Source: Heterotrichella gracilis
Lineage: Eukaryota > Sar > Xanthophyceae > Tribonematales > Xanthonemataceae
NCBI GenBank assembly: GCA_032358255.1
Contig: JAULBX010028160.1
Location: forward strand, 145,194-209,193
DNA: 64,000 nt
Reading direction: 5' to 3'
Position numbers and translations under genes: made by a program. The notes under the pieces were generated by a model. The model made no database searches. It was not told the DNA's origin and saw nothing but the letters and a program-made list of their open reading frames with translations. Below are positions 1 through 64,000 of this stretch, one piece after another (positions within the stretch are counted from its first letter, which is position 1; each line of letters opens with the position of its first letter).

Positions 1-37
1 TCTCCTGAAATCTGCTCACTATTCCTTTCATGCCCAG

Positions 38-2223
38 GGCCTGCATGATGTGGCGAGCGTGCTGCTCTTGTCGGTGGGCGAGGCCAGGGCCTATCCCCTG
101 CTCAGTCATATGGCTACATGCCACCTGCGGGACTGCACCCGCCCCGACCTGGATGCTGTGCTGCAGCTGCTGGGGCTGATCATGCCCATACTGGAGGAGG
201 TGCGGGGTGTGGTGGTGGTGGGAAAGGGAAGGGGAGTGTGTGTGTACTTTTGTGTAATGGGTAATGATGGCGGCGGCAGCGGCGACGGCGGTGTGGGTGT
301 GTGTGTGGGGGTGTTCATTCCATGTTGCATGGATGCTGTGCTGCAGCCGCTGGGGCTGATCATGCCCATACTGGAGGAGGTGAGTGGGGATGGGTGGGTG
401 GTGTGGGTGGTGGTAGTAGGTGGGTGGGTGGGTGGGTGCATACCATGTCGCATGCATGCGGTGCTATCACACGATTTGCATGCAATCCTCCAAAATTTCG
501 GAAAAAAGAGACAACAGTACAATAAAAGCCCAAGTGCAAAAATAGCAGCAAAATGAGTGCCAAAAATGAACAGCAACATGCAAAACAGAGTAAAACTTGA
601 TTTGATTGCCCCATCCCCCCGCAGTGGGACCTGGAGCTGCACGCCTGCATCGACGCCAGCAGCATCCCCCCCACTTTGCGCTGAGCTGGTACAATATTAC
701 TCCTAAAATGTCCTTATAAAAGTAAGAAAAAGCGCCAACAGTCCACCAAAAATAAACAGCAAAATGAGCACCAAAATAAATACAACATATGAGCAATTGA
801 TGAATACCTGATTGTGTTTCCTCCCCCCCTTGCAGTGCGATCCACAACTCCATGCCTGCATCGACGCCAGCGGCATCCCCCCCTACTTTGCGCTCAGCTG
901 GTACATCACCTGGTTTGCACACAACGAGGCCAGCCTGCCCTGCCTGGCGCGCCTCTTTGACTTCTTCATGGCTTCGCACCCCCTCATGCCGCTGTACGCA
1001 GCGGCGGTGGTCATGCGGGTATGGGAATCAGTGTTGCAACCACGGCTATCTGCAGCACAGTAAGATCCATTGTTTGCAATTCTGAGCTGGCAATCACAGT
1101 TAAGCTTAGTATAGCAATTGCAAGATGTGCCTGGTTTAACTTCTTCTGGCGTCGCACCCGCTCATGCCGCTGTATGCAGCTGCCGTGGTCGTGCGGGTAA
1201 GGCGTTCACCAAGGGGTGACAGTTGCAGTCTTGAGTTGCAATTTGGGGCACATGACCCTCATCCTTACCACCACCACCACCCACCGCACACCACCCACTC
1301 ACCCCACCCAACACCATCCGCAGGCCTCCCGCGAGACTGTGCTTGCTTGCGATCAGGATCCCTCAGAGATCCACCGCACCCTCAACAACCTGGCTATTCT
1401 GGCAAACATACCGGGGGGAGCGGACCAGCTGGCACTGGAGTCGGCTATGCTGTTCAGGCGGCGCCAGCCGCAGGCGCTGCTGGGCCTGCCCAGGAGTTTG
1501 AGCCCCTGGTGTGTGGTTTGGTGGACATGGGGAAATGCAGATAATGTTAGTGGGACAACACCAAATGCTGAAAAATGTTGCTTTTTGTGGGCGCCCGCCT
1601 CAGTTCAGGCATTGGCAGCCACGGACATTGAGGGGGCCATGCGAAGCACACAGACATGCAGAAAAATTAAAGTAATGTTGTACCTCCAACCCATGAAATA
1701 AATTTGGAAGGGGTTGCCCCTATGGCTAGTGGTTCCAGTAGCACATACCTCTTGCTGCCCAGCGCTGCATTATTGCATCACTACTGACACCCAGCATGTG
1801 CGCACGTGCTCAGCACCTTTCGAGCAACCATCAAGGGATGGCCATTGGCATATGCCATGACAGTGCCAGTGCTGCCAACTAGCTTGCTGGCCAGTGCTTG
1901 CTGCAATGCTGACACCCAACCCTAAACCTTGAACCTAAACGTATCACCTCTGTGTGTGCAGCACCTCTCGAGCCACCATCAAGGATGGCCACTGGCATGT
2001 GCCGGACGACGACCCGCCTTGCCCGGGGCCTAGGGACCGCGCCACACACCACCCCCTGCCGCACCACAAACAGCTGCTCTTCAGAAAGGGCAGGCAACGG
2101 CCGCTGGCGCGCATCACCGCAGTGGCTTCCCTTGTGTCGCTGGGTGCCATCACACTTGCTGCCATGATGTACAGCCAGAGCCACCGCATGGGCGCGGAGT
2201 GGCAGGTGGGGCTGTGGCCTTAG
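38..2223 (+). CDS. TBC1D20: TBC1D20-like Rab GTPase-activating protein, 3' part (5' end outside window)
   Basis: The visible exons are 38-199, 836-1018, 1324-1508 and 1962-2223; phases join cleanly and give about 263 residues up to the stop. The protein aligns by eye with the second half of the TBC (Rab-GAP) domain of TBC1D20: a segment with LSHMATCHLRDCT, then LGLIMPILEE, then FALSWYITWFAHNE, then FDFFMASHPLMPLYAAAVVM and LACDQDPSEIHRTL. The last exon carries a hydrophobic stretch (ITAVASLVSLGAITLAAMMY) near the C-terminus, matching the C-terminal membrane anchor known for TBC1D20, an ER/Golgi-associated GAP for Rab1/Rab18-type GTPases. The catalytic Arg and Gln fingers lie upstream of the window, so activity cannot be judged. 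Every visible exon has a degenerate copy nearby, and a second terminal exon at 2274-2430 is in phase with the same donor. The family call is firm; the Rab specificity is inferred. Confidence 0.88.
329..379 (+). repeat. Partial copy of TBC exon end with donor
   Basis: This is a near-identical copy of the last ~50 bases of the exon at 38-199 (encoding DAVLQ-LGLIMPILEE), followed by its own intact GTGAGT donor. It sits in the downstream intron about 180 bp from its parent. It lacks an acceptor of its own, so it is either a decoy 5' splice site or a duplication scar. Confidence 0.85.
625..690 (+). repeat. Pseudo-exon: copy of the start of TBC exon 836-1018
   Basis: This copy has a good acceptor (CCCCGCAG) and encodes ELHACIDASSIPP, like the real exon's QLHACIDASGIPP. 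One base is missing after the C-run, which shifts the frame into a TGA. It is a decayed duplicate lying upstream of its parent. Confidence 0.85.
1138..1196 (+). repeat. Partial copy of the end of TBC exon 836-1018 with donor
   Basis: The sequence encodes ASHPLMPLYAAAVVVR in frame and ends at a GTAAGG donor. It duplicates the last ~60 bases of the exon ending at 1018 and lies in the following intron. Confidence 0.83.
1811..1862 (+). repeat. Upstream copy of the start of the TBC terminal exon
   Basis: A CAG acceptor is followed by a degenerate version of the first ~50 bases of the terminal exon beginning at 1962. An extra G after the ATCAAG triplet run breaks the frame. Confidence 0.75.
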
Positions 2224-2273
2224 GGAGGGTGGGGGATGGCGCCGCACGCCACCTGCTGCTTTTCCAACGCCAG

Positions 2274-2430
2274 CAGCAGCCTCCGGGAGAGGGAGCTTCA
2301 GGACCGGTCGCTGGCGCGCATCACTGCAGTGGCTTCCCTGGTATCGCTGGGTGCAATCACGTTTTCAGCCATGATGTACAGCCAGAGCCACCGCATGGGC
2401 GCGGAGTGGCAGGTGGGACTGTGGCCCTAA
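2274..2430 (+). repeat. Second, in-frame copy of the TBC terminal exon (possible alternative last exon)
   Basis: A polypyrimidine-like stretch and CAG at 2271-2273 precede 157 bases that reproduce the membrane-anchor part of the terminal exon with only a few changes. The copy ends with the same stop context. Its phase matches the donor at 1508, so splicing onto it would give a shorter C-terminal tail (starting SSLRERELQDRS) with the anchor intact. A third, frame-broken copy follows at about 2455-2620. Confidence 0.7.
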
Positions 2431-2454
2431 CCTAGGGCCTAGGGGGAAGGGTGG

Positions 2455-2625
2455 ATGCCTGAGACGCCACCTGATGCGGTACCAACGCCAGCAGCACCCC
2501 TTGGGATGGGGAGCTTGCAAGCAGGGCAACAGCCGCTGGCGCGCATTGCTGAACAGCAAAGTGGATGCGCTGGTGTGGCTGGGTGCGATCACACTGGCAG
2601 CCAGTCGCACTGGGTAGGCCTGGCG
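2455..2625 (+). repeat. Third, decayed copy of the TBC terminal exon
   Basis: The sequence resembles the two upstream copies (cagcagcacccc, then the ctggcgcgcatt motif) but carries indels that destroy the membrane-anchor frame. Together with 1962-2223 and 2274-2430 it forms a three-step ladder that decays outward. Confidence 0.65.
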
Positions 2626-4780
2626 TGGCCAGTTGGGCTTGGCCTCAAGAATGTACATGGCACATTCCCAGTCCAACTGGCCCAGTGTGAGTGCGGTGTC
2701 TTGGAACGGTGTGTGAACGAGTTTGGAGGCACTAAGACACTGCCTTGCTGGCGGTGTTCTAGGGATGTGTGCGCCCAAAGGCACTGTTGCTCCAGAGTGG
2801 ACTACTTTTCCTGTTCATGTAGTTACACGCAGTTGCACAGTGAATGCAAGTGTACAATAGGTTTCAACTTCTTACTTCGTCAAGAGTGTGGCTTAGTTAG
2901 GGCAAATTAATGTCACAATAGACCTTCTCTTCTGCAAATTACTGAACCGTCAGCGGAAACAAAACATAATCGTACAAGGATCAATCAATGTGACATTGAC
3001 AGGAAACATACCACAGAACCACAACCACAGAACCACAACCCTTGAATCTTCTCGGACCCAAATTTCTCAAGTTTACGAACTTCAGTGTTATCAAGTTGCA
3101 GGTGGAAACCTAGCGTTCTCTCCTCGTTGTGTTATCAAGTTCTTGCAAAAAGAAAGCTAAAATAGTCTAGTTGCCAGACCAGAGCAGCCTCTGGCAAACA
3201 GTATTGTGCTATTGGCCAACATCCCATCCAGCTAATGTACAAAAAGTGCTCAGCGAAAGATCAGCAGCAAAACAGAGACTCCCAAGTCCATATCATACAT
3301 CCGCCCAGCAACTAGCTTTGAAGCTGTCTCAGAAGCCATCACCTCGTAGAGTCCAGCATCATGAGGGCCAGAGTCATCTCCCCATGGCTGAAAGGGATGG
3401 AGGAGGCTGTCTGCACACAGTCCTTGGTTGAGGCTGTCATGGGCTTCCTGACTTCGACAGGTAAAGTTGTTGCACAGCCTTTGGAGGGCTGTGAGGACTT
3501 CATTCCGTCAAACACTGCGGGCAAGAACAGGTTTAGGACTGGTGTTTCAAAGTTGAGCCCTGCAGAGTCGAAGCCCTGCCCACCTCTAATAGGATGGTTG
3601 GGCCCCACACGTCCTTGCCACACACAGTTTTACTACGAACCGTGCAAATTATGACCAGCTCAACACACAACAAAAGCGGGGCACGGGTGTGTGAGCGTTG
3701 GCAGGCCAAATCGCAAGTGTGGCCGCGTCCCAGCCTAGTCAACAGCACATGTGGACTGGGGTGCACATTCTCGACAAACTGCGTGACAACGTGCGAACAG
3801 AGGAGCTCCACGAGTTCGCTACTAACGTGCAGGAGCAGATGTCAGCTTGGTGGTAAACGTATTCCGTGCTCAAGCCACTACAAGGGACCCGACTTGCCTT
3901 GCAAAGGGGACAAAAATGCTAGGGCACCCAGGGTCTACACTGCACAGACCGGTTTCGAAAGCAAGGCTGCAGCTCACGCACCTTTCCCAAAGTTCTCCAG
4001 GAAGCCTCCCAGAAAGCTCGGCGAGCCACAGTTCGTTGTGGAGTCAGAAATCGGCATTTTGAACTCGATGTCAATTGTGGAGTGAGGGGCTGAAATTGCA
4101 ACTCCGACGGAAGAGGCGCTCGTGAGTGCGTGGTTGCACGTAAATGCATGAGCAGGGAGGCAAGTGGCGAAGGAGAGGCAGCTGCAGTGGCGTCACAGCT
4201 GTTCAAGGGACCCTTTCGAACGCCTGATCAGCTGGCGGACTTGCGGGATGCTGTGTGTGTCTGGGGCACACTGGTGTAGCGGCTAACCACAGGAGGCTCA
4301 AGTCGCAGCAATTATCACTAGTGGGACGAGAGTTGAGTGAACGAGGAACTGGATCCACCAATTGGCCACCACCTGTTTGCTTTTTGTAGTCTCGTGAATT
4401 TTGTTCCGACTGTTTTTGTGCAGCTCAAGCCTTGACTCAACGTGTTTGAGTCACGACTCTGGCTGAGTCAGCTGAGTTGAGTACAGGCTGAGTACTGGTT
4501 TTTGGGCGGCATGATTTAAAGTTTTATTTAAAACTTTTAAAGAAAGTCGAGCTCGTGAGCTGGCCAGCTTTCTGTTTCCTGTTTCATATCAATCACGTTC
4601 TGAATCTACTGCCAGCTGCAGCCCTTGTCTGAACCTTGCCTGAGCCCATCCTTGCAAAGTGGTTGCCTGGGTGTGCCTCTGGGTGTGCCTACCAGTTTCC
4701 CTCGCCCTCTTGACCACCACCACAATGCCTGAAACGTAGCTTCCTTAGCTCCTTAAAGGGTGTGCAAACAGCCAGCCACC
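2626..4780. other. Intergenic region between the TBC and DMAP1 genes
   Basis: No ORF here has recognisable family features or exon phasing. Between about 4430 and 4505 there is a cluster of TGAGTC/GACTCA-type words, and 4510-4550 is an AT-rich stretch. Both may belong to the DMAP1 upstream region. Nothing else is supported. Confidence 0.5.
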
Positions 4781-7700
4781 ATGGGAGACGTCAAGGACAT
4801 CTTGGGCATCCAGTCTGGTCCCCCATCGGAGAGGGAGCTGCCCAAGCAAAAGGAAAAGATGGAACGACCCAAGGGGATGAGCAGGGAAGCCTTTGCCCTC
4901 CTGGGCTCTTCCCACCCCCTCCTCCCCACCCATTTAGCTGGGGATATGAAGAAGAAGGGGGACGTGCTGGGCCTGAAGGACAAGCGAAAGCACGGGGTGG
5001 CAGGCAAGATAACCTACCAGGTGATGCCCTTTGAAAACCCAGGACGCAAGGACGGGCTGCAGCTCAAGCACTGGACCAAGTGCTTCAAAGACGCCAACGG
5101 GCGGGTGCGGGCAGCGGACGACGCGCCCTACCACTTTTCCAAGTTCAACAAAAAGGTGGGTGGTGCATGCCATATGCATGCATATACACATTGCATCTGC
5201 ATTACGTTATTTATTTATATGCATACATTTAGAGCTCTTAACCAGGTTGGCAGACACCGTTGCACATAATAGGGCACATAACGCTGTCTTGGCAGGTCTT
5301 AACGATCAGGGCAGCCCATGGTGCAATATTTCTTGTAAGGGCCGTGCATGCATATTGCGTAATTGTGCATCAAATAGAAACATGCTGACTGCTGACTGCT
5401 CTCCATTTTGGCATGCCCCAGGTATTTGTGTACCGCTATGACAGTGAGGAGTGGCAGAATGTGATAGAGCCAGACCCCATATGGACGCGGGAGGAAACCG
5501 ACTACCTGCTGGATCTGTGCGAGCTATATGACCTGAGGTTCATGATCATATCGGACAGATACGACGTACGTACCACAGCAGCGCCCAGAACCATAAACTG
5601 TGAACCGCAACCCTGAACCTTGCACTGCGAAATTCAAAACCCTAATTCCGTAGAACGCACACCCTAAACGCACGAGAGCCGTATCCGATATGGCTGCGGG
5701 AGGAGACAGACTATGTGCTGAGCCTGTGTGAGCTATATGACCTGAGATTCATGATACTATCGGAGAGATAGGCTGAAGTTACAACGTTGTACAACCAAAC
5801 ACAGTGACAGAGGCACACTGACTGGGGTTGGGTGCCTGCTACTGCCTGCAGTACGGCACCTGTGTGCCCTCAACACCATGCACAAATGCACTCCAGAGCG
5901 CGATGCTACACTGTCGCACGCCGGCTACCGGTGGCTCATGAGGGCATCCCGCTACCCTACACCTTAGCAATCTCTGATAAACCTTCAACCCTACCTTGAA
6001 AAGATTGAGTAATTAACCACCCCACCGCTTGCCTTACAGTGGCCCAATGGGCTTGCGAGATCCACTGAAGGCCTCAAGGCGCGCTACTACTCCATCGCCC
6101 ACCAGCTGCTGGTGGTTATCCTAAACCCTAACCAGCGCCTGTTAAATCCACATCCTAAGCATACTGAAAGCTATCCTCCTGACTTGCCCCATACCAAAAT
6201 CACCCAATATCTTGCCCCGCAGTGGCCCAATGGCCTTGCCCGATCCACTGAGGACCTCAAGGCGCGCTACTACTCCATTGCCCGCCAGCTGCTGATCGCA
6301 AGGGAGGGAGGGCCCGACCACGCCGGCAACCACCTGCTTGTGAAGCAGCCCTTCAACCCCGAGCACGAGAAGCAGCGCAAGCGGGCGCTGGCCATTCTGC
6401 TGTCGCGCACGCCGCAGCAGGTGCGGGAATGCAGACGCCTTTTCGTTATGTATTTTTGTAAATTCTGCTTTATTGCAATTTAGTGAAATCTACTCTTCGA
6501 AATAGAGTACGCGGCAGCAGGTGCATAGGCGGGGCCGGGTTGTCAACCTAGCAATAAAGTGGGGCTGGTGCGATGAAAGGGATTTTGCACTAGCTGCAGC
6601 ATCATTGTCAAATTTTATGTGAAACGCATTGCAAAAACATGTTGACAAGGACGCTCTGTCATGTTTTTTGGCATTGCTTTGGGCTGATCGCCCCACCCCG
6701 CTTTGCCCCTCCTCGTGCAGGAAGCGGAGGGCCAGGCTGTTCTTGAGGAGGCCAAGGAAATTGAGTTCAGGCGCAAGCTGGAGGAGCTGAAGCAGCAACA
6801 GGCAAAGGCAGCGGGGCAGAGCAAAGGTGGGGTACTTGTAGGTAGCATACTGTAGCATAGGGTAACCAACTTCTGGCATTATTGGAGTCCAGGCAAATGC
6901 GGCGAGGCAGAGGAAAAGTGGGGTGCCTTGGCGTAACCCTACCGTAACCTTCGCATGTACACAGGCAGCAGCCCACCTCCTTGCCACCAGCAGCCCCCTC
7001 CGCACCCACCATCCACCACCACCACCCACCCCTGAACCCCCTCACCACACCCGCAGGCACCTCCGCACCCACCACCACCTCCGTCGGCGGCGTGCAAGTC
7101 CCCACCGTGCGCTTCGAAATGCCTGACGGTCCCGGGGAGCTGTTTGGGGCCGACCTGTCCCCACTCCCTCCCCGCATGGGGGTGTTCAGGCGCGCCGAAG
7201 CCACAAGGGAGGAAGCAGCGAAGCAGGCGGCAAAGCTCAGCAGCCAAGGGACGAGGTGAGACTCTAAGCCTACACAGTGCTTAGTCCCAACATCCTAAAT
7301 ACGTACTGTGAACCATAGGCCTAAGTCCTGCAAGCTGGTGACCAAGCCGCGCCGCCTGGCAACGCTCTACAGAAACCCTACAGAAAACCCCAATAGAACC
7401 CCCTGCCGCAATCCCCTTGAAAGTACACTACTCCCCACCATATGTCTACTGAGCCAACGCCTGAAACTCCCCCTTGAAAACCCTTCCGCAGGGTCCAGAA
7501 GCTGCTGGACCAGACCCTCCAGGAGGTCGGCATGCCTGCGCTGCCTCGCCTGGCAACGCGGGAGGTGTGCTACGCCTACCTGGCACTGCGCGCAGACACA
7601 ATCGCCTACCTGGACCACAAAAAGAAGCTGCAGAGCCGCACCGTGGCCGAGGGGGCGGCGCTGCTGGAGGGGAGGACGAAACGCGCGCCAAAAAAGGTGG

Positions 7701-8075
7701 GAATTTGGGGTTCCTGGGGCATATTTTGGTTGGGGGACGGGGATAGAGGTGTAGGTTGTAGGGTTTAGGCTTTGACTTGACCGGAAGCAGCAGCTGGGCA
7801 ACCGCATTGCCGCGTGAGAGGCAGTGCTGGATGGGAGCAAATGTGCCCCAAAGGGTGTGCGTCTTTCCACCCCTAGGGAGCCCTCAATCCTGAAGTCCAT
7901 GCATGTTTCATTTGAATATGTACTTAGTATACAAAATCCACCCTGTCCCTGTTCTCCCCTCCATATCATGATCCCCTTCCAGTGCATTCCTAGATCCCCT
8001 CCCTGTCCATGTGTGGTGTGCAAGCAGCGACATGTTGATCATTGTCCCACTTCCCCCTTGCAGGCCAGACACTAA
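4781..8075 (+). CDS. DMAP1: DMAP1/SWC4-like chromatin-remodelling and histone-acetyltransferase subunit
   Basis: Seven exons are proposed: 4781-5155, 5422-5565, 6223-6420, 6721-6826, 7057-7255, 7492-7696 and 8064-8075, giving 412 residues with all phases consistent. The start sits in a strong GCCACCATGG context and opens MGDVKDILG, typical of the family. The exon at 5422 encodes a SANT/Myb-like segment (WTREETDYLLDLCELYDLRF), followed by the family's LKARYYSIARQLL stretch. Next comes a charged helical region and the C-terminal DMAP1 domain (LLDQTLQEVGMPALPR). Homologues (animal DMAP1, yeast Swc4/Eaf2) are shared by SWR1-type H2A.Z-exchange and NuA4-type acetyltransferase complexes in the nucleus. 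The last tiny exon (Ala-Arg-His-stop) is the least certain part; reading past 7696 would instead end at 7768. Three partial exon copies lie in its introns. Confidence 0.9.
5682..5769 (+). repeat. Partial copy of the DMAP1 SANT-like exon
   Basis: In frame it reads PIWLREETDYVLSLCELYDL, continues RFMILSER, and then stops. It is a clear duplicate of the end of the exon at 5422-5565, placed in the next intron just after CCCTAA-like sequence. The donor region has turned into a TAG stop. Confidence 0.87.
6041..6113 (+). repeat. Upstream copy of the start of DMAP1 exon 6223-6420
   Basis: After a TTACAG acceptor the copy encodes WPNGLARSTEGLKARYYSIA, almost the same as the real exon start. It then diverges into CCCTAAACCCTAA-like sequence. 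It lies 180 bp upstream of its parent and keeps its frame throughout the homologous part. Confidence 0.87.
7782..7855 (+). repeat. Decayed copy of the end of DMAP1 exon 7492-7696
   Basis: The reading KQQLGNRIAA-stop-EAVLDGSKCAPK mirrors KKLQSRTVAEGAALLEGRTKRAPKK of the parent exon. It follows a short TTTAGG stretch in the last intron. Confidence 0.7.
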
Positions 8076-8694
8076 CATGCGGGGGTGGTGGGGAGTGGGG
8101 AGTGGGAGGGGTGCCAGCAGCACCTCTGCTGCGTATGTGGGAGGGTGGGAGGGGAGCGCGGACGGGGGCCGTGCTTCCTACGGCGTAGCAAAATTATATA
8201 TGTCACCATGTGTACACCACAGCGGGGTTTGGGGAGGGGAGGCGGGGGGTGGAGGGGCCGGGGGAAGGGGAGTGGCTATGGGATTGCATTGCTGCTGTTG
8301 CAATGGGGCTAGCCTAAGGCAGGGCATGCCAAGGGGTGGGACGGGGGCTCAGAACTTTTTCAATGGATATGGCCTTGCATGTGGGTACAACTGAGGTCCA
8401 GCCATCGTGGCGGCCAGTCAGCTTGCACGCATGGTTTATGGCTGATTTTGAACCTGAATGCATTCCAGCCATCGTGTGACACCACTGGTAGGGCTTGCTG
8501 CCTGGGGCAAAGCAGTGAAGGCTACGACTCACTGTACCATGTACTAGTATCATTTTGCAGAATGCATCAGGCGAATCAGTGAGACATCAACAGTCGCAGT
8601 GATACTTTGGCGGCAAGCTTGAAGGTGCACCATGCATGCCCCATGCTCTGCCATGAATGTATTTTGTGTTTACGTGCACGGCCGTGCACGGCTT

Positions 8695-8782
8695 GTACTG
8701 GGCACGGCTTGCCAACTTGGCAATTGGGATTCAGTCCCAATTGGGAAATTCCAATTGGGACTAAGTGCCACGTGCCCAGTAC
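8695..8782. repeat. Inverted repeat with perfect 12-bp ends
   Basis: The outer arms GTACTGGGCACG (8695-8706) and CGTGCCCAGTAC (8771-8782) are perfect reverse complements. The interior contains further palindromic CCAATTGG words. It could be a small foldback element or a structured 3'-flank sequence; no flanking target-site duplication is obvious. Confidence 0.6.
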
Positions 8783-9078
8783 GAGTCTCTTCCTGCAGGC
8801 ATGCCATGGAAGCTTTCGAGCGTTTGACAATGTTACACGATGTAGTAATGATTACAATGTATTGCTACAAATTGCAGTTAATTAAGCACCTGCATGCATC
8901 GATGTGCATTTAATTTAGTCCAGACTCTGAGTTAGCTTGAAGGTTGCAATCGAGTATTACTAAGCCCTAGTTGGTGGCATTCAGTCCGTCCAAGGGCCCA
9001 ATCCTTCCACATATAGCACAAATCCCAGTTGGATTGAGGAGATTCGTTAACACCAGTCCATTGTATGGACTCCTATTC

Positions 9079-9150
9079 ACTCACACCACCACAAGCGGCT
9101 GCATGCTCCTCCCCAGCCACTACGGCACAAGCGCATTGCCTTCCAGCCTT
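9079..9150 (-). repeat. Decayed copy of the aminopeptidase P last exon
   Basis: The segment repeats the bases around the real stop codon (9281-9350) with scattered substitutions. It lies about 200 bp downstream of the stop on the transcribed strand. Confidence 0.8.
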
Positions 9151-9280
9151 GGTCCCAGCACCGCCAACACAACCGAGCGCAACCAGGCATATCCCCCAAC
9201 ATATTCTGTTGGCGGTGTGGGCCCTCACATGTGACGTAAATTCCATAAACACTGCGGAAAGCGCACTTTCCCATGCCCCA

Positions 9281-12200
9281 TCACGCCACCGCAAGCGGCT
9301 CTGTGCTCTTCACCAGCCACTCCAGCACGTGCGCATTGCCCTCCATTCGTGGGGCAAGCACTGCGCGCACGTCTGCGTGGTATGCGTCCACCCACGCCAC
9401 CTCGTCCTTGCTGAGCAGTGCTGTGTCAATCATCTTGGTTTGGATGGGGCACACCGTGAGGTGCTTGAAGGTCAGGAAGGACTGGCCGCCAAACCTGAAA
9501 ACGCATTTAATTTTAACTATTTTAGAACACAGAAAATTGCAGAAAAGGAGTGCCTTGGGTGAAGGTGGTGTTTAAAATAGTGGGTGGGGAAGGTGGAGAT
9601 GAGGGGTATGAAGTTTAAAAAAAAGGTAATCCTGAATAAAAGTGCACAGGAATTGAGAAAATCCCCACTCCATCTCCCCACCCACCACACCCACACACCC
9701 ACCTGAATGCGGTGTCTGCCTCCTCAATGGCCACCAGGTTCTCAATGCGGATGCCAAAGGCGCCATCCTCGTAGTACCCAGGCTCGTTGCTCACAACCAT
9801 GCCTGCGGACATTAGGGTTTGGGTTAGGGTTTAGGGTTGGAAAGCTCTATCCTCATAGTACCCGGGCTCGTTGCTCACCACCATGCCAGCGGGTGAGGGT
9901 TATGGTTAGGGTCTGGGTTAGGGTTTAGGGTTAAAAACCTCCATCCTCGTAGTACCCAGGCTCGTTGCTCACCACCATGCCTGCTGACATTAGGGTTATG
10001 GTTAGGGTCTGGGTTAGGGTATATGGTTGGTAAGCATCATCCTCGTAGTACCCAGGCTCGTTGCTCACAACCATGCCTACGGGAAAGGGTTATTGTTAGG
10101 GTTTTGGGTAAAGTTTAGGGGTTGGGCAGGGTCCACCATGCCTGCGGGAGAGGGTTCACAGAACTCACAGGGTTCACAGGGTGGGGGTTAGGGTTTGGTA
10201 GGGTTGCTCTAGGCTCCATCCTCAAAAATATCCCTGGCTCCATGCTCACAACCATTTGCCTGCGGGAAAGTGTTATTGCTGCCCTGTTGGGTAGAGTCTG
10301 GGATTGTTAGGGCTTAGGAAAACATCCCCTTGTGCACCGCTGAAACCTTGTAAAGTGCCCAATAAACCCACCTTGCGCCAGGCCTGTAGTGATGTGCCAT
10401 CTGCTGCTGATGCTCATGGGGCCCTCATGCACATTCAGCGCACCATTACCACCATGTCAAACCCCCAAAACCCTACACCCAAAACACCGCAAAAAACACT
10501 ACAAAACCGCTGAAACACACTGAACACCATTATAAAAGCGGTAAACAGCCCCACCTTGCGCCAGCCCCGTGGTGATGTGCCACCTGCTGCTGATGCTCAT
10601 GGGGCCCTCATGCACATTCAGCGCGGCGCCAACGCCGTGGCCGGTCCCGTGGCGGTAGTTGAGTCCCAGGGACCACAGGGGGGCGCGTGCAAAAGCGTCC
10701 AGCGCACAACCGGGGGTGCCCTCGGGGAACACCGCGCGGTCAAGCGCGATGTGGCCCTGCGTGGAAGGGCGAGGGAGGAAATTCAGGGCTTTGCCAGGGG
10801 TTTGGGGGTGAATTTCCAGGGTAGTTTTGGCAGCGTGGCGGTAGTTGAGCTGCTGGAGGCACAGGGGTGCACGCGCAGGTGTGGGGCCAAGGTATACATA
10901 GGGTGTGTGTTACAGACAGTGCAGGCCAGAAGTGTATGGCGCAACCTCGCAAACAGTTGTTTTCAGGGGTCGTAGGGGGATATAGGGGTTCGCGAGCATG
11001 CACCTGCAGCGCTCGCGTGAAGCAATCCTTGTTGTGCTGGGAGGGGGTCCCCAGGTGCATGGTGCATGTATCCTGACTCCCCTCCGAATGCCAGGAGGGG
11101 TCACGTCGGTGGTGCCAACCTGAAACCCTACCGAACCCACACCGCTCACCGCCTTACCTACCAAACAATACACCTAAAGCCCACCAAACCTTGCAGCAAC
11201 AAAAATCCTACAACCACCCACCTGCAGCACGCGCGTGAAGCAATCCTTGTGGTGCTAGGAGGGAGACCCCAGGTGCATGGTCCGGGTGACGTCGGTGGTG
11301 CCAACCCCAAAACCCTACCAAAACCCCACCAAAAACCTACCAAAAGACACCCAAAAGACACCCACACTTCAACCAGCTTCACAGGCGTGACCCCACCTGC
11401 AGCACGCGCGTGAAGCAGTCCTTGTGGTGCTGCGAGGGGGTCCCCAGGTGCATGGTGCGGGTCACATCAGTGGTGCCACAGGCATACTGCCCCCCGCTGT
11501 CAATGAGCAGCAGGGTGGATCCATCCACTGCCCTGCATGTGGCTGGCTCTGCGCGGTAGTGGATCACTGCGCCATTGGGGCCGGCGCCTGGGGAGAGCGG
11601 AGAAAATGATTCAATCGCAAGTTGATGGGTTCACGATTTTGGGGAGGGTTGGCTCGAGGTATGGTGGTTGCATTACAAGGGAGGGTTTCCACTAGTGAGC
11701 TCAGCAGCAAAGCTGGCTCTGTCACCTGCTCTGCATTTGGGAGTGAATCACTGCGCCACTGGGGCCAGCGCCTGGGAAAAGTATTTCTTTGTAAGGATAT
11801 GTCATTTTCCTGGGAGGCACGGGGCGGTCACGCTATTTGTATTATCTATAAAATATTTATTTTTACACACAGGTGACAGGGCCTGCCCCATACATCACGA
11901 CCTCATGGGTGACCTCCCCACACACCACCACCACCACCACCACCACCACGCACCTGCGATGGTCGGGAAGCTGCACTCTATGAACCCCTCCTGGGCAGCC
12001 CTGCGTGCCGTGAGGTGGGTATCCACATCCACCTCAGTCAGGGGGCGACCAGAGGCGATCTGCACACAGGGGGGGGGTGGGGGGCGTGAAAGAGGGTAGG
12101 GAGGTTGCGGAGAGTGTGAAGGGTGCGGTGGATGTCGGTTTGGAAATGCGCTGCCAAGTGTTGCAGCAACAGCTTCGGTATAACTGGCTGAGCCATCCTG

Positions 12201-15200
12201 AACCTACACCGCACCTCAACCTCCAGCCAGAATACAAATTGAAAAATACACAGGGATTTCATATTTTTACAAACCACTTCACATTTCTTGTCTCTGGTTT
12301 TTAAATCGTGATTTTCGAGCAGGTTTGCATCCCCGCACCTCCTCCTCCAGCCAGCACAGGAACTCGCACAGCGCCACCCCATCCCGAACATGCGCCTCTT
12401 TCATCCCCGCCATCTCCTGATCGTTTTTGATCGCCTTGGACCAGGCGGCAGGCGAGGGCTTTTCCACCAGGTGCATGCGGGGTGGCGGGGCGGTGGCGGC
12501 GGTGGCGGTGGTTGGGCTCCCGTCCTCTGACTTCGCGCGTTTCTTCCCCCTTGCATTGGGGGAGGATGGGGTTTTCCCCGCCTCGAATGCCTCCTTGGCT
12601 GCCTGGTAGACCGCGTAGCTGACCTGGCAGGCACAAAAATATATATATAAAAAGACAATAAGAAAAGGCAATAAAAAAGAGGTCAACATGGTGACCCGCC
12701 ACTTGTTGCTCCGCATCTTTAGCCCAGCAGCCAATGAGTGTACTTGCTCAACTTCATCCTACCCTCGTAGAAACTTCTAAGCCACTGCATTTATCCGCAA
12801 TAGTTTATATATAAATTTAACACCCAGATTTTCCTCACCTTGGCCGGATCCAGCCACAGCGTTACCCCCGCAGCCGCCATCCGCGGCACGCCACCATGCA
12901 TCCACCCATTTCATCCACAGTGTAATATAGACAATTCTTTATTTCCCATACAGATGTTGAGGGTAACATTGCTATCCCCTCCCCACACACCCACTCCACC
13001 CCCCACCTTGGCCGGATACAACCACAGGGTCACTCCCCGCAGCCGCCATCCGCCCCTCGAGTGAAAAATAGCCGTAGCCGCAGTGGTGATTTTGCGCCCA
13101 AAATTGACTTTTCATCGACTCTGCTAATTGCGCTAATTCGCCGCTCGACGTCCGAATTAGCGGAATTAGCAAAATTAAGCCTATCCAAAGCCAAATCCAT
13201 AGGGGACTGTTTACGACTATGTTCGCGCTAATTTTAAGTCTTCGTACGACGCTCATATCCCACTACGGCTAGGGCTATGTCTCATGCCTCTCAAAATTTT
13301 ACAATGCATTTTCTATTTCTAGATGGGGAAAAAGCCTTGATTTGTTCACCCCCTTACCTTGGCCGGATCCAGCCACAGCGTTACCCCCGCAGCCGCCATC
13401 CGCCGCACGTCACCAAGCACTGCATCATAGGGTTGGACAGCCACCCCGGCCGCCCCCAAATGCGCCGAAATTTCGGATGTGATTTTCGAGGGGTCCACGT
13501 AGAGGGTTGCAGTATCTGGGGTGATGAGGACGTAGGAGACGAAGACTGGGTTGTAGGCCACGTCTGAGCCGCGCAGGTTCAGTACCCAGGCCACCTCGTC
13601 TGCACAAATGGTATGGGGTATCTGGTCAGGTTTTGTGGACTTTGGTCCACTCTTGTCAGGCTGTGTTGTAGGCGTAACTCGAGGGGCTTTTAGGGTAATT
13701 CAGTGGTTGTGCACAACTCACCCAGTGCGGTGATGAGTATTGCCCCCGCCTTTGCCCCTGCCAGGTCAGCGCGCAGGCGAGTCAGCTTGCTGGCCACGTC
13801 CTCCCCTGCCCACTCCAAGGGGTGCACACGCATGGGGCCCTGCAGGGATGGGGTGTGTACACGGTTTCACTAGGGTTTCAAGAGGGTTTCATGACAGCTT
13901 CGAGAAGTGTGCATGCCAGGACAGGATGGCATGTATCGCACAATCATACAGCATTCGTGGGGCAAATTCCAAGGTGCACTTTGCACAAATGCACCGTTGG
14001 TAGAGGTGGGCGCTGGTCCCTGAAAATTCCACAACCTCCCCCATATTTTCAGGAGGACTTCGTGTATCACCCAGTGTCCTCCTGATATTTTCAGAAGTCC
14101 CCACAAATTCCCACAACCACTCACCGTTGGTAGTGCTGGGCGCTGCTCCCCCCACACCTGGTCCACCAGGTTGCCCCCCCCCAGGGGCACCACCTCCAGC
14201 CCCCCCCCCCCAGTTGGCTGATCAGCTTGCGCACCCCCTCTAGGGTGTGGACCAGGGGATCTAGGCCCACGCGGGAACCCTCCGGAAGGGTTTGGATCAG
14301 CCACTCGTGGATCTGCACACGGGTCCACATTCAGTGTGTATTTCACAGCGCAGATGGAAAATTCGTAGATTTGATTGCTTACATAGATGCTGCAAAAAAT
14401 TCTAGGGTTGTGAGATTTGAGGGTCAAGGGTGTGCATCGAGGGGCCTTGGCCCGCACGGCAACCCTCCAGAAGGGTTTAAATCAGCCGCTAGTGGATCTC
14501 AGATGCACGTAGCACGTCTCAATTAACCCAGCAATGACTCCAAACATCACAATCCACTCCTTTATATACCACGTTGACACAATAAAAACCAAGAGTATTT
14601 CAGAAGAAGATTATTTCATCACAGAATATATCTGCGGTTGCCTACCTCTGGGCACGATGGCGTCCCCGCGCGCATGACTGTCCACTCCTTCCCTAGCTGC
14701 TTGTCAGCCTGGGGCACACAGGGATGTGGACTTAGGGTTAAGGGTTTAGGGACAACACGGATGCTGGGGGTGTTACCACCACCATGTGACACAGCCATGC
14801 AAGGTACCTCAGGGTTTTCCACGACAGTGCTGCATCCGCCGCCACCACCGCAATCCCAGCTGAGCTTGTGAACCCGAAACCCAAAACTCATGCCCCAAAC
14901 ACCCATAAACACTCCAGAAATACCATTGCCCTATTCCATGGCAAAACCCTAGCCATGGTACCCGAGCCAGGGTAATTACCTGCAAAAAATAGCGCCCGTC
15001 TGTCCACAATAGTGCAGCATCAGCAGTGACCACCACGGTCCCCGCTGAGCCCGTAAATCCCGAGATGTAGCGGCGCCGGTCAAAGCAGTCGGCAGGGTAC
15101 TCAGACTGCAGCCAGGGAGGTTAGGGTTTAGATGGATGCTAGGGTTTAGGTGGAGATGAAGGTTCTGCTAGGGTGCGGGGTATTCCGACTGCAGCCATGG

Positions 15201-16079
15201 TTGCGATGGGGAATTAAAGTAACGATGGATTTAGGGTTTCTCACTGCAGTCAGATTCCCAGTGGGTGGGCTGGGCGCACCAAGGGTGTGGTTGGAAAGGT
15301 GGGTACGCACACAACCGAGATGGCAGTGCAGCACAGTACGATGCCGTGGAATGATGTCTCCACGCGATGCTGACAAAGGTGGAAGTCACTGATAAGCGGC
15401 AGGGTTAGGCAGGTGGGCGGTGTCGGCATGGGCCATGTTGGGTGATGGAAAAATTGAATAGGGTGTACCCCGAGTGCTCCATGCTTTCCGATGAAAATCC
15501 ACCCGTTGGCCCTCGCCTGGGTGGTAGGTAGCGGGTACTACATTTTTGACTTTGGTGGTGGGTAAGTGGTGGGTGCTGAGCGGTAGGGTTTAGGGTTTGT
15601 GGGGGTGAGTGTACCTTGTGGGGGCCCTCCAAGGGTTTAGGGTTTAGGGTTTAGGCTTTGTGGAGGGGTGGTACCATGTGGGGCTCCTCCAAGGGGACGG
15701 TGTAGGGTTACGGGTTTAGGTTTTAGGGTATGTGGGGGGGATGTACCATGTGGGGGTCCTCCGATGGGACGATGTAGGCATCCACCCCTTGGCCCCCATC
15801 TGCTGCTTTCATTATCTCCCTCAGCTTGGCCAGGGATCCCGACACGGAAGATTGCACCGCAGTAGCCGCCCCGTTCTCTGCGGATACCGCCGTTGCTGCC
15901 ATGGTGGTGGTGGTGGTAGTTCGACGGGTGGGGGTTAGAGGCTGGGAGTGCCTGTAGGTGGTTCTGGGCACCGTTGCCTGCGGTGCGTTGGACGGCGTTG
16001 ACGATATAGGACCGATACGAAGCAAATTTGCCGTCGAGTCTGCTGGGGTTTGCGCTTGCAGCTGGTGTGTTGTGGCCAT
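9281..16079 (-). CDS. Xaa-Pro aminopeptidase (aminopeptidase P, M24B family)
   Basis: Twelve exons, in transcript order: 16079-15747, 15105-14980, 14708-14646, 14312-14125, 13839-13722, 13599-13358, 12623-12339, 12059-11954, 11587-11397, 10756-10555, 9802-9703 and 9494-9281. They give about 722 residues if one frameshift is closed. The N-terminal creatinase-like domains carry DGRYFLQ and [10 protein letters not shown]. The C-terminal pita-bread domain has all five metal ligands: D517 (LLLIDSGG), D528 (GTTDVTRT), H591 (HGTGHGVG), E625 (SNEPGYY) and E639 (IRIENL). Their spacing equals that of human XPNPEP1 as I recall it. It should release N-terminal residues from X-Pro peptides using Mn. The first ~59 residues before a second in-frame Met (15902) are Ser/Thr/Arg-rich and may be a plastid transit peptide; the shorter start would be cytosolic. 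A run of 12 G (14200-14211) breaks the frame in exon 4; 13 or 10 would restore it. Most exons have partial intronic copies. Confidence 0.93.
9803..10265 (-). repeat. Ladder of copies of aminopeptidase exon 11 start, separated by telomere-like repeats
   Basis: The first ~45-50 bases of the exon ending at 9802 (encoding [13 protein letters not shown], with its acceptor) recur at about 9845-9893, 9947-9990, 10040-10082, 10125-10150 and 10210-10265. Each copy is followed by degenerate GGGTTAGGGTTTAGGG sequence. Similarity falls off with distance from the real exon. The unit is about 90-100 bp. Confidence 0.85.
10372..10445 (-). repeat. Copy of the end of aminopeptidase exon 10
   Basis: About 74 bases closely match 10556-10630, the 3' end of exon 10 including its donor side. 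The copy lies 180 bp downstream on the transcribed strand. Confidence 0.85.
10998..11310 (-). repeat. Two copies of the end of aminopeptidase exon 9
   Basis: Copies at about 10998-11070 and 11218-11305 reproduce the 3' end of the exon at 11397-11587 ([17 protein letters not shown]) with the donor GTGGGT or similar. Each is separated by CCCTA-rich sequence. The unit is about 190-220 bp. Confidence 0.85.
11700..11782 (-). repeat. Copy of the start of aminopeptidase exon 9 with acceptor
   Basis: This degenerate match to 11531-11590 includes the CCCAGGCGC acceptor and lies upstream on the transcribed strand. Exon 9 therefore has copies on both sides. Confidence 0.7.
12837..13056 (-). repeat. Two copies of the end of aminopeptidase exon 6
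   Basis: The LWLDPAK-encoding exon end with its donor (parent 13358-13410) recurs at 13006-13056 and 12837-12895. The farther copy is, unusually, as well preserved as the nearer one. Confidence 0.85.
14445..14512 (-). repeat. Copy of the start of aminopeptidase exon 4
   Basis: The sequence around 14445-14505 matches 14270-14318 (the [11 protein letters not shown] coding part and acceptor) with a few changes. It lies upstream on the transcribed strand. Confidence 0.75.
14806..14882 (-). repeat. Copy of the end of aminopeptidase exon 2
   Basis: A degenerate match to 15000-15065 (the [18 protein letters not shown] part) lies in the following intron, next to TTAGGGTTTAGGG at 14735-14750. A shorter copy of the exon 2 start is at 15165-15200. 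Confidence 0.72.
15605..15725 (-). repeat. Two copies of aminopeptidase exon 1 end in TTTAGGG tracts
   Basis: The EDPHM-encoding exon end with its GTAC donor (parent 15747-15775) recurs at about 15610-15635 and 15668-15700. They are separated by runs of TTTAGGG. The unit is 60-75 bp. Confidence 0.82.
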
Positions 16080-16855
16080 GCCACTGCATTCGAGGGTAAA
16101 TGGGGCCACATATGCATGCATCACACAGTCACTTCAGCTATCGTTAGAGTGAAACCTGACCAAACTTCGGATAAGCTGATATGATACTACCCAAAACACA
16201 GGGTTCGGTGTGCAGGCACCGAGACGCCCTACCTGGGACAAGGATCGACCCGCCGCCCACGCAACTCTGCTGCGCGGAGCGAGGCTGTGCTGAACACGGG
16301 AGGATACTTGGATAGTACTAAGGCCCTTTGCTGCGTGCGCTGTGTAACGCATGGCAGTCAGAGCAGCACCCCGGTTAAGCGACGCACAGCACTGCATCGC
16401 ACTGCATCTCCTTTCGGTTGGTGCAGCCCACAATAAACAGGTGGTGAGGGAATAACACCACAGTATAACAGCAGCGTGCTTGTGAGGGCAAACGTACATA
16501 TCCGTTGTGTCGAAACTTGCTTTTCCGGGTTTGAGTGGCTCACAACGGTGTGACCTGGTTTCAGAGCCTTGTTTTGGTTAATTCTTTTTGTTTTCTTACC
16601 TTTATTTTGGTGGGCGCATCGCCTCAACTTAAAGCTCCCACCTCCTCGACAAGCGCGCCGTTTCCTTGCGCAACCCACTTCATCGACACTTGTCCCCGTC
16701 GCCTGCTGCTGCCAAAGCGTCCACCACCCGCACTGCCACGGGTGATCGCAAAACAACTGATGCACAAACGCATGCATACACGGTAGCTTGGCCCAAGTGG
16801 GGTGTGCAACCGTTGTAACAAAGCAAGCTGAATACGGCTAGTCAATCAGTTCCCG
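16080..16855. promoter_or_regulatory. Shared upstream region of aminopeptidase P (-) and uS15m (+)
   Basis: This 776-bp stretch separates two divergent starts and presumably holds both promoters; no clear TATA box is visible. On the minus strand, 16600-16777 could be an untranslated or alternative 5' exon of the aminopeptidase. It starts at an ATG (16777), is open in one frame, and ends in a strong AAG|GTAAGA donor at 16600. This is a weak inference. Confidence 0.4.
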
Positions 16856-18484
16856 ATGCTCCGACATATCCAGCTCCTGAGGCAAGCTGCTTCGGAAGTG
16901 TGTAGCAGTAGCCAGGCATGGGGTGCAGCAGGGGTCAGCCAAGCCTTCCACAGCTGTTCTGTTCTACAACGGTTCACGCCGCTTCCAGACCCGCCTATGC
17001 GACCCAAGAATGGTACGTGTCTCAGCTAAAGATGGTTACTCAGTGCATCGGACTGTTTGGACTGGTTACAGCCCCTGACCTGATGTGGGCTGTACACACA
17101 GAATACTGAGCTGCACTACTGCCCTGGTCTAACCTCACTCTTTTAAACTGCAGCTGCCAACGATGAACCCAAGCCTGACTTGGTAGAACAGGTAAGAAGA
17201 AAACCCTATCCCTTACTCTACCCCTTTACAAAAGGATTGCACCTTTAGTATCGGCCATGCGAATAACAGCCCATGTCACGCAGTACTAAGGCATTACAGC
17301 AATACACCCAGCCAGGTGGCAGTCAGGCTTGCAAGCTCCAGCGTAGCAGTTGTGATCTGCCTTCAACCATTTATATCCTGAGCTTGTAACGTTTTTACCA
17401 CTTGATGGGTTACTGCTGCAAATGGCATGGACACTAGAGGATTGACCAGCCTCCGAGGCGTACTCTGTCTCTTCTTCAACCAACGCCCATGTACTTGATG
17501 AGATGATGCACACAGTTATCTGCTTTAATAACTCGCATTTTTATGTGCAGATGGGTGGCAAGGAATTGATGTCATCCAAGGAGCGCCTACAGCTGCGGTT
17601 GGATGCAGCGGCACAGGAGTTCAGGCGGTTTCCGGGGGACACTGGCTCAACTGAGGTGCAAGGTGAGTTTAGGGTTTAGGGTTTTCAGGGGACACTGGCT
17701 CAACTGAGGTTCAAGGTGAGCCTGGGTACTGGGTATGGGGGGTTTAGGGTTTAGGGTTTATTCGGTCACAAGTGCACTGCAAGGACCAGGCACGGCAATC
17801 GCCATGTCCAAAAACAACCACCCTTTCATGTACGGGGGAAATGTGGTGTGCCGTGGGGGGTGGCGCAACTGGGTCACCAAACCATTTGGTTGGAATTACA
17901 TTCCAGGCAGGCGGGGTGTGGTGCAAGGTGACGGTCAATGCTGACTGGGACCTTCGTGGTGCAGCTGAGCTCACATACACCATGCACATGGCCAAGCACA
18001 TAGAGGTGCATCCAAACCCTACATGAGGTTCATACGGAGCTCCATAATGTGCCACCCATGCATCCCCAAGCACACTATCTGCGCTGACATCCCCTCCATG
18101 GGTGCAGTTGCCCTCTTGACGGAGCACATCACGCGCATGGCACAGCACAGAGTGGTGCATCCAAAACCCTAGATGTGGTGCATAGGGTGCAGCTTCCCAT
18201 GCATGTTATGTGCTGACATCTCCTCCCTTGGTGCAGTTGCGCTGCTGACGGAGCACATTACGCACATGGCGCAGCACATGACGGTGCACCGGAAGGACTT
18301 CCACTCGCGGCGGGGGCTGGAGGGCATGCTCAACAAACGCCGCAAGCTGCTCCAGTACCTGCGCCGCACCGACTTTGACAAGTACGCCAACTTGATCACC
18401 AGGCTGGGTCTGAAGGACAACTATGCGAAAATGGACCGGCTCACGCTGCGCTACTCTGGGCCCAAGTCGGGCATCAAGCGGTGA
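16856..18484 (+). CDS. MRPS15: Mitochondrial small-subunit ribosomal protein uS15
   Basis: Four exons, 16856-17012, 17154-17191, 17551-17662 and 18237-18484, give 184 residues with consistent phases. The first ~45 residues (MLRHIQLLRQAASEV...) are Arg-, Ser- and Gln-rich without acidic residues until late, like a mitochondrial presequence. From about residue 95 the protein is a bacterial-type S15: GSTEVQVALLTEHITHM, then HRKDFHSRRGL, then KRRKLLQYLRRTD and LITRLGLKD. S15 binds the central domain of small-subunit rRNA early in assembly. Bacterial S15 is about 89 residues, so the extra length is at the N-terminus. The downstream copy of the last exon (18528-18657) is frame-broken. Plastid targeting cannot be excluded from sequence alone, although the presequence looks mitochondrial. 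Confidence 0.9.
17676..17716 (+). repeat. Copy of the end of uS15 exon 3
   Basis: The bases encoding GDTGSTEVQ plus the GTGAG donor are repeated almost exactly 47 bp after the real ones, separated by TTTAGGGTTTAGGG. This is the shortest and cleanest example of the window-wide pattern. Confidence 0.9.
17950..18175 (+). repeat. Two upstream copies of the start of uS15 exon 4
   Basis: The acceptor and first ~55 bases of exon 4 (parent 18231-18290) recur at about 17953-18017 and 18100-18165. Both end in CCAAAACCCTA-like sequence. The nearer copy is better conserved. The unit is about 135-145 bp. Confidence 0.87.
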
Positions 18485-18527
18485 GGCGCCAGCTGGGCAG
18501 CAGGTCGGCGGGAGATGGTGGGAGGTA

Positions 18528-18657
18528 CACCTGCGCCGCACACACTTTGGCATGTACGCCGAATTTGATCACCAGGCTGGGGTTGAAGGACAATTGTGCA
18601 AAGATGGATCGGCTCACACTGCGCTATTCCGGGCCCAAGTCGGGCATTAAGCGGTGA
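18528..18657 (+). repeat. Copy of the uS15 terminal exon
   Basis: It matches 18357-18486 with small indels and ends in the same GGCATTAAGCGGTGA context. It is out of frame internally (reading LRRTHFGMYAEFDHQAG). It lies just 3' of the real stop, in the presumed 3' UTR. Confidence 0.87.
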
Positions 18658-19735
18658 GGCGCTGTGGCGCCAGCTGGCGTGGGGCCGCATGCTGGTTCTG
18701 GCACAACTGTTGGCAAGCTGGCCTGCATGGTGGTCTGGGTGCATCACGGGGTCAACAGCCGGGGCAGGATTTGGAGGAACGCTGGGTTGGCGCAGCGGCG
18801 TGTGGTTGCGGCAAAGTACAGCACGATTTGCAGTTCAATTTGAGCTTTGGGCTTTCAGTGCGTCGCAGCACCTGTGGGGTGTGGGATGACCTGTGCGTTG
18901 TTCATTTGAAGAGGGCATGTACCTCGTGGTGCATTGGGGTAATTTGCCGTGGTGCGGCGAAGCTGAACAGAGCTTACCATGAAGACTTACTAGGGACGCT
19001 ACTAGCCTAAAGTTTGGAAGTCACCAGTGCTGCAGCATGCTGCCTGACGAATGGTGGTTACATACACTGTTTGGCAAAATCACCCTACGAATGATGACTC
19101 AATGATTGGATGCAGCTGGGGACCCGGTCCAGGGATAATCATTGCTGCATGCTCGTGCCACAGGTGCCACAGGTACCGGGTACCATAATGACATCAGGTG
19201 ATGATGTGGCATGATGCCGGGCAGTTACTAGGATGTAGGCGTTCAAACTGGATCCACCTGGATATAGTTAGGTGGCCACATTGTGCAGCACATGCAGCTT
19301 GTCTGACAATGAATGAGTCTCATTGACAAGTGTAAATCCATGGGTCACCCATACATGCGTGCACGGTGCACTCAGTCCCAGACTGGTAATAGTACGCTAG
19401 CAAGATCGAGTGCTGAGCCGGACAGCAGGAGCCGTGTGCGTTCAACGCAAAATCTATGGCAAATTTGAAATACTGAAACTATTAGGTAAATAATAATTGA
19501 CTATGCAGGCAGGGTGTAAATGTTCTTATAACGAGTCGTGTCATATGCTTGATACAAAACTGGGCAAATTGCCATTGACAGAATGGCAACTCAGGTGCCC
19601 TGTCTGCGCAGTGGTACTGCTGAGTATCTGCACAACTTTTATCCACTGGTGGTGCCATAAAGTCTAACATGGAGTTGGAAACAATTCAAGTGGCCAACTG
19701 GCTGAAAGACCACGCCATAATGGTTTATGCGTGCG
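18658..19735. other. Intergenic region downstream of uS15
   Basis: No coding signal or recognisable repeat was found apart from scattered palindromic words such as GGTACCGGGTACC near 19180. A TGTAA word at about 19331 could be a distant polyadenylation signal. Confidence 0.4.
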
Positions 19736-20330
19736 CAGTACTGGCATGTCTGATGTCTGGCAACAAGGAGCTGCCGTGCTCAGCCAATATGGGTACCAAT
19801 GGGGCAATGGCCGGCGGGAGGCGTGCTGTTGCCTACCTCAGCTTGTGGAGATGGTATACAAGTGCAGAATGCTTGCCTGGCCCAGTCGTTGCAGCGCCCA
19901 GGGTCTCTAGAACGTGCCATACATGCGCGCATCGTCCTCGTCTCGTGGCTATCTAGAAAGGAGCGCATCGCCCTCCGTGCTCACCATGCTGGATACCACA
20001 TTGGGCGATGGGGGGCCTGTTCCTTGCGCGAAAAAGTGTGCTGCTGACTAGAACATGCCAGACATGCGAGCACAGTCTCGGCTGAGAAAGAGCTCGCTAC
20101 CGCGCCCAGGCAAACCCATAATCGCAAAACCCAGTCTGGCAATGGGCGACGATGCAGATGCGCTTCTCCGCACCATAAATGGGATGACTACGCTGCAATT
20201 CAAGGGTGCCAGGATAGCTCTGAATGGTTGGGGCTGCGCCAGAGTAGCCCAACCTGGCTCTAATACATGCCATACATGCGCGCGTAGTCCTCGGGTGAGA
20301 AGGAGCGCCCGTGCTGGGCCATGATGGGTA
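19736..20330 (-). repeat. Four-step decaying ladder of the 99-residue gene's terminal exon
   Basis: Copies of the last exon (parent 20454-20553, encoding AEHGRSFSPEDYARMYGMF) lie at about 20262-20320, 20050-20095, 19912-19980 and 19740-19800. Spacing is 140-210 bp. The nearest copy is almost identical over 60 bases; the farthest is barely recognisable. They occupy the 3' flank of the gene. Confidence 0.85.
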
Positions 20331-20453
20331 CCCGGTACGTTATTCCTGCAGTTGACCAATGGGTGGCGAAGAGGAGTGCTGCCAACTGCCTCAGCGGGTG
20401 GAGATGATGTACATTTGCAGATTGCTTGGCAGCCGTTGCAGCACCCAGGGTGC

Positions 20454-21673
20454 CTAGAACATGCCGTACATGCGCGCGTAGTCCTCGGGTGAGAAGGAGC
20501 GCCCGTGTTCAGCCATGATGGCGGTTTGCAGCTTGCGCTTCACCTCCTGGAACCTGGCAGCAGCACAGCAATGTTACATATAAAACCCATTATTGAAATG
20601 AGCAGAAACTCCTCCTTGAGGGCATTCAACGTGGTCTGAAATGGATATACACGTGACGTGTCCTGGTGTACCTTGCATCCATTACTGCATCTATCAATGC
20701 ATCTATTACTTGCTAGTGGCGGCATTTGGGCACCTGCTTTCTAGAGACTACGTGTGGTGTCATGCTGATCGTGATGGCAGCTGTTGGTTGTGCAGGTTGT
20801 TCTGGGGTGTGGTTGTCAAAGTGGTGATGATGGACGTTGTGGTAAATGTGATTGCCGTGGTGTAATAGCTTGCAATGACTGTGCATTATACTAGGCGTGT
20901 ATACCTCAATACACACCGCTGCGCGGGCCTCCAACTCAGCCACAGTGCAGCAAGGCCTGCACAGGTAGGATGCAAAACCCCGATGCAGGTCAACCACAGT
21001 GCGCATGCCCACCAGCACTCTTAGGTGGAGCGCACCCACCACTGCAGTGCGTGCCCCATCACAGCGTGCGTGCCCCTAAAACCCTATACTAGGGTTTATA
21101 GTCACTCACTTCTGGGTGGATCTCCAGGTCAGCCACAGTGCAGCAAAGCCCACCAGCATGAAGATATACACGAACATGACCTGCAGCACAGTGCACCTGC
21201 GTCAGGTTGGAGACTTCTGCTAGCACCCTGCACCTATAATAACGCCCTTGTAGAGTATACACGGAGCACCAATAATGACACCCTGGTGCACCCTGCTGTG
21301 GTCAGCAATGTGAGCTTGTGGCTAGCCAAGCACTTGCATCTTGACCAGGATCCCCAGGCTGGCATTTGGCAGACAGGTTTGTCAGAACAGACGTGTGCGT
21401 TCACTGCCATGAAATTTAGGGTACAGGTGCAGTCTGTGGCTGTCAAAATTGGAATTTTGTATAAGCGATAGTGCCCTGGCTGTAAAGGTGGCGCGTGGCG
21501 GGCGTTGCTCTTTTAGTTTTAGGGCTTAGGGTTTACCGGCGTACCTGGTGTAGTGAGCGCTTTGCCGCCTCGCCATAGCGCTCGCCGAGCCACTGCAGCA
21601 AAAAGCCTGTCCCTTCCCCGGGGGTGAGCGTATGGTGGAACAAGCGGTCGGCGTCCCAGTTGTGGTGCTCCAT
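20454..21673 (-). CDS. Unrecognised 99-residue single-pass membrane protein
   Basis: Three exons, 21673-21545, 21180-21110 and 20553-20454, join in phase to a 99-residue protein. I do not recognise a family. Residues 1-43 are soluble and polar (MEHHNWDADRLFHH...), with an aromatic/His-rich start and the segment LLQWLGERYGEA. Residues ~44-60 form one clear membrane helix (VMFVYIFMLVGFAALWL). Residues 61-99 are basic then mixed (STQKFQEVKRKLQTA) and end RMYGMF. An acceptor-like CTCCTGAG upstream of the ATG leaves open a further 5' exon. The size and topology resemble small organelle-membrane subunits, but no function can be assigned. Exon 2 also has an intronic copy at about 20925-20990. Confidence 0.7.
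20920..20992 (-). repeat. Copy of the small membrane protein's exon 2
   Basis: The segment matches 21118-21160 (CTCCAA/GGTCAGCCACAGTGCAGCAA) and then diverges. It lies in the intron between exons 2 and 3. Confidence 0.7.
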
Positions 21674-22962
21674 GGCGAAGGGGTGCTTGCCTCAGGAGCA
21701 GATGTCTTGTGGACTCGTGCGATTCCGACTACCGCTCATGCTAAACTTGCCACAACCAAGTGCCTGGGACCATGAGGGAGGCTAGTCAACACAAGAAAAT
21801 GGGGTGCTTGCCACCGTTAGCATGCACTGCCAGGGAGCGCGTGTGAAACAGTCGGTGAGATCCTAAGTTTGCCCACAGGCCAGTCAACACGAGTTGGTGT
21901 GCATGCCAACTTTGATAATGCATGCATATGTACAATGCATGCATATAATGATGCGTGCACCCAAACACGTTGCGACAAGCATACGCAGGTAGGAGCACGG
22001 TAGCCTTGATACGGCACCGATTCGCGTGCTATGAGTACACCCTCCACACATCTGCAGTGCAAGCCTGGCTTGTTCGGGGTTGCCGATAAGCGCATGCCAA
22101 GCCTGCCAGCGTTGGCGACCATACCTGAAGATGACGTCACGATGCCCACCACAGTACGCCTGAAGTATGGCTGGCGTTGGCTAGAGGGCGCATGCCGTGA
22201 GGGGGGCAGTGGGTGCCGGGCGAGAGGAGGCAAGAGGGGATGGAAACCAGTACCCTTAGCGAAACGTTGTGGACAGGTTTTGGAACGTTTTGATAGTCAC
22301 AACCGCCCATGTCCGACTCCCGATAACCTACCAGCATGCAGAAAAGCCTGTCGTGCACCTCTGGGTGTCTGTTTTGTAGAATGTGGTGTGCAATTAGAGA
22401 GGTAATATTGTTATAATATTCCTAAGGCCCTTAGTAAGGGTCACAAGAAAGTCACCAGCCAGAAAGTCACTCAATTGGACGAAATCTAGAAGGTGTGAAG
22501 CTTACAGACGGGAGTCTCATGTGTAGCATCACTCAAAAAATTGTTGCAGGCTTTCAAGCGGTGTATGCGGTCAATACAAAAAGCCCAGCTTCTCAGAGCG
22601 CAAGCCGCAAACGATTTCTAGCGCCACGCGACGCACAACTGCAGTGCCCTCCAGCACCCTGCCATACACCACGCAGCGCCCATTGATCCTTGGTAAAAAT
22701 GAACCAGCTGGTCTGCGGGTTGATGTACTTACAGGCACCGAGCAGCACTCCCAACGTCACAAAATGCTCAAAATTTCAGTCGATGCCTAGGCTGTTTGGT
22801 TTGTAGGAGTACAGACTTCCAACTGGGGAAAGGCACGCTGACTGCGGGTGATTTCTACAAAATTGCCCAACATCCCCCTTGCACCATCCCCAAGCTCTTA
22901 AGACAGCAATCCGCATTCGCCCATCGCCGCCCTCAACCTTGAACCCCTAAACCCTAAGCAGC
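21674..22962. other. Intergenic region between the small membrane protein and cyclophilin genes
   Basis: It contains no supported gene. Decayed copies of the cyclophilin last exon lie at about 22640-22700 (matching 23050-23105) and 22885-22945 (matching the stop-codon region). A TGTAA polyadenylation-type word on the minus strand is at 22729-22733. Confidence 0.55.
22640..22945 (-). repeat. Two partial copies of the cyclophilin terminal exon
   Basis: One copy (about 22640-22700) matches the part encoding [15 protein letters not shown]. The other (about 22885-22945) matches the last codons and stop. Both are frame-broken and lie 3' of the gene. Confidence 0.72.
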
Positions 22963-24327
22963 TTAAGGCAGCAAGCCGCAGTCGTCGATCGCCACCCGCT
23001 GCGCGGGGCGGCCCCCAGACCCCACCGGCAGATTCTCCAGCTTGATCACGACGTCAAAGCCCTCCAGCACCTTGCCGAACACCACGTGGCGCCCGTTGAG
23101 CCATGGTGTGTCAGCTGTGGTGATGAAGAATTGGCTCCCATTCGTGTTTGGCCCAGCGTTGGCCATGGACAGGACACCGGGGGCGTGTGGGATGGCAAAG
23201 GACTCGTCAGGGAACCTCCTTCCGTAGATGCTGTAGCCACCAGTGCCATTGCCGCGCTCAAAGTCTCCGCCCTGCACGCAGCCAACCATGTAGCGTTCGT
23301 TATTGCCATCGTGGGTGCAGTTATTAAGGCCTGATGATGGCATCATGCCACTGGTGGGGGAAGCGGCAGTAGCTTTTACCTGGATGACGAAGCTCTTGAT
23401 GATGCGGTGGAACGTGGTGTTCTTGTACCCGAAGCCCTTTTCGCTGGTTGCTGCAAAAACACAGAAGGACCAGTTGGTGCACTGGGGACCCAACTGCCAC
23501 TCGGGGTGCAATGTGTGAGGACAAGTATCAACACAAGTGCGGCTGCAGACTTTCACCAATTGTGCGCGCCCTCCAAAAGGAACAAAATTAGGAACTTCCC
23601 GCCACAGGTTTCCTACCTAGCGCTTTGAAGTTGGCAACTGTGTTTGGGACGTCCTTTCCAAACAGCCCCATGACGATGCGCCCGGCTGGTTGGCCGCCAA
23701 CCGACACATCAAAGAACACCTTCTCGGTGATTTCTGTATCGGCATCAGCAGCCAAAGCCCTGCAACATAACAGCAGGTCTCAGGGTCAGGCTACCAGTAT
23801 AAAATGTGCTGGGATCAGCTGAACATATTGTAGATGCATTAACGCCGACACCCCGCCGCCAGGCCCGTGGTGAAGTAACGTGTAAAGAGCACCATGGGCG
23901 CAGGCAAGGGGTGGGTACATAGTGTGACAATACCCAGCGCAGCTACTTTTAATATTTTTGGTTCAGATTATGCCATCCGAATGGCACCTACTGCCTGCCC
24001 CGCTGCATGCATGTGCCATGCATGTGTATGGTTGCCATACCTTGGCGCAAACGACAGGGGCACTGCAAACCCAACAGCCGATGCCGCTGCAAGCTTCAGG
24101 ATGTCCCGTTTGCTGGCAGAGGAGGCACCGCTGCTGCCCTGCTGGGCTTGGCAAGTGGTGAACCTTGGGTGGGCATGCCTGGCCACATGCCTAGGTGCCA
24201 AGGTCACGCACCGCTTGCTTGAAGCAAATGTGGTGCTGGTCACACGCTTAGCACGCACAGACAGAGGCGCTTGTGCGACCGTGCTGGCCCGATGGGACGT
24301 GCATTGTGGAGCTGATGCGCTGTGCAT
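22963..24327 (-). CDS. Thylakoid-lumen cyclophilin (CYP20-2-like peptidyl-prolyl isomerase)
   Basis: Four exons, 24327-24041, 23759-23617, 23450-23380 and 23271-22963, give 269 residues. The first ~70 residues are basic and Ser/Thr/Ala-rich (plastid transit). They are followed by a charged N-region with KRD, a hydrophobic stretch ([18 protein letters not shown]) and an ALAA cleavage site, which together indicate a bipartite lumenal signal. KR instead of RR makes Sec or Tat routing uncertain. The cyclophilin domain is complete: [15 protein letters not shown] (with the catalytic Arg), [27 protein letters not shown] at the cyclosporin-binding position in [12 protein letters not shown], and a C-terminal DCGLLP. 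These match the plant CYP20-2 class, a lumenal foldase. It reads divergently from the DUF2358 gene. Confidence 0.93.
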
Positions 24328-24843
24328 TGTGGGTTGTTCAAATGCCACTGCCCACTTTTGGGGTGTAGGGATACACTGGTTGGGTGTGCGACAGGTTGTA
24401 GGTGCGCAGATGGTACCGAAAGACCAAGTTGATGCCTCGTAAGCCCACGACGTCAGCTCATGTAGACAGAGAGAGCATAATTATTGAATGCATGCATGCA
24501 TTGGGTGGGAGTTTCCTCCCCGCTTCTGTTGGAGTTACTCCCCAGGAGACAGACGTGTCAGCCAAGGTGAGTGTGGTGTGTAGGCTCTTGCACTTGTAGG
24601 CTTTCCCTCGCTGCTGTGAGGCTGTTGTGACCGCTTAGTTTGTTCTCGGGGTACAAACCGTACGATCTACTTCGCGTAAACTCTTTGCGCCGTTGCACAG
24701 CTATTCCCTCTTGCTACCGAACGCTCTGGCAAAGGCCCTCGAGACCTAAAAGTTGGAAGGATATTCGCCTTGATACCACTCGGCGCTGCTTCTCCCCAGT
24801 TTCGATGTTGTAAAGCGAGCAGGTTTCCAGAACCCAAGCAGCC
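24328..24843. promoter_or_regulatory. Shared upstream region of the cyclophilin (-) and DUF2358 (+) genes
   Basis: A 516-bp head-to-head spacer between two plastid-protein genes presumably holds both promoters. A self-complementary ATGCATGCATGCA run is at about 24488-24500. No TATA box or other recognised element is clear. Confidence 0.45.
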
Positions 24844-26522
24844 ATGCTTTCCCAAGCCGCAGAGCGGCTGCTGTCAGAGTGCTCTACCTCCACACCCTAC
24901 ACAGAAACGAGGCAGAGGCGCAGGCCGGTAGCGCCAAGGATTGGCCAACGAAGCTCTCGCAGTGGCGCTCCTGAACGCAGGGAGCGAGCACAAATACCTC
25001 CACCCAGCCGTTTGACTCGCCAGCTCACGGACCCCGCCCTCCAGCTCTCCGTCCCTCCGCATTGGCCAGCATCGCTGAGTGAGAAGGAGTGCATTCGCCT
25101 GCAGCTCGAGGGGCTGTTTGGAGCTCCTGGCAGCCCCTTGACCTTCCTCGGCACTCCGCAGCTGCAGAGGGTGCAACTCTACGCCGCTGAGGACCCGGTT
25201 TCGAGCAGTTTCTTTGTGCAAACGGACGACCTGCCCAAAGCCAGCAACGATGACGAGAAGGACTTCCATGCCAACGTGGGCAGGGCAATCAGGACGCTGA
25301 GGGAGGAGATCCCACTCCTGTTTGTGGAAGACTTCACCTGTAAGTGGCCTCCTGGGCACAGCTTTGCAGCAGAAACAAAGAACGGACACACGGACGGTGT
25401 AACTGTTTAAACAAGCTGTTGTTGAATGCTTGGCCTGTGTTTTAACCTTACAATTGTATCAACATTTTTGCAAGAGGTAGCTCAGCACTGGCTTGCACAC
25501 TGCTGAACAAAACTCTTGGTTTGTGCAGACGACATCTACAGGGACGACATAGTCTTCAGGGACCCCAAGAACTGCTTCAAGGGGATGAAGAACTACAAAA
25601 CCATTTTCTGGTCGCTAAGGTTTCACGGCAGACTCTTCTTCAAGTCGCTGTATGTGGAGGTGAAGCGCATCTGGCAGATTGACGACACATGCATCAGGTA
25701 GGGAGCTCCAGGAACCAATAGGAGAGCTTCACTTTCACTCTTCCCACCCTTTTTGCTACAAGGCGGATCTACAAGTTCTGCTGTTACAGGAGGGGATTAT
25801 GGGTACACTGGGTATCCCATCGTTCTTATGAAGTTGTAGGCCCCACCACCCCCATCCCAAGAGTTCTAATTGCTTTATTACTGCGGCAGCCACAAAACCC
25901 TGCTCACTTGAAACCACTTGGTTGCAGGATGCGCTGGCAGGTCCATGGCATCCCCAGGGTGCCTTGGGAAGCTGAGGGCATATTCGACGGGGTGTCTACT
26001 TTTAAACTGGACAGGTGTGCGCTTGTACTTAAAATACCAACCTTGAAACCCGTAGTGCACAGTGGGAAGTACTGTCAGTTGTAGCCATTTGCGGGGTATG
26101 TGCTGCCAGTACTAGGGTACCCCATTGTGGCTTTGCACCAGTGTTTGTCTAACGTGCACATAGTCCCCTTGACACCACCCTCTCTCCCCTTTCCCCTCTC
26201 TCCTCGTCTTTTGTTGACCTATCTGCCCTGTTGGTGACATGCGGCTGGCTCTGGTGTGTGCAGGAAGGGCCTCATCTACGAACACGCCGTGGACAACGTC
26301 ATTCTGCGCGACCCTCCAATGCTGACCAACCCGCTGTTTGCGCGCCTGAACCTCATCCCCTCAGCGCCAGCCTCCCAGCCCTACCCGGGCGCGTGGTTTG
26401 AGGATGCACCCCAGGATGCAGTGCGCCAGCCAAGCATGGTGGAGATTGCTGTTTCCACCACCCAGGCGCTGGTCACGAGCAACGGGAGCAGCTACGATCG
26501 CCAGCCAGCCAGCCAGTGCTGA
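24844..26522 (+). CDS. DUF2358 family protein, probably plastid-targeted
   Basis: Four exons, 24844-25339, 25529-25697, 25928-26014 and 26264-26522, give 336 residues. After a ~55-residue basic N-terminus (likely transit peptide) and a helical region, the conserved DUF2358 core follows: DIYRDDIVFRDP, KGMKNYKTIFWSLRFHGR, VHGIPRVPWEAEG-FDG and the short IYEHAVDN motif. This family is uncharacterised, largely restricted to plants, algae and cyanobacteria, and has an NTF2-like fold. The exact role is unknown. The divergent position next to a lumenal cyclophilin is compatible with chloroplast expression but proves nothing. A TGTAA word at 26582-26586, 60 bp past the stop, is a plausible green-algal polyadenylation signal. 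A partial copy of the last exon follows at 26596-26720. Confidence 0.87.
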
Positions 26523-26581
26523 AACCAATGCTGCATTGGTGGTTTACCACGTGGCACGAGCTGGGTATCAAGCATACCCCG

Positions 26582-26586
26582 TGTAA
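26582..26586 (+). terminator. Candidate TGTAA polyadenylation signal of the DUF2358 gene
   Basis: TGTAA is the usual polyadenylation word in Chlamydomonas-type algae, and here it lies 60 bp after the stop codon. This is weak on its own because the word is short. Confidence 0.35.
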
Positions 26587-26595
26587 GGATCTGTC

Positions 26596-26725
26596 CCAGG
26601 ATGCGGTGGGCATGGTGGGTGTGGCTGTTTCCACAATTCAGGCGCTTGTTGCCACCAGCAGGAGCGCCAGCCAGCCAGCCAGTGCCGACATCTCAGACCA
26701 ATGCTGCATTGGTGGTTTGTTAGTG
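26596..26725 (+). repeat. Copy of the DUF2358 terminal exon
   Basis: It matches 26408-26550 with deletions: QDAVGMVGVAVSTIQALV in the copy against QDAVRQPSMVEIAVSTTQALV in the gene, then the shared CAATGCTGCATTGGTGGTTT. The frame stays open through the copy. Confidence 0.83.
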
Positions 26726-28220
26726 GCGCAGCCTGTCAGGCTTACCCCAGGATGCTGCACGCCTAGGTAAAACGGACTGCTGTTTATCCACCCAGGCGCC
26801 TGGTTGAAACCGCCCCTTGGCGCCTGGGTTTATGCCAGCCTAGGGAGTGGGTGTTGAGGGTGGGTGTTGGGGGTTTTGTTAACAGCAGCATTGCCAGCAA
26901 GGCCCTTTTTGCAGTGCCGGGCACTGTTTGTTTTGGCGGTTTTGTACAATAGTAGAGAAAGCACGTTTGAGTTGTTCAACAAGCATCAACTCCGTAAGCT
27001 AGTTTGGTTCACGAGTTCATGTTGCAAGTGACAATACATTTACCCGGGTAGGACTATGGTGGTGCCTGCTGGCAGTTCACCACTCAGCGTCGGAGGGAAT
27101 GGGTTTTGCCTGCACTTATATTGAGGTTTGGAGTTTAGCGGGCAAGTGATAGTGGGCAAGCGAGGGCACAACAGTAACCTAAGACGAGGGTAATCTGCTG
27201 AGTATGCATGTGGCAGGATTAAACGGCGGCACTGCTTATTTTCTTAACATAACACGGTTTTGTTGGTCTAAAACTGTACTCTGGACTCTGCACCAGGCGA
27301 CATTGCTGGCTTGGAGTCGCTGTTTTTGCCCGGGGTGCTATATACAGCCAACTGTTTTCGAGAGCTGTTTAGGAAAGCTGAGTTGAACTGTCCGGTAGTG
27401 TAGCTATGCACTTGGATACTGTGTGCCACTGCGTTGTAATCCAAAAACACTACAGCAAGCCCATTTTTGGGAGGGTTGGCTTACGAATAGTCAGCACTAA
27501 TTTTCTGCAGTCAGAGAGAACCTCTGCACTGTGTACAACGTCTGCCATTCTTGTCAAAGGCAACGGTGCCTGGAAACCATTGGGCACAACAGCCATTTGC
27601 TATTGCCATGCCATTGGCATGTCATACCGCTGGTTGGCCTTGCACAAACAACCCTGCCTGAGCAAAGGCACTCTAAACGCTTCAAGCCCAGCAGGCGACA
27701 CTCAGTGCCCTTCTTAATGCTCGGTTTGTTGCTGCAAACAGTCATAGCAGTGGCTAGGGCCAGGCCAAAGCTGTATAGCCAACTGGCACGCCTGCAGCCA
27801 CCAGTGAGGCAGGTACCGGGTATCTGTAACTGTAACCCACCCACATAAGGTGCATGCAGGACTCGACACGCGCATTGGTTACCAACGAAACATTGGTGTT
27901 ATCTTTTGCAAGAGCCACAGCCCTAAACGTCGACCGTTTGTCGATAATTTGTCGAGAAACACCTGGGTTTGGGTCCACCAGAACAGCAGCCACCTCGGAT
28001 TCCTTCACACCGTCCATCAGAGCTGCCACAGTATAACGTTTCGGCGTTCGTCCATTCTTTCGGTATTGTTTCGGACGGGCACCTGCCTATGTGGTAAAGG
28101 CTGTCACAAGTTAGCAATGTGTAGCATTGTAGTGTCTGGATTCTGCAGCCCTTCCAGGCAACCATGGCTCCTGACAAGACCTGCGCTCTGAGGTTTCTGG
28201 TGTGTTGAAGTTATAGAGCA
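26726..28220. other. Intergenic region upstream of the pfkB-type gene
   Basis: A short inverted CCAGGCGCC/GGCGCCTGG pair is at about 26791-26828. No other feature is supported; several ORFs of about 100 codons look like chance. Confidence 0.4.
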
Positions 28221-31200
28221 ATGGGAGTCCGGGAGTATGCCAACTATCTCTTGGTGGTGGCTGTGGGCACAGTCCTCACTATCTGGCTGAGTGAGATCAC
28301 AAGGTGAGGAACCTGCTGAAGCTTCTGCTCACACAGTGACTGTGTGGCAACACCTGAACCCATGTAGCCTGTCAATTGATAGCAGTTGCACGTCCACAGA
28401 CTAAAGTTCATTGCGTGGGGCACTATTGGTGGCTACAGCCCTCTGGGACCCACGCGCCATGCAGTGCATGCTGCGTACACTTGCTTGCTTACCACACAGG
28501 CTGTGTGGACACTCCTGTACTGTCTAGTCTTCCTTTGATAGGTACCACTTGCAGTTACGCAGACAGCACTGCACTGCGTGTGGCCATTATATAACGTGCT
28601 TTGAGTGAAGCCACTATTGGTGCTGCAGCCACCTGGGCATGCGCCATACTGCTGGTACTTTTGCTTGTAGTATATCTATGTTTCTGAGCTGCAGTTGTGT
28701 CCCTGTTGCAGACCCGTGCTGCTGCTCGTGGGCAATGTCACGGTGGACACATTCCCACACACTGGCAAGAACGCAACTGTAAGTGAAGGCACACTTCCCG
28801 CTCCTGTAAATCGACCGCCCCCCTGCATAACCATGTTACAGCTGTGAGCTGTGCTGGTCTGGACTAGGCAATTGTGGCTCAGTGCATTGTACACTGTTCG
28901 GTGGTGTAGCACTTGAGCCTGTTACGTTCACTCTGTTGGCGCAGGGTGGCGCAATCTCCTATGCGGCAGCTGTTGCAAAGGCGTATGGGGTGCATGCGTG
29001 CGTTGTCACAGGTATGGTGGCGAGCTTTTATCTTTTGCCTGTGAATGGACGTGCCACTGTTCAGGGCTTCTACCACAGCCAATTCCCTGTTGTAGTCCAG
29101 CATTACCAGTTGATTGTCTACAATGCAAGTACACTGTGACTGGTCCATAATATGAAATGAGAACCTCCCCATGCGCTTGCCGCAGCCAACCACTGTTGTG
29201 TGTGTGTGTGCAGCGGTCGCGCAGGATGCAGACTTGTCGGTATTCCAGGGCCACGACCTGATTGTGGTGCCATCCAACTCCACGCTCACCTTTGAGCACA
29301 CATACACATGGTGGGGTAAGTGCAGTACTGGCGCCGGCGCTGGACAAACTTAGGGTTTAGAAGCTAGGGTTGAGGGGCAAAACGCTCCGTCTGCTCCTTC
29401 CCGGCACGCATTGTCCAAAATGGCCCATGGTCGTTGGTTCACTGTGGCCGCACACCACCCGCACCACCCACACCATCCGCACCCATACCCACGCTCACAC
29501 CCACCCACCCAACCACCTCAGGCAACAAGCGGAAGCTGCGCATCACCGCCCGGCCCAACGTGACCCTCACCATGGACCACGTGCCCCACCGGTGCCGGAG
29601 AGCGCACATCGTGCTGCTGGGGCCCCTGGCACCCACCGACATGGACTGCGCCTCCTTTGCAACATACAAGCCAAGTGAGTGTGGCCCCCTCTGCGTACAC
29701 ATCCACAGTGCTTCGCCTTTCTTACCGGGTTGGTATATAACGCCAAATGGGGTTTCTTAATGCATGAGAAAATGCATTTGTCCGCATGACCCAACCAGCC
29801 TTGCACATGTGTAAGAATTTTGCAGCCTTATATCTAACCGTGCTAACCCCTGGCTCCTTGTGGATTTCCCAGATTGGCTTGAGCGCGTGCTTGGCTTCCA
29901 CCAGCACATTGGCCTCATGGCCCAGGGGCTGCAGCGGGACGGGGATGCGGCCACGGGCAGGGTGTACTTCTTCCCAGACCCGTCACAGGCAAGCGGCTGG
30001 GGTGGCGGGGGGGGGGGGGGGGGGGGGTTGGCNNNNNNNNNNCCCCCCACATTTGCACTAACGGAAGGAATAATCACGGGAAGGCATAATAAATGAGACA
30101 ATACAAAAACAATAAATGGCGGACGTTCCCAAATAAATGCGTAAAAAAGTCCAATCCAGCTGTGTGTTCTGCAAGCGCCAAATAAGTTTGTACTAATTGT
30201 CAACCCCGCTCGTCTGTTGCTTCCAGGCTCTGATGAGCTCCCTGGGCCCCAGCACCACCGTGTTCCTGTCTGATGTGGAGACAGACGCGTGGGCCAAGGG
30301 GAGGGAGGAGGAGGTGGGGGCACGGTCGGCGCGGCTGCTCATCACGCGGGGGGAGATGGGGGCGCAAGAGCGGAAAGGGAACTGGACAGCCATGCACTCG
30401 CCAGTGAAGGTGAGGCGCCATGAGCTGCCCTTGGCGAAAAACCAAGAAAATTAGACAGCATTGAAATAAAGGGGCGACACCTGGCAACACCTTTGTCACC
30501 GCGGATGTGCTGCAAATCCTATGTACTGATACCTAAACCGTATATCCTGCTGCATTGGTGAAGGTGAAGGCCATCGACACCAATGGCGCAGGGGCGACAG
30601 CCTAAACCCTCAAGTCCTAGCGCTACACCCTAGCTTCAAAAGGTTATCCCTGCCTTGCAGGTGAAGGTCATTAACACCGAACTGCGCTGGGACACCTTCG
30701 CGCACCACATCATGCTGTAAACCCTACACCCTGATTTAGAACTCCTGCCCTAAAACCCTAAATCCCACTTTGCAGGTGAAGGCCACTGATACCAATGGCG
30801 CGGGCGACACCTTCGCCACCGCTTACATGCTGGCGCTGGCAAGGGGGGAGCGGGACCCTGCGGCGGTGGCCAACTGGGCGGGCAGCAGGGCGGTCATGCA
30901 GCCGCAGGTGGGGGTGGGGGTGAAGGCTGGGGTGGTGGTGGTTTGCATGTGCATGCGGGTGTGGGACGCGGCTGGGGTGCTGTGGCAATGACAGATGAGA
31001 TGGGGACTGGGGCGGTGGGTAGCAAATGCTGCCAGTCGTGGCTGTAGCATAGGTATGAGCTGGCAAGGGGGGAGCGGGGTCCTGGGTGGTGGTCAACTGG
31101 GCAGGCAGCAGGGCGGTCATGCAGCCGCAGGTGGGGGTGGGGGGTGAAGGGTACAATGGCGCACACGTGTGTGAAAGTCGGCTGGGGTGCCCCCGCAGGG

Positions 31201-31845
31201 TACAGAGACTGAGGGTGCACGTGGCATGCGTATCGTTGCCTGTCCATTGCGTCTGTGTCCAGGTTTTGGATGCCGCATCTCAATGATACCAGCATGGAAG
31301 CTGGTATGCTTCTCAAAGCCATCCCATCGGTGACCTCATCCACTGTGCCCTCCAACCCACGCTCCTGCTTGCCACTAGAATTGCAAAACACCCCCCATCG
31401 CACCCCACCTCCTGCTAGCTGTCAAGATTGCGCTTTCTCACCGAACCAATCTCCCGCCTCGCAGGACTGCAAGCCGCAGTGCGCCGCCGATGGCATCAAG
31501 CAACACCTGGAAGAGCTCCACCGCGCCCACCACCCCCTCCCCCTCCTAGCCACCACCCTCCACACAGCCGCCAACACCACCATGGCAGCCGCCCACCGGT
31601 GGGGGGCCGCCGCAGCCGCCGCCACCACCCGCCAGCTGGCGGCTGCGGGGCGGGTGGTGGAGTGCATGGGCGGCCCGCTGGGGGTGGGGGTGGGGGGCGT
31701 AGGGCAGCTTGTGCGGTGTGTGCGGCAGGAGTGGGAGCCTGTGGTTGTGGCTGCAGCACCACAGGTGAAGGGGGCTGTGGAGAAGGTGGCCAAGTCGCTG
31801 CTGCCAGCCCGACTGGCCCCAACCCCACCCAACAGCTCTCAATGA
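28221..31845 (+). CDS. Membrane-anchored pfkB/ribokinase-type carbohydrate kinase
   Basis: Nine exons, 28221-28303, 28712-28778, 28945-29011, 29214-29315, 29522-29674, 29873-29988, 30227-30409, 30776-30907 and 31465-31845, give 427 residues. All phases agree. Intron 6 has a GC donor (CAG|GCAAGC) and contains a 10-N gap. The N-terminus has a hydrophobic helix (LLVVAVGTVLTIWL, residues ~10-23). The kinase follows: LLLVGNVTVDTF, the substrate-side GG in NATGGAISYAAAVAKAYG, FLSDVETDAW, LLITRGEMG, and the signature DTNGAGDTFATAYMLAL with the catalytic Asp and anion hole. The layout resembles plant inositol 3-kinase-like pfkB proteins, but the substrate is not determined. An extra ~126-residue Ala/His-rich C-terminal tail follows the fold and is unusual. 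The GAGD exon and terminal exon have partial copies. Confidence 0.88.
30007..30042. other. Poly-G run and 10-base assembly gap
   Basis: A run of about 21 G is followed by ten N (30033-30042) and then a C-run. The gap lies in an intron of the pfkB-type gene and does not touch coding sequence. The opposing homopolymers suggest a hairpin or homopolymer that the assembly could not cross. Confidence 0.95.
30560..30722 (+). repeat. Two upstream copies of the pfkB GAGD-motif exon
   Basis: Copies of the acceptor plus first ~45-60 bases of the exon at 30776 occur at 30560-30602 (KAIDTNGAGAT then stop) and 30659-30720 (KVINTELRWDTFAHH then stop). Both run straight into TAAACCCTA sequence. The kinase signature is destroyed in both. 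Confidence 0.87.
31055..31142 (+). repeat. Downstream copy of the end of the pfkB GAGD exon
   Basis: It reproduces the exon end (ELARGERGP...WAGRAVMQPQ-like) together with the GTGGGGGTGGGGG donor region of 30907. The copy is about 150-230 bp downstream of the parent. Confidence 0.85.
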
Positions 31846-32065
31846 GGCGCGGCCACGTCACGGCAGCTGGATGCAGGCGGCAAGCACGCCCAGTAGCTCC
31901 CAATGAGATGCGGCCATGCCATGCCATGCCATGCCATGCCAGGTACAGGTGGCGCCGGGGTCGTGCGTGCTGGGCTCCAGCTGGGTGTGCGGCTGGAAGG
32001 CGGGTGGAGGTGGTGGAGGAGGTGGCTAAGCAGCTGCCGCCCGCCCAACTGGCTGCGGCCAGGCC
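31846..32065 (+). repeat. Decayed copies of the pfkB terminal exon and an ATGCC microsatellite
   Basis: CAATGAGGCGCGGCCA-like units around the real stop recur at about 31840-31905. The stretch 31975-32065 resembles the exon's region encoding EKVAKSLLPARLAP. A pentanucleotide (ATGCC) run is at about 31914-31940. Confidence 0.7.
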
Positions 32066-34690
32066 TGGTGCCGCCGGTGAAGATGTGGCCACACCATGGC
32101 GCACATGTGTTCCGGTGGCGCCACCACTGCTGCCTCGATTCACCAGGTGGCGCCTGTGCAGCTTGGGAGTAGGAGGCCATGCGATGCAAGTAGCATTGGC
32201 TCTTTCTGGGATCGGTTGACATTCGTCATTCGGCGCCGATGGATGGTGGGGGACCAATGGAGCAAGGGCCCATTCTGGTTGAGTTTAGGGTTCAGGGTTT
32301 AGGGCCATTCAGCTCAAATCAAGGGGTGTGAACCTAGATTAGGGGTCAGTCCACATTTACCAAATCCCGTTTCAATTTCACTTTGCCGGTGAGGGATACA
32401 ACCAGTGTAGCGCCGTGAACGCCTAGACCAACAGGTTCTAGGCATGAAGGGGGCTGGCAGATTGGTTGTTCGTCATGTAGGAAGTCGATGCTCCCTCATT
32501 GTCACAGCACCGGCCAACAGCAGTCCAAGGTGTAGGGTTTAGGGTGTGGAGGGCACGCAGCGGTTGGGAGGGGGGTGGCAGTGGCACCCAATGGCAGGGG
32601 TGCATTACTGCCGAATAGCAGGAACCAAACCATATTGCATTGCCTCGATGCGATTGGCTCAGTACAGCATTGCCAGGCTTTTCAGCACTTTTCAGCATTC
32701 ACATTGCCGTTAGACTGAATTGTGGCAGCAGAACTAGATTTCAGTTTATCATTATCAGGAGTACGGTACCAGTGCCGCATGTCATTGTATCTGTGTACTG
32801 ATGCATAGCTGTCAGTCTAGTCCATGGTGGCTGCAGTCTAGACCATGGTGGGTACTAGTGGTTGCGGCCTGCCAGTTGAGACGGTTGATCAGAGCCAACA
32901 ATTGTACCGGCGTACAAGGGAAGGGATCCAACAGACTCTAGATATCTGCCTCCAGGACTGTGGGGAGGTAGGGTTAAAAGCTTGCAAATATTTGGTGTTT
33001 TTTACCTGTGCCAAGCTCATCATGTTGGCGCGCAAGCAGATCGGCCCAGATTTTTTGGTAGATAACTTAGCTGCCCAGCTTTGGTGTATGTGTGCTACAA
33101 AAATGCGTCGCAATTGTACCTTTTTTCCATGTCACAGTTGAGGCCCTCATGTTATTTTTGACAATGTCATGCCAGTTCCCTTCACTTATTCTGAGCCGGC
33201 GGGCCATGTACCAGTATCGAAGGCCCGGTGCCACGGCGTTGTTGAACCATTCTCCATATAATGGCCACTGGCAGTACTATTTGTTGACCCAACGGCGGTG
33301 CTGGCACCTAGCACCTGAACTTCCCTTTTGTGTTATACCAGGTGTCAGCAGAGTAAGGGTCTAATTGGGGACCATTTGTCAAAGTCGCTTTGTTAAATTC
33401 GTAAGAACATGTTTTTTTACAAGTGGTACCAGTAATGTAACATGGCCCAGGCCAGCCTATGTGACCCTGAAAGCCAAAGTCTCTTTGAGATTCTGAAGCA
33501 ACACTGAAGCTGAAATATTTATCTCACAAAGTGGTGGGCATAGCAACTGTGCAGAGCCCCTACAAACCTCGTGAAAAAGCACACATTTTTATGTATATGC
33601 GGGCAGGCCAACTTCACCATTATTCCCCGTGGCCACCCTTCCACTAGAGGTTCCAAGTAAAACTGTTTGCACTACACAACTGGATACAGGTAGTTGCCTG
33701 ATACCATGCATGGACCTAGGCTAGCACGCGTAATACCACGTACACTCACACTGTTATTACAATGCTTGTTGAAAAGAGGAGCTTGAAGGGGGGAAACCAA
33801 CAGAAGGTCCAAGCAGCTCTATTCCACACTGTGACGTTGAATCAACCACCTTGCTGCCCACAGCGCACCGGCAGACCGACATGCAGTGGTAAGCAGGGCA
33901 GCAAAGCGTGGGCAGCGCACTTTTGAGTGGGGCATGACTGCACATCTGAAAAGGATGCACGTCATACACTAAAAAGGATGTGGACACTGTGTGGTGTGCG
34001 CATATGGCCTTTCCAACAGGAAAAACTCCAACAGTTGATCAGTTCTTGTGAAACGCAACCAGTAGCAGCAAAGTACAAGCTGCCAACAGGACTAAAAGTA
34101 TACCGGGTCGCTTGACCCACGTGGTTCAAAGAAATTCCTCACGAGTCATTGTATGGTATTACCAACAAGTGGAGAAACTATCACTCCTAGCACACCTCTC
34201 TGCCAAGAAAACAGCTGGGACCCAGGCAAAGCACAGAGGCTACTTTCACAACCACTTCTACACACTGTTGTTGGTGCAGCAAATTGTGCAAACCTGTATG
34301 ACTACGTAGTATACCACAGCAACAACCATTTAATCTGCAACTAGAACACACCCCACCCTACGAGGAAAACTAAGTGACAAAAACGTGGCAGATGCCCTTG
34401 CTGCGTCACAACCCAGCTTGGGCTGTTAGACGTGGCTGTAGGACTAGTCACCCTATGCAGTAAAAAGCTTGAACAACTCAACCCGCAGCCCCAAAATAAG
34501 GTTACGTATTTCTATTGTTTATGTACTGTTATTACACGGTGTATTATCACCAGGATGTCACCCAGCAACAGCTTGGTTCATGTGTTGTCCTACACCCAAA
34601 ACCCTTCCAGTTGGCACTGTTGGTACCACTATCGGTGGCAGTCGCGCTTGCAACTGCACAACACCCCAGCATATGCATGCCTATACACAC
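32066..34690. other. Long intergenic region
   Basis: About 2.6 kb holds short TTTAGGG-like tracts (around 32284-32300 and 32535) and a partly duplicated CCATGGTGG stretch at 32818-32860. I see no gene with family features or splice phasing. Confidence 0.45.
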
Positions 34691-34759
34691 TCACTCCTCC
34701 AGCGCCTCCATGAACCCTAAACCCTAAACCCACTCCTCCATCAACCCTAAACCCTAGAT
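34690..34759 (-). repeat. Copies of a terminal-exon tail within CCCTAAA repeats
   Basis: The bases around the stop of the adjacent gene (CACTCCTCCAATGCCTCCAT) recur twice at about 34697-34720 and 34730-34741. They are separated by AACCCTAAACCCTA. The unit is only about 30-35 bp, the smallest ladder in the window. Confidence 0.82.
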
Positions 34760-37573
34760 TCACTCCTCCAATGCCTCCATAAACCTTGCAAACTGCAAGG
34801 CGCTGTGGGCGGCGGGGTCTGTGATGTCTGGCAGGGCAGCCAGGCCCAGCCTGCTTGGCTGCCTGGGTGCCCCCGACCCTGCCCTGTTGGCCTTGTGCAT
34901 CGCTAGGAGGTCGCACTTCTCCACCGCCTTGGGGACAAAGGGAGTTGTCGGGCTTGCTTCGCCCACCTCATCCTCCCCTTCCACCGAGACGTAGCGCTCC
35001 TCCCCCTCGGCCATCAGCGCGCGGTTGCCGCCCAGCGGCGCCCGCTTGTCGCCATTGCCATTGGCGCCCGCCCCCTGGGATGCGGCTTCCTCACGCTCGG
35101 TGCTGTACTCGGTGCGCTCGAGGGGCAGGGAGGAGAACTGCCTTTGGTTTTCCAGGGCATTCCTGCACAGTTGCGTGATTAGGGTTTAGGGGTTTTTTCG
35201 AGGTGGCGTGTTTAGGGTTCAAGGTTTAGGGTGTCTGTAGGGGTCAGGCTTCAGGGCTACGTGTGCAGGGTTTCATACAAGCAACAACCCATGGAATGAC
35301 TGGTGGCACAGCGTCAGAAGTGGGATTGGTGTGTAGGGTTTTGGACGTGCCTGCGCCTGGACTTTTGCACAAAGGGCTTTGCGACCTCGCTCCACCGCTG
35401 CCACGCGTGCTGGGGGCTAAAGCTCTCTGCCTCCATCCCCTCGCGCTGCTGGGCGGTCAAGCCTGCGGACTTGATGCTGGCGCACTTGGGTGGCGTAGCT
35501 GGCGCGGGCTGGCTGGAACCCCTGGGTGTGGTGCTCTCGGTGGGGATGTATTTGCTGGCCACCTGTAAAGGGGGGGAACACCTGGTTAGGGGGTAGAGTT
35601 TGGGTTTTGGACTATGGGTTCAAGGTGATGGGTGTGGTGCTTTTCAAGCGGTTGTACTTGCCTGGCCACCAGGCCTGCGATGGCGCCACTTTAGAATTTG
35701 GGTTGAGGGTTGGGGCTGGTGGGCACGGCTAGCATGGCGGGCAGTCAAACAGGGTTGTACCAGGAGGTCAAAAGACAACTCGAATCAGGTTTGAGGCTTC
35801 TCACCCTTCAACCTCGTTCCATGCAGCGGTCAGCATCTACCACCCAGGTTGCTACGATAGCCAAACCCTACACCCCACACCTACACCCTAACCCCCAGGT
35901 TGCTACGATAGCCAAACCCTACACCCCACACCTACACCCTAACCCCCAGGTTGCTACGATAGCCAAACCCTACACCCCACACCTACACCCTAACCCCCAG
36001 GTTGCTACGACAGCCAAACCCTACACCCCACACCTACACCCTAACCCCCAGGTTGCTACGACAGCCACACCCTACACCCCACACCTACACCCTAACCCCA
36101 CTGGGGCGTACCTTGAGCCACTTGTTCCATGCGCCCCGGCCATCCCTGGGGCTCTCTCCCGCCCTGGCCTGCTCCAGGGCCCTCTCCAGGGCGCCTGCAT
36201 ACTCCCAGCACGTGTCTGACTCCCCCGCAACGTCCATGGACAGCTGCGAGTTGGCCCTCTGGAGGGGAGGTGCTGTCCAGGGCTTGGCGATGTTCAGCGA
36301 TTGCGGGTGGCGCACTGAAGCAGTCATGATGTTACTCCACGACGATGTCTTTGACGTGTGTTGGGTGGTGGTGTTGGGCGGGTGGCCTGGTGCGTGTTTT
36401 GACTTGAGAGGTGGTGGGCCTGTGCTCTGGCTCTGGGCGGGTGGTTCAGACTTGCAATTCGCCACTAGCAGGGCTTGACTCCGACTTGTTCGGCTGGCGA
36501 AAGGAGGTGATAGAACCTGTTCCAAGGAACACGTGGACGTCAGAGGTGGTTTTAGGCGATATGGGCCGAAGAGAGGGGGTAGAGACCAGGAGGCGTGGCA
36601 TGGACCCCAGATGGGTGCAAGGGGCGCTAGTGCTGCCAGTACCGCCCCGCACCTGTTTTGACGAAGCGGATACTTGACAACGTGAGGACGTGAGTGGGTA
36701 GAGGATAAGGGGGTAGCAGGGCTGTTGCGCTGAGCTTTCGGATGGAGGCACGAGTGGGGAACGAAGGTTCCACCAGCTAGCAGATCGAAGCAATTCAATT
36801 CAAGCGGCGAACAGACAACTTGCGCTGGGAAAGACGTGGCTGTAATTAGCAAGCAGTCGAGCAATACTCCTGTCACACGCCGTGTGGGTGTCTACACCGG
36901 GGTCGGGGGAGGCAGAGTGTGGAAACTGTGGTTGCAACGAATTCGAAGTCCAAGGCAGCTTGCCTGTGTACCTTTGTACCTCGTTTGGGCCTGACCAGCG
37001 TGAATGAACAAACACACGTGCGGGCTTGGTAAAAAGACTCCAACGGATAGCTTCACGGTGGGCGAAGGGCGAAGCTAACAAGTCAATGGGCAGACTAAAT
37101 ATCACCGCCACGACTACAGTCGCTTGGAGCGCCTGTGTGCCAGCTTGTCTAGCAAGTGACCCGTGGCGTTAGAAGCTTTGTCTAGATCTAACTGGGCAAA
37201 CTTTGCGTCGTAAGCCGGCTAACACCCAAGTAAGTCCCCTGCTTACCGTGGCAACATCTGCCGTTGGAGCGTCAGTCTCTTGATCTGGATGGGAAGCGGT
37301 TCCCTTCACCTACAACCTCCCTTGAGCAGCAACCTGGATCCAGGCAGAGAGAGCCACCAGCGTTGAGTTGCTTTGGGTTTTAAGGTAGAACAAAGCAGGG
37401 AAGGACACGCAGGGATGCACACGCGCGGTTGAAAGGCAGCAAGGAAGGTGGGGTGTTCACGCGGAGAGGTGGGGGGCATGACAGGCACAGGAGCTGGGGG
37501 CTGTTGGGCAGTGGCCACGCGGGCGCTTACTGAACCAAAACTGCTGCAATAGGCGCATATCTGACTCACTCAT
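34760..37573 (-). CDS. Unrecognised 286-residue protein
   Basis: The proposed exons are 37573-37531, 36314-36112, 35562-35351 and 35162-34760, with consistent phases. The first exon (MSESDMRLLQQFWF) is joined by a 1.2-kb intron and is the least certain; an alternative ATG at 36327 would give 276 residues. The exon 3-to-4 intron uses a GC donor (AG|GCACGT), because only that choice keeps the frame open. I recognise no domain. The N-terminal third is helical and includes WEYAGALERALEQARAGES. The middle is Pro/Ser/Lys-rich with HAWQRWSEVAKPF. The C-terminal part is acidic and low-complexity and ends in a short helix (ALQFARFMEALEE). There is no membrane segment. A five-copy 51-bp minisatellite starts right after the donor of the 36112 exon. 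Confidence 0.6.
35625..35670 (-). repeat. Copy of the start of exon 35351-35562
   Basis: This degenerate match to the VASKYIPTESTTP-encoding exon start, including the acceptor side, lies about 95 bp upstream on the transcribed strand and next to TTTGGGTTTTGG sequence. Confidence 0.65.
35848..36102. repeat. 51-bp minisatellite, five units
   Basis: Units start at 35848, 35899, 35950, 36001 and 36052. They are nearly identical (TAG/CAG variant after GTTGCTACGA). Each consists of a unique GTTGCTACGA-type core plus CCCTACACC/CCCTAACC telomere-like words. Because 51 is divisible by 3, the plus strand gives a chance open frame of 17-residue repeats. The array ends about 10 bp from the exon at 36112-36314. 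Confidence 0.95.
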
Positions 37574-38572
37574 GGCTGGATGCCTTGGAATGGACGGGAA
37601 GGGACAAGGCAGAGGGTAACACCTGGCCTGAGGCAAGCTAGCTGCGTGGCATGCGTGCCCGAATGCACTGTCTAGCTTCGTGGCGTACCTGTGGGGTCTT
37701 CAAAGTGTAGGTAGTAGCTGGATAGCGACACGCACAAAGACCCAAGAAAGGAAGACGCAGGAGAAGCAAGCTAGAAGTAGATAAGCTCTGAATGATGCCT
37801 GCGGAAACCTTTCGAAGGTTTGGCAATAGGAGGGTGGCGACGCGACTGGATCGGTTTTCCACAGCACTACGCGAAGCAGTACCGCGTGCCAGCGGTAATT
37901 GTGTACTTGTACCAACCGAGGGGACTCGCCAGCGTACCGCCACAGTACCAGATTGCACGTGCCAAGGTACCAGAGCGCACATGTCAGTCACGAAGTACTT
38001 TTCAGGGCAAAAAGCCGCATGTAAACGTACCAGCATTTGGATGTAATATGGGACAGTTTCTGTACCGCTTTGCATGTGCGCACTGCCAATTGCCCCCGGC
38101 CGCGGGCGGCAGAATCTGATCGCGTGGCAAAGATACCCTATTTCCTAGCCTAGCCCCGAGGGAACAGTGGTCATGCCAACGCTGAGTACAAGCTGTGATG
38201 GCCTGGCAGCAAGCTCAAAAGTGTCATGGACACCCGTATGCGGACACTGCACCCCAGGATCAACCCCCCAGGATCAACAGTACAGAACAGCCAACTGGTT
38301 GCAAAGTTCAGTGTCACAGCGCGCTGCAGCGTTGAGTATCAGTGGTCACAGTCTCCAGAGTGCAAACTGCGCATGTGTGTGTGTTCATCAACAGACCAGG
38401 GTCCCTCAATACAAGTGCCCAAAGACTTTCAGTAAAGCATATATCAATACATATGTCGAGCAGCGGATCACCGAGTCACCCTGAGGCTAGCCACCTAAGG
38501 CGCAGGTGACACATGTGTGCCCCGCACGTGTGTGCCAAGCCGCTGTGAAAGTGTGCACCTTAACCACACAGA
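37574..38572. other. Intergenic region
   Basis: No coding or repeat feature is supported here. It holds the 5' flank of the 286-residue protein gene and the 3' flank of the transporter gene. Confidence 0.4.
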
Positions 38573-41500
38573 TCAGGCGAAATTTGAGCTATCTAACGTG
38601 ATGACGTTGAGCGAGTCTGCTTCCCGCCCCTTGAGCGCTCGTTGCAGCACCCACCGCAGCAAGTTGATGACCACCCAACCCCCAAGCATCACATATGCGG
38701 TACACGTGAACAGCGCCTTGGGCCCATGTGTACCGTAGATCAGCCCGCCTGCAAGCCCGCCCAGCCCATACCCCAGCCCGCTGTACATGGTCGTGAACAT
38801 CCCCTGGGAGGTGGCCTCCATACCTGTAGGGGGGGAAAGCACTGCCAGCTATGCGCTCTGACTTCGAGAAGCCCTGGGTGCAGGGTTTCCCTCTTTGCAC
38901 AACTACCGCCACCCACCACCACACTAGGGACGCACATGTATGCATGCAGCGTGTGCACATGCATCTATCCTGGAATTGTACGGTCCACTGCGCATGCAGC
39001 AAGCATGCCACTGACCACCAGGGGTTAAGGGTTTAGGGTTTTGACTCACTTGGTGCTGCGCTTCCAGCTTCATTGACCCAGCAGAGGAGCATGTGTGCCA
39101 CCTTTTACCATTTGCAGTTAGAAATTGAAAGTTTGGGCTCACCTGGAGGGGTGATGCGGCTGCTTTTCACCGTCCCAGCCGCCCACGCGCATGCAAATGT
39201 CTGCCCATGCAGCAGCTCCACCCGCAACACCAGCCAGACATTTCCCCCGTGGGGCAGCGTGGCATGTTCGCACTTTCTACCACTGGCCTAACGCTTTTGT
39301 TTGGGCTCACCTGGCGGGGCGATGCGGCTGCTTTTCACCGTCCCAGCCGCCCACGCGCACGCAAACGTCAGCCCATGTAATAGCTCCACCGGCAGCACAA
39401 ACCACACGTTCCCCCATGACGACAGCGTGGCATAGCAGGCGCATCGCGCCACGTAGGCCAGCAGCACCAGGTTGAGTATGGCGTTGATGCCAAACATGTT
39501 GATGAGGCGGCCGCTGAGGGCAAACAGGGGCACCTCTGAGGAGCATGCGATGAAGATGGTCATGCCCATCAGCGCCTCGGAACCGCCTGCGGTGGGACGG
39601 TGGGGGGCTGGAGTCAGTGATTCTGCTATTTATTGTAATCTAGTATGGTTAAGGTACTGTCCGTTTGCTCAGTGGCCAAGAAAGGGAACCTGAGATGGTG
39701 GCAGGTTGCCCTAAACCCTGAGGGCAAACAGGGGCACCTCTGAGGAGCATGCGATGAAGATGGTCATGCCCTCAGAGCCGCCTGCGGAGGGACGGTGGGG
39801 TGTAGAGTGGCAGAGTAAGAGAGGTGGGAACGGCGGCAGGTTGATGAGGTCTGTGCATGTGGTCATGCCCCTGAGCAACTCGGCCAGCCTGCCATGCCAT
39901 GTGGTGCTGGCATTGGCATCGCATGGCGCGACCATGAGGGCCCTCCTTGGCATGTCGTTCTCCTTCATTTCCCCCCCAATTCACTCAATGCAGTGCAAGC
40001 ACATTGAGGAGGAGAGGCCGAAAAGAGAAGCTTCTCCTTTCCATTACCTAGCTGGTCCAGGTACAGAAACAGGTAGCCCTCAATGACCCCAATGCCGTAT
40101 CCCATGAGGATTGCCGTCAGGAAGAAAGGCGCCGCCTCCGGGTTGGAGAACAGCAGCCTCAACCCCTGAATGATGTTGGGGTGGACCGAGTCGTCGGCAG
40201 CCGGGGGCTGCTGCTGGCCACCTGTTGGAACACAACCACAGTGAATAATAACACTAATCAATGTAAATCTAGTTGACGCACTGGGATTGAGATCATGATT
40301 TTGATTGCGTGATGTTGGGGTGGACCAAGTTGTCCGCAGGCGGGGGCTGCTGCTGGGCACCTGTTGAAACACAGCCACGACCACGGTTGATGATACACTA
40401 CCTAAGTGTCCACTGTTAATGTACTGCAATTATCAACTGCACTGGGATCGTGATAACAATTGCAGCCCACATTTGCGCCTGCAATTGCACATGCATGTAA
40501 AGCAGTGCTCACAATCCCTCTAAAGTCAAGGGGTACTAGACAAGTCAACCCCTTAAATATTGACCACCAATCACCTGCTGAAAGGCCGGCTTGCGGCTTT
40601 GCTACCCCATTGGCCTGCGGTTGACTACCATGCTCCCCAGCCAGCAGTGGCGTGGTGAGCGCCTGCTGTGATTCCCGTGCAGGCCCACTATGGTTCGCCA
40701 CCGCCAAGTCTGCATGGCCATTGGCGGGCGAACTATGGCCCACTACTGCCAGGTCAGCATGGCCGTTGGTGTGCGCATCAGCAGCAGGATCGGCGTCGGC
40801 GGCGGCGGTTTGCCCCGCCAGTTTCTGTTGCAGCCGTGCCGCGTGGCGCTCATACAGCGGCTGGAAGCTGATCATGAGCGAGGGTATGAAGGTGAGGAGG
40901 CAGAAAACAAAGTAGCACACGAACGCGTAGTAGATGTTGTAGCGGTCGATGACGCCCCCCACCAGCGCGCTGCAGATGCCCCACCCGGCCGCGCCCCACA
41001 GCCGCTGCTGGCCGTAGTCCGAGTCCTGGAGGTGGGGGGGATGTAGGCGTCACAGCCAGACTCCTGACATGTTGTAACTGGCGCCTTGTGACTGACAGGG
41101 TGTAAATGACTAGCACCCAACATGCAATGCTGTCTGATGCGATGCTATTATGGCTGTGTAGCTGAATGCATGAATGATATAACTTGTTAACTTCCAGGTT
41201 GCAAGTAGTGGACATGCAAGGCTGTCTGCTATTTTGGTCACATCGCTGGGATGTAGTCGTTGAAGTGCATTTCATGTTGCATGCATGGCATGGCTGTTGC
41301 GTGCATGTCAAGGCATGAACCACATTCAAACCACCTGTAACTGTCTGGCTCACAACCCTCCTGAGGCAGATGCAGGGTGTATCAGCACAACACGATTCCC
41401 GCCGACAGGCCACCAAACATGCCGTCCCCACCTCCCACCCTTTTCCACCGCAGCACTGCTCCTTGGTATCAGCCATCACATCGTAGCCACCGCAAACCCT

Positions 41501-43281
41501 AACCCCAAACCCTAGCCTCCTACCTTTTTTATTGACGCGAGAACGGCGGTGTCAGCCATGATCATGGTAGGCTCCAGCATCGTAGTCACCCCAAACCCTA
41601 ACCCTAAGCCCTAAGCCCTAACCCCAAACCCTAATCTCCTATATTCTTTATTGACGCGAGCACTGCAGTGTCAGCCATGATCACGGCGGGCACCGATATC
41701 ATAGCCACCGCAAACCCTAACCCTAAATCCTAGCCTCCTACCTTTTTTATTGAAGCCAGCACGGCAGTGTCAGCCATGAACATGGCGGGCACCAGCATCG
41801 TAGTCACCCCAAACCCTAACCCTAAGCCCTAAGCCCTAACCCCAAACCCTAATCTCCCACCTTCTTTATTGAAGCCAGCACGGCAGTGTCAGCCATAATC
41901 ATGGTTGGCACCGACACCACATCGCAGAACAGAATTATCCCCAGCAGCGCGCCAAAGGCCCGCGCCATAGGCAACGTGAGTGCGAGGCGCGCAAAGGTGG
42001 ATATGAAAAGGGTGGTCAGGAAAATGATCCGGTAGGCCTGGAACCGATCGGCCACCATGCTCCATACGCTTCCTGCAGGGACGGGGGAGTAATTGGTATG
42101 ACGAGAGGTTATACTTGCAGGCCAGGATTTAGAGTTTAGGGTTTAGGGTTAAACAGCCTTGCAGTGCACGTCTAGGTTGTACAGTGCAGGCCAACACCAA
42201 CAGCAGTGCAGTGCAGTGCATGTCCGAAACATCATTCAGCAAGACGTGCAAGCTGGAGGGGGAGTGAATATTGTGATGAGGTTTTCCTGGCAGTGCACGC
42301 CAGCAGCATCACCCAGTAAGTCACCAGACCGCAGGCGACTTAGTAAGTCTTGACAGTATGTGTCAAGTGGGCCCAGGTGGGGATGAGGGGCGGGTTGGGC
42401 TGTGTAGGCGTTGCATGTAACAGGGGTATTGTGCACCCCCCCAGTTTCCAAGCAGCGACACTGCAGGCTGACACCTGTCCAAAGAGGGCAGGTGTGTGCG
42501 GGGTGCGGGGGTGGCGCGAGTCAACACGGCATCAACCTAGGACCGGAGGGAACAGCCACGTTTAGGGTAAAACCCTAAACCCTACACCCACCTGCCCCAG
42601 CTGACACCATGGGCCTGATGGCCCCTATAATCCCGATCTGCTCCTTGCTGATCCCCAGGCGAGTGAAGAACAGGTTGGTGTATGGACTCACGCTGGCCTG
42701 GGCGCCCAGGTAGATGAAGTACCATAGCTGCACAGGGAGGGCAGGGTTCGGTCCACAAAACACACCCTTTGGCTTGGGTACAGGGAAACATGCGGTACCA
42801 CACACAAACAAGGGGCGACACCACAAATGTGCAGAACGAACACCCTATGGGCTTGGGTACAGACACACAGCTTATACATCCCTTCATGGCTCAGCCCTCT
42901 TAACCAGCTAGTTGGCAGGCATGGCACATAGATAACACTGCTGGGGACAGTGCATACCCAAATGGACTGCTGAAAGAGTGCTGATAGACAGCCGTGCTGG
43001 GTGAAGGGTTCTGAGTGAAGGGTTCTAGATGAAGGGTGGTAGATGCTAAAGAACGGCAACGGTCCCCCTTAAATAAGAGGGAGTAGTAAAGTACTACAAG
43101 CCACTGGGGCAACTGACTTTGAGACCCTACAGCAAGTAGGTCCAAAAGGAACCAGGCTGGAGCACAAAACACTGCCTCCGTCCAACAATGACACTACAAA
43201 GGGGATCTGAGGGCTCCTTGAGCACCCATTAGCGCTCACCTTCACCACCCATAGGCGGGGTGCAGCCTCGTCCGGGCCCAT
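38573..43281 (-). CDS. MFSD6-like major facilitator superfamily transporter
   Basis: Seven exons, 43281-43240, 42727-42592, 42072-41861, 41025-40575, 40221-40048, 39586-39311 and 38823-38573, give 513 residues with consistent phases. The protein matches the MFS_1-like/MFSD6 family: LWYFIYLGAQASVSPYTNLFF opening TM1, IGIIGAIRPMV, then WSMVADRFQ in the first cytoplasmic loop, DYGQQRLWGAAGWGICSALVGG, FALSGRLINMFG, LPVELLHGLTFACAWAA and GMEATSQGMFTTMYSGLGYG. About 12 membrane helices can be drawn. A ~90-residue hydrophilic loop between helices 6 and 7 contains a two-unit NGHADLAV repeat. The substrate is unknown and I do not infer one. It reads divergently from the gene starting at 44098. Exons 3, 5 and 6 have partial copies. 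Confidence 0.87.
39130..39275 (-). repeat. Copy of the end of transporter exon 6
   Basis: About 140 bases match 39302-39440, including the GTGAGCCC donor, with small changes that break the frame. The copy lies 170 bp downstream on the transcribed strand. Confidence 0.87.
39715..39802 (-). repeat. Copy of the start of transporter exon 6 with acceptor
   Basis: The sequence closely matches 39518-39600, including the CCGCAG acceptor, with a 9-base deletion near the exon start. It lies upstream on the transcribed strand, next to CCCTAAACCCT. Confidence 0.87.
40300..40375 (-). repeat. Copy of the start of transporter exon 5 with acceptor
   Basis: It matches 40170-40235 (the GQQQPPAADDSVHPNII part) almost base for base, including the CAACAG acceptor. 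It is in the upstream intron. Confidence 0.87.
41520..41860 (-). repeat. Three copies of the end of transporter exon 3 alternating with CCCTAAC repeats
   Basis: Starts at about 41521, 41641 and 41752 precede the real exon end at 41861. Each copy holds the donor, ~45 bases of exon (MADTAVLASIK-K) and a short intervening segment. Each is then followed by 30-50 bp of CCCTAACCCTAAGCCCTAA. The unit is about 110-120 bp. In two copies the part encoding MADTAVLASIKK is still open. Confidence 0.9.
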
Positions 43282-44097
43282 CGTGTGCTACAACTCAGAC
43301 AGGGCTGCGTTCAAAGGCCGCCTGTTGCATAGGTGTCACCCAGCTTCCAAATGCGAGCCCCAGGCGCCGTAATGTCCTCTGTAACTTGTAACGCTCGAGC
43401 AAACACGTTGATAAGGTTGCAAAAGGGGTCGTCTTTGGGCAAACCGAGGCCCTGCGAGGTCAGATTTGGCGCCCTGGTGGGGGTTCAGGCATGGCTGCTG
43501 TATGAAACAGCGCGGCTGCACCAAATCCACGCAAAACCCGTCTTGTCAAGGGTTGTCAAACAACAGAGGCGTTGCAGAAGGGAATCCACGACTGGTGGTT
43601 GCAGGCACTTTAGCAGGATGCAATACGAAGGTTGTGTGTCCCAACTTTTAAAGCTGCCAAGGCCGGTAGGTACCCTATGGGGCCCACGTGCGTTGGCTGC
43701 CACTGGCACATGCACTTTTCCCCCAGATGGGTTTTGCCGAAAAGTGGCTGGACAACCTAGACTGTGCTACACACACCGCCCGTGGTCTGTTGGGTTGTTC
43801 AAGCTTTCGCAATGCCAAAGCGTTTTGGTTCGTTCTAGAGTGGCTTGGCATGGGACCAGATGCCACGATGGATGTCCCAGGACCAGTGGTTTGGAAAGTG
43901 AACAGGACTAAGAACTAAGCTTGTGTGGTTGGTGTAACGGCAGGCTTCGTTCTCTCTCTATTGCCGATGGTCCACTGGATCTACCACGCTCTGCATGCCA
44001 TAGATTTCCCTTGCTGTTGCAGACACCACTATTGACCCTTGCCTAAGCAGACAGTACTATTTGTTTGAAAAAAAGACACACAAGTAGGAAGTGTCAG
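43282..44097. promoter_or_regulatory. Shared upstream region of the MFSD6-like (-) and plastid-type (+) genes
   Basis: This 816-bp head-to-head spacer presumably carries both promoters. It contains a chance 192-codon open stretch (43333-43911) that begins with GTG and has no recognisable features. No core promoter element is clear. Confidence 0.4.
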
Positions 44098-47000
44098 ATG
44101 AATACAGCGGCCTGTCACTTCAGCAGCAAGCCCTCTTGGCCCCGGACCCACCCCAGAACGCGGCATGCGGCCACCTTACTGCACCTCTCACCTCTGGCCA
44201 CCGGCCCACCACTGGTCCGCCTCCTGCTGTGTGGCAGCGTTGAACAAGCCTTATGGCGTGCTCAGCCATGCAAGTTGGCAAGGAAACTAGCCAGGAAACC
44301 AGCAACCCAACGGTGTGCCTGTCAGGGTGCAGACAGCCTGGACCAGGTGAGGTGCCATATGTTACTTGTAGACCCTGGAACCTCTCAGAACCACCTGGTG
44401 CTGCTTGCATGACATTGGGCAGCGCATATTCGGCGTTCAAACGCCTGTTTGTAAACGCATGCATATGTGGTTTGCAAACCTACAACTGGGGGGGTGGGGG
44501 TGGGGGGGTGGGGGCTACAACGCTCGCCTTCATAAGTTGTGGCAACCCATACCGTCCTGTGTGGTGCTGCCTAGGCCCCCAGGAAGCTCTAAATCCTAAA
44601 TCAACCAGGAACCCTAAAACCCTCGCCTCACCTCACCCCACATGACACGACGAAACCCTAAAACCCTAACATCCGCTTCTTTCTGACCCATCAGGGCCCA
44701 GACCCCATCAGCAGCTACCTGCAATCCTTGCTGCTCACCTTCATCGGCATGCAAACCCAGTCGCTCTGCGCAGCGGGCTGCTTTGTGAAAACCGCCCTGG
44801 AGCTGTACCAAGGGGGGTACACCTACGATGAAATACGGCTTCAGGTATGGCATTAGACTTTGCAATAATCTCTTTCCAATTTGGACTGGGGTGAGACATA
44901 CCCAGGCATGCTAATCTGGCTCAAAGCTGGAATGCAGATACTTACTTAATTAGTAGCGTATTTTTTGCCGTCGTTTAGTTCTAATGTAGTAGCAAAGTTG
45001 GCTGTAGACGTGTGCCCTACCTGCTTCCCCAGCCACCTTCCGCTGGCCTTGGCTAACCTCTCACATCGCTTTCCCTCCCTTGCCTGTCCACCAATTGCAT
45101 GCATGCCGTGCCCATGATCAGGCGTTATATACATGATCATTGATTAGTGGTTCTTCATGCAGGTTTCCCTGACTTCTCTGCAATCTGGGGGCCAGCTGCT
45201 CTCCCCAAGCGAGCAGGATATTCTGCTGTCGTGGGTGGCGATTGTCTTTACAGCGCTGCAAGTGCTGGAGATCGAGCGGCAGCCCTCGGTGCGTTGAAAC
45301 TACAAATCTACAGCTTCTAGTAGCAACAATGGCTGCACCACCTGAACACCAGCATTCCTCGTTTTCCCCACAAATGCTGGCTGCTTATTGATCCCTTGCA
45401 TTTCAAACTTGTACTGAGAGTATACTAGTAGAATTACGAAATAATCTTCCTTGTATTTCTACGTATCTTAAATATCTCACTGCTGATTGCCACACCGTTG
45501 CATTCCTCCAGGCAAGGGAAGCGCCATCAAGCGCAATGTCGGCACAAGGGGAGGCACCATCCAGTGCCACGTCATCACAAGGGGGCCAAGTGGCACAGGG
45601 CCTGCGCACCTTTGTACTGCAAGTGCTGACCATGTACCAGAACGGGACCGATCTGGCCCGATTGCAAGTGCAGCAATCGATCAACAATCCAGAAGCGGTC
45701 TCCCCAGCCATTAAGGTATGGTGTCAGAAATAAATGCAAGTCGGGCTTCTAACCAGGCGCATGGCCCATCGTTGTGGACAAGTGGTCAAACACGAGTTAG
45801 GGTTTAGGGTATAGGTCACAAGGCCTGCACAGCCTTGTACTATATAAAGTCACAAGATCATGGAACGACCCCACCTGGTCCATCCTTTCCATGCTTTGTG
45901 CGCAGGTGCTGCAGACCAACGCGTGGCTGGTGCTGATCACTGTCGAGGGTGTTTAAAACTACATAAAGACACAAAACCATGGAACATTCCCAGATAGTCC
46001 ATCCTTTCCATGGTTGTGATGGTGGTGATGGCTTACGCGTGGTAGTCTCCATCTACCAAGTGGTGCTCACTATCGATAGAGTGGGGACTAGAATGATGGT
46101 TGCGATGCGTTGTGCGCAGGTGATGCAGACCAACACCTGGCTTGTGTTGATCACTGTCGAGGTGCTCAAGGTGTGCCAGGTGGCGTGCGACTCCCCCTTG
46201 TTGCAACGACCTACCACTCTCCTGGGGGAGCAAGGGGGCGAGGGAGAGGGGAGGGACAGTCAAGAGGAGCCGGGCACCGCAGGTAGGGTCTCAGGGTTTT
46301 TGCAGGGTTGAGATGATGCAGGGGCTGGGTTATGTTGAACTAGAATATGTGTAGGGTACACAGGATTAAATGGTCTGTGCAAGATTTTGCTAGCTAGGGA
46401 TTTGCAGGGCATAGCTGGGGATTGCTACCCTTAGGGTGACATTTCCTACCATGTTTGCAATCCAACACATCTACCCACCCACCAACCCATCTACCCACCC
46501 CCATCCACCCGTGCCCGCAGCCCCCACCACCTCTGCGCCCCCCCTCCAGTACGTGCAGTGCTTCACCGCCGCACCCCCCACCCCCCACCCAGCCTCACCA
46601 GGCGCCGTGCAGGTGGCGCCTCAGCGTGTGGCTGCGCTGCGCCTGCTCATTGCTTTCAATGGGGCTGTGAATGACTCGCTATACTCAGCTCAGGCTTTTG
46701 TCAGGCAGGCGTACGAATGCTACTGGTGAGTGGTGGCAGGCATGTGTGGTGGGACGCATGCACAATGAAAGGGGAAAGAAGAAAGGAAATTTAGTGGGAT
46801 AGGATGCGTGCACAATCAACACCTCGGTGTGTTGCTGCGCTGCGCCTGCTCATTGCATTCATTAGGGCTGTGGATGACTCGCTCTATTCGGCACAGGCGT
46901 TTGTGAGGCAGGCGTACGACTGTTATTGGTGAGTGTGGCTGGTAGGATGCATGCACCACAAAAGTGGAAGGGGCAAAAGTGTGATGCGTGTGGCAAGCGT

Positions 47001-49103
47001 GTGGCTGCGCTGCGCCTGCTCATTGCATTCTGTTGGGCGGTGAATGACTGGCTCGATTTGGCACAGGCTTTGCAAAGCAGGCGTATGGGTGCTACATGTG
47101 GGTGGCAGGCATGCACGGCAGGTGCATGATTGCTTACAATTGGAATGGACAGAGAAGCTCCCAGGAGTTTAGGGTTTCTCCTTGAGGGTTTCTAAAATAC
47201 GAAGCATATGAAAAACTCCTATTCACAGAGACACAGGGATTGTAACACCTCCCATTCCATGTGCAGTGCTGGGTGGAGCGTGCAGGAGGTGTATAGCCAG
47301 CTCACAAGGGAAGAGTTTGCAATCACAATCACAAATGCAGTCGCAAACCAGCTTTCAAGGGTTCAGGGTGCAGGGTTTCTACCAATATCACACAACAAAA
47401 ACGACTGCTATTCTGGCCTTACTGGAATGCATGTAACTAACCAACTTACACAACATAATGACACATTCCCATTCCATTTGCAGTGCCGGGTGGAGCGTGC
47501 AGGATGTGTATAGCCAGCTCACAAGGGAGGAGTTTGCACAGAGCGGCGGGGTGGTGTCTTCGCTCACCGCACCCGGGGACACACGCCAGAACGTGAATGC
47601 ACAGCTCTTTGCGAGGTAAGCCAGGCCATTGCCGTATTGTCAGAATAATATAATGTAATGTGAATGCACAGCTGTTTGCAGAGGGATGGGATGTTGACAG
47701 AATGCGAATGCATGGCTGTTGGCGAGGTGGGTGACAGAGCATGTTTGAAGAGTAATATACAAAGAAGAGCCCTCTGCAGGTGTAAATTTACTCGTCTCTC
47801 CTTGGTCCCTGGCCCTCACCATGCATACATTGCCACCCTGGCGACATTGCAGCCCGTGTGGTGTTGCACAAACAGCAGCAAACCCTAAACCCTCTCCCCA
47901 CTCACTTTGGACAAGTACTACGGTACACAAGTGGATAGTGATAGTGATAGTCTGTGGTTTTCGTACACTTACAGTGTACTTCTTTCCCTCGTGACACCCC
48001 CACCCACCACCTACCCACCCATCCCTACTCATTCTCCCCCTCCCCAGGTGGCTCAGCCTGTGCTACATGGCGTGTGCACAGCTGGCAGTACTTTTACCCC
48101 TAGTCACGGACACCAACACGGAAATGATAAAATAACCAGCCTCGCACCTACACATATTACCACTTATCCCCACTCAACTAACCCCGCTCTGGCCGTGTCT
48201 AACTCGCCACCACCCACCACCCACCACCACCCTCTCCCCCTGCAGGTGGCTCAGCCTGTGCTACATGGCGTGTGCACAGCTGGCAGTGCCCCACCCCGCC
48301 CCCGAGCACCAGCCGGGGTGGGGGTGGGTGGCGCCGGAGGGTGGGGGGGGTGGGGAGGCGGAGGGTGGGGCTGTGGAGGCGCACCGCATGGCAGAGTTTG
48401 TTGCCAACACCCTGCGGGCGGAGGCGGCTGGGGATGGCCAGTTGGCGGATCTACCCGCCATGCAGGTGTCACAGGTAACATTCTCACCAGTTATTTGCTG
48501 ATGTGTGTCCCTTCTCCATTCCTTTTTCTGCTCCCCAAGTGCACAAATAAAATTGGACTAGAAATTGTTTGTGGAACGTACCCACTCACCCCGCGCTTTG
48601 CAGGCGCTGGAAATGTACCATGGTAATACAACTTTTTACTATTCATGCATATTTATTGACATTTTTTACATGTTTTGCAGGCCCTGGAGGAGGTTCGCAA
48701 GTACACGGAGGAGAAGGGGAGGGAGGTGGCCGAGGCATATTACAAGCGCAACCAGGGGGTGAACCTGTCTGGCCTGGAGGACCAATCGCTGGGCGCCACG
48801 TCGTCCGCGGTGGCGGTCATGCGCCAGCAGGCATCGCTGGTGGCGCTGGCCAGGCAGCACGTGATTGCAGTGATACAGGCCCANNNNNNNNNNNNNNNNN
48901 NNNNNNNNNNNNNNNNNNNNNNNNNNNNNNNNNNNNNNNNNNNNNNNNNNNNNNNNNNNNNNNNNNNNNNNNNNNNNNNNNNNGCGGTGGCGGTCATGCG
49001 CCAGCAGGCATCGCTGGTGGCGCTGGCCAGGCAGCACGTGATTGCAGTGATACAGGCCCAGCAGGCTGCGACTGGTGAAGGGGTTGGGGCAGTAATACAA
49101 TAG
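44098..49103 (+). CDS. Unrecognised protein with plastid-type transit peptide (gap in last exon)
   Basis: The exons are 44098-44346, 44695-44844, 45163-45288, 45512-45715, 46120-46282, 46521-46725, 47484-47615, 48246-48474 and 48681-49103, the last containing 100 N. If the identical 77-base ends on both sides of the gap are collapsed, the frame runs to the stop and the protein is 567 residues. Residues 1-~70 are Arg/Ser/Thr/Leu-rich without acids (transit-like, LARKLARKPATQRCA). The body is mostly helical: LQSLLLTFIGMQTQSLCAAG, then ALELYQGGYTYDEIRLQ, ILLSWVAIVFTALQVLEIE, and AALRLLIAFNGAVNDSLYS. Late in the chain comes EEVRKYTEEKGREVAEAYY. I cannot place it in a known family. Several exons have partial copies on either side. 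Confidence 0.68.
45900..45955 (+). repeat. Upstream copy of the start of exon 46120-46282
   Basis: A GCGCAG acceptor is followed by VLQTNAWLVLITVEG, then GTTTAA. It is a clear copy of VMQTNTWLVLITVEV, lying 215 bp upstream of the parent. Confidence 0.87.
46820..47105 (+). repeat. Two copies of the end of exon 46521-46725
   Basis: The copy at 46832-46929 is open over its whole length (VAALRLLIAFIRAVDDSLYS, then AQAFVRQAYDCYW) and ends in an intact GTGAGT donor. The copy at about 46995-47105 is more decayed and has lost the donor. Spacing is about 190 and then 160 bp. Confidence 0.9.
47255..47345 (+). repeat. Upstream copy of the start of exon 47484-47615
   Basis: Including the CATGTGCAG acceptor, the copy encodes CAGWSVQEVYSQLTREEFA in frame and then diverges. 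It is 220 bp upstream of the real exon. Its acceptor looks as good as the real one. Confidence 0.88.
48045..48100 (+). repeat. Upstream copy of the start of exon 48246-48474
   Basis: The CCCCAG acceptor and the first ~50 bases (WLSLCYMACAQLAV) are identical to the real exon start, then the sequence diverges. Spacing is 196 bp. Confidence 0.9.
48884..48983. other. 100-base assembly gap flanked by identical 77-base ends
   Basis: The 77 bases before the gap (48807-48883) are identical to the 77 bases after it (48984-49060). The gap size of exactly 100 is a placeholder. Collapsing the two ends leaves an in-frame coding sequence, so the gap may be an unmerged overlap rather than missing DNA. Confidence 0.9.
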
Positions 49104-49620
49104 CAGGGAAATATGGTCAATCATAGCTAATTTTTTGTTACCTATATGAGCTGGCGGGCCGATTGCAAGGCCCATCATCGGCGGTGGCGGTCATGCGCCA
49201 GCAGGCATCGCTGGTGGCGCTGGCCAGGCAGCACGTGATTGCAGTGATACAGGCCCAACAGGTGCAGCGGCAGCTGGTCAGCTGGTCAGCATGCAGCTGG
49301 GGGCAGCACTCCGGTAGAAGAAAATACAGTCATTAGTTGTCCATTTTTTGTGGCGACGGGCCAATGACTGGGCGCCACCTCATGGGCGGTGGGCATCCTG
49401 CAACTTGGAGGGGGTGGGGCCAGCAGTACAGTGGAAGGAAATACAGCCGATCACTGCTATTTTTTTGTGACTTAAATGAGCTGGCGGGACATTCGCCGGG
49501 CCCATCATCGGCGGTGGCGGTCATGCGCCAGCAGCATGGCTGGTTGCTTTGGCCCGACAGGATGTATTTGCGCTGATGCATGCCATGGCAGGCCCAGCGG
49601 GGCGTGGCTGGTGCAGAGGT
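49104..49620 (+). repeat. Downstream copies of the plastid-type gene's last exon
   Basis: Copies of the segment encoding AVAVMRQQASLVALARQHV recur at about 49179-49260 (nearly perfect), 49355-49400 (remnant) and 49500-49600 (decayed). They are joined by a shared linker with GAAATACAGCCGATCA-like sequence. The repeat unit is roughly 160-330 bp and extends the exon ladder 500 bp into the 3' flank. Confidence 0.85.
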
Positions 49621-50247
49621 GGGGCCAGCCAGACAGTTTTTCCTTGAAAATTAGGACATAACTTAATAAGAATAGTGGACTGCGACATGCTGCCGCCATA
49701 TTTTGGTACATTATATATATGGTATAATATTATTATCATGGGGCTGGTGCACCACTCCCTGGAATCCATTTTTGACTTCACGTCAGACGGTCTTGGATCA
49801 TCATGGTGGCTGGCATGATCATAGGCCAATGAGCCGCTGGTTGTCAGTGGCCACTAGCCATGATATCAATATTGCATGGCATGCCAGCAGGTGATCGTGT
49901 TGCAGGCCCATGGGCATGCTGCAGAGGGCCTGCCGGCCCAGCCGGGCTGCGGCCGCTGGTTGAAGCAGCGAACATTGATGCTGCGCAATGCGTGTGCCAC
50001 AGCATAACTGTTACATGTTCTATAATATTATTCAAATTTTGATACATGTAGAACATTGAATGCTGACAGTGTCAGACTGTCAGACTGTACGATACTGAAT
50101 ACATATGATCAACAGCTCAGCCCGCGGCTTGCATGTGTCCATGTAAAAAAGGAAAAAATTCACTTGCTACAGCTACCGGCACTACAATTCTCTTACAAAC
50201 AGAATTTAAAATAATTGTGACAACAGCAAGTATGGCAATCGTTCAAG
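49621..50247. other. Convergent intergenic spacer
   Basis: No gene is supported. A TGTAA word on the minus strand (50193-50197) lies 235 bp past the PC-esterase stop and could serve as its polyadenylation signal. Confidence 0.35.
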
Positions 50248-50400
50248 GGAAATGGATCGACAGGTTGCGGTAGGTGCGGTAGATATCTGGATTCACCAAG
50301 GGCTGTGGCAGTGGCCGAAGCTGGCCCTGGAGGCCTTTGAAGCTGCTCCCAGAGGACCAGCGACCATAGCGGGTACACGCTGCGCTGGCACATGTACACA
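50248..50400 (-). repeat. Copy of the PC-esterase terminal exon
   Basis: It matches 50431-50590 (TTCAAGGGAAATGGATCGAC onward) with several substitutions. It lies 3' of the real stop. Confidence 0.87.
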
Positions 50401-50431
50401 ACATTCTCAGGTAAACCGCCCTATCCGACTT

Positions 50432-53400
50432 TCAAGGGAAATGGATCGACAGGTTGCGATAGGTGCGGTAGACATCTGGATCCACCGGGTGTTGTGGCAG
50501 TGGCCGCAGCTGCCCCTGCAGGTCTTGAAGCTGCTCGTACAGGAAGAGCGTCCACAGCTGATACACACTGGGCTGGCACCAGTGCGTGCACTCCCCCTTC
50601 TTGTGCACGTACCAGTAGGGCACCGACTGGTTCCAGGTGTTTAGCAGGGGGATTCCGGCCTGCACGATGAGTGTGAATAAAAAAATGAGATTGCATCGAA
50701 GCAAAGAAGCGGGGCAGTATAGGTGTTCAAGAAGGGATCCCAGCCTGCAGGATACATCAAACAGAATGGAAAAGAGTGGGTTGGCGCGCGTGTTGAAGTG
50801 CCCCCCCCCCAGCCAGAATGGTGACCCTTCCATGATTCCATTATCGATGCACACCCCGTGAGCTGACCCCTCACCAACCCACCTCTGCCTGCTGTACATG
50901 CCTTGCCCTTACACTATGTGTCATTTCCCCTACCATCATGTGAGGTTGCTAGTGGGAAGCTTCCCTTCAGATCAGCATGTTCGGACCCCCTACCTGCAGG
51001 ATGAGTGGGTTGGCGCGCGTGTTGAAGTGACCCCCCCCAAGCCAAAATGGTGACCCTTCCTTGATCTCCTTGATTGCTGCACACCCCGTGACCTGGCCCA
51101 TATAAGTGCCCCCCTTGGTGCTGAAGTGCTGCGGGGCGGTGTCCTTCCAAATGGTGGTGGGCAGCTTGGCCTTGTGCCCCAGGTGAAATTGGGTGTAGTT
51201 TGCAACATCGCCAGCGTACCTGAGGCAGCGGCATTGGGATTGGTTGGTTAGTTGGGGATTGGTGCGTTACTAGAAAGTTGGGGAGAGGGTTTTGAAATGC
51301 AGTAGGACACCCTAAACCCTAAGGCAGTGAGAAAGTTGCTGCGAATTGAAGGGTATTGACACCCATATCCCCACTATTGAGAGACTTTGCCCCAAAGCCC
51401 TAAACCCTTATACATGGGCTTACCTCTCTATTGCCTTCCCCGCATACCACAGCCCGAAGTTGACAACCATGATGTCGCTGGCAAGGTTAGGCTCGTGTTG
51501 GATGAGTGTGGGCAGCACCGAGCTCAAGAGGCCATCCACGCGGTTGATACGAATGACGCATACCCGCGCGCCTGCAGCAACACAATAAGTAAATTAAACA
51601 TGAAAATGTTTGTGAATTGTTTGTAAAAAAGAAGATGAAACATGTTAGACCAAGTGCAATAAAGCGTTGATCCGAATGACGCATACCAGCGCGCCTGCAG
51701 CACCACATGTGCATTGCTTTAAACGGAATATGTAGTTAGGTTTGGGCAATTGCAATTGCAAGCGGTCAAGCTCCTGTCCTTGAACAGGATGTGTCAATTA
51801 CAGACGAGGGCTTTGCTAAGTGAGGAGCAACGCCCTTCTGTTCATTACCATACCAACGATCCCGTGTACAACTTTTGCCAATAAGATTGCATATTGTCTC
51901 ATAGTGCATGATAGTTTACAGTATTACCTTGCAGCAGAATGGCGCAAAATGGTGCGGTGATGACCGGGTCCTGTATAGGGCTCAGCTTGGTGAGGCCGAA
52001 CTCAATTTCAGGGTCGGTGCTGACCGGTACCCTGGCGTAGGGGAAGAGCGACACCTAAAAAGAAAGGAAAAACGAAAACCATTGAAAGCACAGATTAGAC
52101 AGATGCATACATGGCTTGCGTAAAACTGCCTTCGCCCATGTCCATGGCAAAACCCCGTCCAAGGAACACTCCTGGCCATCAAACCAATATCATTTTACAA
52201 TATTTATATAGAAATCACATTCAAGGAACCAAACTCATTCTAAAAAAAAGGAATTGCAAACAGGAGAATTGTCTCAGAAATATGCAGAAAACTACATATT
52301 TCTGCCACAACTCTCCTGTTTGCAATTGACAACGACTGTCTCAAAATTCCAGTCATGCCTCCGCGATTCACCTTAACCAGGAAACACTCCAATCAGGTTC
52401 ACAAAGCAAAACATGACCCCGACACAACCTTGTCCAGGAAACACTCCTGGCCATAAAAGCATGATAATATAAAGTCCGTACAATTTTTTCTAGCAATAGT
52501 CCTCCTGCCTTGCTCACAGCGCTCCCCCGCTTACCTTGTCCAGGAAGCACTCCAGGCCATAGAACCAGTGCCACATCTGTGAGTCCCCGACCATCCACAG
52601 GGTCCGCCCTTTGAATGCATCCACCATACGCTCGGGGGTCAGCCCCATCAACCCTGGTCGGAGTCCCATGAGGGCAGCCTGGGTGAGGAAAACACAAACA
52701 GTATAAAATGGAATCAAAAATAGAACTTTTAGGAAAAAGCAATGCGAGGTGCCAAGCCCATCAACCCTGCTCGGAGGCCCATGAGGACAGCCTGGTTAAG
52801 GGAAAAAACAATTTAAGTAAACGACAGTATACATCAATATAATTTATTACATTAACAAAAGAAAACCATGCGAGGCAGCCTGATTAATGGGCAAAACAAT
52901 TCCAATAAAGTACATTATACATCTATACATTTTGTGTGTGTGTTTTTGCGTCAGGGCACAAAGCCAGGGACCAAATTTGGTCCATCACGTTCTAATTGAG
53001 AAGAATACAATGCGAGGTGACAGGCTCATCAGCCCGGGTGGAGGCATGCCAGGGTTAGCTAGTTAATCCTACCTCATTCACCACGTTCTAGATTGTTTAG
53101 GGTTTAGGGCGGCCTGGCAATGCCCTACCTGGTTGAGCACATGCTGTATCGAACGCTTGCCCCACATATCAACGCACAGCCGATTCTCAAATTGACACAC
53201 GCCACAGCATAGCGAGAAGTTTGGGCCCTGCCAGCTTGAGGCGGGGCAGTGGACGCACGCCTCCTCCCTGCATTGTGTAAGGTCATGTAAGATGATGGTT
53301 TGGGACTGCTCGCACTGTAATTCCACTATGATCATGGGACGTGCAATTACAGATGTTTGTATAAGAAACCGCTGATCACGGTATGCTGGAAAGGATGGAC

Positions 53401-55146
53401 GGGGAGGCAAAGGCAAGTGCAAGGTAGGCGAAACAGGTGGGGGGAAGCAGAGAAGCAGACGACCAGCGCAACCTCTAAAAAACTGACAACATACCTGCAA
53501 AGGCAGCAAACGTTTGTTAGCAACAGCGTGGCACCAAGTGCCCCGACTGTGCCACAAGCGAGTGCTCCTTTAAGTAAACAGCAGCCCACTCCAACAGCTC
53601 ATAGAAGAGAAGAGAAGGAATTACCATAAACGGGGGAGGGAAACACCCAAAAAGAAAAAGCAGCAGACTGGCAACACCTACAGCTGAACTTGCAAAACAC
53701 TAAGATGAAGGGACTTGGGCTCACAGAGAGCTCCCCAGATGTTTATAGTCATGTAGGATGTAGTCATATGGGAGAAGATGGGGCTCTGGAAGGTGGAGAT
53801 ACTGTGTAGGGTGTAGGGTGTCGGCACTGTAGGGTTTAATGAGGCGGGGCAGTGGGCCCAACCGTCAAGGCACGGCTCGTCATTGCACCCAGGATGGTAC
53901 ACATGTAATTGTGTGTCAAATGGATTGTTCAGATTCTGATTTCATGGGTCAGTTGACAAGATGCACATTCCACCAGACAGTGAAGGGATATTGAGGACCC
54001 TATAGGGTATTACCGTGTCGGCCAGGTGGCCACATCGAAGAAGGGGGGATAGCCGGTGGCCAGGTGAGCTTTCGTGGGTCATTTTATACCGAGGCACGAT
54101 TAGACAGAAGGGATAGAGAAAACCCTATAGGGTATTACCGTGTCGGCCAGGTGGCAACATCGAAGAGGGGGGGGGTACCCGGTGGCCAGGTGCGACATGC
54201 ATTCATACTTTTTGTATATATACCCGTTTTTTCCCCAACATACACATATTATAATTTACTCCTTTCAGTATTACCTTGTCGGCCAGGTGCCAACATCGAT
54301 GAGTGGGGGGTAGCCGGTGGCCAGGTGGAATTTCCTGGGTCATATCAGACGATGCACAACCACAAAGGGATAGTCAAAACCCTGTAGGGCATTACCTTGT
54401 TGGCCAGGTGGCGACATCGAAGAGCGGGGGGTACCTGGTGGCCAGGTGCGACGTGCTTCTCTTTCCCAAGCGCGATGCGCGCTGCACGTGCTTGTGCAGG
54501 CTCCGCAGCTCGTGGTTGGTGGTTGGGGCTGCTGGAGCATACACCTGTGGGTGGGTGGGGTGTGCGAGTGGGGTGTGTGTGTGTGGGTGGGTGGTGGTGG
54601 GTTTGTGTGGGGGGGGAAGGGATGCGTGTGGGGGTGGGTGAAGGGTGTAGGTGGAGGGTGGGGTGTTGGCAAAAGGTGAGTGCGGGCTGTGGGTGGGTGG
54701 ATCATAAGGTAAACCGCGGTCAGGTAGGCACTCAACACCACCATCAATGGGTGTGGCAGCAGAGTGCTTTCAACAGCAGCAGTGATGTTTAAAAAAACAT
54801 GGGCAGACTGCCGTTGCTACCTCCCTTGTATGCAAGTGGTGCACTGTGACCTGTGCAGCAGACTAGCCCTATAGAACAGCTAGGCTTTGCTACTCCTACC
54901 CTTCCTCACGACAAAGCCACGCCAGCAACTGGCCAGTAGCGGTTTCAACACGGTACTGCCTTGTACTTTTGACCTAGATGCCACAGTGTAGCACCAGGCC
55001 TAGTTGGCTGAGGTTAGGCAGCAAAGGGAGTTTGTGTCTGCTCGGTACCATCACTCAAGTTGCAGGGTGCCTACCTTGACAGGCACCACGTTGATCCATA
55101 CTATCGCCAAGCACAGGACCCACAGGCGACCTATGGTTCGTGCCAT
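50432..55146 (-). CDS. SGNH/PC-esterase family protein (TBL-like acyl-transferase/esterase), membrane anchored
   Basis: Eight exons, 55146-55075, 54544-54396, 53267-53129, 52678-52535, 52054-51928, 51571-51424, 51219-50994 and 50659-50432, give 410 residues with consistent phases. Residues 1-24 (MARTIGRLWVLCLAIVWINV) look like a signal anchor. A Cys-rich segment (CVHCP, CCGVCQFENRLC) follows. Then comes the block-I motif TLWMVGDSQMWHWFYG with the nucleophile Ser at 153, VVNFGLWYAG, and near the end ECTHWCQPS (E358, H361). This last motif corresponds to the DxxHWC motif of trichome-birefringence-like O-acetyltransferases, with Glu replacing Asp. These enzymes act on wall or secreted polysaccharides in the Golgi; the substrate here is unknown. 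Five or more exons have intronic copies, and a 74-base hairpin sits in the intron at 52253. Confidence 0.78.
50725..50865 (-). repeat. Copy of the end of PC-esterase exon 7
   Basis: About 140 bases resemble 50985-51100, including the CCTGCAGGAT donor side and the region encoding GSPFWLGGGHFNTRANP. The frame is broken. The copy lies in the last intron. Confidence 0.83.
51656..51712 (-). repeat. Copy of the start of PC-esterase exon 6
   Basis: It matches 51540-51585 (the ARVCVIRINR part with the CTGCAG acceptor) and lies about 120 bp upstream on the transcribed strand. Confidence 0.83.
52128..52460 (-). repeat. Three copies of the end of PC-esterase exon 4
   Basis: The exon end encoding YGLECFLDK with donor (parent 52535-52565) recurs at about 52430-52458, 52372-52395 and 52168-52190. 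Spacing is irregular and the similarity declines. Confidence 0.75.
52253..52326. ncRNA. 74-base near-perfect hairpin in an intron
   Basis: Arms of about 34 bases pair with only four or so mismatches around a 5-base loop. The arms begin ATTGCAAACAGGAGA and end TCTCCTGTTTGCAAT. The length and short loop suit either a small foldback transposon remnant or a microRNA-type precursor. Transcription is not shown, so the RNA assignment is tentative. Confidence 0.35.
52745..53062 (-). repeat. Copies of the start of PC-esterase exon 4
   Basis: The exon start and acceptor (parent 52640-52690) recur at about 52748-52800 (well preserved), 52872-52890 (remnant) and 53015-53060 (decayed). The linkers share AAAACAATT-CAATAAAGTA-like sequence, so the whole unit, intron part included, was duplicated. 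Confidence 0.78.
53835..53900 (-). repeat. Copy of the start of PC-esterase exon 3
   Basis: GAGGCGGGGCAGTGG and the following bases resemble 53238-53275 (the CVHCPAS part). The copy is about 600 bp upstream and preceded by TAGGGTTTA. Confidence 0.65.
54000..54330 (-). repeat. Three copies of the end of PC-esterase exon 2
   Basis: Units beginning with the TATTACCTTGTCGGCCAGGT-type donor/exon end recur at about 54008-54066, 54132-54192 and 54268-54328, before the real one at 54391-54450. Each encodes a version of LATGYPPLFDVATWPT. Linkers of 60-75 bp (GATAGAGAAAACCCTATAGG-like) are also repeated. The unit is about 125-135 bp. Confidence 0.9.
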
Positions 55147-56083
55147 ACGTCAAGGTTGACGAGATGGGCGCTGGCTGTACCCTGCCACGGTGAAGTTGGA
55201 ATAGAAGCCAGGGTTGTGGCGGGTGTCATGTGCTGCGTGCCATGAGCCGTGTGCTGGCCACCGTTGTTGCCTGCTTGGCGCTTGAAATGCCACAACCCAA
55301 TATTGGGTTCCAAGTAGCGCGTTGTGCGCAGCCACGAGCCCCGCGTGCAGGCCTGCCACTCCTCGATGCACCAAGCTTCAGCTGTCGTCACATGGGCATG
55401 CCCAGCTGCGTCAATATAGGTCCTCGTTGGTGCTCTGTCCACTTCTATGCCCTTTGCGTTTTGCTACAAGCCATTTTGTGTTATACACGCCCAATAGGTT
55501 TGGTATCCGAGCTGCCCAACACCTTGTCACATATGCATGCATGCATGCATATAGTTGGACCGATGTTCTCTTACATGTCCATGAACAACGATAGCACGCA
55601 ATAGTCACTGCATTTGTTCAACGCCAGTTGTTGCACTTCCAGTATTGCTATACTTTGAGCCGTTTATGTTGTAAAAAAAGTTGCTTCCATCAATTGTGTC
55701 AACTTTTGATTTCGATGATTATTCTGATATGGCAGAAACAAGGCGATTTTTGCCCAACTTTCTGTGGGCAACTAAAATGGGTTCTTGTCTCAAAACACTT
55801 GTATGGCACTTCTTAGCACCTTGAGAGCAACCAGTGGCCCCATATTCCGCGACAACTACGCGAGAGGCCGTCTCCTTCGCACAACTGGGATCAGTTTGAC
55901 ATGCATATAGCGGCATCCACCCCGCATGTCTTGAGAAACTTGGGAAACGCGCGACTTCAGGGCCACACATGCAAGCCAAAGGTTGTACAGCGTTACTCGA
56001 ATTGTTCATTTTTGTAGCTAACATGACATTCAAGTAGTTCAGACGTGCAACTGAGGTGACATCACAGTGAAACTTAGATTGCG
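55147..56083. promoter_or_regulatory. Shared upstream region of the PC-esterase (-) and coiled-coil (+) genes
   Basis: This is a 937-bp head-to-head spacer. Next to the PC-esterase start, 55131-55442 on the minus strand is open and reads ACTRGSWLRTTRYLEP, which looks protein-like (a Cys-x-x-Gly-x-Trp pattern), yet it does not join the gene model. A (TGCA)n-type run, ATGCATGCATGCATGCATA, is at about 55532-55550. No TATA box is evident. Confidence 0.35.
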
Positions 56084-57392
56084 ATGGGGCCACCCAACTC
56101 CACAGAACTCCAAACTGCGGAAAGGCTGGCGAGGGCCGCAGAGAAACGAGCTGAGGAATTCTTCGAATCCAACAAACGTCTGCGCGCTGCACTATCGAAG
56201 ACTGAAATGGTACCCAAACTGTGTGCCCATGCATATATTAACAGAGCCTCTTATACATATCTGAGGACTGCAACTTCGATGTGTGGGCAGGCCTATTTGC
56301 TTGTGTCGGGCTTGTAACGCACTGGTTGCAGCATGGGGACCCTGCTGAAGCGATGGATTCCTCAAAACCCTATGATGAGCAATTTATAGAGCGTGATGTC
56401 AACAGGTGTGGAGGCTGAATGTTGACTAAACCCACTAGTTTTGTTCCAGGAGCTCGAGACTGTGGCCACCCGGAGTGCAGCTTGTGCAGAAAAGTGTGCT
56501 GGGCTGGAAGCAGAGAAGCTAGTGGCTGAGATGGCCTTGCAAAAGCTTCAGACCTCATCGTTCTCCCGAGATGGCGGGAGTATGTTGGAGCGGCTTGCCG
56601 AGCTGAAAGACAGTGTCAAGGACAGGAATAACGTGATATCGCAGCAGCAAGATATAATCAGGGCCAAGGATGCAAAGATAGCTGAGCTGCAGCAAGAGGT
56701 AGCGATGCCTGCACAGCTGCACGTTGCAGGCGGTGGAGTCCCCCAAAAACCACGCGAAACAGTCTGCAGCGCTGCGTCAAGTTGCAGACCACACTGCGTT
56801 GCTGCAGGGATGTATGCACTGCGCCTTTGCTGCAGGGTGTGCACTGATTTTACATCACAAGATATGATATGGAAGCGTGTTGGTTGCAGGTGGCAGCTGA
56901 ACCAACCGCTCGCTGGCCATTCCAGCAGCCATCCCGCCAGCACCAGTGCAAGCGCACACCATCTGGAAGACACAATCCGCACCCTGGCCTTGCAGCTGCA
57001 GCAGCGACAGCAGCTGTTGGACTGCGCTGAGCAGGATAAGGCAGCACTCCTGGACCATGTTCAGGTAATGCGCACTACTGTTACTAATAGGGTTTGGGTG
57101 TTTAGGGTGTGCAAGGGGTAGGGGTATTACACTGTTGGCTCGCATGCGGTGCGCTGCTCAGTGCCAGATTGTCATTTTGAAAGGTCTGGGTGTATGCACG
57201 AGAGCAGACAGGAGTGCTACGAAAATTTATCTGCATCAACCGTTGCATCACTTGACACGCGTGCCTGGTTTTCCTGCGCAGGAGCTGTATTTGAAGCTGG
57301 AAGACAAACAGATTGGTGTGAATGGCGGGGCTGCTACAAATACAGGCACAGTGCCAACAAGAATTTTTTCGATTGAACCAGGTGACACATAA
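56084..57392 (+). CDS. Unrecognised 217-residue coiled-coil protein
   Basis: Four exons, 56084-56209, 56450-56698, 56897-57064 and 57282-57392, give 217 residues, all joining in phase 0. The exon 3 acceptor is the second CAG (56894-56896); using the first leads to a stop. The protein is largely heptad-like: ERLARAAEKRAEEFFESNKR, then CAEKCAGLEAEKLVAEMALQ, then DRNNVISQQQDIIRAKDAKI. After a Ser/His/Ala-rich linker it continues LALQLQQRQQLLDCAEQDKA and ends in a short non-helical tail (IFSIEPGDT). There is no membrane helix or catalytic motif. It could be a cytoskeletal, flagellar or basal-body scaffold, but nothing in the sequence decides this. It is the only gene here in which I saw no partial exon copies. 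Confidence 0.72.
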
Positions 57393-57559
57393 GAGCGAAA
57401 GAGCTAGTAAATGCCATGTCACACAATCTGGCAGTGAAAGACAGCCAGTATAGAGATCCACAGGCTAGCATTCTGGTGTACTTTCAAGTAATGGTAAATT
57501 GGCAAAGATGTTGATGATTTGCAACTGTATGCCCAAATTAGCCTCAGGCTGAGCTTAGG

Positions 57560-59711
57560 TCACGTCCCTTTATTCTTTTCAGATGCTTGTTTAGCTGCTA
57601 CTGGAGACCCAGCCGCTGTTGTTTTGCCCTTTATTGCTGCAATCTTGGGTGATTTGGGTCCTGGACTTGAGTTTGCACCCTTTGATTTTCCTTTCTTCTT
57701 TCTCAATGCCAGCAGCCTCTGCTGCTCCTCTTCTTGCTGCTGCCTGGCTTCCTCCTCAGCCTACAGAACACCAATGACCAAAGTCAAAACTTCCATAGCT
57801 GGCAAACTTTTTCCCCTAGAAGTGAAATGGGTGATTGATCATGGACACTGCTTGGCCACCGTACGTCACATGGTGATCAGCAGACTGCATGCATGCACTG
57901 TATGTACCGCACATGTTTGGGCACACCATGGTGTTCAAATACACCATCATTGGTACGCCATGCATCACCAGCCTAGGTCATGTTTCCCATGATGAAGTCC
58001 CACTACGCTTGGTAATTAACTAAAATTAGAAACGGCTACAGCATGGTGATATAGCAATCAATCTATGAGTGGGTTATGCTACCTTTAGCCGCTCTTCTTC
58101 TGCAAGCCGTCGAGCAGCATCCTCCTTGGCCTCCTTCTCTGCTCTTACCTCAAGCTCGTGCAGCCTGGCTGCTTCCTCTGCTTCAGCCTGCAACCTCGCT
58201 GCGTGCTGGCGCTCAGCCTCTTCTTGCTGTGCCCTGTAAACCAACCACCCATTATTGGTTAGGAGTCCATATACAAGCATGGCGACAGTGCTGTGCCCTG
58301 TAACCAATCCAGCCATTGTTGGTTAGGAGTCACTATACAAGCATGGAGACAGTGCTGTACAGCACTGTTTCCATGGTTACAGGGCCCTGTAACTTAGCCA
58401 GCCATTATTGGTGAGGAGTCCCAATTAAATCATGGAGACTGGCGGCGCAGGTACCGCTCGGTGCCACTGCAGTCGTGACAGAAAATGCAAATTGTTGTGC
58501 AGAGCTAATTGCATTGCAAAACAAGCGTAGTAGGCGATGTTTATGGATGCAAATTCTGCCATGATAGCTGGTGTAAATCAAGGAGTTTTGAGGTATTTTA
58601 CCATTCTATCGATGCAGTCTCACTTGTGCAGTGCAGCTTCAACCTCCTCCTCTTCTATCCGTTTCCTTTCAGCAGCCGCTTGCATATACTCATTGTATAT
58701 TTCGGTGCGCGCTGCATCCCCTCCAGCCTTCACTCGGTTCAATAGCGCCACAACAGCTGGCTTTGTTGTAACCTGCTCCACTGTATTCCCATAATTGTTG
58801 CTTTTGCTCTGCAGGGCAACAAAACATAATATTTATATATCAGCAACAATGCATTGCGCCTTTTATCTGCCTTTATCTGCATGCGCAGTGCCAGTGTCTA
58901 TCTGGTTGCAAATCATTTTTCAATTTGCAGTGCAAGAGCCAAAAAACAATTCACACAATTAACTTTTAGTGCTCACCAGTGTCGCACCACCATGCAGCAA
59001 GATGGCCATTGCATCTGGATGGCCCTGGCTTGCTGCAATGTGCGCTGCCGTGTTGCCAATGGAATCTTGGGCGTCCTGAGAGCCCAACAGGGTGAGAGTG
59101 AACGCCGCACTGTGGTTGTAGCCCCTCCAAGCAATGCAACGCTACCGACCATTTTACAGTTTCAAGTGCCGCACTGTGATAGTGTATTCAATAATACATT
59201 ATCACTTTTTTACTGAGGATAACAAGGGTTCCCTTCATTTACAAGGAACGCACAATAAGAAAGCCAGCATTTTGGGATGCCAGCTCTTCATGATTAGCTT
59301 AGAAACCGCACCACATTGTGCCAGTGGCTGATTAGCAGCTCGATGGCTTCCAGAGCTCCATAGTAGGCTGCCCAGTGCAGAGGCAGGTCCTGGCCCGACC
59401 ACACCCCTTGGTCAACAGAAAATGCCCTCCTATTTCCGCTCTGAGTCAGCGTTGCCTTGACTTCCTCCCACCGCTGTTGCTTGCACAGCTGAGTCCTGCG
59501 AGGCGTAGTCACAGTGGTGGGATGCTGGAGAATTCAGTGCCAGACACAATCAGCACACAACCTATCAGTGGGTAACAGGTGGGTCCTTTGAGGTGCAGTT
59601 GAGCCAACCCAGTGTGGGGATGCAAGGGGTGCTGCTCATTCGAAGGAAAGGTCAACTCTGACTGAATAGTTCGTTTTGCTGTACTTACAGGAACTGAACG
59701 GTGTCGTCCAT
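57560..59711 (-). CDS. Ankyrin-repeat protein with charged coiled-coil C-terminus
   Basis: Six exons, 59711-59689, 59495-59312, 59075-58977, 58808-58624, 58233-58083 and 57760-57560, give 280 residues. The 23-base first exon (MDDTVQFL) is required because the next exon has no ATG. Two to three ankyrin repeats occupy residues ~40-125 (PLHWAAYYGALEAIELLISH and GNTAAHIAASQGHPDAMAIL, then NNYGNTVEQ). From ~150 to 230 a highly charged helix follows (ERKRIEEEEVEAAL, ARLQAEAEEAARLHELEVRA). A Lys-rich tail (LRKKKGKSKGA) ends the protein. Ankyrin repeats mediate protein binding; the partner is unknown. It is convergent with the coiled-coil gene, with only 167 bases between the two stops. Confidence 0.82.
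58231..58430 (-). repeat. Copies of the ankyrin gene exon 5 acceptor region
   Basis: GCCCTGTAA-CCA-CCA-CCATTATTGGTTAGGAGTC-like units start at 58231 (the real acceptor), about 58294 and about 58383. The unit is 63-89 bp. Here mainly intron sequence plus a few exon bases is duplicated. Confidence 0.78.
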
Positions 59712-60940
59712 CGCAGTGCCTTTGGTTGGCTGATAATATCAAGTTGCAAGGGATGAGCGATGGACTTTGTTCAGTAGCCAACGTCGGCAAGGCTATTGCA
59801 TAGTAACGGGCCTTTTGTTGACTCGTATGCCCCACAAAGACCACCTATAGCAAGGCGACGGTTCTAATGAATACTTAATTGGGCACAGATGAGGAGTCAA
59901 CCCCGCACAGTTGCAGCCTGTTTGCTCGGCATGCTCGAATGGCAAATATGCATGTCTCTGGAACATGACCCATGTAACGAAGACAAAACAGCGCGCGCAC
60001 CTCAGCCAACAAGATGTAAGGTGTTTAAAACTCTCACAGTGCAAGTATATGCACTGTGGAGCTTTCAACCTCGCGCACATATGCATGCCATACGGCTGGT
60101 CAAACCCTTACTTAGGGCCTCAGCAGAGCCTCTGGACTTGGGCTATGCATACAGTGTGTTGCAGCCCGGCTTCGGTGAAGTGCGGTACTGTATTCTGCAC
60201 TTTAGAGACCGGTGTTACTTCAAGCGACGGAGTCACTCTTTTGAAAAGAGCCGCTTGATCCGGAAGGCATCAAGTGGCAATGCCTACAGGCGGTTCCGCA
60301 GTTGGGGATCCTTGCGGCAGGCCCTGTTGAACTTTCAAGACCACCCATCTTGCCAGGCATGACAATGTGACAATAACCAATGGCATCATCCCCATATGAC
60401 AAGTAACCCGGGCTCTAAGAGCTGCAACAACAGTTGGCATTGGCCCGGAGGCCACTGGCACAGTGTGGTTTGCTCACCTTAGCCGCGGTATGATAATGTG
60501 ACAATAACCAATGGCAATATTTAATACAGCAATGCTTGTTTGGTGCAGGAGTAAATAGGGCATTTACGGTAAAAGTGGCGCCGCACATGCGCTGAAAGTC
60601 AGATGGTTGCCGTCGGGAATAGAGATACTTTTGAAAGCTGCTGAACACAGACTGTTGTTGCTAGTCAATACCGAGGCTGAAAAGCTTTGGTGCAGTACAC
60701 CGTATTGCACATAGAACAGCATAAGAGAGGCTTTGGAGCTGGAAGCTCATGCCATAGTCAACTAGGTGGAGGGAGTCTGGAAATTCTTGCCAGCGTCGGG
60801 GGATTAAACAAAATGAGCGCAGACCGAATTTACTCGCCAGCGCCTCAAGAGAGCAGCACACTCAAGATAGTGTTGGGCAGGGCCTCACACTCTTGCAGAC
60901 CTTCTGACTAGCTCACTCTACCTCCAGTGCCACCGCCGAG
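59712..60940. other. Intergenic region upstream of the ankyrin gene
   Basis: A 22-base direct repeat (ATGTGACAATAACCAATGGCA) occurs at about 60365 and 60495. No gene is supported; the ~150-codon open stretches lack family features. Confidence 0.4.
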
Positions 60941-61400
60941 TCAGCCCTAGAGCTGCGCCACGCTTTTTGCACCTGGAAGTATGAAGCAGGTGGGGGAGGA
61001 CACCGCTCTCACACACTGTTGGACTGCGCATCAAACGCTGCGGAAACGCAAACCAGCGCCTTCAGCACTGCTGAATAGCTCTGGACCATTGACCTGCGCA
61101 TCAGTCACTGCTGAACCACTGGATTCTCCAACCATGCCAAGGGTGTCCCTCAGTGCTGCGCCACGCTCTCCAGCAACAGGAAGTAGGAAGTAGGCAGGGG
61201 AGGACAACGCCCGCAAACGCTGCTGGACTGCACATCAACCACTGTGGATATTGACCTGCCTGTCAGTCACTATTTGAACTGATATCCAGATTGCCCCCTC
61301 CCACCCTGCCGAGGCTGCCCCTCACTGCTGCGCCACGCTCTTAAGCACCTGGATGTAGCTGGTGGGGGGGGGCAACGCCCTCAAACGCTGCTGGACCTTG
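60941..61400 (-). repeat. Three-step ladder of the EPSP synthase terminal exon
   Basis: The exon end around the stop (GCTGCGCCACGCTCTCCAGCACC, parent 61483-61515) recurs at about 61325-61365, 61150-61190 and 60950-60990. The linkers (GGAGGACAACGCC...GCTGGACTGC) are also repeated. The unit is about 165-200 bp, and decay is greatest in the farthest copy. Confidence 0.88.
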
Positions 61401-61482
61401 CATACGCTGGATCATTGCGCTGCGCATCAGTCGTTGCTGAGCCATTGGATTGCCCCACCAAACCCTGCCAAGGCTGATCCCC

Positions 61483-63843
61483 TCAGTGCTGCGCCACGCT
61501 CTCCAGCACCTGGAAGTATGTGGGGAAGGTCTTGCCGGTGCACTTGGGGTCGTTGATGGTGATGGGCACCCCCGCGCATGCAGCCAGTGAGAAGGCCATG
61601 GCCATCCGGTGGTCATCGTAGGTGTCGATCTCAGCCGATCGCACCTGCAAAGCGGAGGAATTGTATACAGGGCCTATAAAGATGGGAATGAGGAAGAGGG
61701 CGGCGAGAAGGGGAGGACATGATAAAGAAGGGGGAGGAGGGCCTCACGGAATTTGGAAGGGGGTAACCTTCATCAACTACGCCTGAGCGGGTACCTGGAT
61801 CAGTAATTGCACCCCTTACGACAATCACACATTAATCCCACCCCTACACCCCAATCGCCCCCAGGTTTCCAAACTTCGCTGGAATCGCTTTCATGCGCTC
61901 ATGTACACTACCTAAGAACAAGCAGAGTAGGCAGCAAGCACACAGGAATCGAGCAGTAATTGCATCTACATGCCCTCATGAACTATATTGACTAAACAGC
62001 CAGAGTAGGTACCAATCACACAGTAATTGCTCTGCACATGCGGCGCAGCCATGCAGTCATCGCACCTGCGCGGGTGGCTCGATCACGCAGTAATCCCGCC
62101 CCTCCACCACGATTGCCCCCAGTTTGCCCAGCTCCGCCACGATTGCCTTCATGCGCTCCGTCTCCTTCACCCGCCAGTTGTACACGTCGCGGATGGCGGT
62201 GGTGCCGTTGGCAAACAGCGCGGCCACAGCCAGGGTCATGGCGGCGTCGGGGATGTCGTTGCAGTTGTGGTCGATGGCCTGGAGCTGGCCTCGAGGGGGC
62301 CCTGCGGGGGAAATGAATACAAAAGAGTCAACATTACTGCAAGTATTTCTACGGATGCGTAAAGAACACATTGCAGTTGTGGTGAAAGGCATGGCGCTGG
62401 CAGGGAGGATCACACAATCTATACAAAAGTATCACAATGTAAAATATATGTTTACAAAAATCTACCCGTGATGGTGATCGCGTATGGCTCCCACTCCACC
62501 TTGGCCCCCATATGCATCACCATGAGAGAACTTTTATGTACTCCAATATATACGCATATTTAAATTTGATTGACTACGATTTGCTTTTCCGAGAGTAGAC
62601 ACACGGTATTTTATGATCCCCCTTTTATCCCCCAGACGACCTACCCGTGATGGTGATCGCGTATGGCTCCCACTCCACCTTGGCCCCCATCAGCCCCATG
62701 ACCTCAGCAAAGCGCACATCGCCCTGCAGGCTGTCGGACCCGCACCCCTCCACGCGTATTTTGCCCCCCGTAATGGTGGCCCCCGCCAGGAAGTAGGAGG
62801 CAGAGGATGCATCCCCCTCCACGTATGCCTGTCCCGGGGACTTGTAGGTCTGGCCGGCGGGGATGCGGATGTGCTGCAGCCCATCCACCAACTCCACCTG
62901 TGGGTGTGAGGGGGTAAATTCAATAATAGGATTAACATACATTGTTCTTGACAATTGAAATTTGTAGACCTTGCCAGCAAGGATGCCCAATAGATGCCCA
63001 TTAGGTGCCCATTACATGCCATCCGACCATCCACCACCTCTTACATCATGTGCCAATCAGAAAGGCAACATTGAGGGCACCCCCTGCTCCCGCTCCCAGT
63101 TCCACCAGCCTCCCCACACCAACCCCCATCCGCCACCCACCTCCACTCCAAAGCGCTGCATGAGCTTGACCGTCATGTCCACGTAGGGCTTGGACACAAG
63201 CTCATCGGTGATGCGGATGTTGATAGCGCCCTCGCCCACCGCCAGTGGCGCCGCCATCAGCAGGGCAGTCAGGTACTGGCTGCTCACCGAGCCGCTCAGG
63301 TTGACCTGTGGTGGGTGGATTTAGGGTTTAGGGCTTTCCACATGTATGGGCTAGGGTTTCCATATGCCGGGTACTGGCTGCTCACTGACCCGCACAGGTT
63401 GTCCTGATGGGGCCAGGGAGCGATGTTGACGCGGATGTCCTAGGCTTACTTATTATACTCAGCCTATTCCATATTGAGCAAGGCAGACTGTCCTAGGCAG
63501 TATGGCAAGTGACAAGTCACTTCCCCTTGCACCCATGGCCTTTCCTTCCCCTCACGCACCTTTCTGACTGGCAATCGATTTGTATGGTTGTAGCGCATGT
63601 AGCCAGCTACATAGGTATATTTTTACCTAGTTTACACATTTTATTTGCCTCACCGTTCCAGTTGGCAGCCCCTCAGCCACCACCCTCACTGGCGGGCAGC
63701 CTGTGCCTAGGGTACAGCTGGCATCAACCCCAAGCTGCACCAAACCATCCACCAGGTCCTGGATGGGCCGCTCCCGCATGCGCTCCACGCCATCGAGCAC
63801 AAAGGTACCCCGGCCGGCGGCAGCAACGGCGGCGGTCAGTGGC
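61483..63843 (-). CDS. aroA: EPSP synthase, C-terminal part (5' exons outside window)
   Basis: Five exons, 63843-63654, 63305-63141, 62897-62645, 62301-62066 and 61644-61483, encode about 334 residues to the stop; the N-terminus lies beyond the right edge. The enzyme joins shikimate-3-phosphate and PEP in the plastid shikimate pathway. Visible hallmarks are PLTAAV (the end of the conserved GNAGTAMRPLTAAV element, including its Pro), [73 protein letters not shown] with the catalytic Asp, WRVKETERM with the catalytic Glu and Arg, DDHRMAMA, and [12 protein letters not shown]. Nothing suggests loss of function. Being a stand-alone enzyme rather than part of a pentafunctional AROM protein fits the green lineage. 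Confidence 0.96.
62462..62520 (-). repeat. Copy of the end of EPSP synthase exon 62645-62897
   Basis: It is identical to 62641-62695 over about 50 bases, including the GGTAG donor, and then diverges. The copy is 180 bp downstream on the transcribed strand and looks recent. Confidence 0.93.
63362..63408 (-). repeat. Copy of the start of EPSP synthase exon 63141-63305
   Basis: GGTACTGGCTGCTCACTGACC and following bases match 63272-63310, with changes. The copy lies just upstream on the transcribed strand, next to TTTAGGGTTTAGGG. Confidence 0.8.
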
Positions 63844-64000
63844 CTGCAAGAGGGTGCATGGAGAGTTAGGGTCTGGGGAGGTATAGTTAGTTAGTTAGTT
63901 AGTTAGTTACATGCATTCCAGCAAAAATAGCCAGATTAGCAGTCAGTCTTGCACATGCGGCGCCACGCAGCTCTTTCCTGGCACTGTTTGAACCATCTAT
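63844..64000. other. EPSP synthase intron at the right edge
   Basis: It contains a GTTA microsatellite (about 63885-63908). No exon is seen before the window ends. Confidence 0.6.

Follow-up and report, generated by a model that had tools for sequence, protein, structure and literature searches.

Why are the genes in one stretch of an algal genome, seemingly that of a green alga, accompanied, almost without exception, by partial copies of their own exon ends? The question is raised by a single 64-kb window, the whole stretch of DNA analysed here, in which both the copies and the exons are known from the assembled sequence alone.

Short direct repeats in the window

Self-comparison with blastn yielded 73 pairs, including 69 same-strand pairs less than 1 kb apart, three self-palindromes and one distant inverted pair; no same-strand pairs were found beyond 1 kb in the 64-kb window. 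A more sensitive self-comparison (score ≥45) recovered 81 same-strand pairs, all within 1 kb, with none at 1-5 kb and none beyond 5 kb. Given that dispersed families of similar introns are thus lacking in the window at this score (no same-strand pairs at ≥1 kb), introners, the intron-making transposable elements, were rejected as a source. In a sliding-window control (1276 windows of 100 bp, telomere-like and simple repeats masked, threshold score 50), 227 windows matched their own flanks, compared to none of the 1276 for inverted flanks and none for unrelated flanks. Neither self-blastn nor the inverted-flank control revealed near inverted copies other than the self-palindromes.

The 78 pairs that reach a score of ≥46 group into 47 clusters (Table 1), 15 of which contain more than one pair, and an exon is involved in 54 of the 78 even under the stricter of our two exon sets (68 exons, see below). 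An earlier, sequence-only reading had described the copies as same-strand and often arranged in ladders; both descriptions are borne out by the near non-palindromic pairs, all same-strand, and by the multi-pair clusters. Rfam yielded no matches at gathering scores and no tRNAs were found. For the one 118-aa query with which related loci were sought, none of 18 pattern matches in viral contigs and none of 67 in genome contigs was confirmed.

The longest exact repeat, with a 51-bp minisatellite set aside, is 77 bp. This limit and the identical 77-bp flanks of the 100-N gap look like an assembler word length, and identical repeats of ≥77 bp may have been censored by the assembly. The pair at the edges of this gap (48807/48984) was excluded from divergence counts and kept within one cluster.

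Copies and exon edges

Exons were predicted with a purpose-written ab initio gene finder trained on the window and curated to 68 exons; extension by eye produced 90 merged exons, which were used for cluster assignment. Nine of the ten gene models submitted to Pfam, out of 15 models in all, passed the curated cut-off. With the extended set, 44 of the 47 clusters contact an exon (≥10 bp), 18 on the donor side, 17 on the acceptor side and nine at a gene 3' end, with none at a gene 5' end. In 42 of these 44, a block end lies within 20 bp of, or past, the exon edge, compared to 74% of random exon-overlapping blocks of the same lengths (p=0.0004). The edge itself is reached or crossed in 38, so that the earlier statement that a copied block always spans an exon edge holds for these and fails for the remainder. 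A complete exon is copied in none of the 47 clusters, in line with the earlier claim that internal exons are never copied whole, and tandem whole-exon duplication was rejected.

Clusters affect 13 of the 15 genes. The gene at 34760-36326 carries, outside the 47 clusters, an array of 30-bp copies of its own stop-codon region, which brings the count to the 14 genes that had been given as a minimum; the gene at 56083-57400 is the only one without any copy. The presence of exon-end copies in neighbouring introns and 3' flanks is thus a confirmed observation. The involvement of 13 unrelated genes and the near-equal donor and acceptor counts support a general local process rather than gene-specific biology, as had been proposed.

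Table 1. Repeat clusters and other features, in window coordinates
Feature	Position	Strand
Donor-side copy, offset 180	150..382	+
Acceptor-side copy, offset 210	537..905	+
Donor-side copy, offset 179	956..1202	+
Acceptor-side copy, offset 148	1811..2003	+
3'-end ladder of gene model 1, offsets 207, 432	2093..2603	+
Donor-side copy, offset 209, SWC4/DMAP1-like gene (Pfam)	5466..5770	+
Acceptor-side copy, offset 183	6015..6294	+
Gene 3'-end copy, offset 200, M24 aminopeptidase-like gene (Pfam)	9081..9364	-
Acceptor-side ladder, unit ~84-96 bp, telomere-like repeats between copies	9757..10306	-
Donor-side copy, offset 183	10367..10624	-
Donor-side ladder, offsets 218, 393	11001..11478	-
Acceptor-side copy, offset 184	11555..11776	-
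Donor-side ladder, offsets 168, 350, 519	12833..13419	-
Acceptor-side copy, offset 185	14239..14499	-
Donor-side ladder, offsets 61, 133, telomere-like repeats between copies	15584..15778	-
Acceptor-side copy, offset 149, S15-like gene (Pfam)	17977..18278	+
Gene 3'-end copy with stop codon, offset 172	18357..18662	+
Gene 3'-end ladder, offsets 194-552	19805..20521	-
Donor-side copy, offset 198, exon added by eye	20887..21150	-
Gene 3'-end exon copy, offset 413, block 96 bp inside exon	22646..23107	-
Gene 3'-end copy, offset 176	26434..26718	+
Acceptor-side ladder, offsets 115, 212	30559..30832	+
Donor-side copy, offset 224	30835..31150	+
Gene 3'-end exon copy, offset 236, block 28 bp inside exon	31777..32053	+
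51-bp intronic minisatellite, 5 copies, exon-free cluster	35837..36099	-
Donor-side copy, offset 168	39131..39433	-
Acceptor-side copy, offset 204	39514..39800	-
Acceptor-side copy, offset 139	40171..40378	-
Donor-side ladder, offsets 119, 218, 337, telomere-like repeats within unit	41480..41914	-
Intron-intron pair, offset 119, exon-free cluster	45839..46015	+
Acceptor-side copy, offset 214	45891..46162	+
Donor-side ladder, offsets 203, 373	46619..47113	+
Acceptor-side copy, offset 217	47250..47538	+
Acceptor-side copy, offset 203	48004..48287	+
Donor-side ladder, six pairs, N gap runs through	48763..49628	+
Gene 3'-end copy, offset 189	50242..50579	-
Donor-side copy, offset 229	50774..51099	-
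Acceptor-side copy, offset 123	51543..51707	-
Donor-side copy, offset 106	52427..52567	-
Acceptor-side ladder, offsets 89, 113, exon edge extended by eye	52644..52933	-
Ladder, offsets 130, 261, 391; 10 bp of by-eye exon only, weakest exon assignment	53939..54456	-
64-bp ladder, 12-bp overlap with edge of by-eye exon	58225..58439	-
30-bp intergenic pair, offset 131, exon-free cluster	60356..60516	.
Gene 3'-end ladder, EPSP synthase gene (Pfam), offsets 172-371	60930..61518	-
Donor-side copy, offset 258	61824..62158	-
Donor-side copy, offset 179	62462..62701	-
Acceptor-side copy, offset 98, telomere-like tract in spacer	63272..63406	-
Short exon-end copy, TTTAGGGTTTAGGG between exon and copy; by eye, approximate limits, outside the 47 clusters	17634..17720	+
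30-bp stop-codon-region copies, CCCTAAACCCTAAA between them; outside the 47 clusters	34705..34770	-
100-N gap, identical 77-bp flanks: assembly artefact or unresolved array	48884..48983	.

Step size and intron halves

The smallest offset per cluster is 165-240 bp in 29 of the 47 clusters, 61-149 bp in 16 and above 240 bp in two. Longer units are geometrically allowed, because 19,011 one-edge placements remain at a unit of 400 bp, compared to 25,403 at 200 bp. At gene 3' ends, which are free of the limit set by intron length, the step is 172-236 bp in eight of nine clusters. A length of 165-240 bp corresponds in scale to a single nucleosome or Okazaki fragment. Offsets, inspected by eye as a list, show no visible preference for multiples of three, which makes in-frame alternative ends unlikely.

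Past the aligned block, the intron-side extension scores 9.7, compared to 5.6 for unrelated introns and 4.7 on the exon-interior side, where homology breaks off sharply. Pair by pair, this extension reaches p<0.2 in 23 of 41 cases and p<0.05 in only eight. Insertion of exon-end blocks without any intron, sharp on both sides, was rejected as a general rule, given that intron-side homology remains in aggregate; it is possible for some copies, considering that in all 12 pairs with identity of ≥89% the alignment enters noncoding DNA by no more than 19 bp.

Divergence and coding constraint

Mismatches between exon and copy amount to 7.6, 7.8 and 19.8% at codon positions 1, 2 and 3, respectively, 15 of the 19 indels are not multiples of three, and in ladders the sites at which the exon differs from agreeing copies are distributed over the three positions as 0/3/14. 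These patterns support the conclusion that one unit serves as the constrained exon. The copy-specific changes in ladders (29/21/44) also lean to third positions (p=0.010), and the exon-copy dN/dS is 0.256 (0.20-0.33). A neutral copy would predict a value of about 0.5 or more, so that the observed one lies below what a pinned unit paired with a neutral one would give. Frame-breaking indels within the aligned block are found in 12 of 39 pairs and in-frame stops in three, so that the earlier description of the copies as frame-broken applies to these and not to most aligned blocks. Synonymous divergence is nearly even over the 39 pairs (dispersion 1.39, p=0.054) and uncorrelated with nonsynonymous divergence (rho 0.13, p=0.44). 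Four pairs (150, 13352, 48207, 62641) carry no synonymous changes over ~53 sites, with poorly alignable intron halves. A single neutral clock fails to explain such decayed intron halves beside synonymously unchanged exon parts.

Conservation of coding type in the copies, together with the aligned block usually reaching the splice site, would fit copies that are themselves functional, for instance, as decoy or alternative splice ends under selection. We consider this very improbable, in view of the frame-breaking indels and stops and of the nine clusters located past a stop codon. The low dN/dS might also reflect an assembly chimera, in which pieces from another haplotype or strain were assembled next to the first, and the 77-bp signature of gap flanks and exact repeats is consistent with this reading. 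The same indels and stops, the ladders, the common step near 200 bp, the lack of clusters at gene 5' ends and the fact that the inspected stretches contain just two N runs all argue against such joining, which appears quite improbable.

A biological variant of the two-haplotype idea is that the second unit was copied during repair from a diverged homologous chromosome of a hybrid or highly heterozygous alga, so that exon and copy first differed as functional alleles. With omega of 0.02-0.2, a two-phase fit places 0.16-0.27 of silent divergence (bootstrap limits 0.10-0.36) before duplication and 0.02-0.08 after it; the even synonymous divergence, which does not track the nonsynonymous one, agrees with this, and the low dN/dS, unalignable introns and absent exon-free clusters would be jointly accounted for. 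However, very high heterozygosity would be required, of which the window itself gives no direct sign, the four pairs without synonymous change do not fit, multi-unit ladders would require several events, and the evenness of dS may also stem from assembly censoring of young identical copies. We regard a homologous template as rather improbable.

Expected and observed exon-free copies

The sequence-only reading had proposed uniform short tandem duplication with purifying selection pinning one copy, such that exon edges seem to be foci because noncoding pairs decay past recognition. The part on selection stands, in that the exon unit is constrained; as a full account the proposal falls short. At a unit of 200 bp, exon-free placements (31,269) outnumber one-edge placements, and simulations over the divergence and indel rates tried predict 14-53 exon-free clusters per 44 exon clusters, compared to the three found; uniform duplication with selection is thus incomplete. 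The setting of 2u=0.4 and an indel ratio of 0.6 reproduces the short noncoding alignments (fraction ≤20 bp of 0.68 versus 0.69 observed) but still predicts 14 exon-free clusters, and other settings predict 21-53.

Several observations are nevertheless in its favour. Intron halves appear to have been duplicated and then decayed, and a match to the predicted flank is present in 17 of 46 spacers. In intergenic DNA as a whole, 82 overlapping 8-mer matches occur at lags of 110-259, versus 45 expected, and independent matches at lags of 110-264 number 52 in direct orientation versus 35 in reverse-complement and 28 in mirror orientation. More than 250 bp from exons, however, this excess is gone (33 matches versus ~32 from the background rate). 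When duplications of dS-like age were implanted into far intergenic DNA, five produced 41-48 matches and 20 produced 67-85; provided that the neutral clock runs near dS, decayed duplications thus fall short of the expected density in far intergenic DNA, the comparison having no power if the clock runs much faster. Equal density of tandem duplications away from exons had been named as the finding that would overturn the earlier reading; within the window the density there is lower, and the reading was not overturned on this count. Considering also the low dN/dS and the exon proximity of telomere-like tracts, which are free of the same detection bias, uniform duplication with selection as the whole explanation seems unlikely.

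Telomere-like tracts

TTTAGGG-type 7-mers occur 33 and 18 times in the two orientations, compared to 2-5 times for seven permuted motifs, and form 23 non-terminal tracts in the window, beyond chance. The occurrence of both orientations (judged by eye relative to genes) makes a stranded RNA element unlikely. Intron positions no more than 100 bp from an exon edge, 14.8 kb in total, hold 14 tracts, versus one in 13.3 kb of far intergenic DNA (p=0.001). The link to duplication junctions is weak: 11 of the 23 tracts fall within clusters (null 6.6, p=0.037), and tracts come within 25 bp of junctions in six of 39 cases (null 2.8, p=0.053, with p=0.070 also obtained). Only 15 of 42 spacers appear telomere-derived at z>2, compared to 15, 7 and 8% of control windows from introns, intergenic DNA and exons, respectively (150 each), and telomeric filler was rejected as the source of all spacers.

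A proposed model of recurrent break-repair duplication

The reading we favour, although we hold its chances to be about even, is that of recurrent head-to-tail duplication of ~200 bp by break repair, denser in genes, with one unit held as the exon. The process would start with tandem duplication of a segment that spans an exon edge, with exon sequence on one side and intron or 3' flank on the other. Selection would continue to act on the unit attached to the remainder of the exon, and the second, being spliced out or located beyond the stop codon, would decay. The units may arise through repair of staggered breaks, with both protruding ends filled in and joined, probably by the CST-Pol alpha-primase/end-joining route known from small tandem duplications; Schiml et al. 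in 2016 reportedly described such duplications as products of staggered-break fill-in and end joining. Telomeric repeats would occasionally be added at the break, and duplications would form, or persist, at higher density near exons in genes than in intergenic DNA. Because 165-240 bp matches the nucleosome or Okazaki scale, a pair of nicks or replication ends separated by that length would be a natural source of the stagger.

In the window, this model is supported by the restriction to same-strand local pairs, the sharp exon-interior break, the residual intron homology, the narrow step and the exon constraint. Against it stand the dN/dS, lower than a freshly neutral copy allows, the third-position lean of copy-specific changes in ladders, the 12 high-identity pairs with hardly any noncoding alignment, the four synonymously unchanged pairs, the weak telomere-junction link and the size of published small tandem duplications of this type, mostly <100 bp in the relevant part of PMC8355091. 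A more elaborate version would have staggered breaks, spaced by one nucleosome, concentrate at transcribed exon edges. The telomere machinery, telomerase together with CST-Pol alpha, would process the ends into tandem duplications of ~200 bp that sometimes contain TTTAGGG filler, and a diverged homologous chromosome would have templated some of the copies; in our view this version is highly doubtful.

Implications

Overall, the results point to a frequent local DNA-duplication process that leaves traces inside genes. The narrow step, the residual intron homology, the exon-side TTTAGGG tracts and the dN/dS of 0.26 are new relative to the sequence-only reading. If the density in the window were genome-wide, introns and 3' flanks of this alga would grow largely via local duplication, which would supply ready-made splice sites and confuse gene prediction. 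It would also offer a natural experiment, with one copy under selection and its twin free, from which mutation, break position and constraint could be read directly. A fixed ~200-bp step, also at gene 3' ends, would link a mutation class to the nucleosome or Okazaki-fragment scale, a question usually approached only via engineered nicks. If the combined break-hot-spot and homologue-template version were true, the genome would be a fossil record of splice-border breakage and past hybridity.

Comparison with known systems

A literature search at the abstract level found no description of exon-edge local duplications in an alga. As in intron gain by tandem duplication, duplication across the exon/intron structure makes intronic sequence out of old exon; unlike in that process, existing introns in the window are lengthened and no new intron was identified.

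Repair-mediated duplication in vertebrates, as presented in the pertinent sections of Pace et al. (2009, PMC2671141), places proximal copies of 50-619 bp, including exon parts and splice sites, into introns, with donor-acceptor distances that peak at ~1.2 kb (a value stated with a caveat). One copy or more is inverted there, and 4 of 824 donors are of the partial exon/intron kind. The copies in the window are likewise short and have a proximal donor, but differ from those sections in the step of ~200 bp, the lack of inverted copies and the exon contact of nearly all clusters. Interstitial telomeric repeats, in the part of PMC7215372 around its Table 5, occur in both orientations, with direct target duplication ascribed to staggered breaks at three loci (4.5%). 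The tracts in the window similarly are chromosome-internal and of both orientations, whereas here duplications are the usual event and telomeric tracts the rarer one, and the tracts are exon-proximal.

The closest parallels in mode of working are small tandem duplications formed via staggered-break fill-in and end joining, the human class being mostly <100 bp in the relevant passages of Schimmel et al. (2021, PMC8355091), and the 10-1000 bp insertions of rice, tandem or partly tandem, with a source within 200 bp of the break (Vaughn and Bennetzen, 2014, as summarized in PMC7407515). Like fill-in duplications, the window copies are local, head-to-tail, same-strand and sequence-independent; unlike in the human class, the unit is mostly 165-240 bp, and we therefore claim the fill-in class as a mode of working and not as membership. 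The density of 47 clusters per 64 kb and the focus on exon edges go beyond what the relevant passages of PMC8355091 and PMC7407515 describe.

Same-strand repeats at exon edges

Comparison of the whole window with itself yielded 69 same-strand pairs less than 1 kb apart but none farther apart, in line with the sequence-only reading that copies lie near their parents on the same strand; three self-palindromes and one distant inverted pair were also found. At a score of at least 45, 81, 0 and 0 pairs are separated by <1 kb, 1-5 kb and >5 kb, respectively. Among 1276 sliding windows, 227 matched their own flank at a score of at least 50, and none matched either the inverted or an unrelated flank.

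All results derive from the window (64 kb, GC about 0.54), which contains 15 intron-rich genes. Our own gene finder, trained on the window, gave 68 exons after curation (mean 182 bp; 12,364 bp/68 exons), and this set was extended by eye, through added or lengthened exons, to 90 merged exons. Ten of the 15 gene models were submitted to Pfam; nine passed the cut-off (TBC, SWC4/DMAP1 SANT, M24 aminopeptidase, S15, cyclophilin, DUF2358, PfkB, MFS and EPSP synthase), and a PC-esterase match fell below it. Coccomyxa C-169 has a GC content of 53% and mean exon and intron lengths of 182 and 240 bp (PMC3446292). On these figures and its TTTAGGG motif, the window looks green-alga-like. A single 118-aa query matched no relatives.

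Merging of 78 pairs scoring at least 46 produced 47 clusters (groups of near same-strand pairs), 15 of which are ladders with more than one pair. With the extended exon set, 44 of the 47 contact an exon (18 at donor edges, 17 at acceptor edges and nine at gene 3' ends) and three are exon-free. With the stricter 68-exon set, an exon is involved in 54 of the 78 pairs, so that the 44/47 leans partly on exons added by eye. None of the 47 clusters copies a whole exon, as the sequence-only reading had held for internal exons, and none lies at a gene 5' end (9 versus 0 for 3' versus 5' ends, p=0.004); selection against added start codons may account for the missing upstream copies.

Coordinates of individual features in the window
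Feature	Position	Remarks
Intronic minisatellite	35837-36099	51-bp unit, five near-identical copies with CCCTACACCC
Near-perfect inverted repeat	52252-52327	76 bp self-complementary, 84%
Weaker palindrome	8715-8780	
Weaker palindrome	58339-58378	
Telomere-like tract between exon end and copy	about 17634-17720	
Telomere-like tract between exon end and copy	about 34705-34770	
Weakest exon assignment	53939-54456	10 exon bp
Weakest exon assignment	58225-58439	12 exon bp
Long C run in exon	14158-14314	Seems to disrupt the M24 peptidase reading frame; either genuine or a sequencing error
Ten Ns after G run	30033-30042	Sequence there unreliable
100-N gap	48884-48983	Flanks identical over 77 bp, third identical 77-mer at 49181; scaffold artefact or unresolved array

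Anatomy and step of the copied unit

The breakpoint is sharp on the exon-interior side, and faint homology persists on the intron side (mean extension scores 4.7 and 9.7, respectively; unrelated introns, 5.6). Across 41 pairs, intron-side extension reached p<0.2 in 23 and p<0.05 in 8, with p>0.5 in 6, and 17 of 46 spacers match a flank at p<0.02. Together, these features suggest that the copies are generally head-to-tail duplications of an exon end with adjoining intron, and that the intron half has presumably since decayed.

The smallest offset per cluster is 165-240 bp in 29 of the 47, 61-149 bp in 16, and 258 and 413 bp in the remaining two. One of the 29 (177 bp) is measured across the N gap, and its cluster has 197 bp as the following offset; the minisatellite, entered at 102 bp, has a real unit of 51 bp. 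This scale is not set by intron length, because one-edge placements are ample at 300-400 bp (25,403 at 200 bp, 24,069 at 300 bp and 19,011 at 400 bp) and eight of the nine gene-3'-end clusters step 172-236 bp.

Exon focus and ascertainment

The sequence-only reading proposed that selection pins one copy as the exon while its neighbours drift; if duplication were uniform, the exon focus would then be mere ascertainment, noncoding pairs having decayed past recognition. The decayed intron halves agree with pinning, but uniform duplication fits poorly: simulated with one copy pinned, it yields 37-53 exon-free clusters for every 44 exon clusters under the first age estimate and 14-50 with older ages and higher indel rates, versus the three present. 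Observed noncoding alignments are short (median 12 bp; at most 20 bp in 69%; at most 19 bp in 12/12 high-identity pairs), and simulated ones exceed them in most settings, matching only in the oldest, most indel-rich one. Intergenic DNA lying >250 bp away from any exon has 33 independent 8-mer matches with lags of 110-264, versus about 32 at the background rate. Implanting 5 or 20 duplications of dS-like age gave 41-48 or 67-85 matches, a test that is weak at divergence 0.45 and powerless at 0.6. All intergenic DNA pooled points the other way at these lags, with 52 direct matches versus 35 reverse-complement and 28 mirror ones. Enrichment at exon edges thus probably, though not demonstrably, exceeds ascertainment.

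Coding constraint in exon-copy pairs

Across 39 independent pairs of exon and copy, 64/839, 66/844 and 167/845 sites are mismatched at the first, second and third codon positions. Noncoding mismatch rates predict 0.147, 0.158 and 0.141 for these, and base composition is therefore not the cause of this difference. The dN/dS ratio is 0.256 (dN 0.080, dS 0.312; bootstrap 0.20-0.33; 813 codons), versus about 0.5 expected for one constrained and one neutral copy. Four premature stops occur in three pairs (neutral-copy expectation, 5-10); the lengths of 15 of the 19 indels are not divisible by three, and such indels are present in 12 of the 39 pairs. In ladders, changes specific to copies number 29/21/44 at the three positions across 569 sites (p=0.010), and those specific to the exon 0/3/14. 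A two-phase model places silent divergence of 0.16-0.27 (limits 0.10-0.36) before release of the copy and 0.02-0.08 later, with omega of 0.02-0.2. Either the copies were coding for part of their past, or a functional but diverged homologue supplied the block.

Pairs differ little in synonymous divergence (p=0.054) and are slightly uneven in nonsynonymous divergence (p=0.036). These measures show no correlation with each other (rho 0.13, p=0.44), and four pairs have zero synonymous change. The even ages may be partly due to censoring. Apart from the 51-bp minisatellite, the window contains no exact repeat >77 bp, a limit that looks like the assembler word length; identical young duplications are therefore possibly absent from the assembly.

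Telomere-like tracts

The plant/algal type motif TTTAGGG occurs 33 times and CCCTAAA 18 times, seven permuted motifs occurring 2-5 times. Of 23 tracts of at least two units, 14 lie in the 14.8 kb of intron <100 bp from an edge, five in 13.2 kb of other intron, three in 7.2 kb of near and one in 13.3 kb of far intergenic DNA, and none inside exons. The excess near edges over far intergenic DNA (14 versus 1, p=0.001) is a measure independent of exon conservation. Tracts separate an exon end from its copy in single cases; overall they are weakly associated with junctions (p=0.053 and 0.070; p=0.037 for tract location in clusters).

Comparison with known duplication systems

CST-guided Pol alpha-primase, the complex that also fills in telomere ends, fills 3' protrusions of staggered breaks, and end joining then yields small tandem duplications (PMC8355091); telomeric repeats inserted at breaks are at times accompanied by a direct duplication of the target, which is attributed to staggering of the break (PMC7215372). 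By analogy, a staggered break in this genome might be filled in by CST-Pol alpha-primase and the filled ends joined into a head-to-tail duplication, rarely with telomeric filler. These precedents fit the duplication anatomy, down to the occasional telomeric filler; they supply neither the step nor the exon focus nor the residual constraint. Proximal repair-mediated duplication is also known in vertebrates, but there distances are longer than in the window and at least one copy is in the opposite orientation (PMC2671141).
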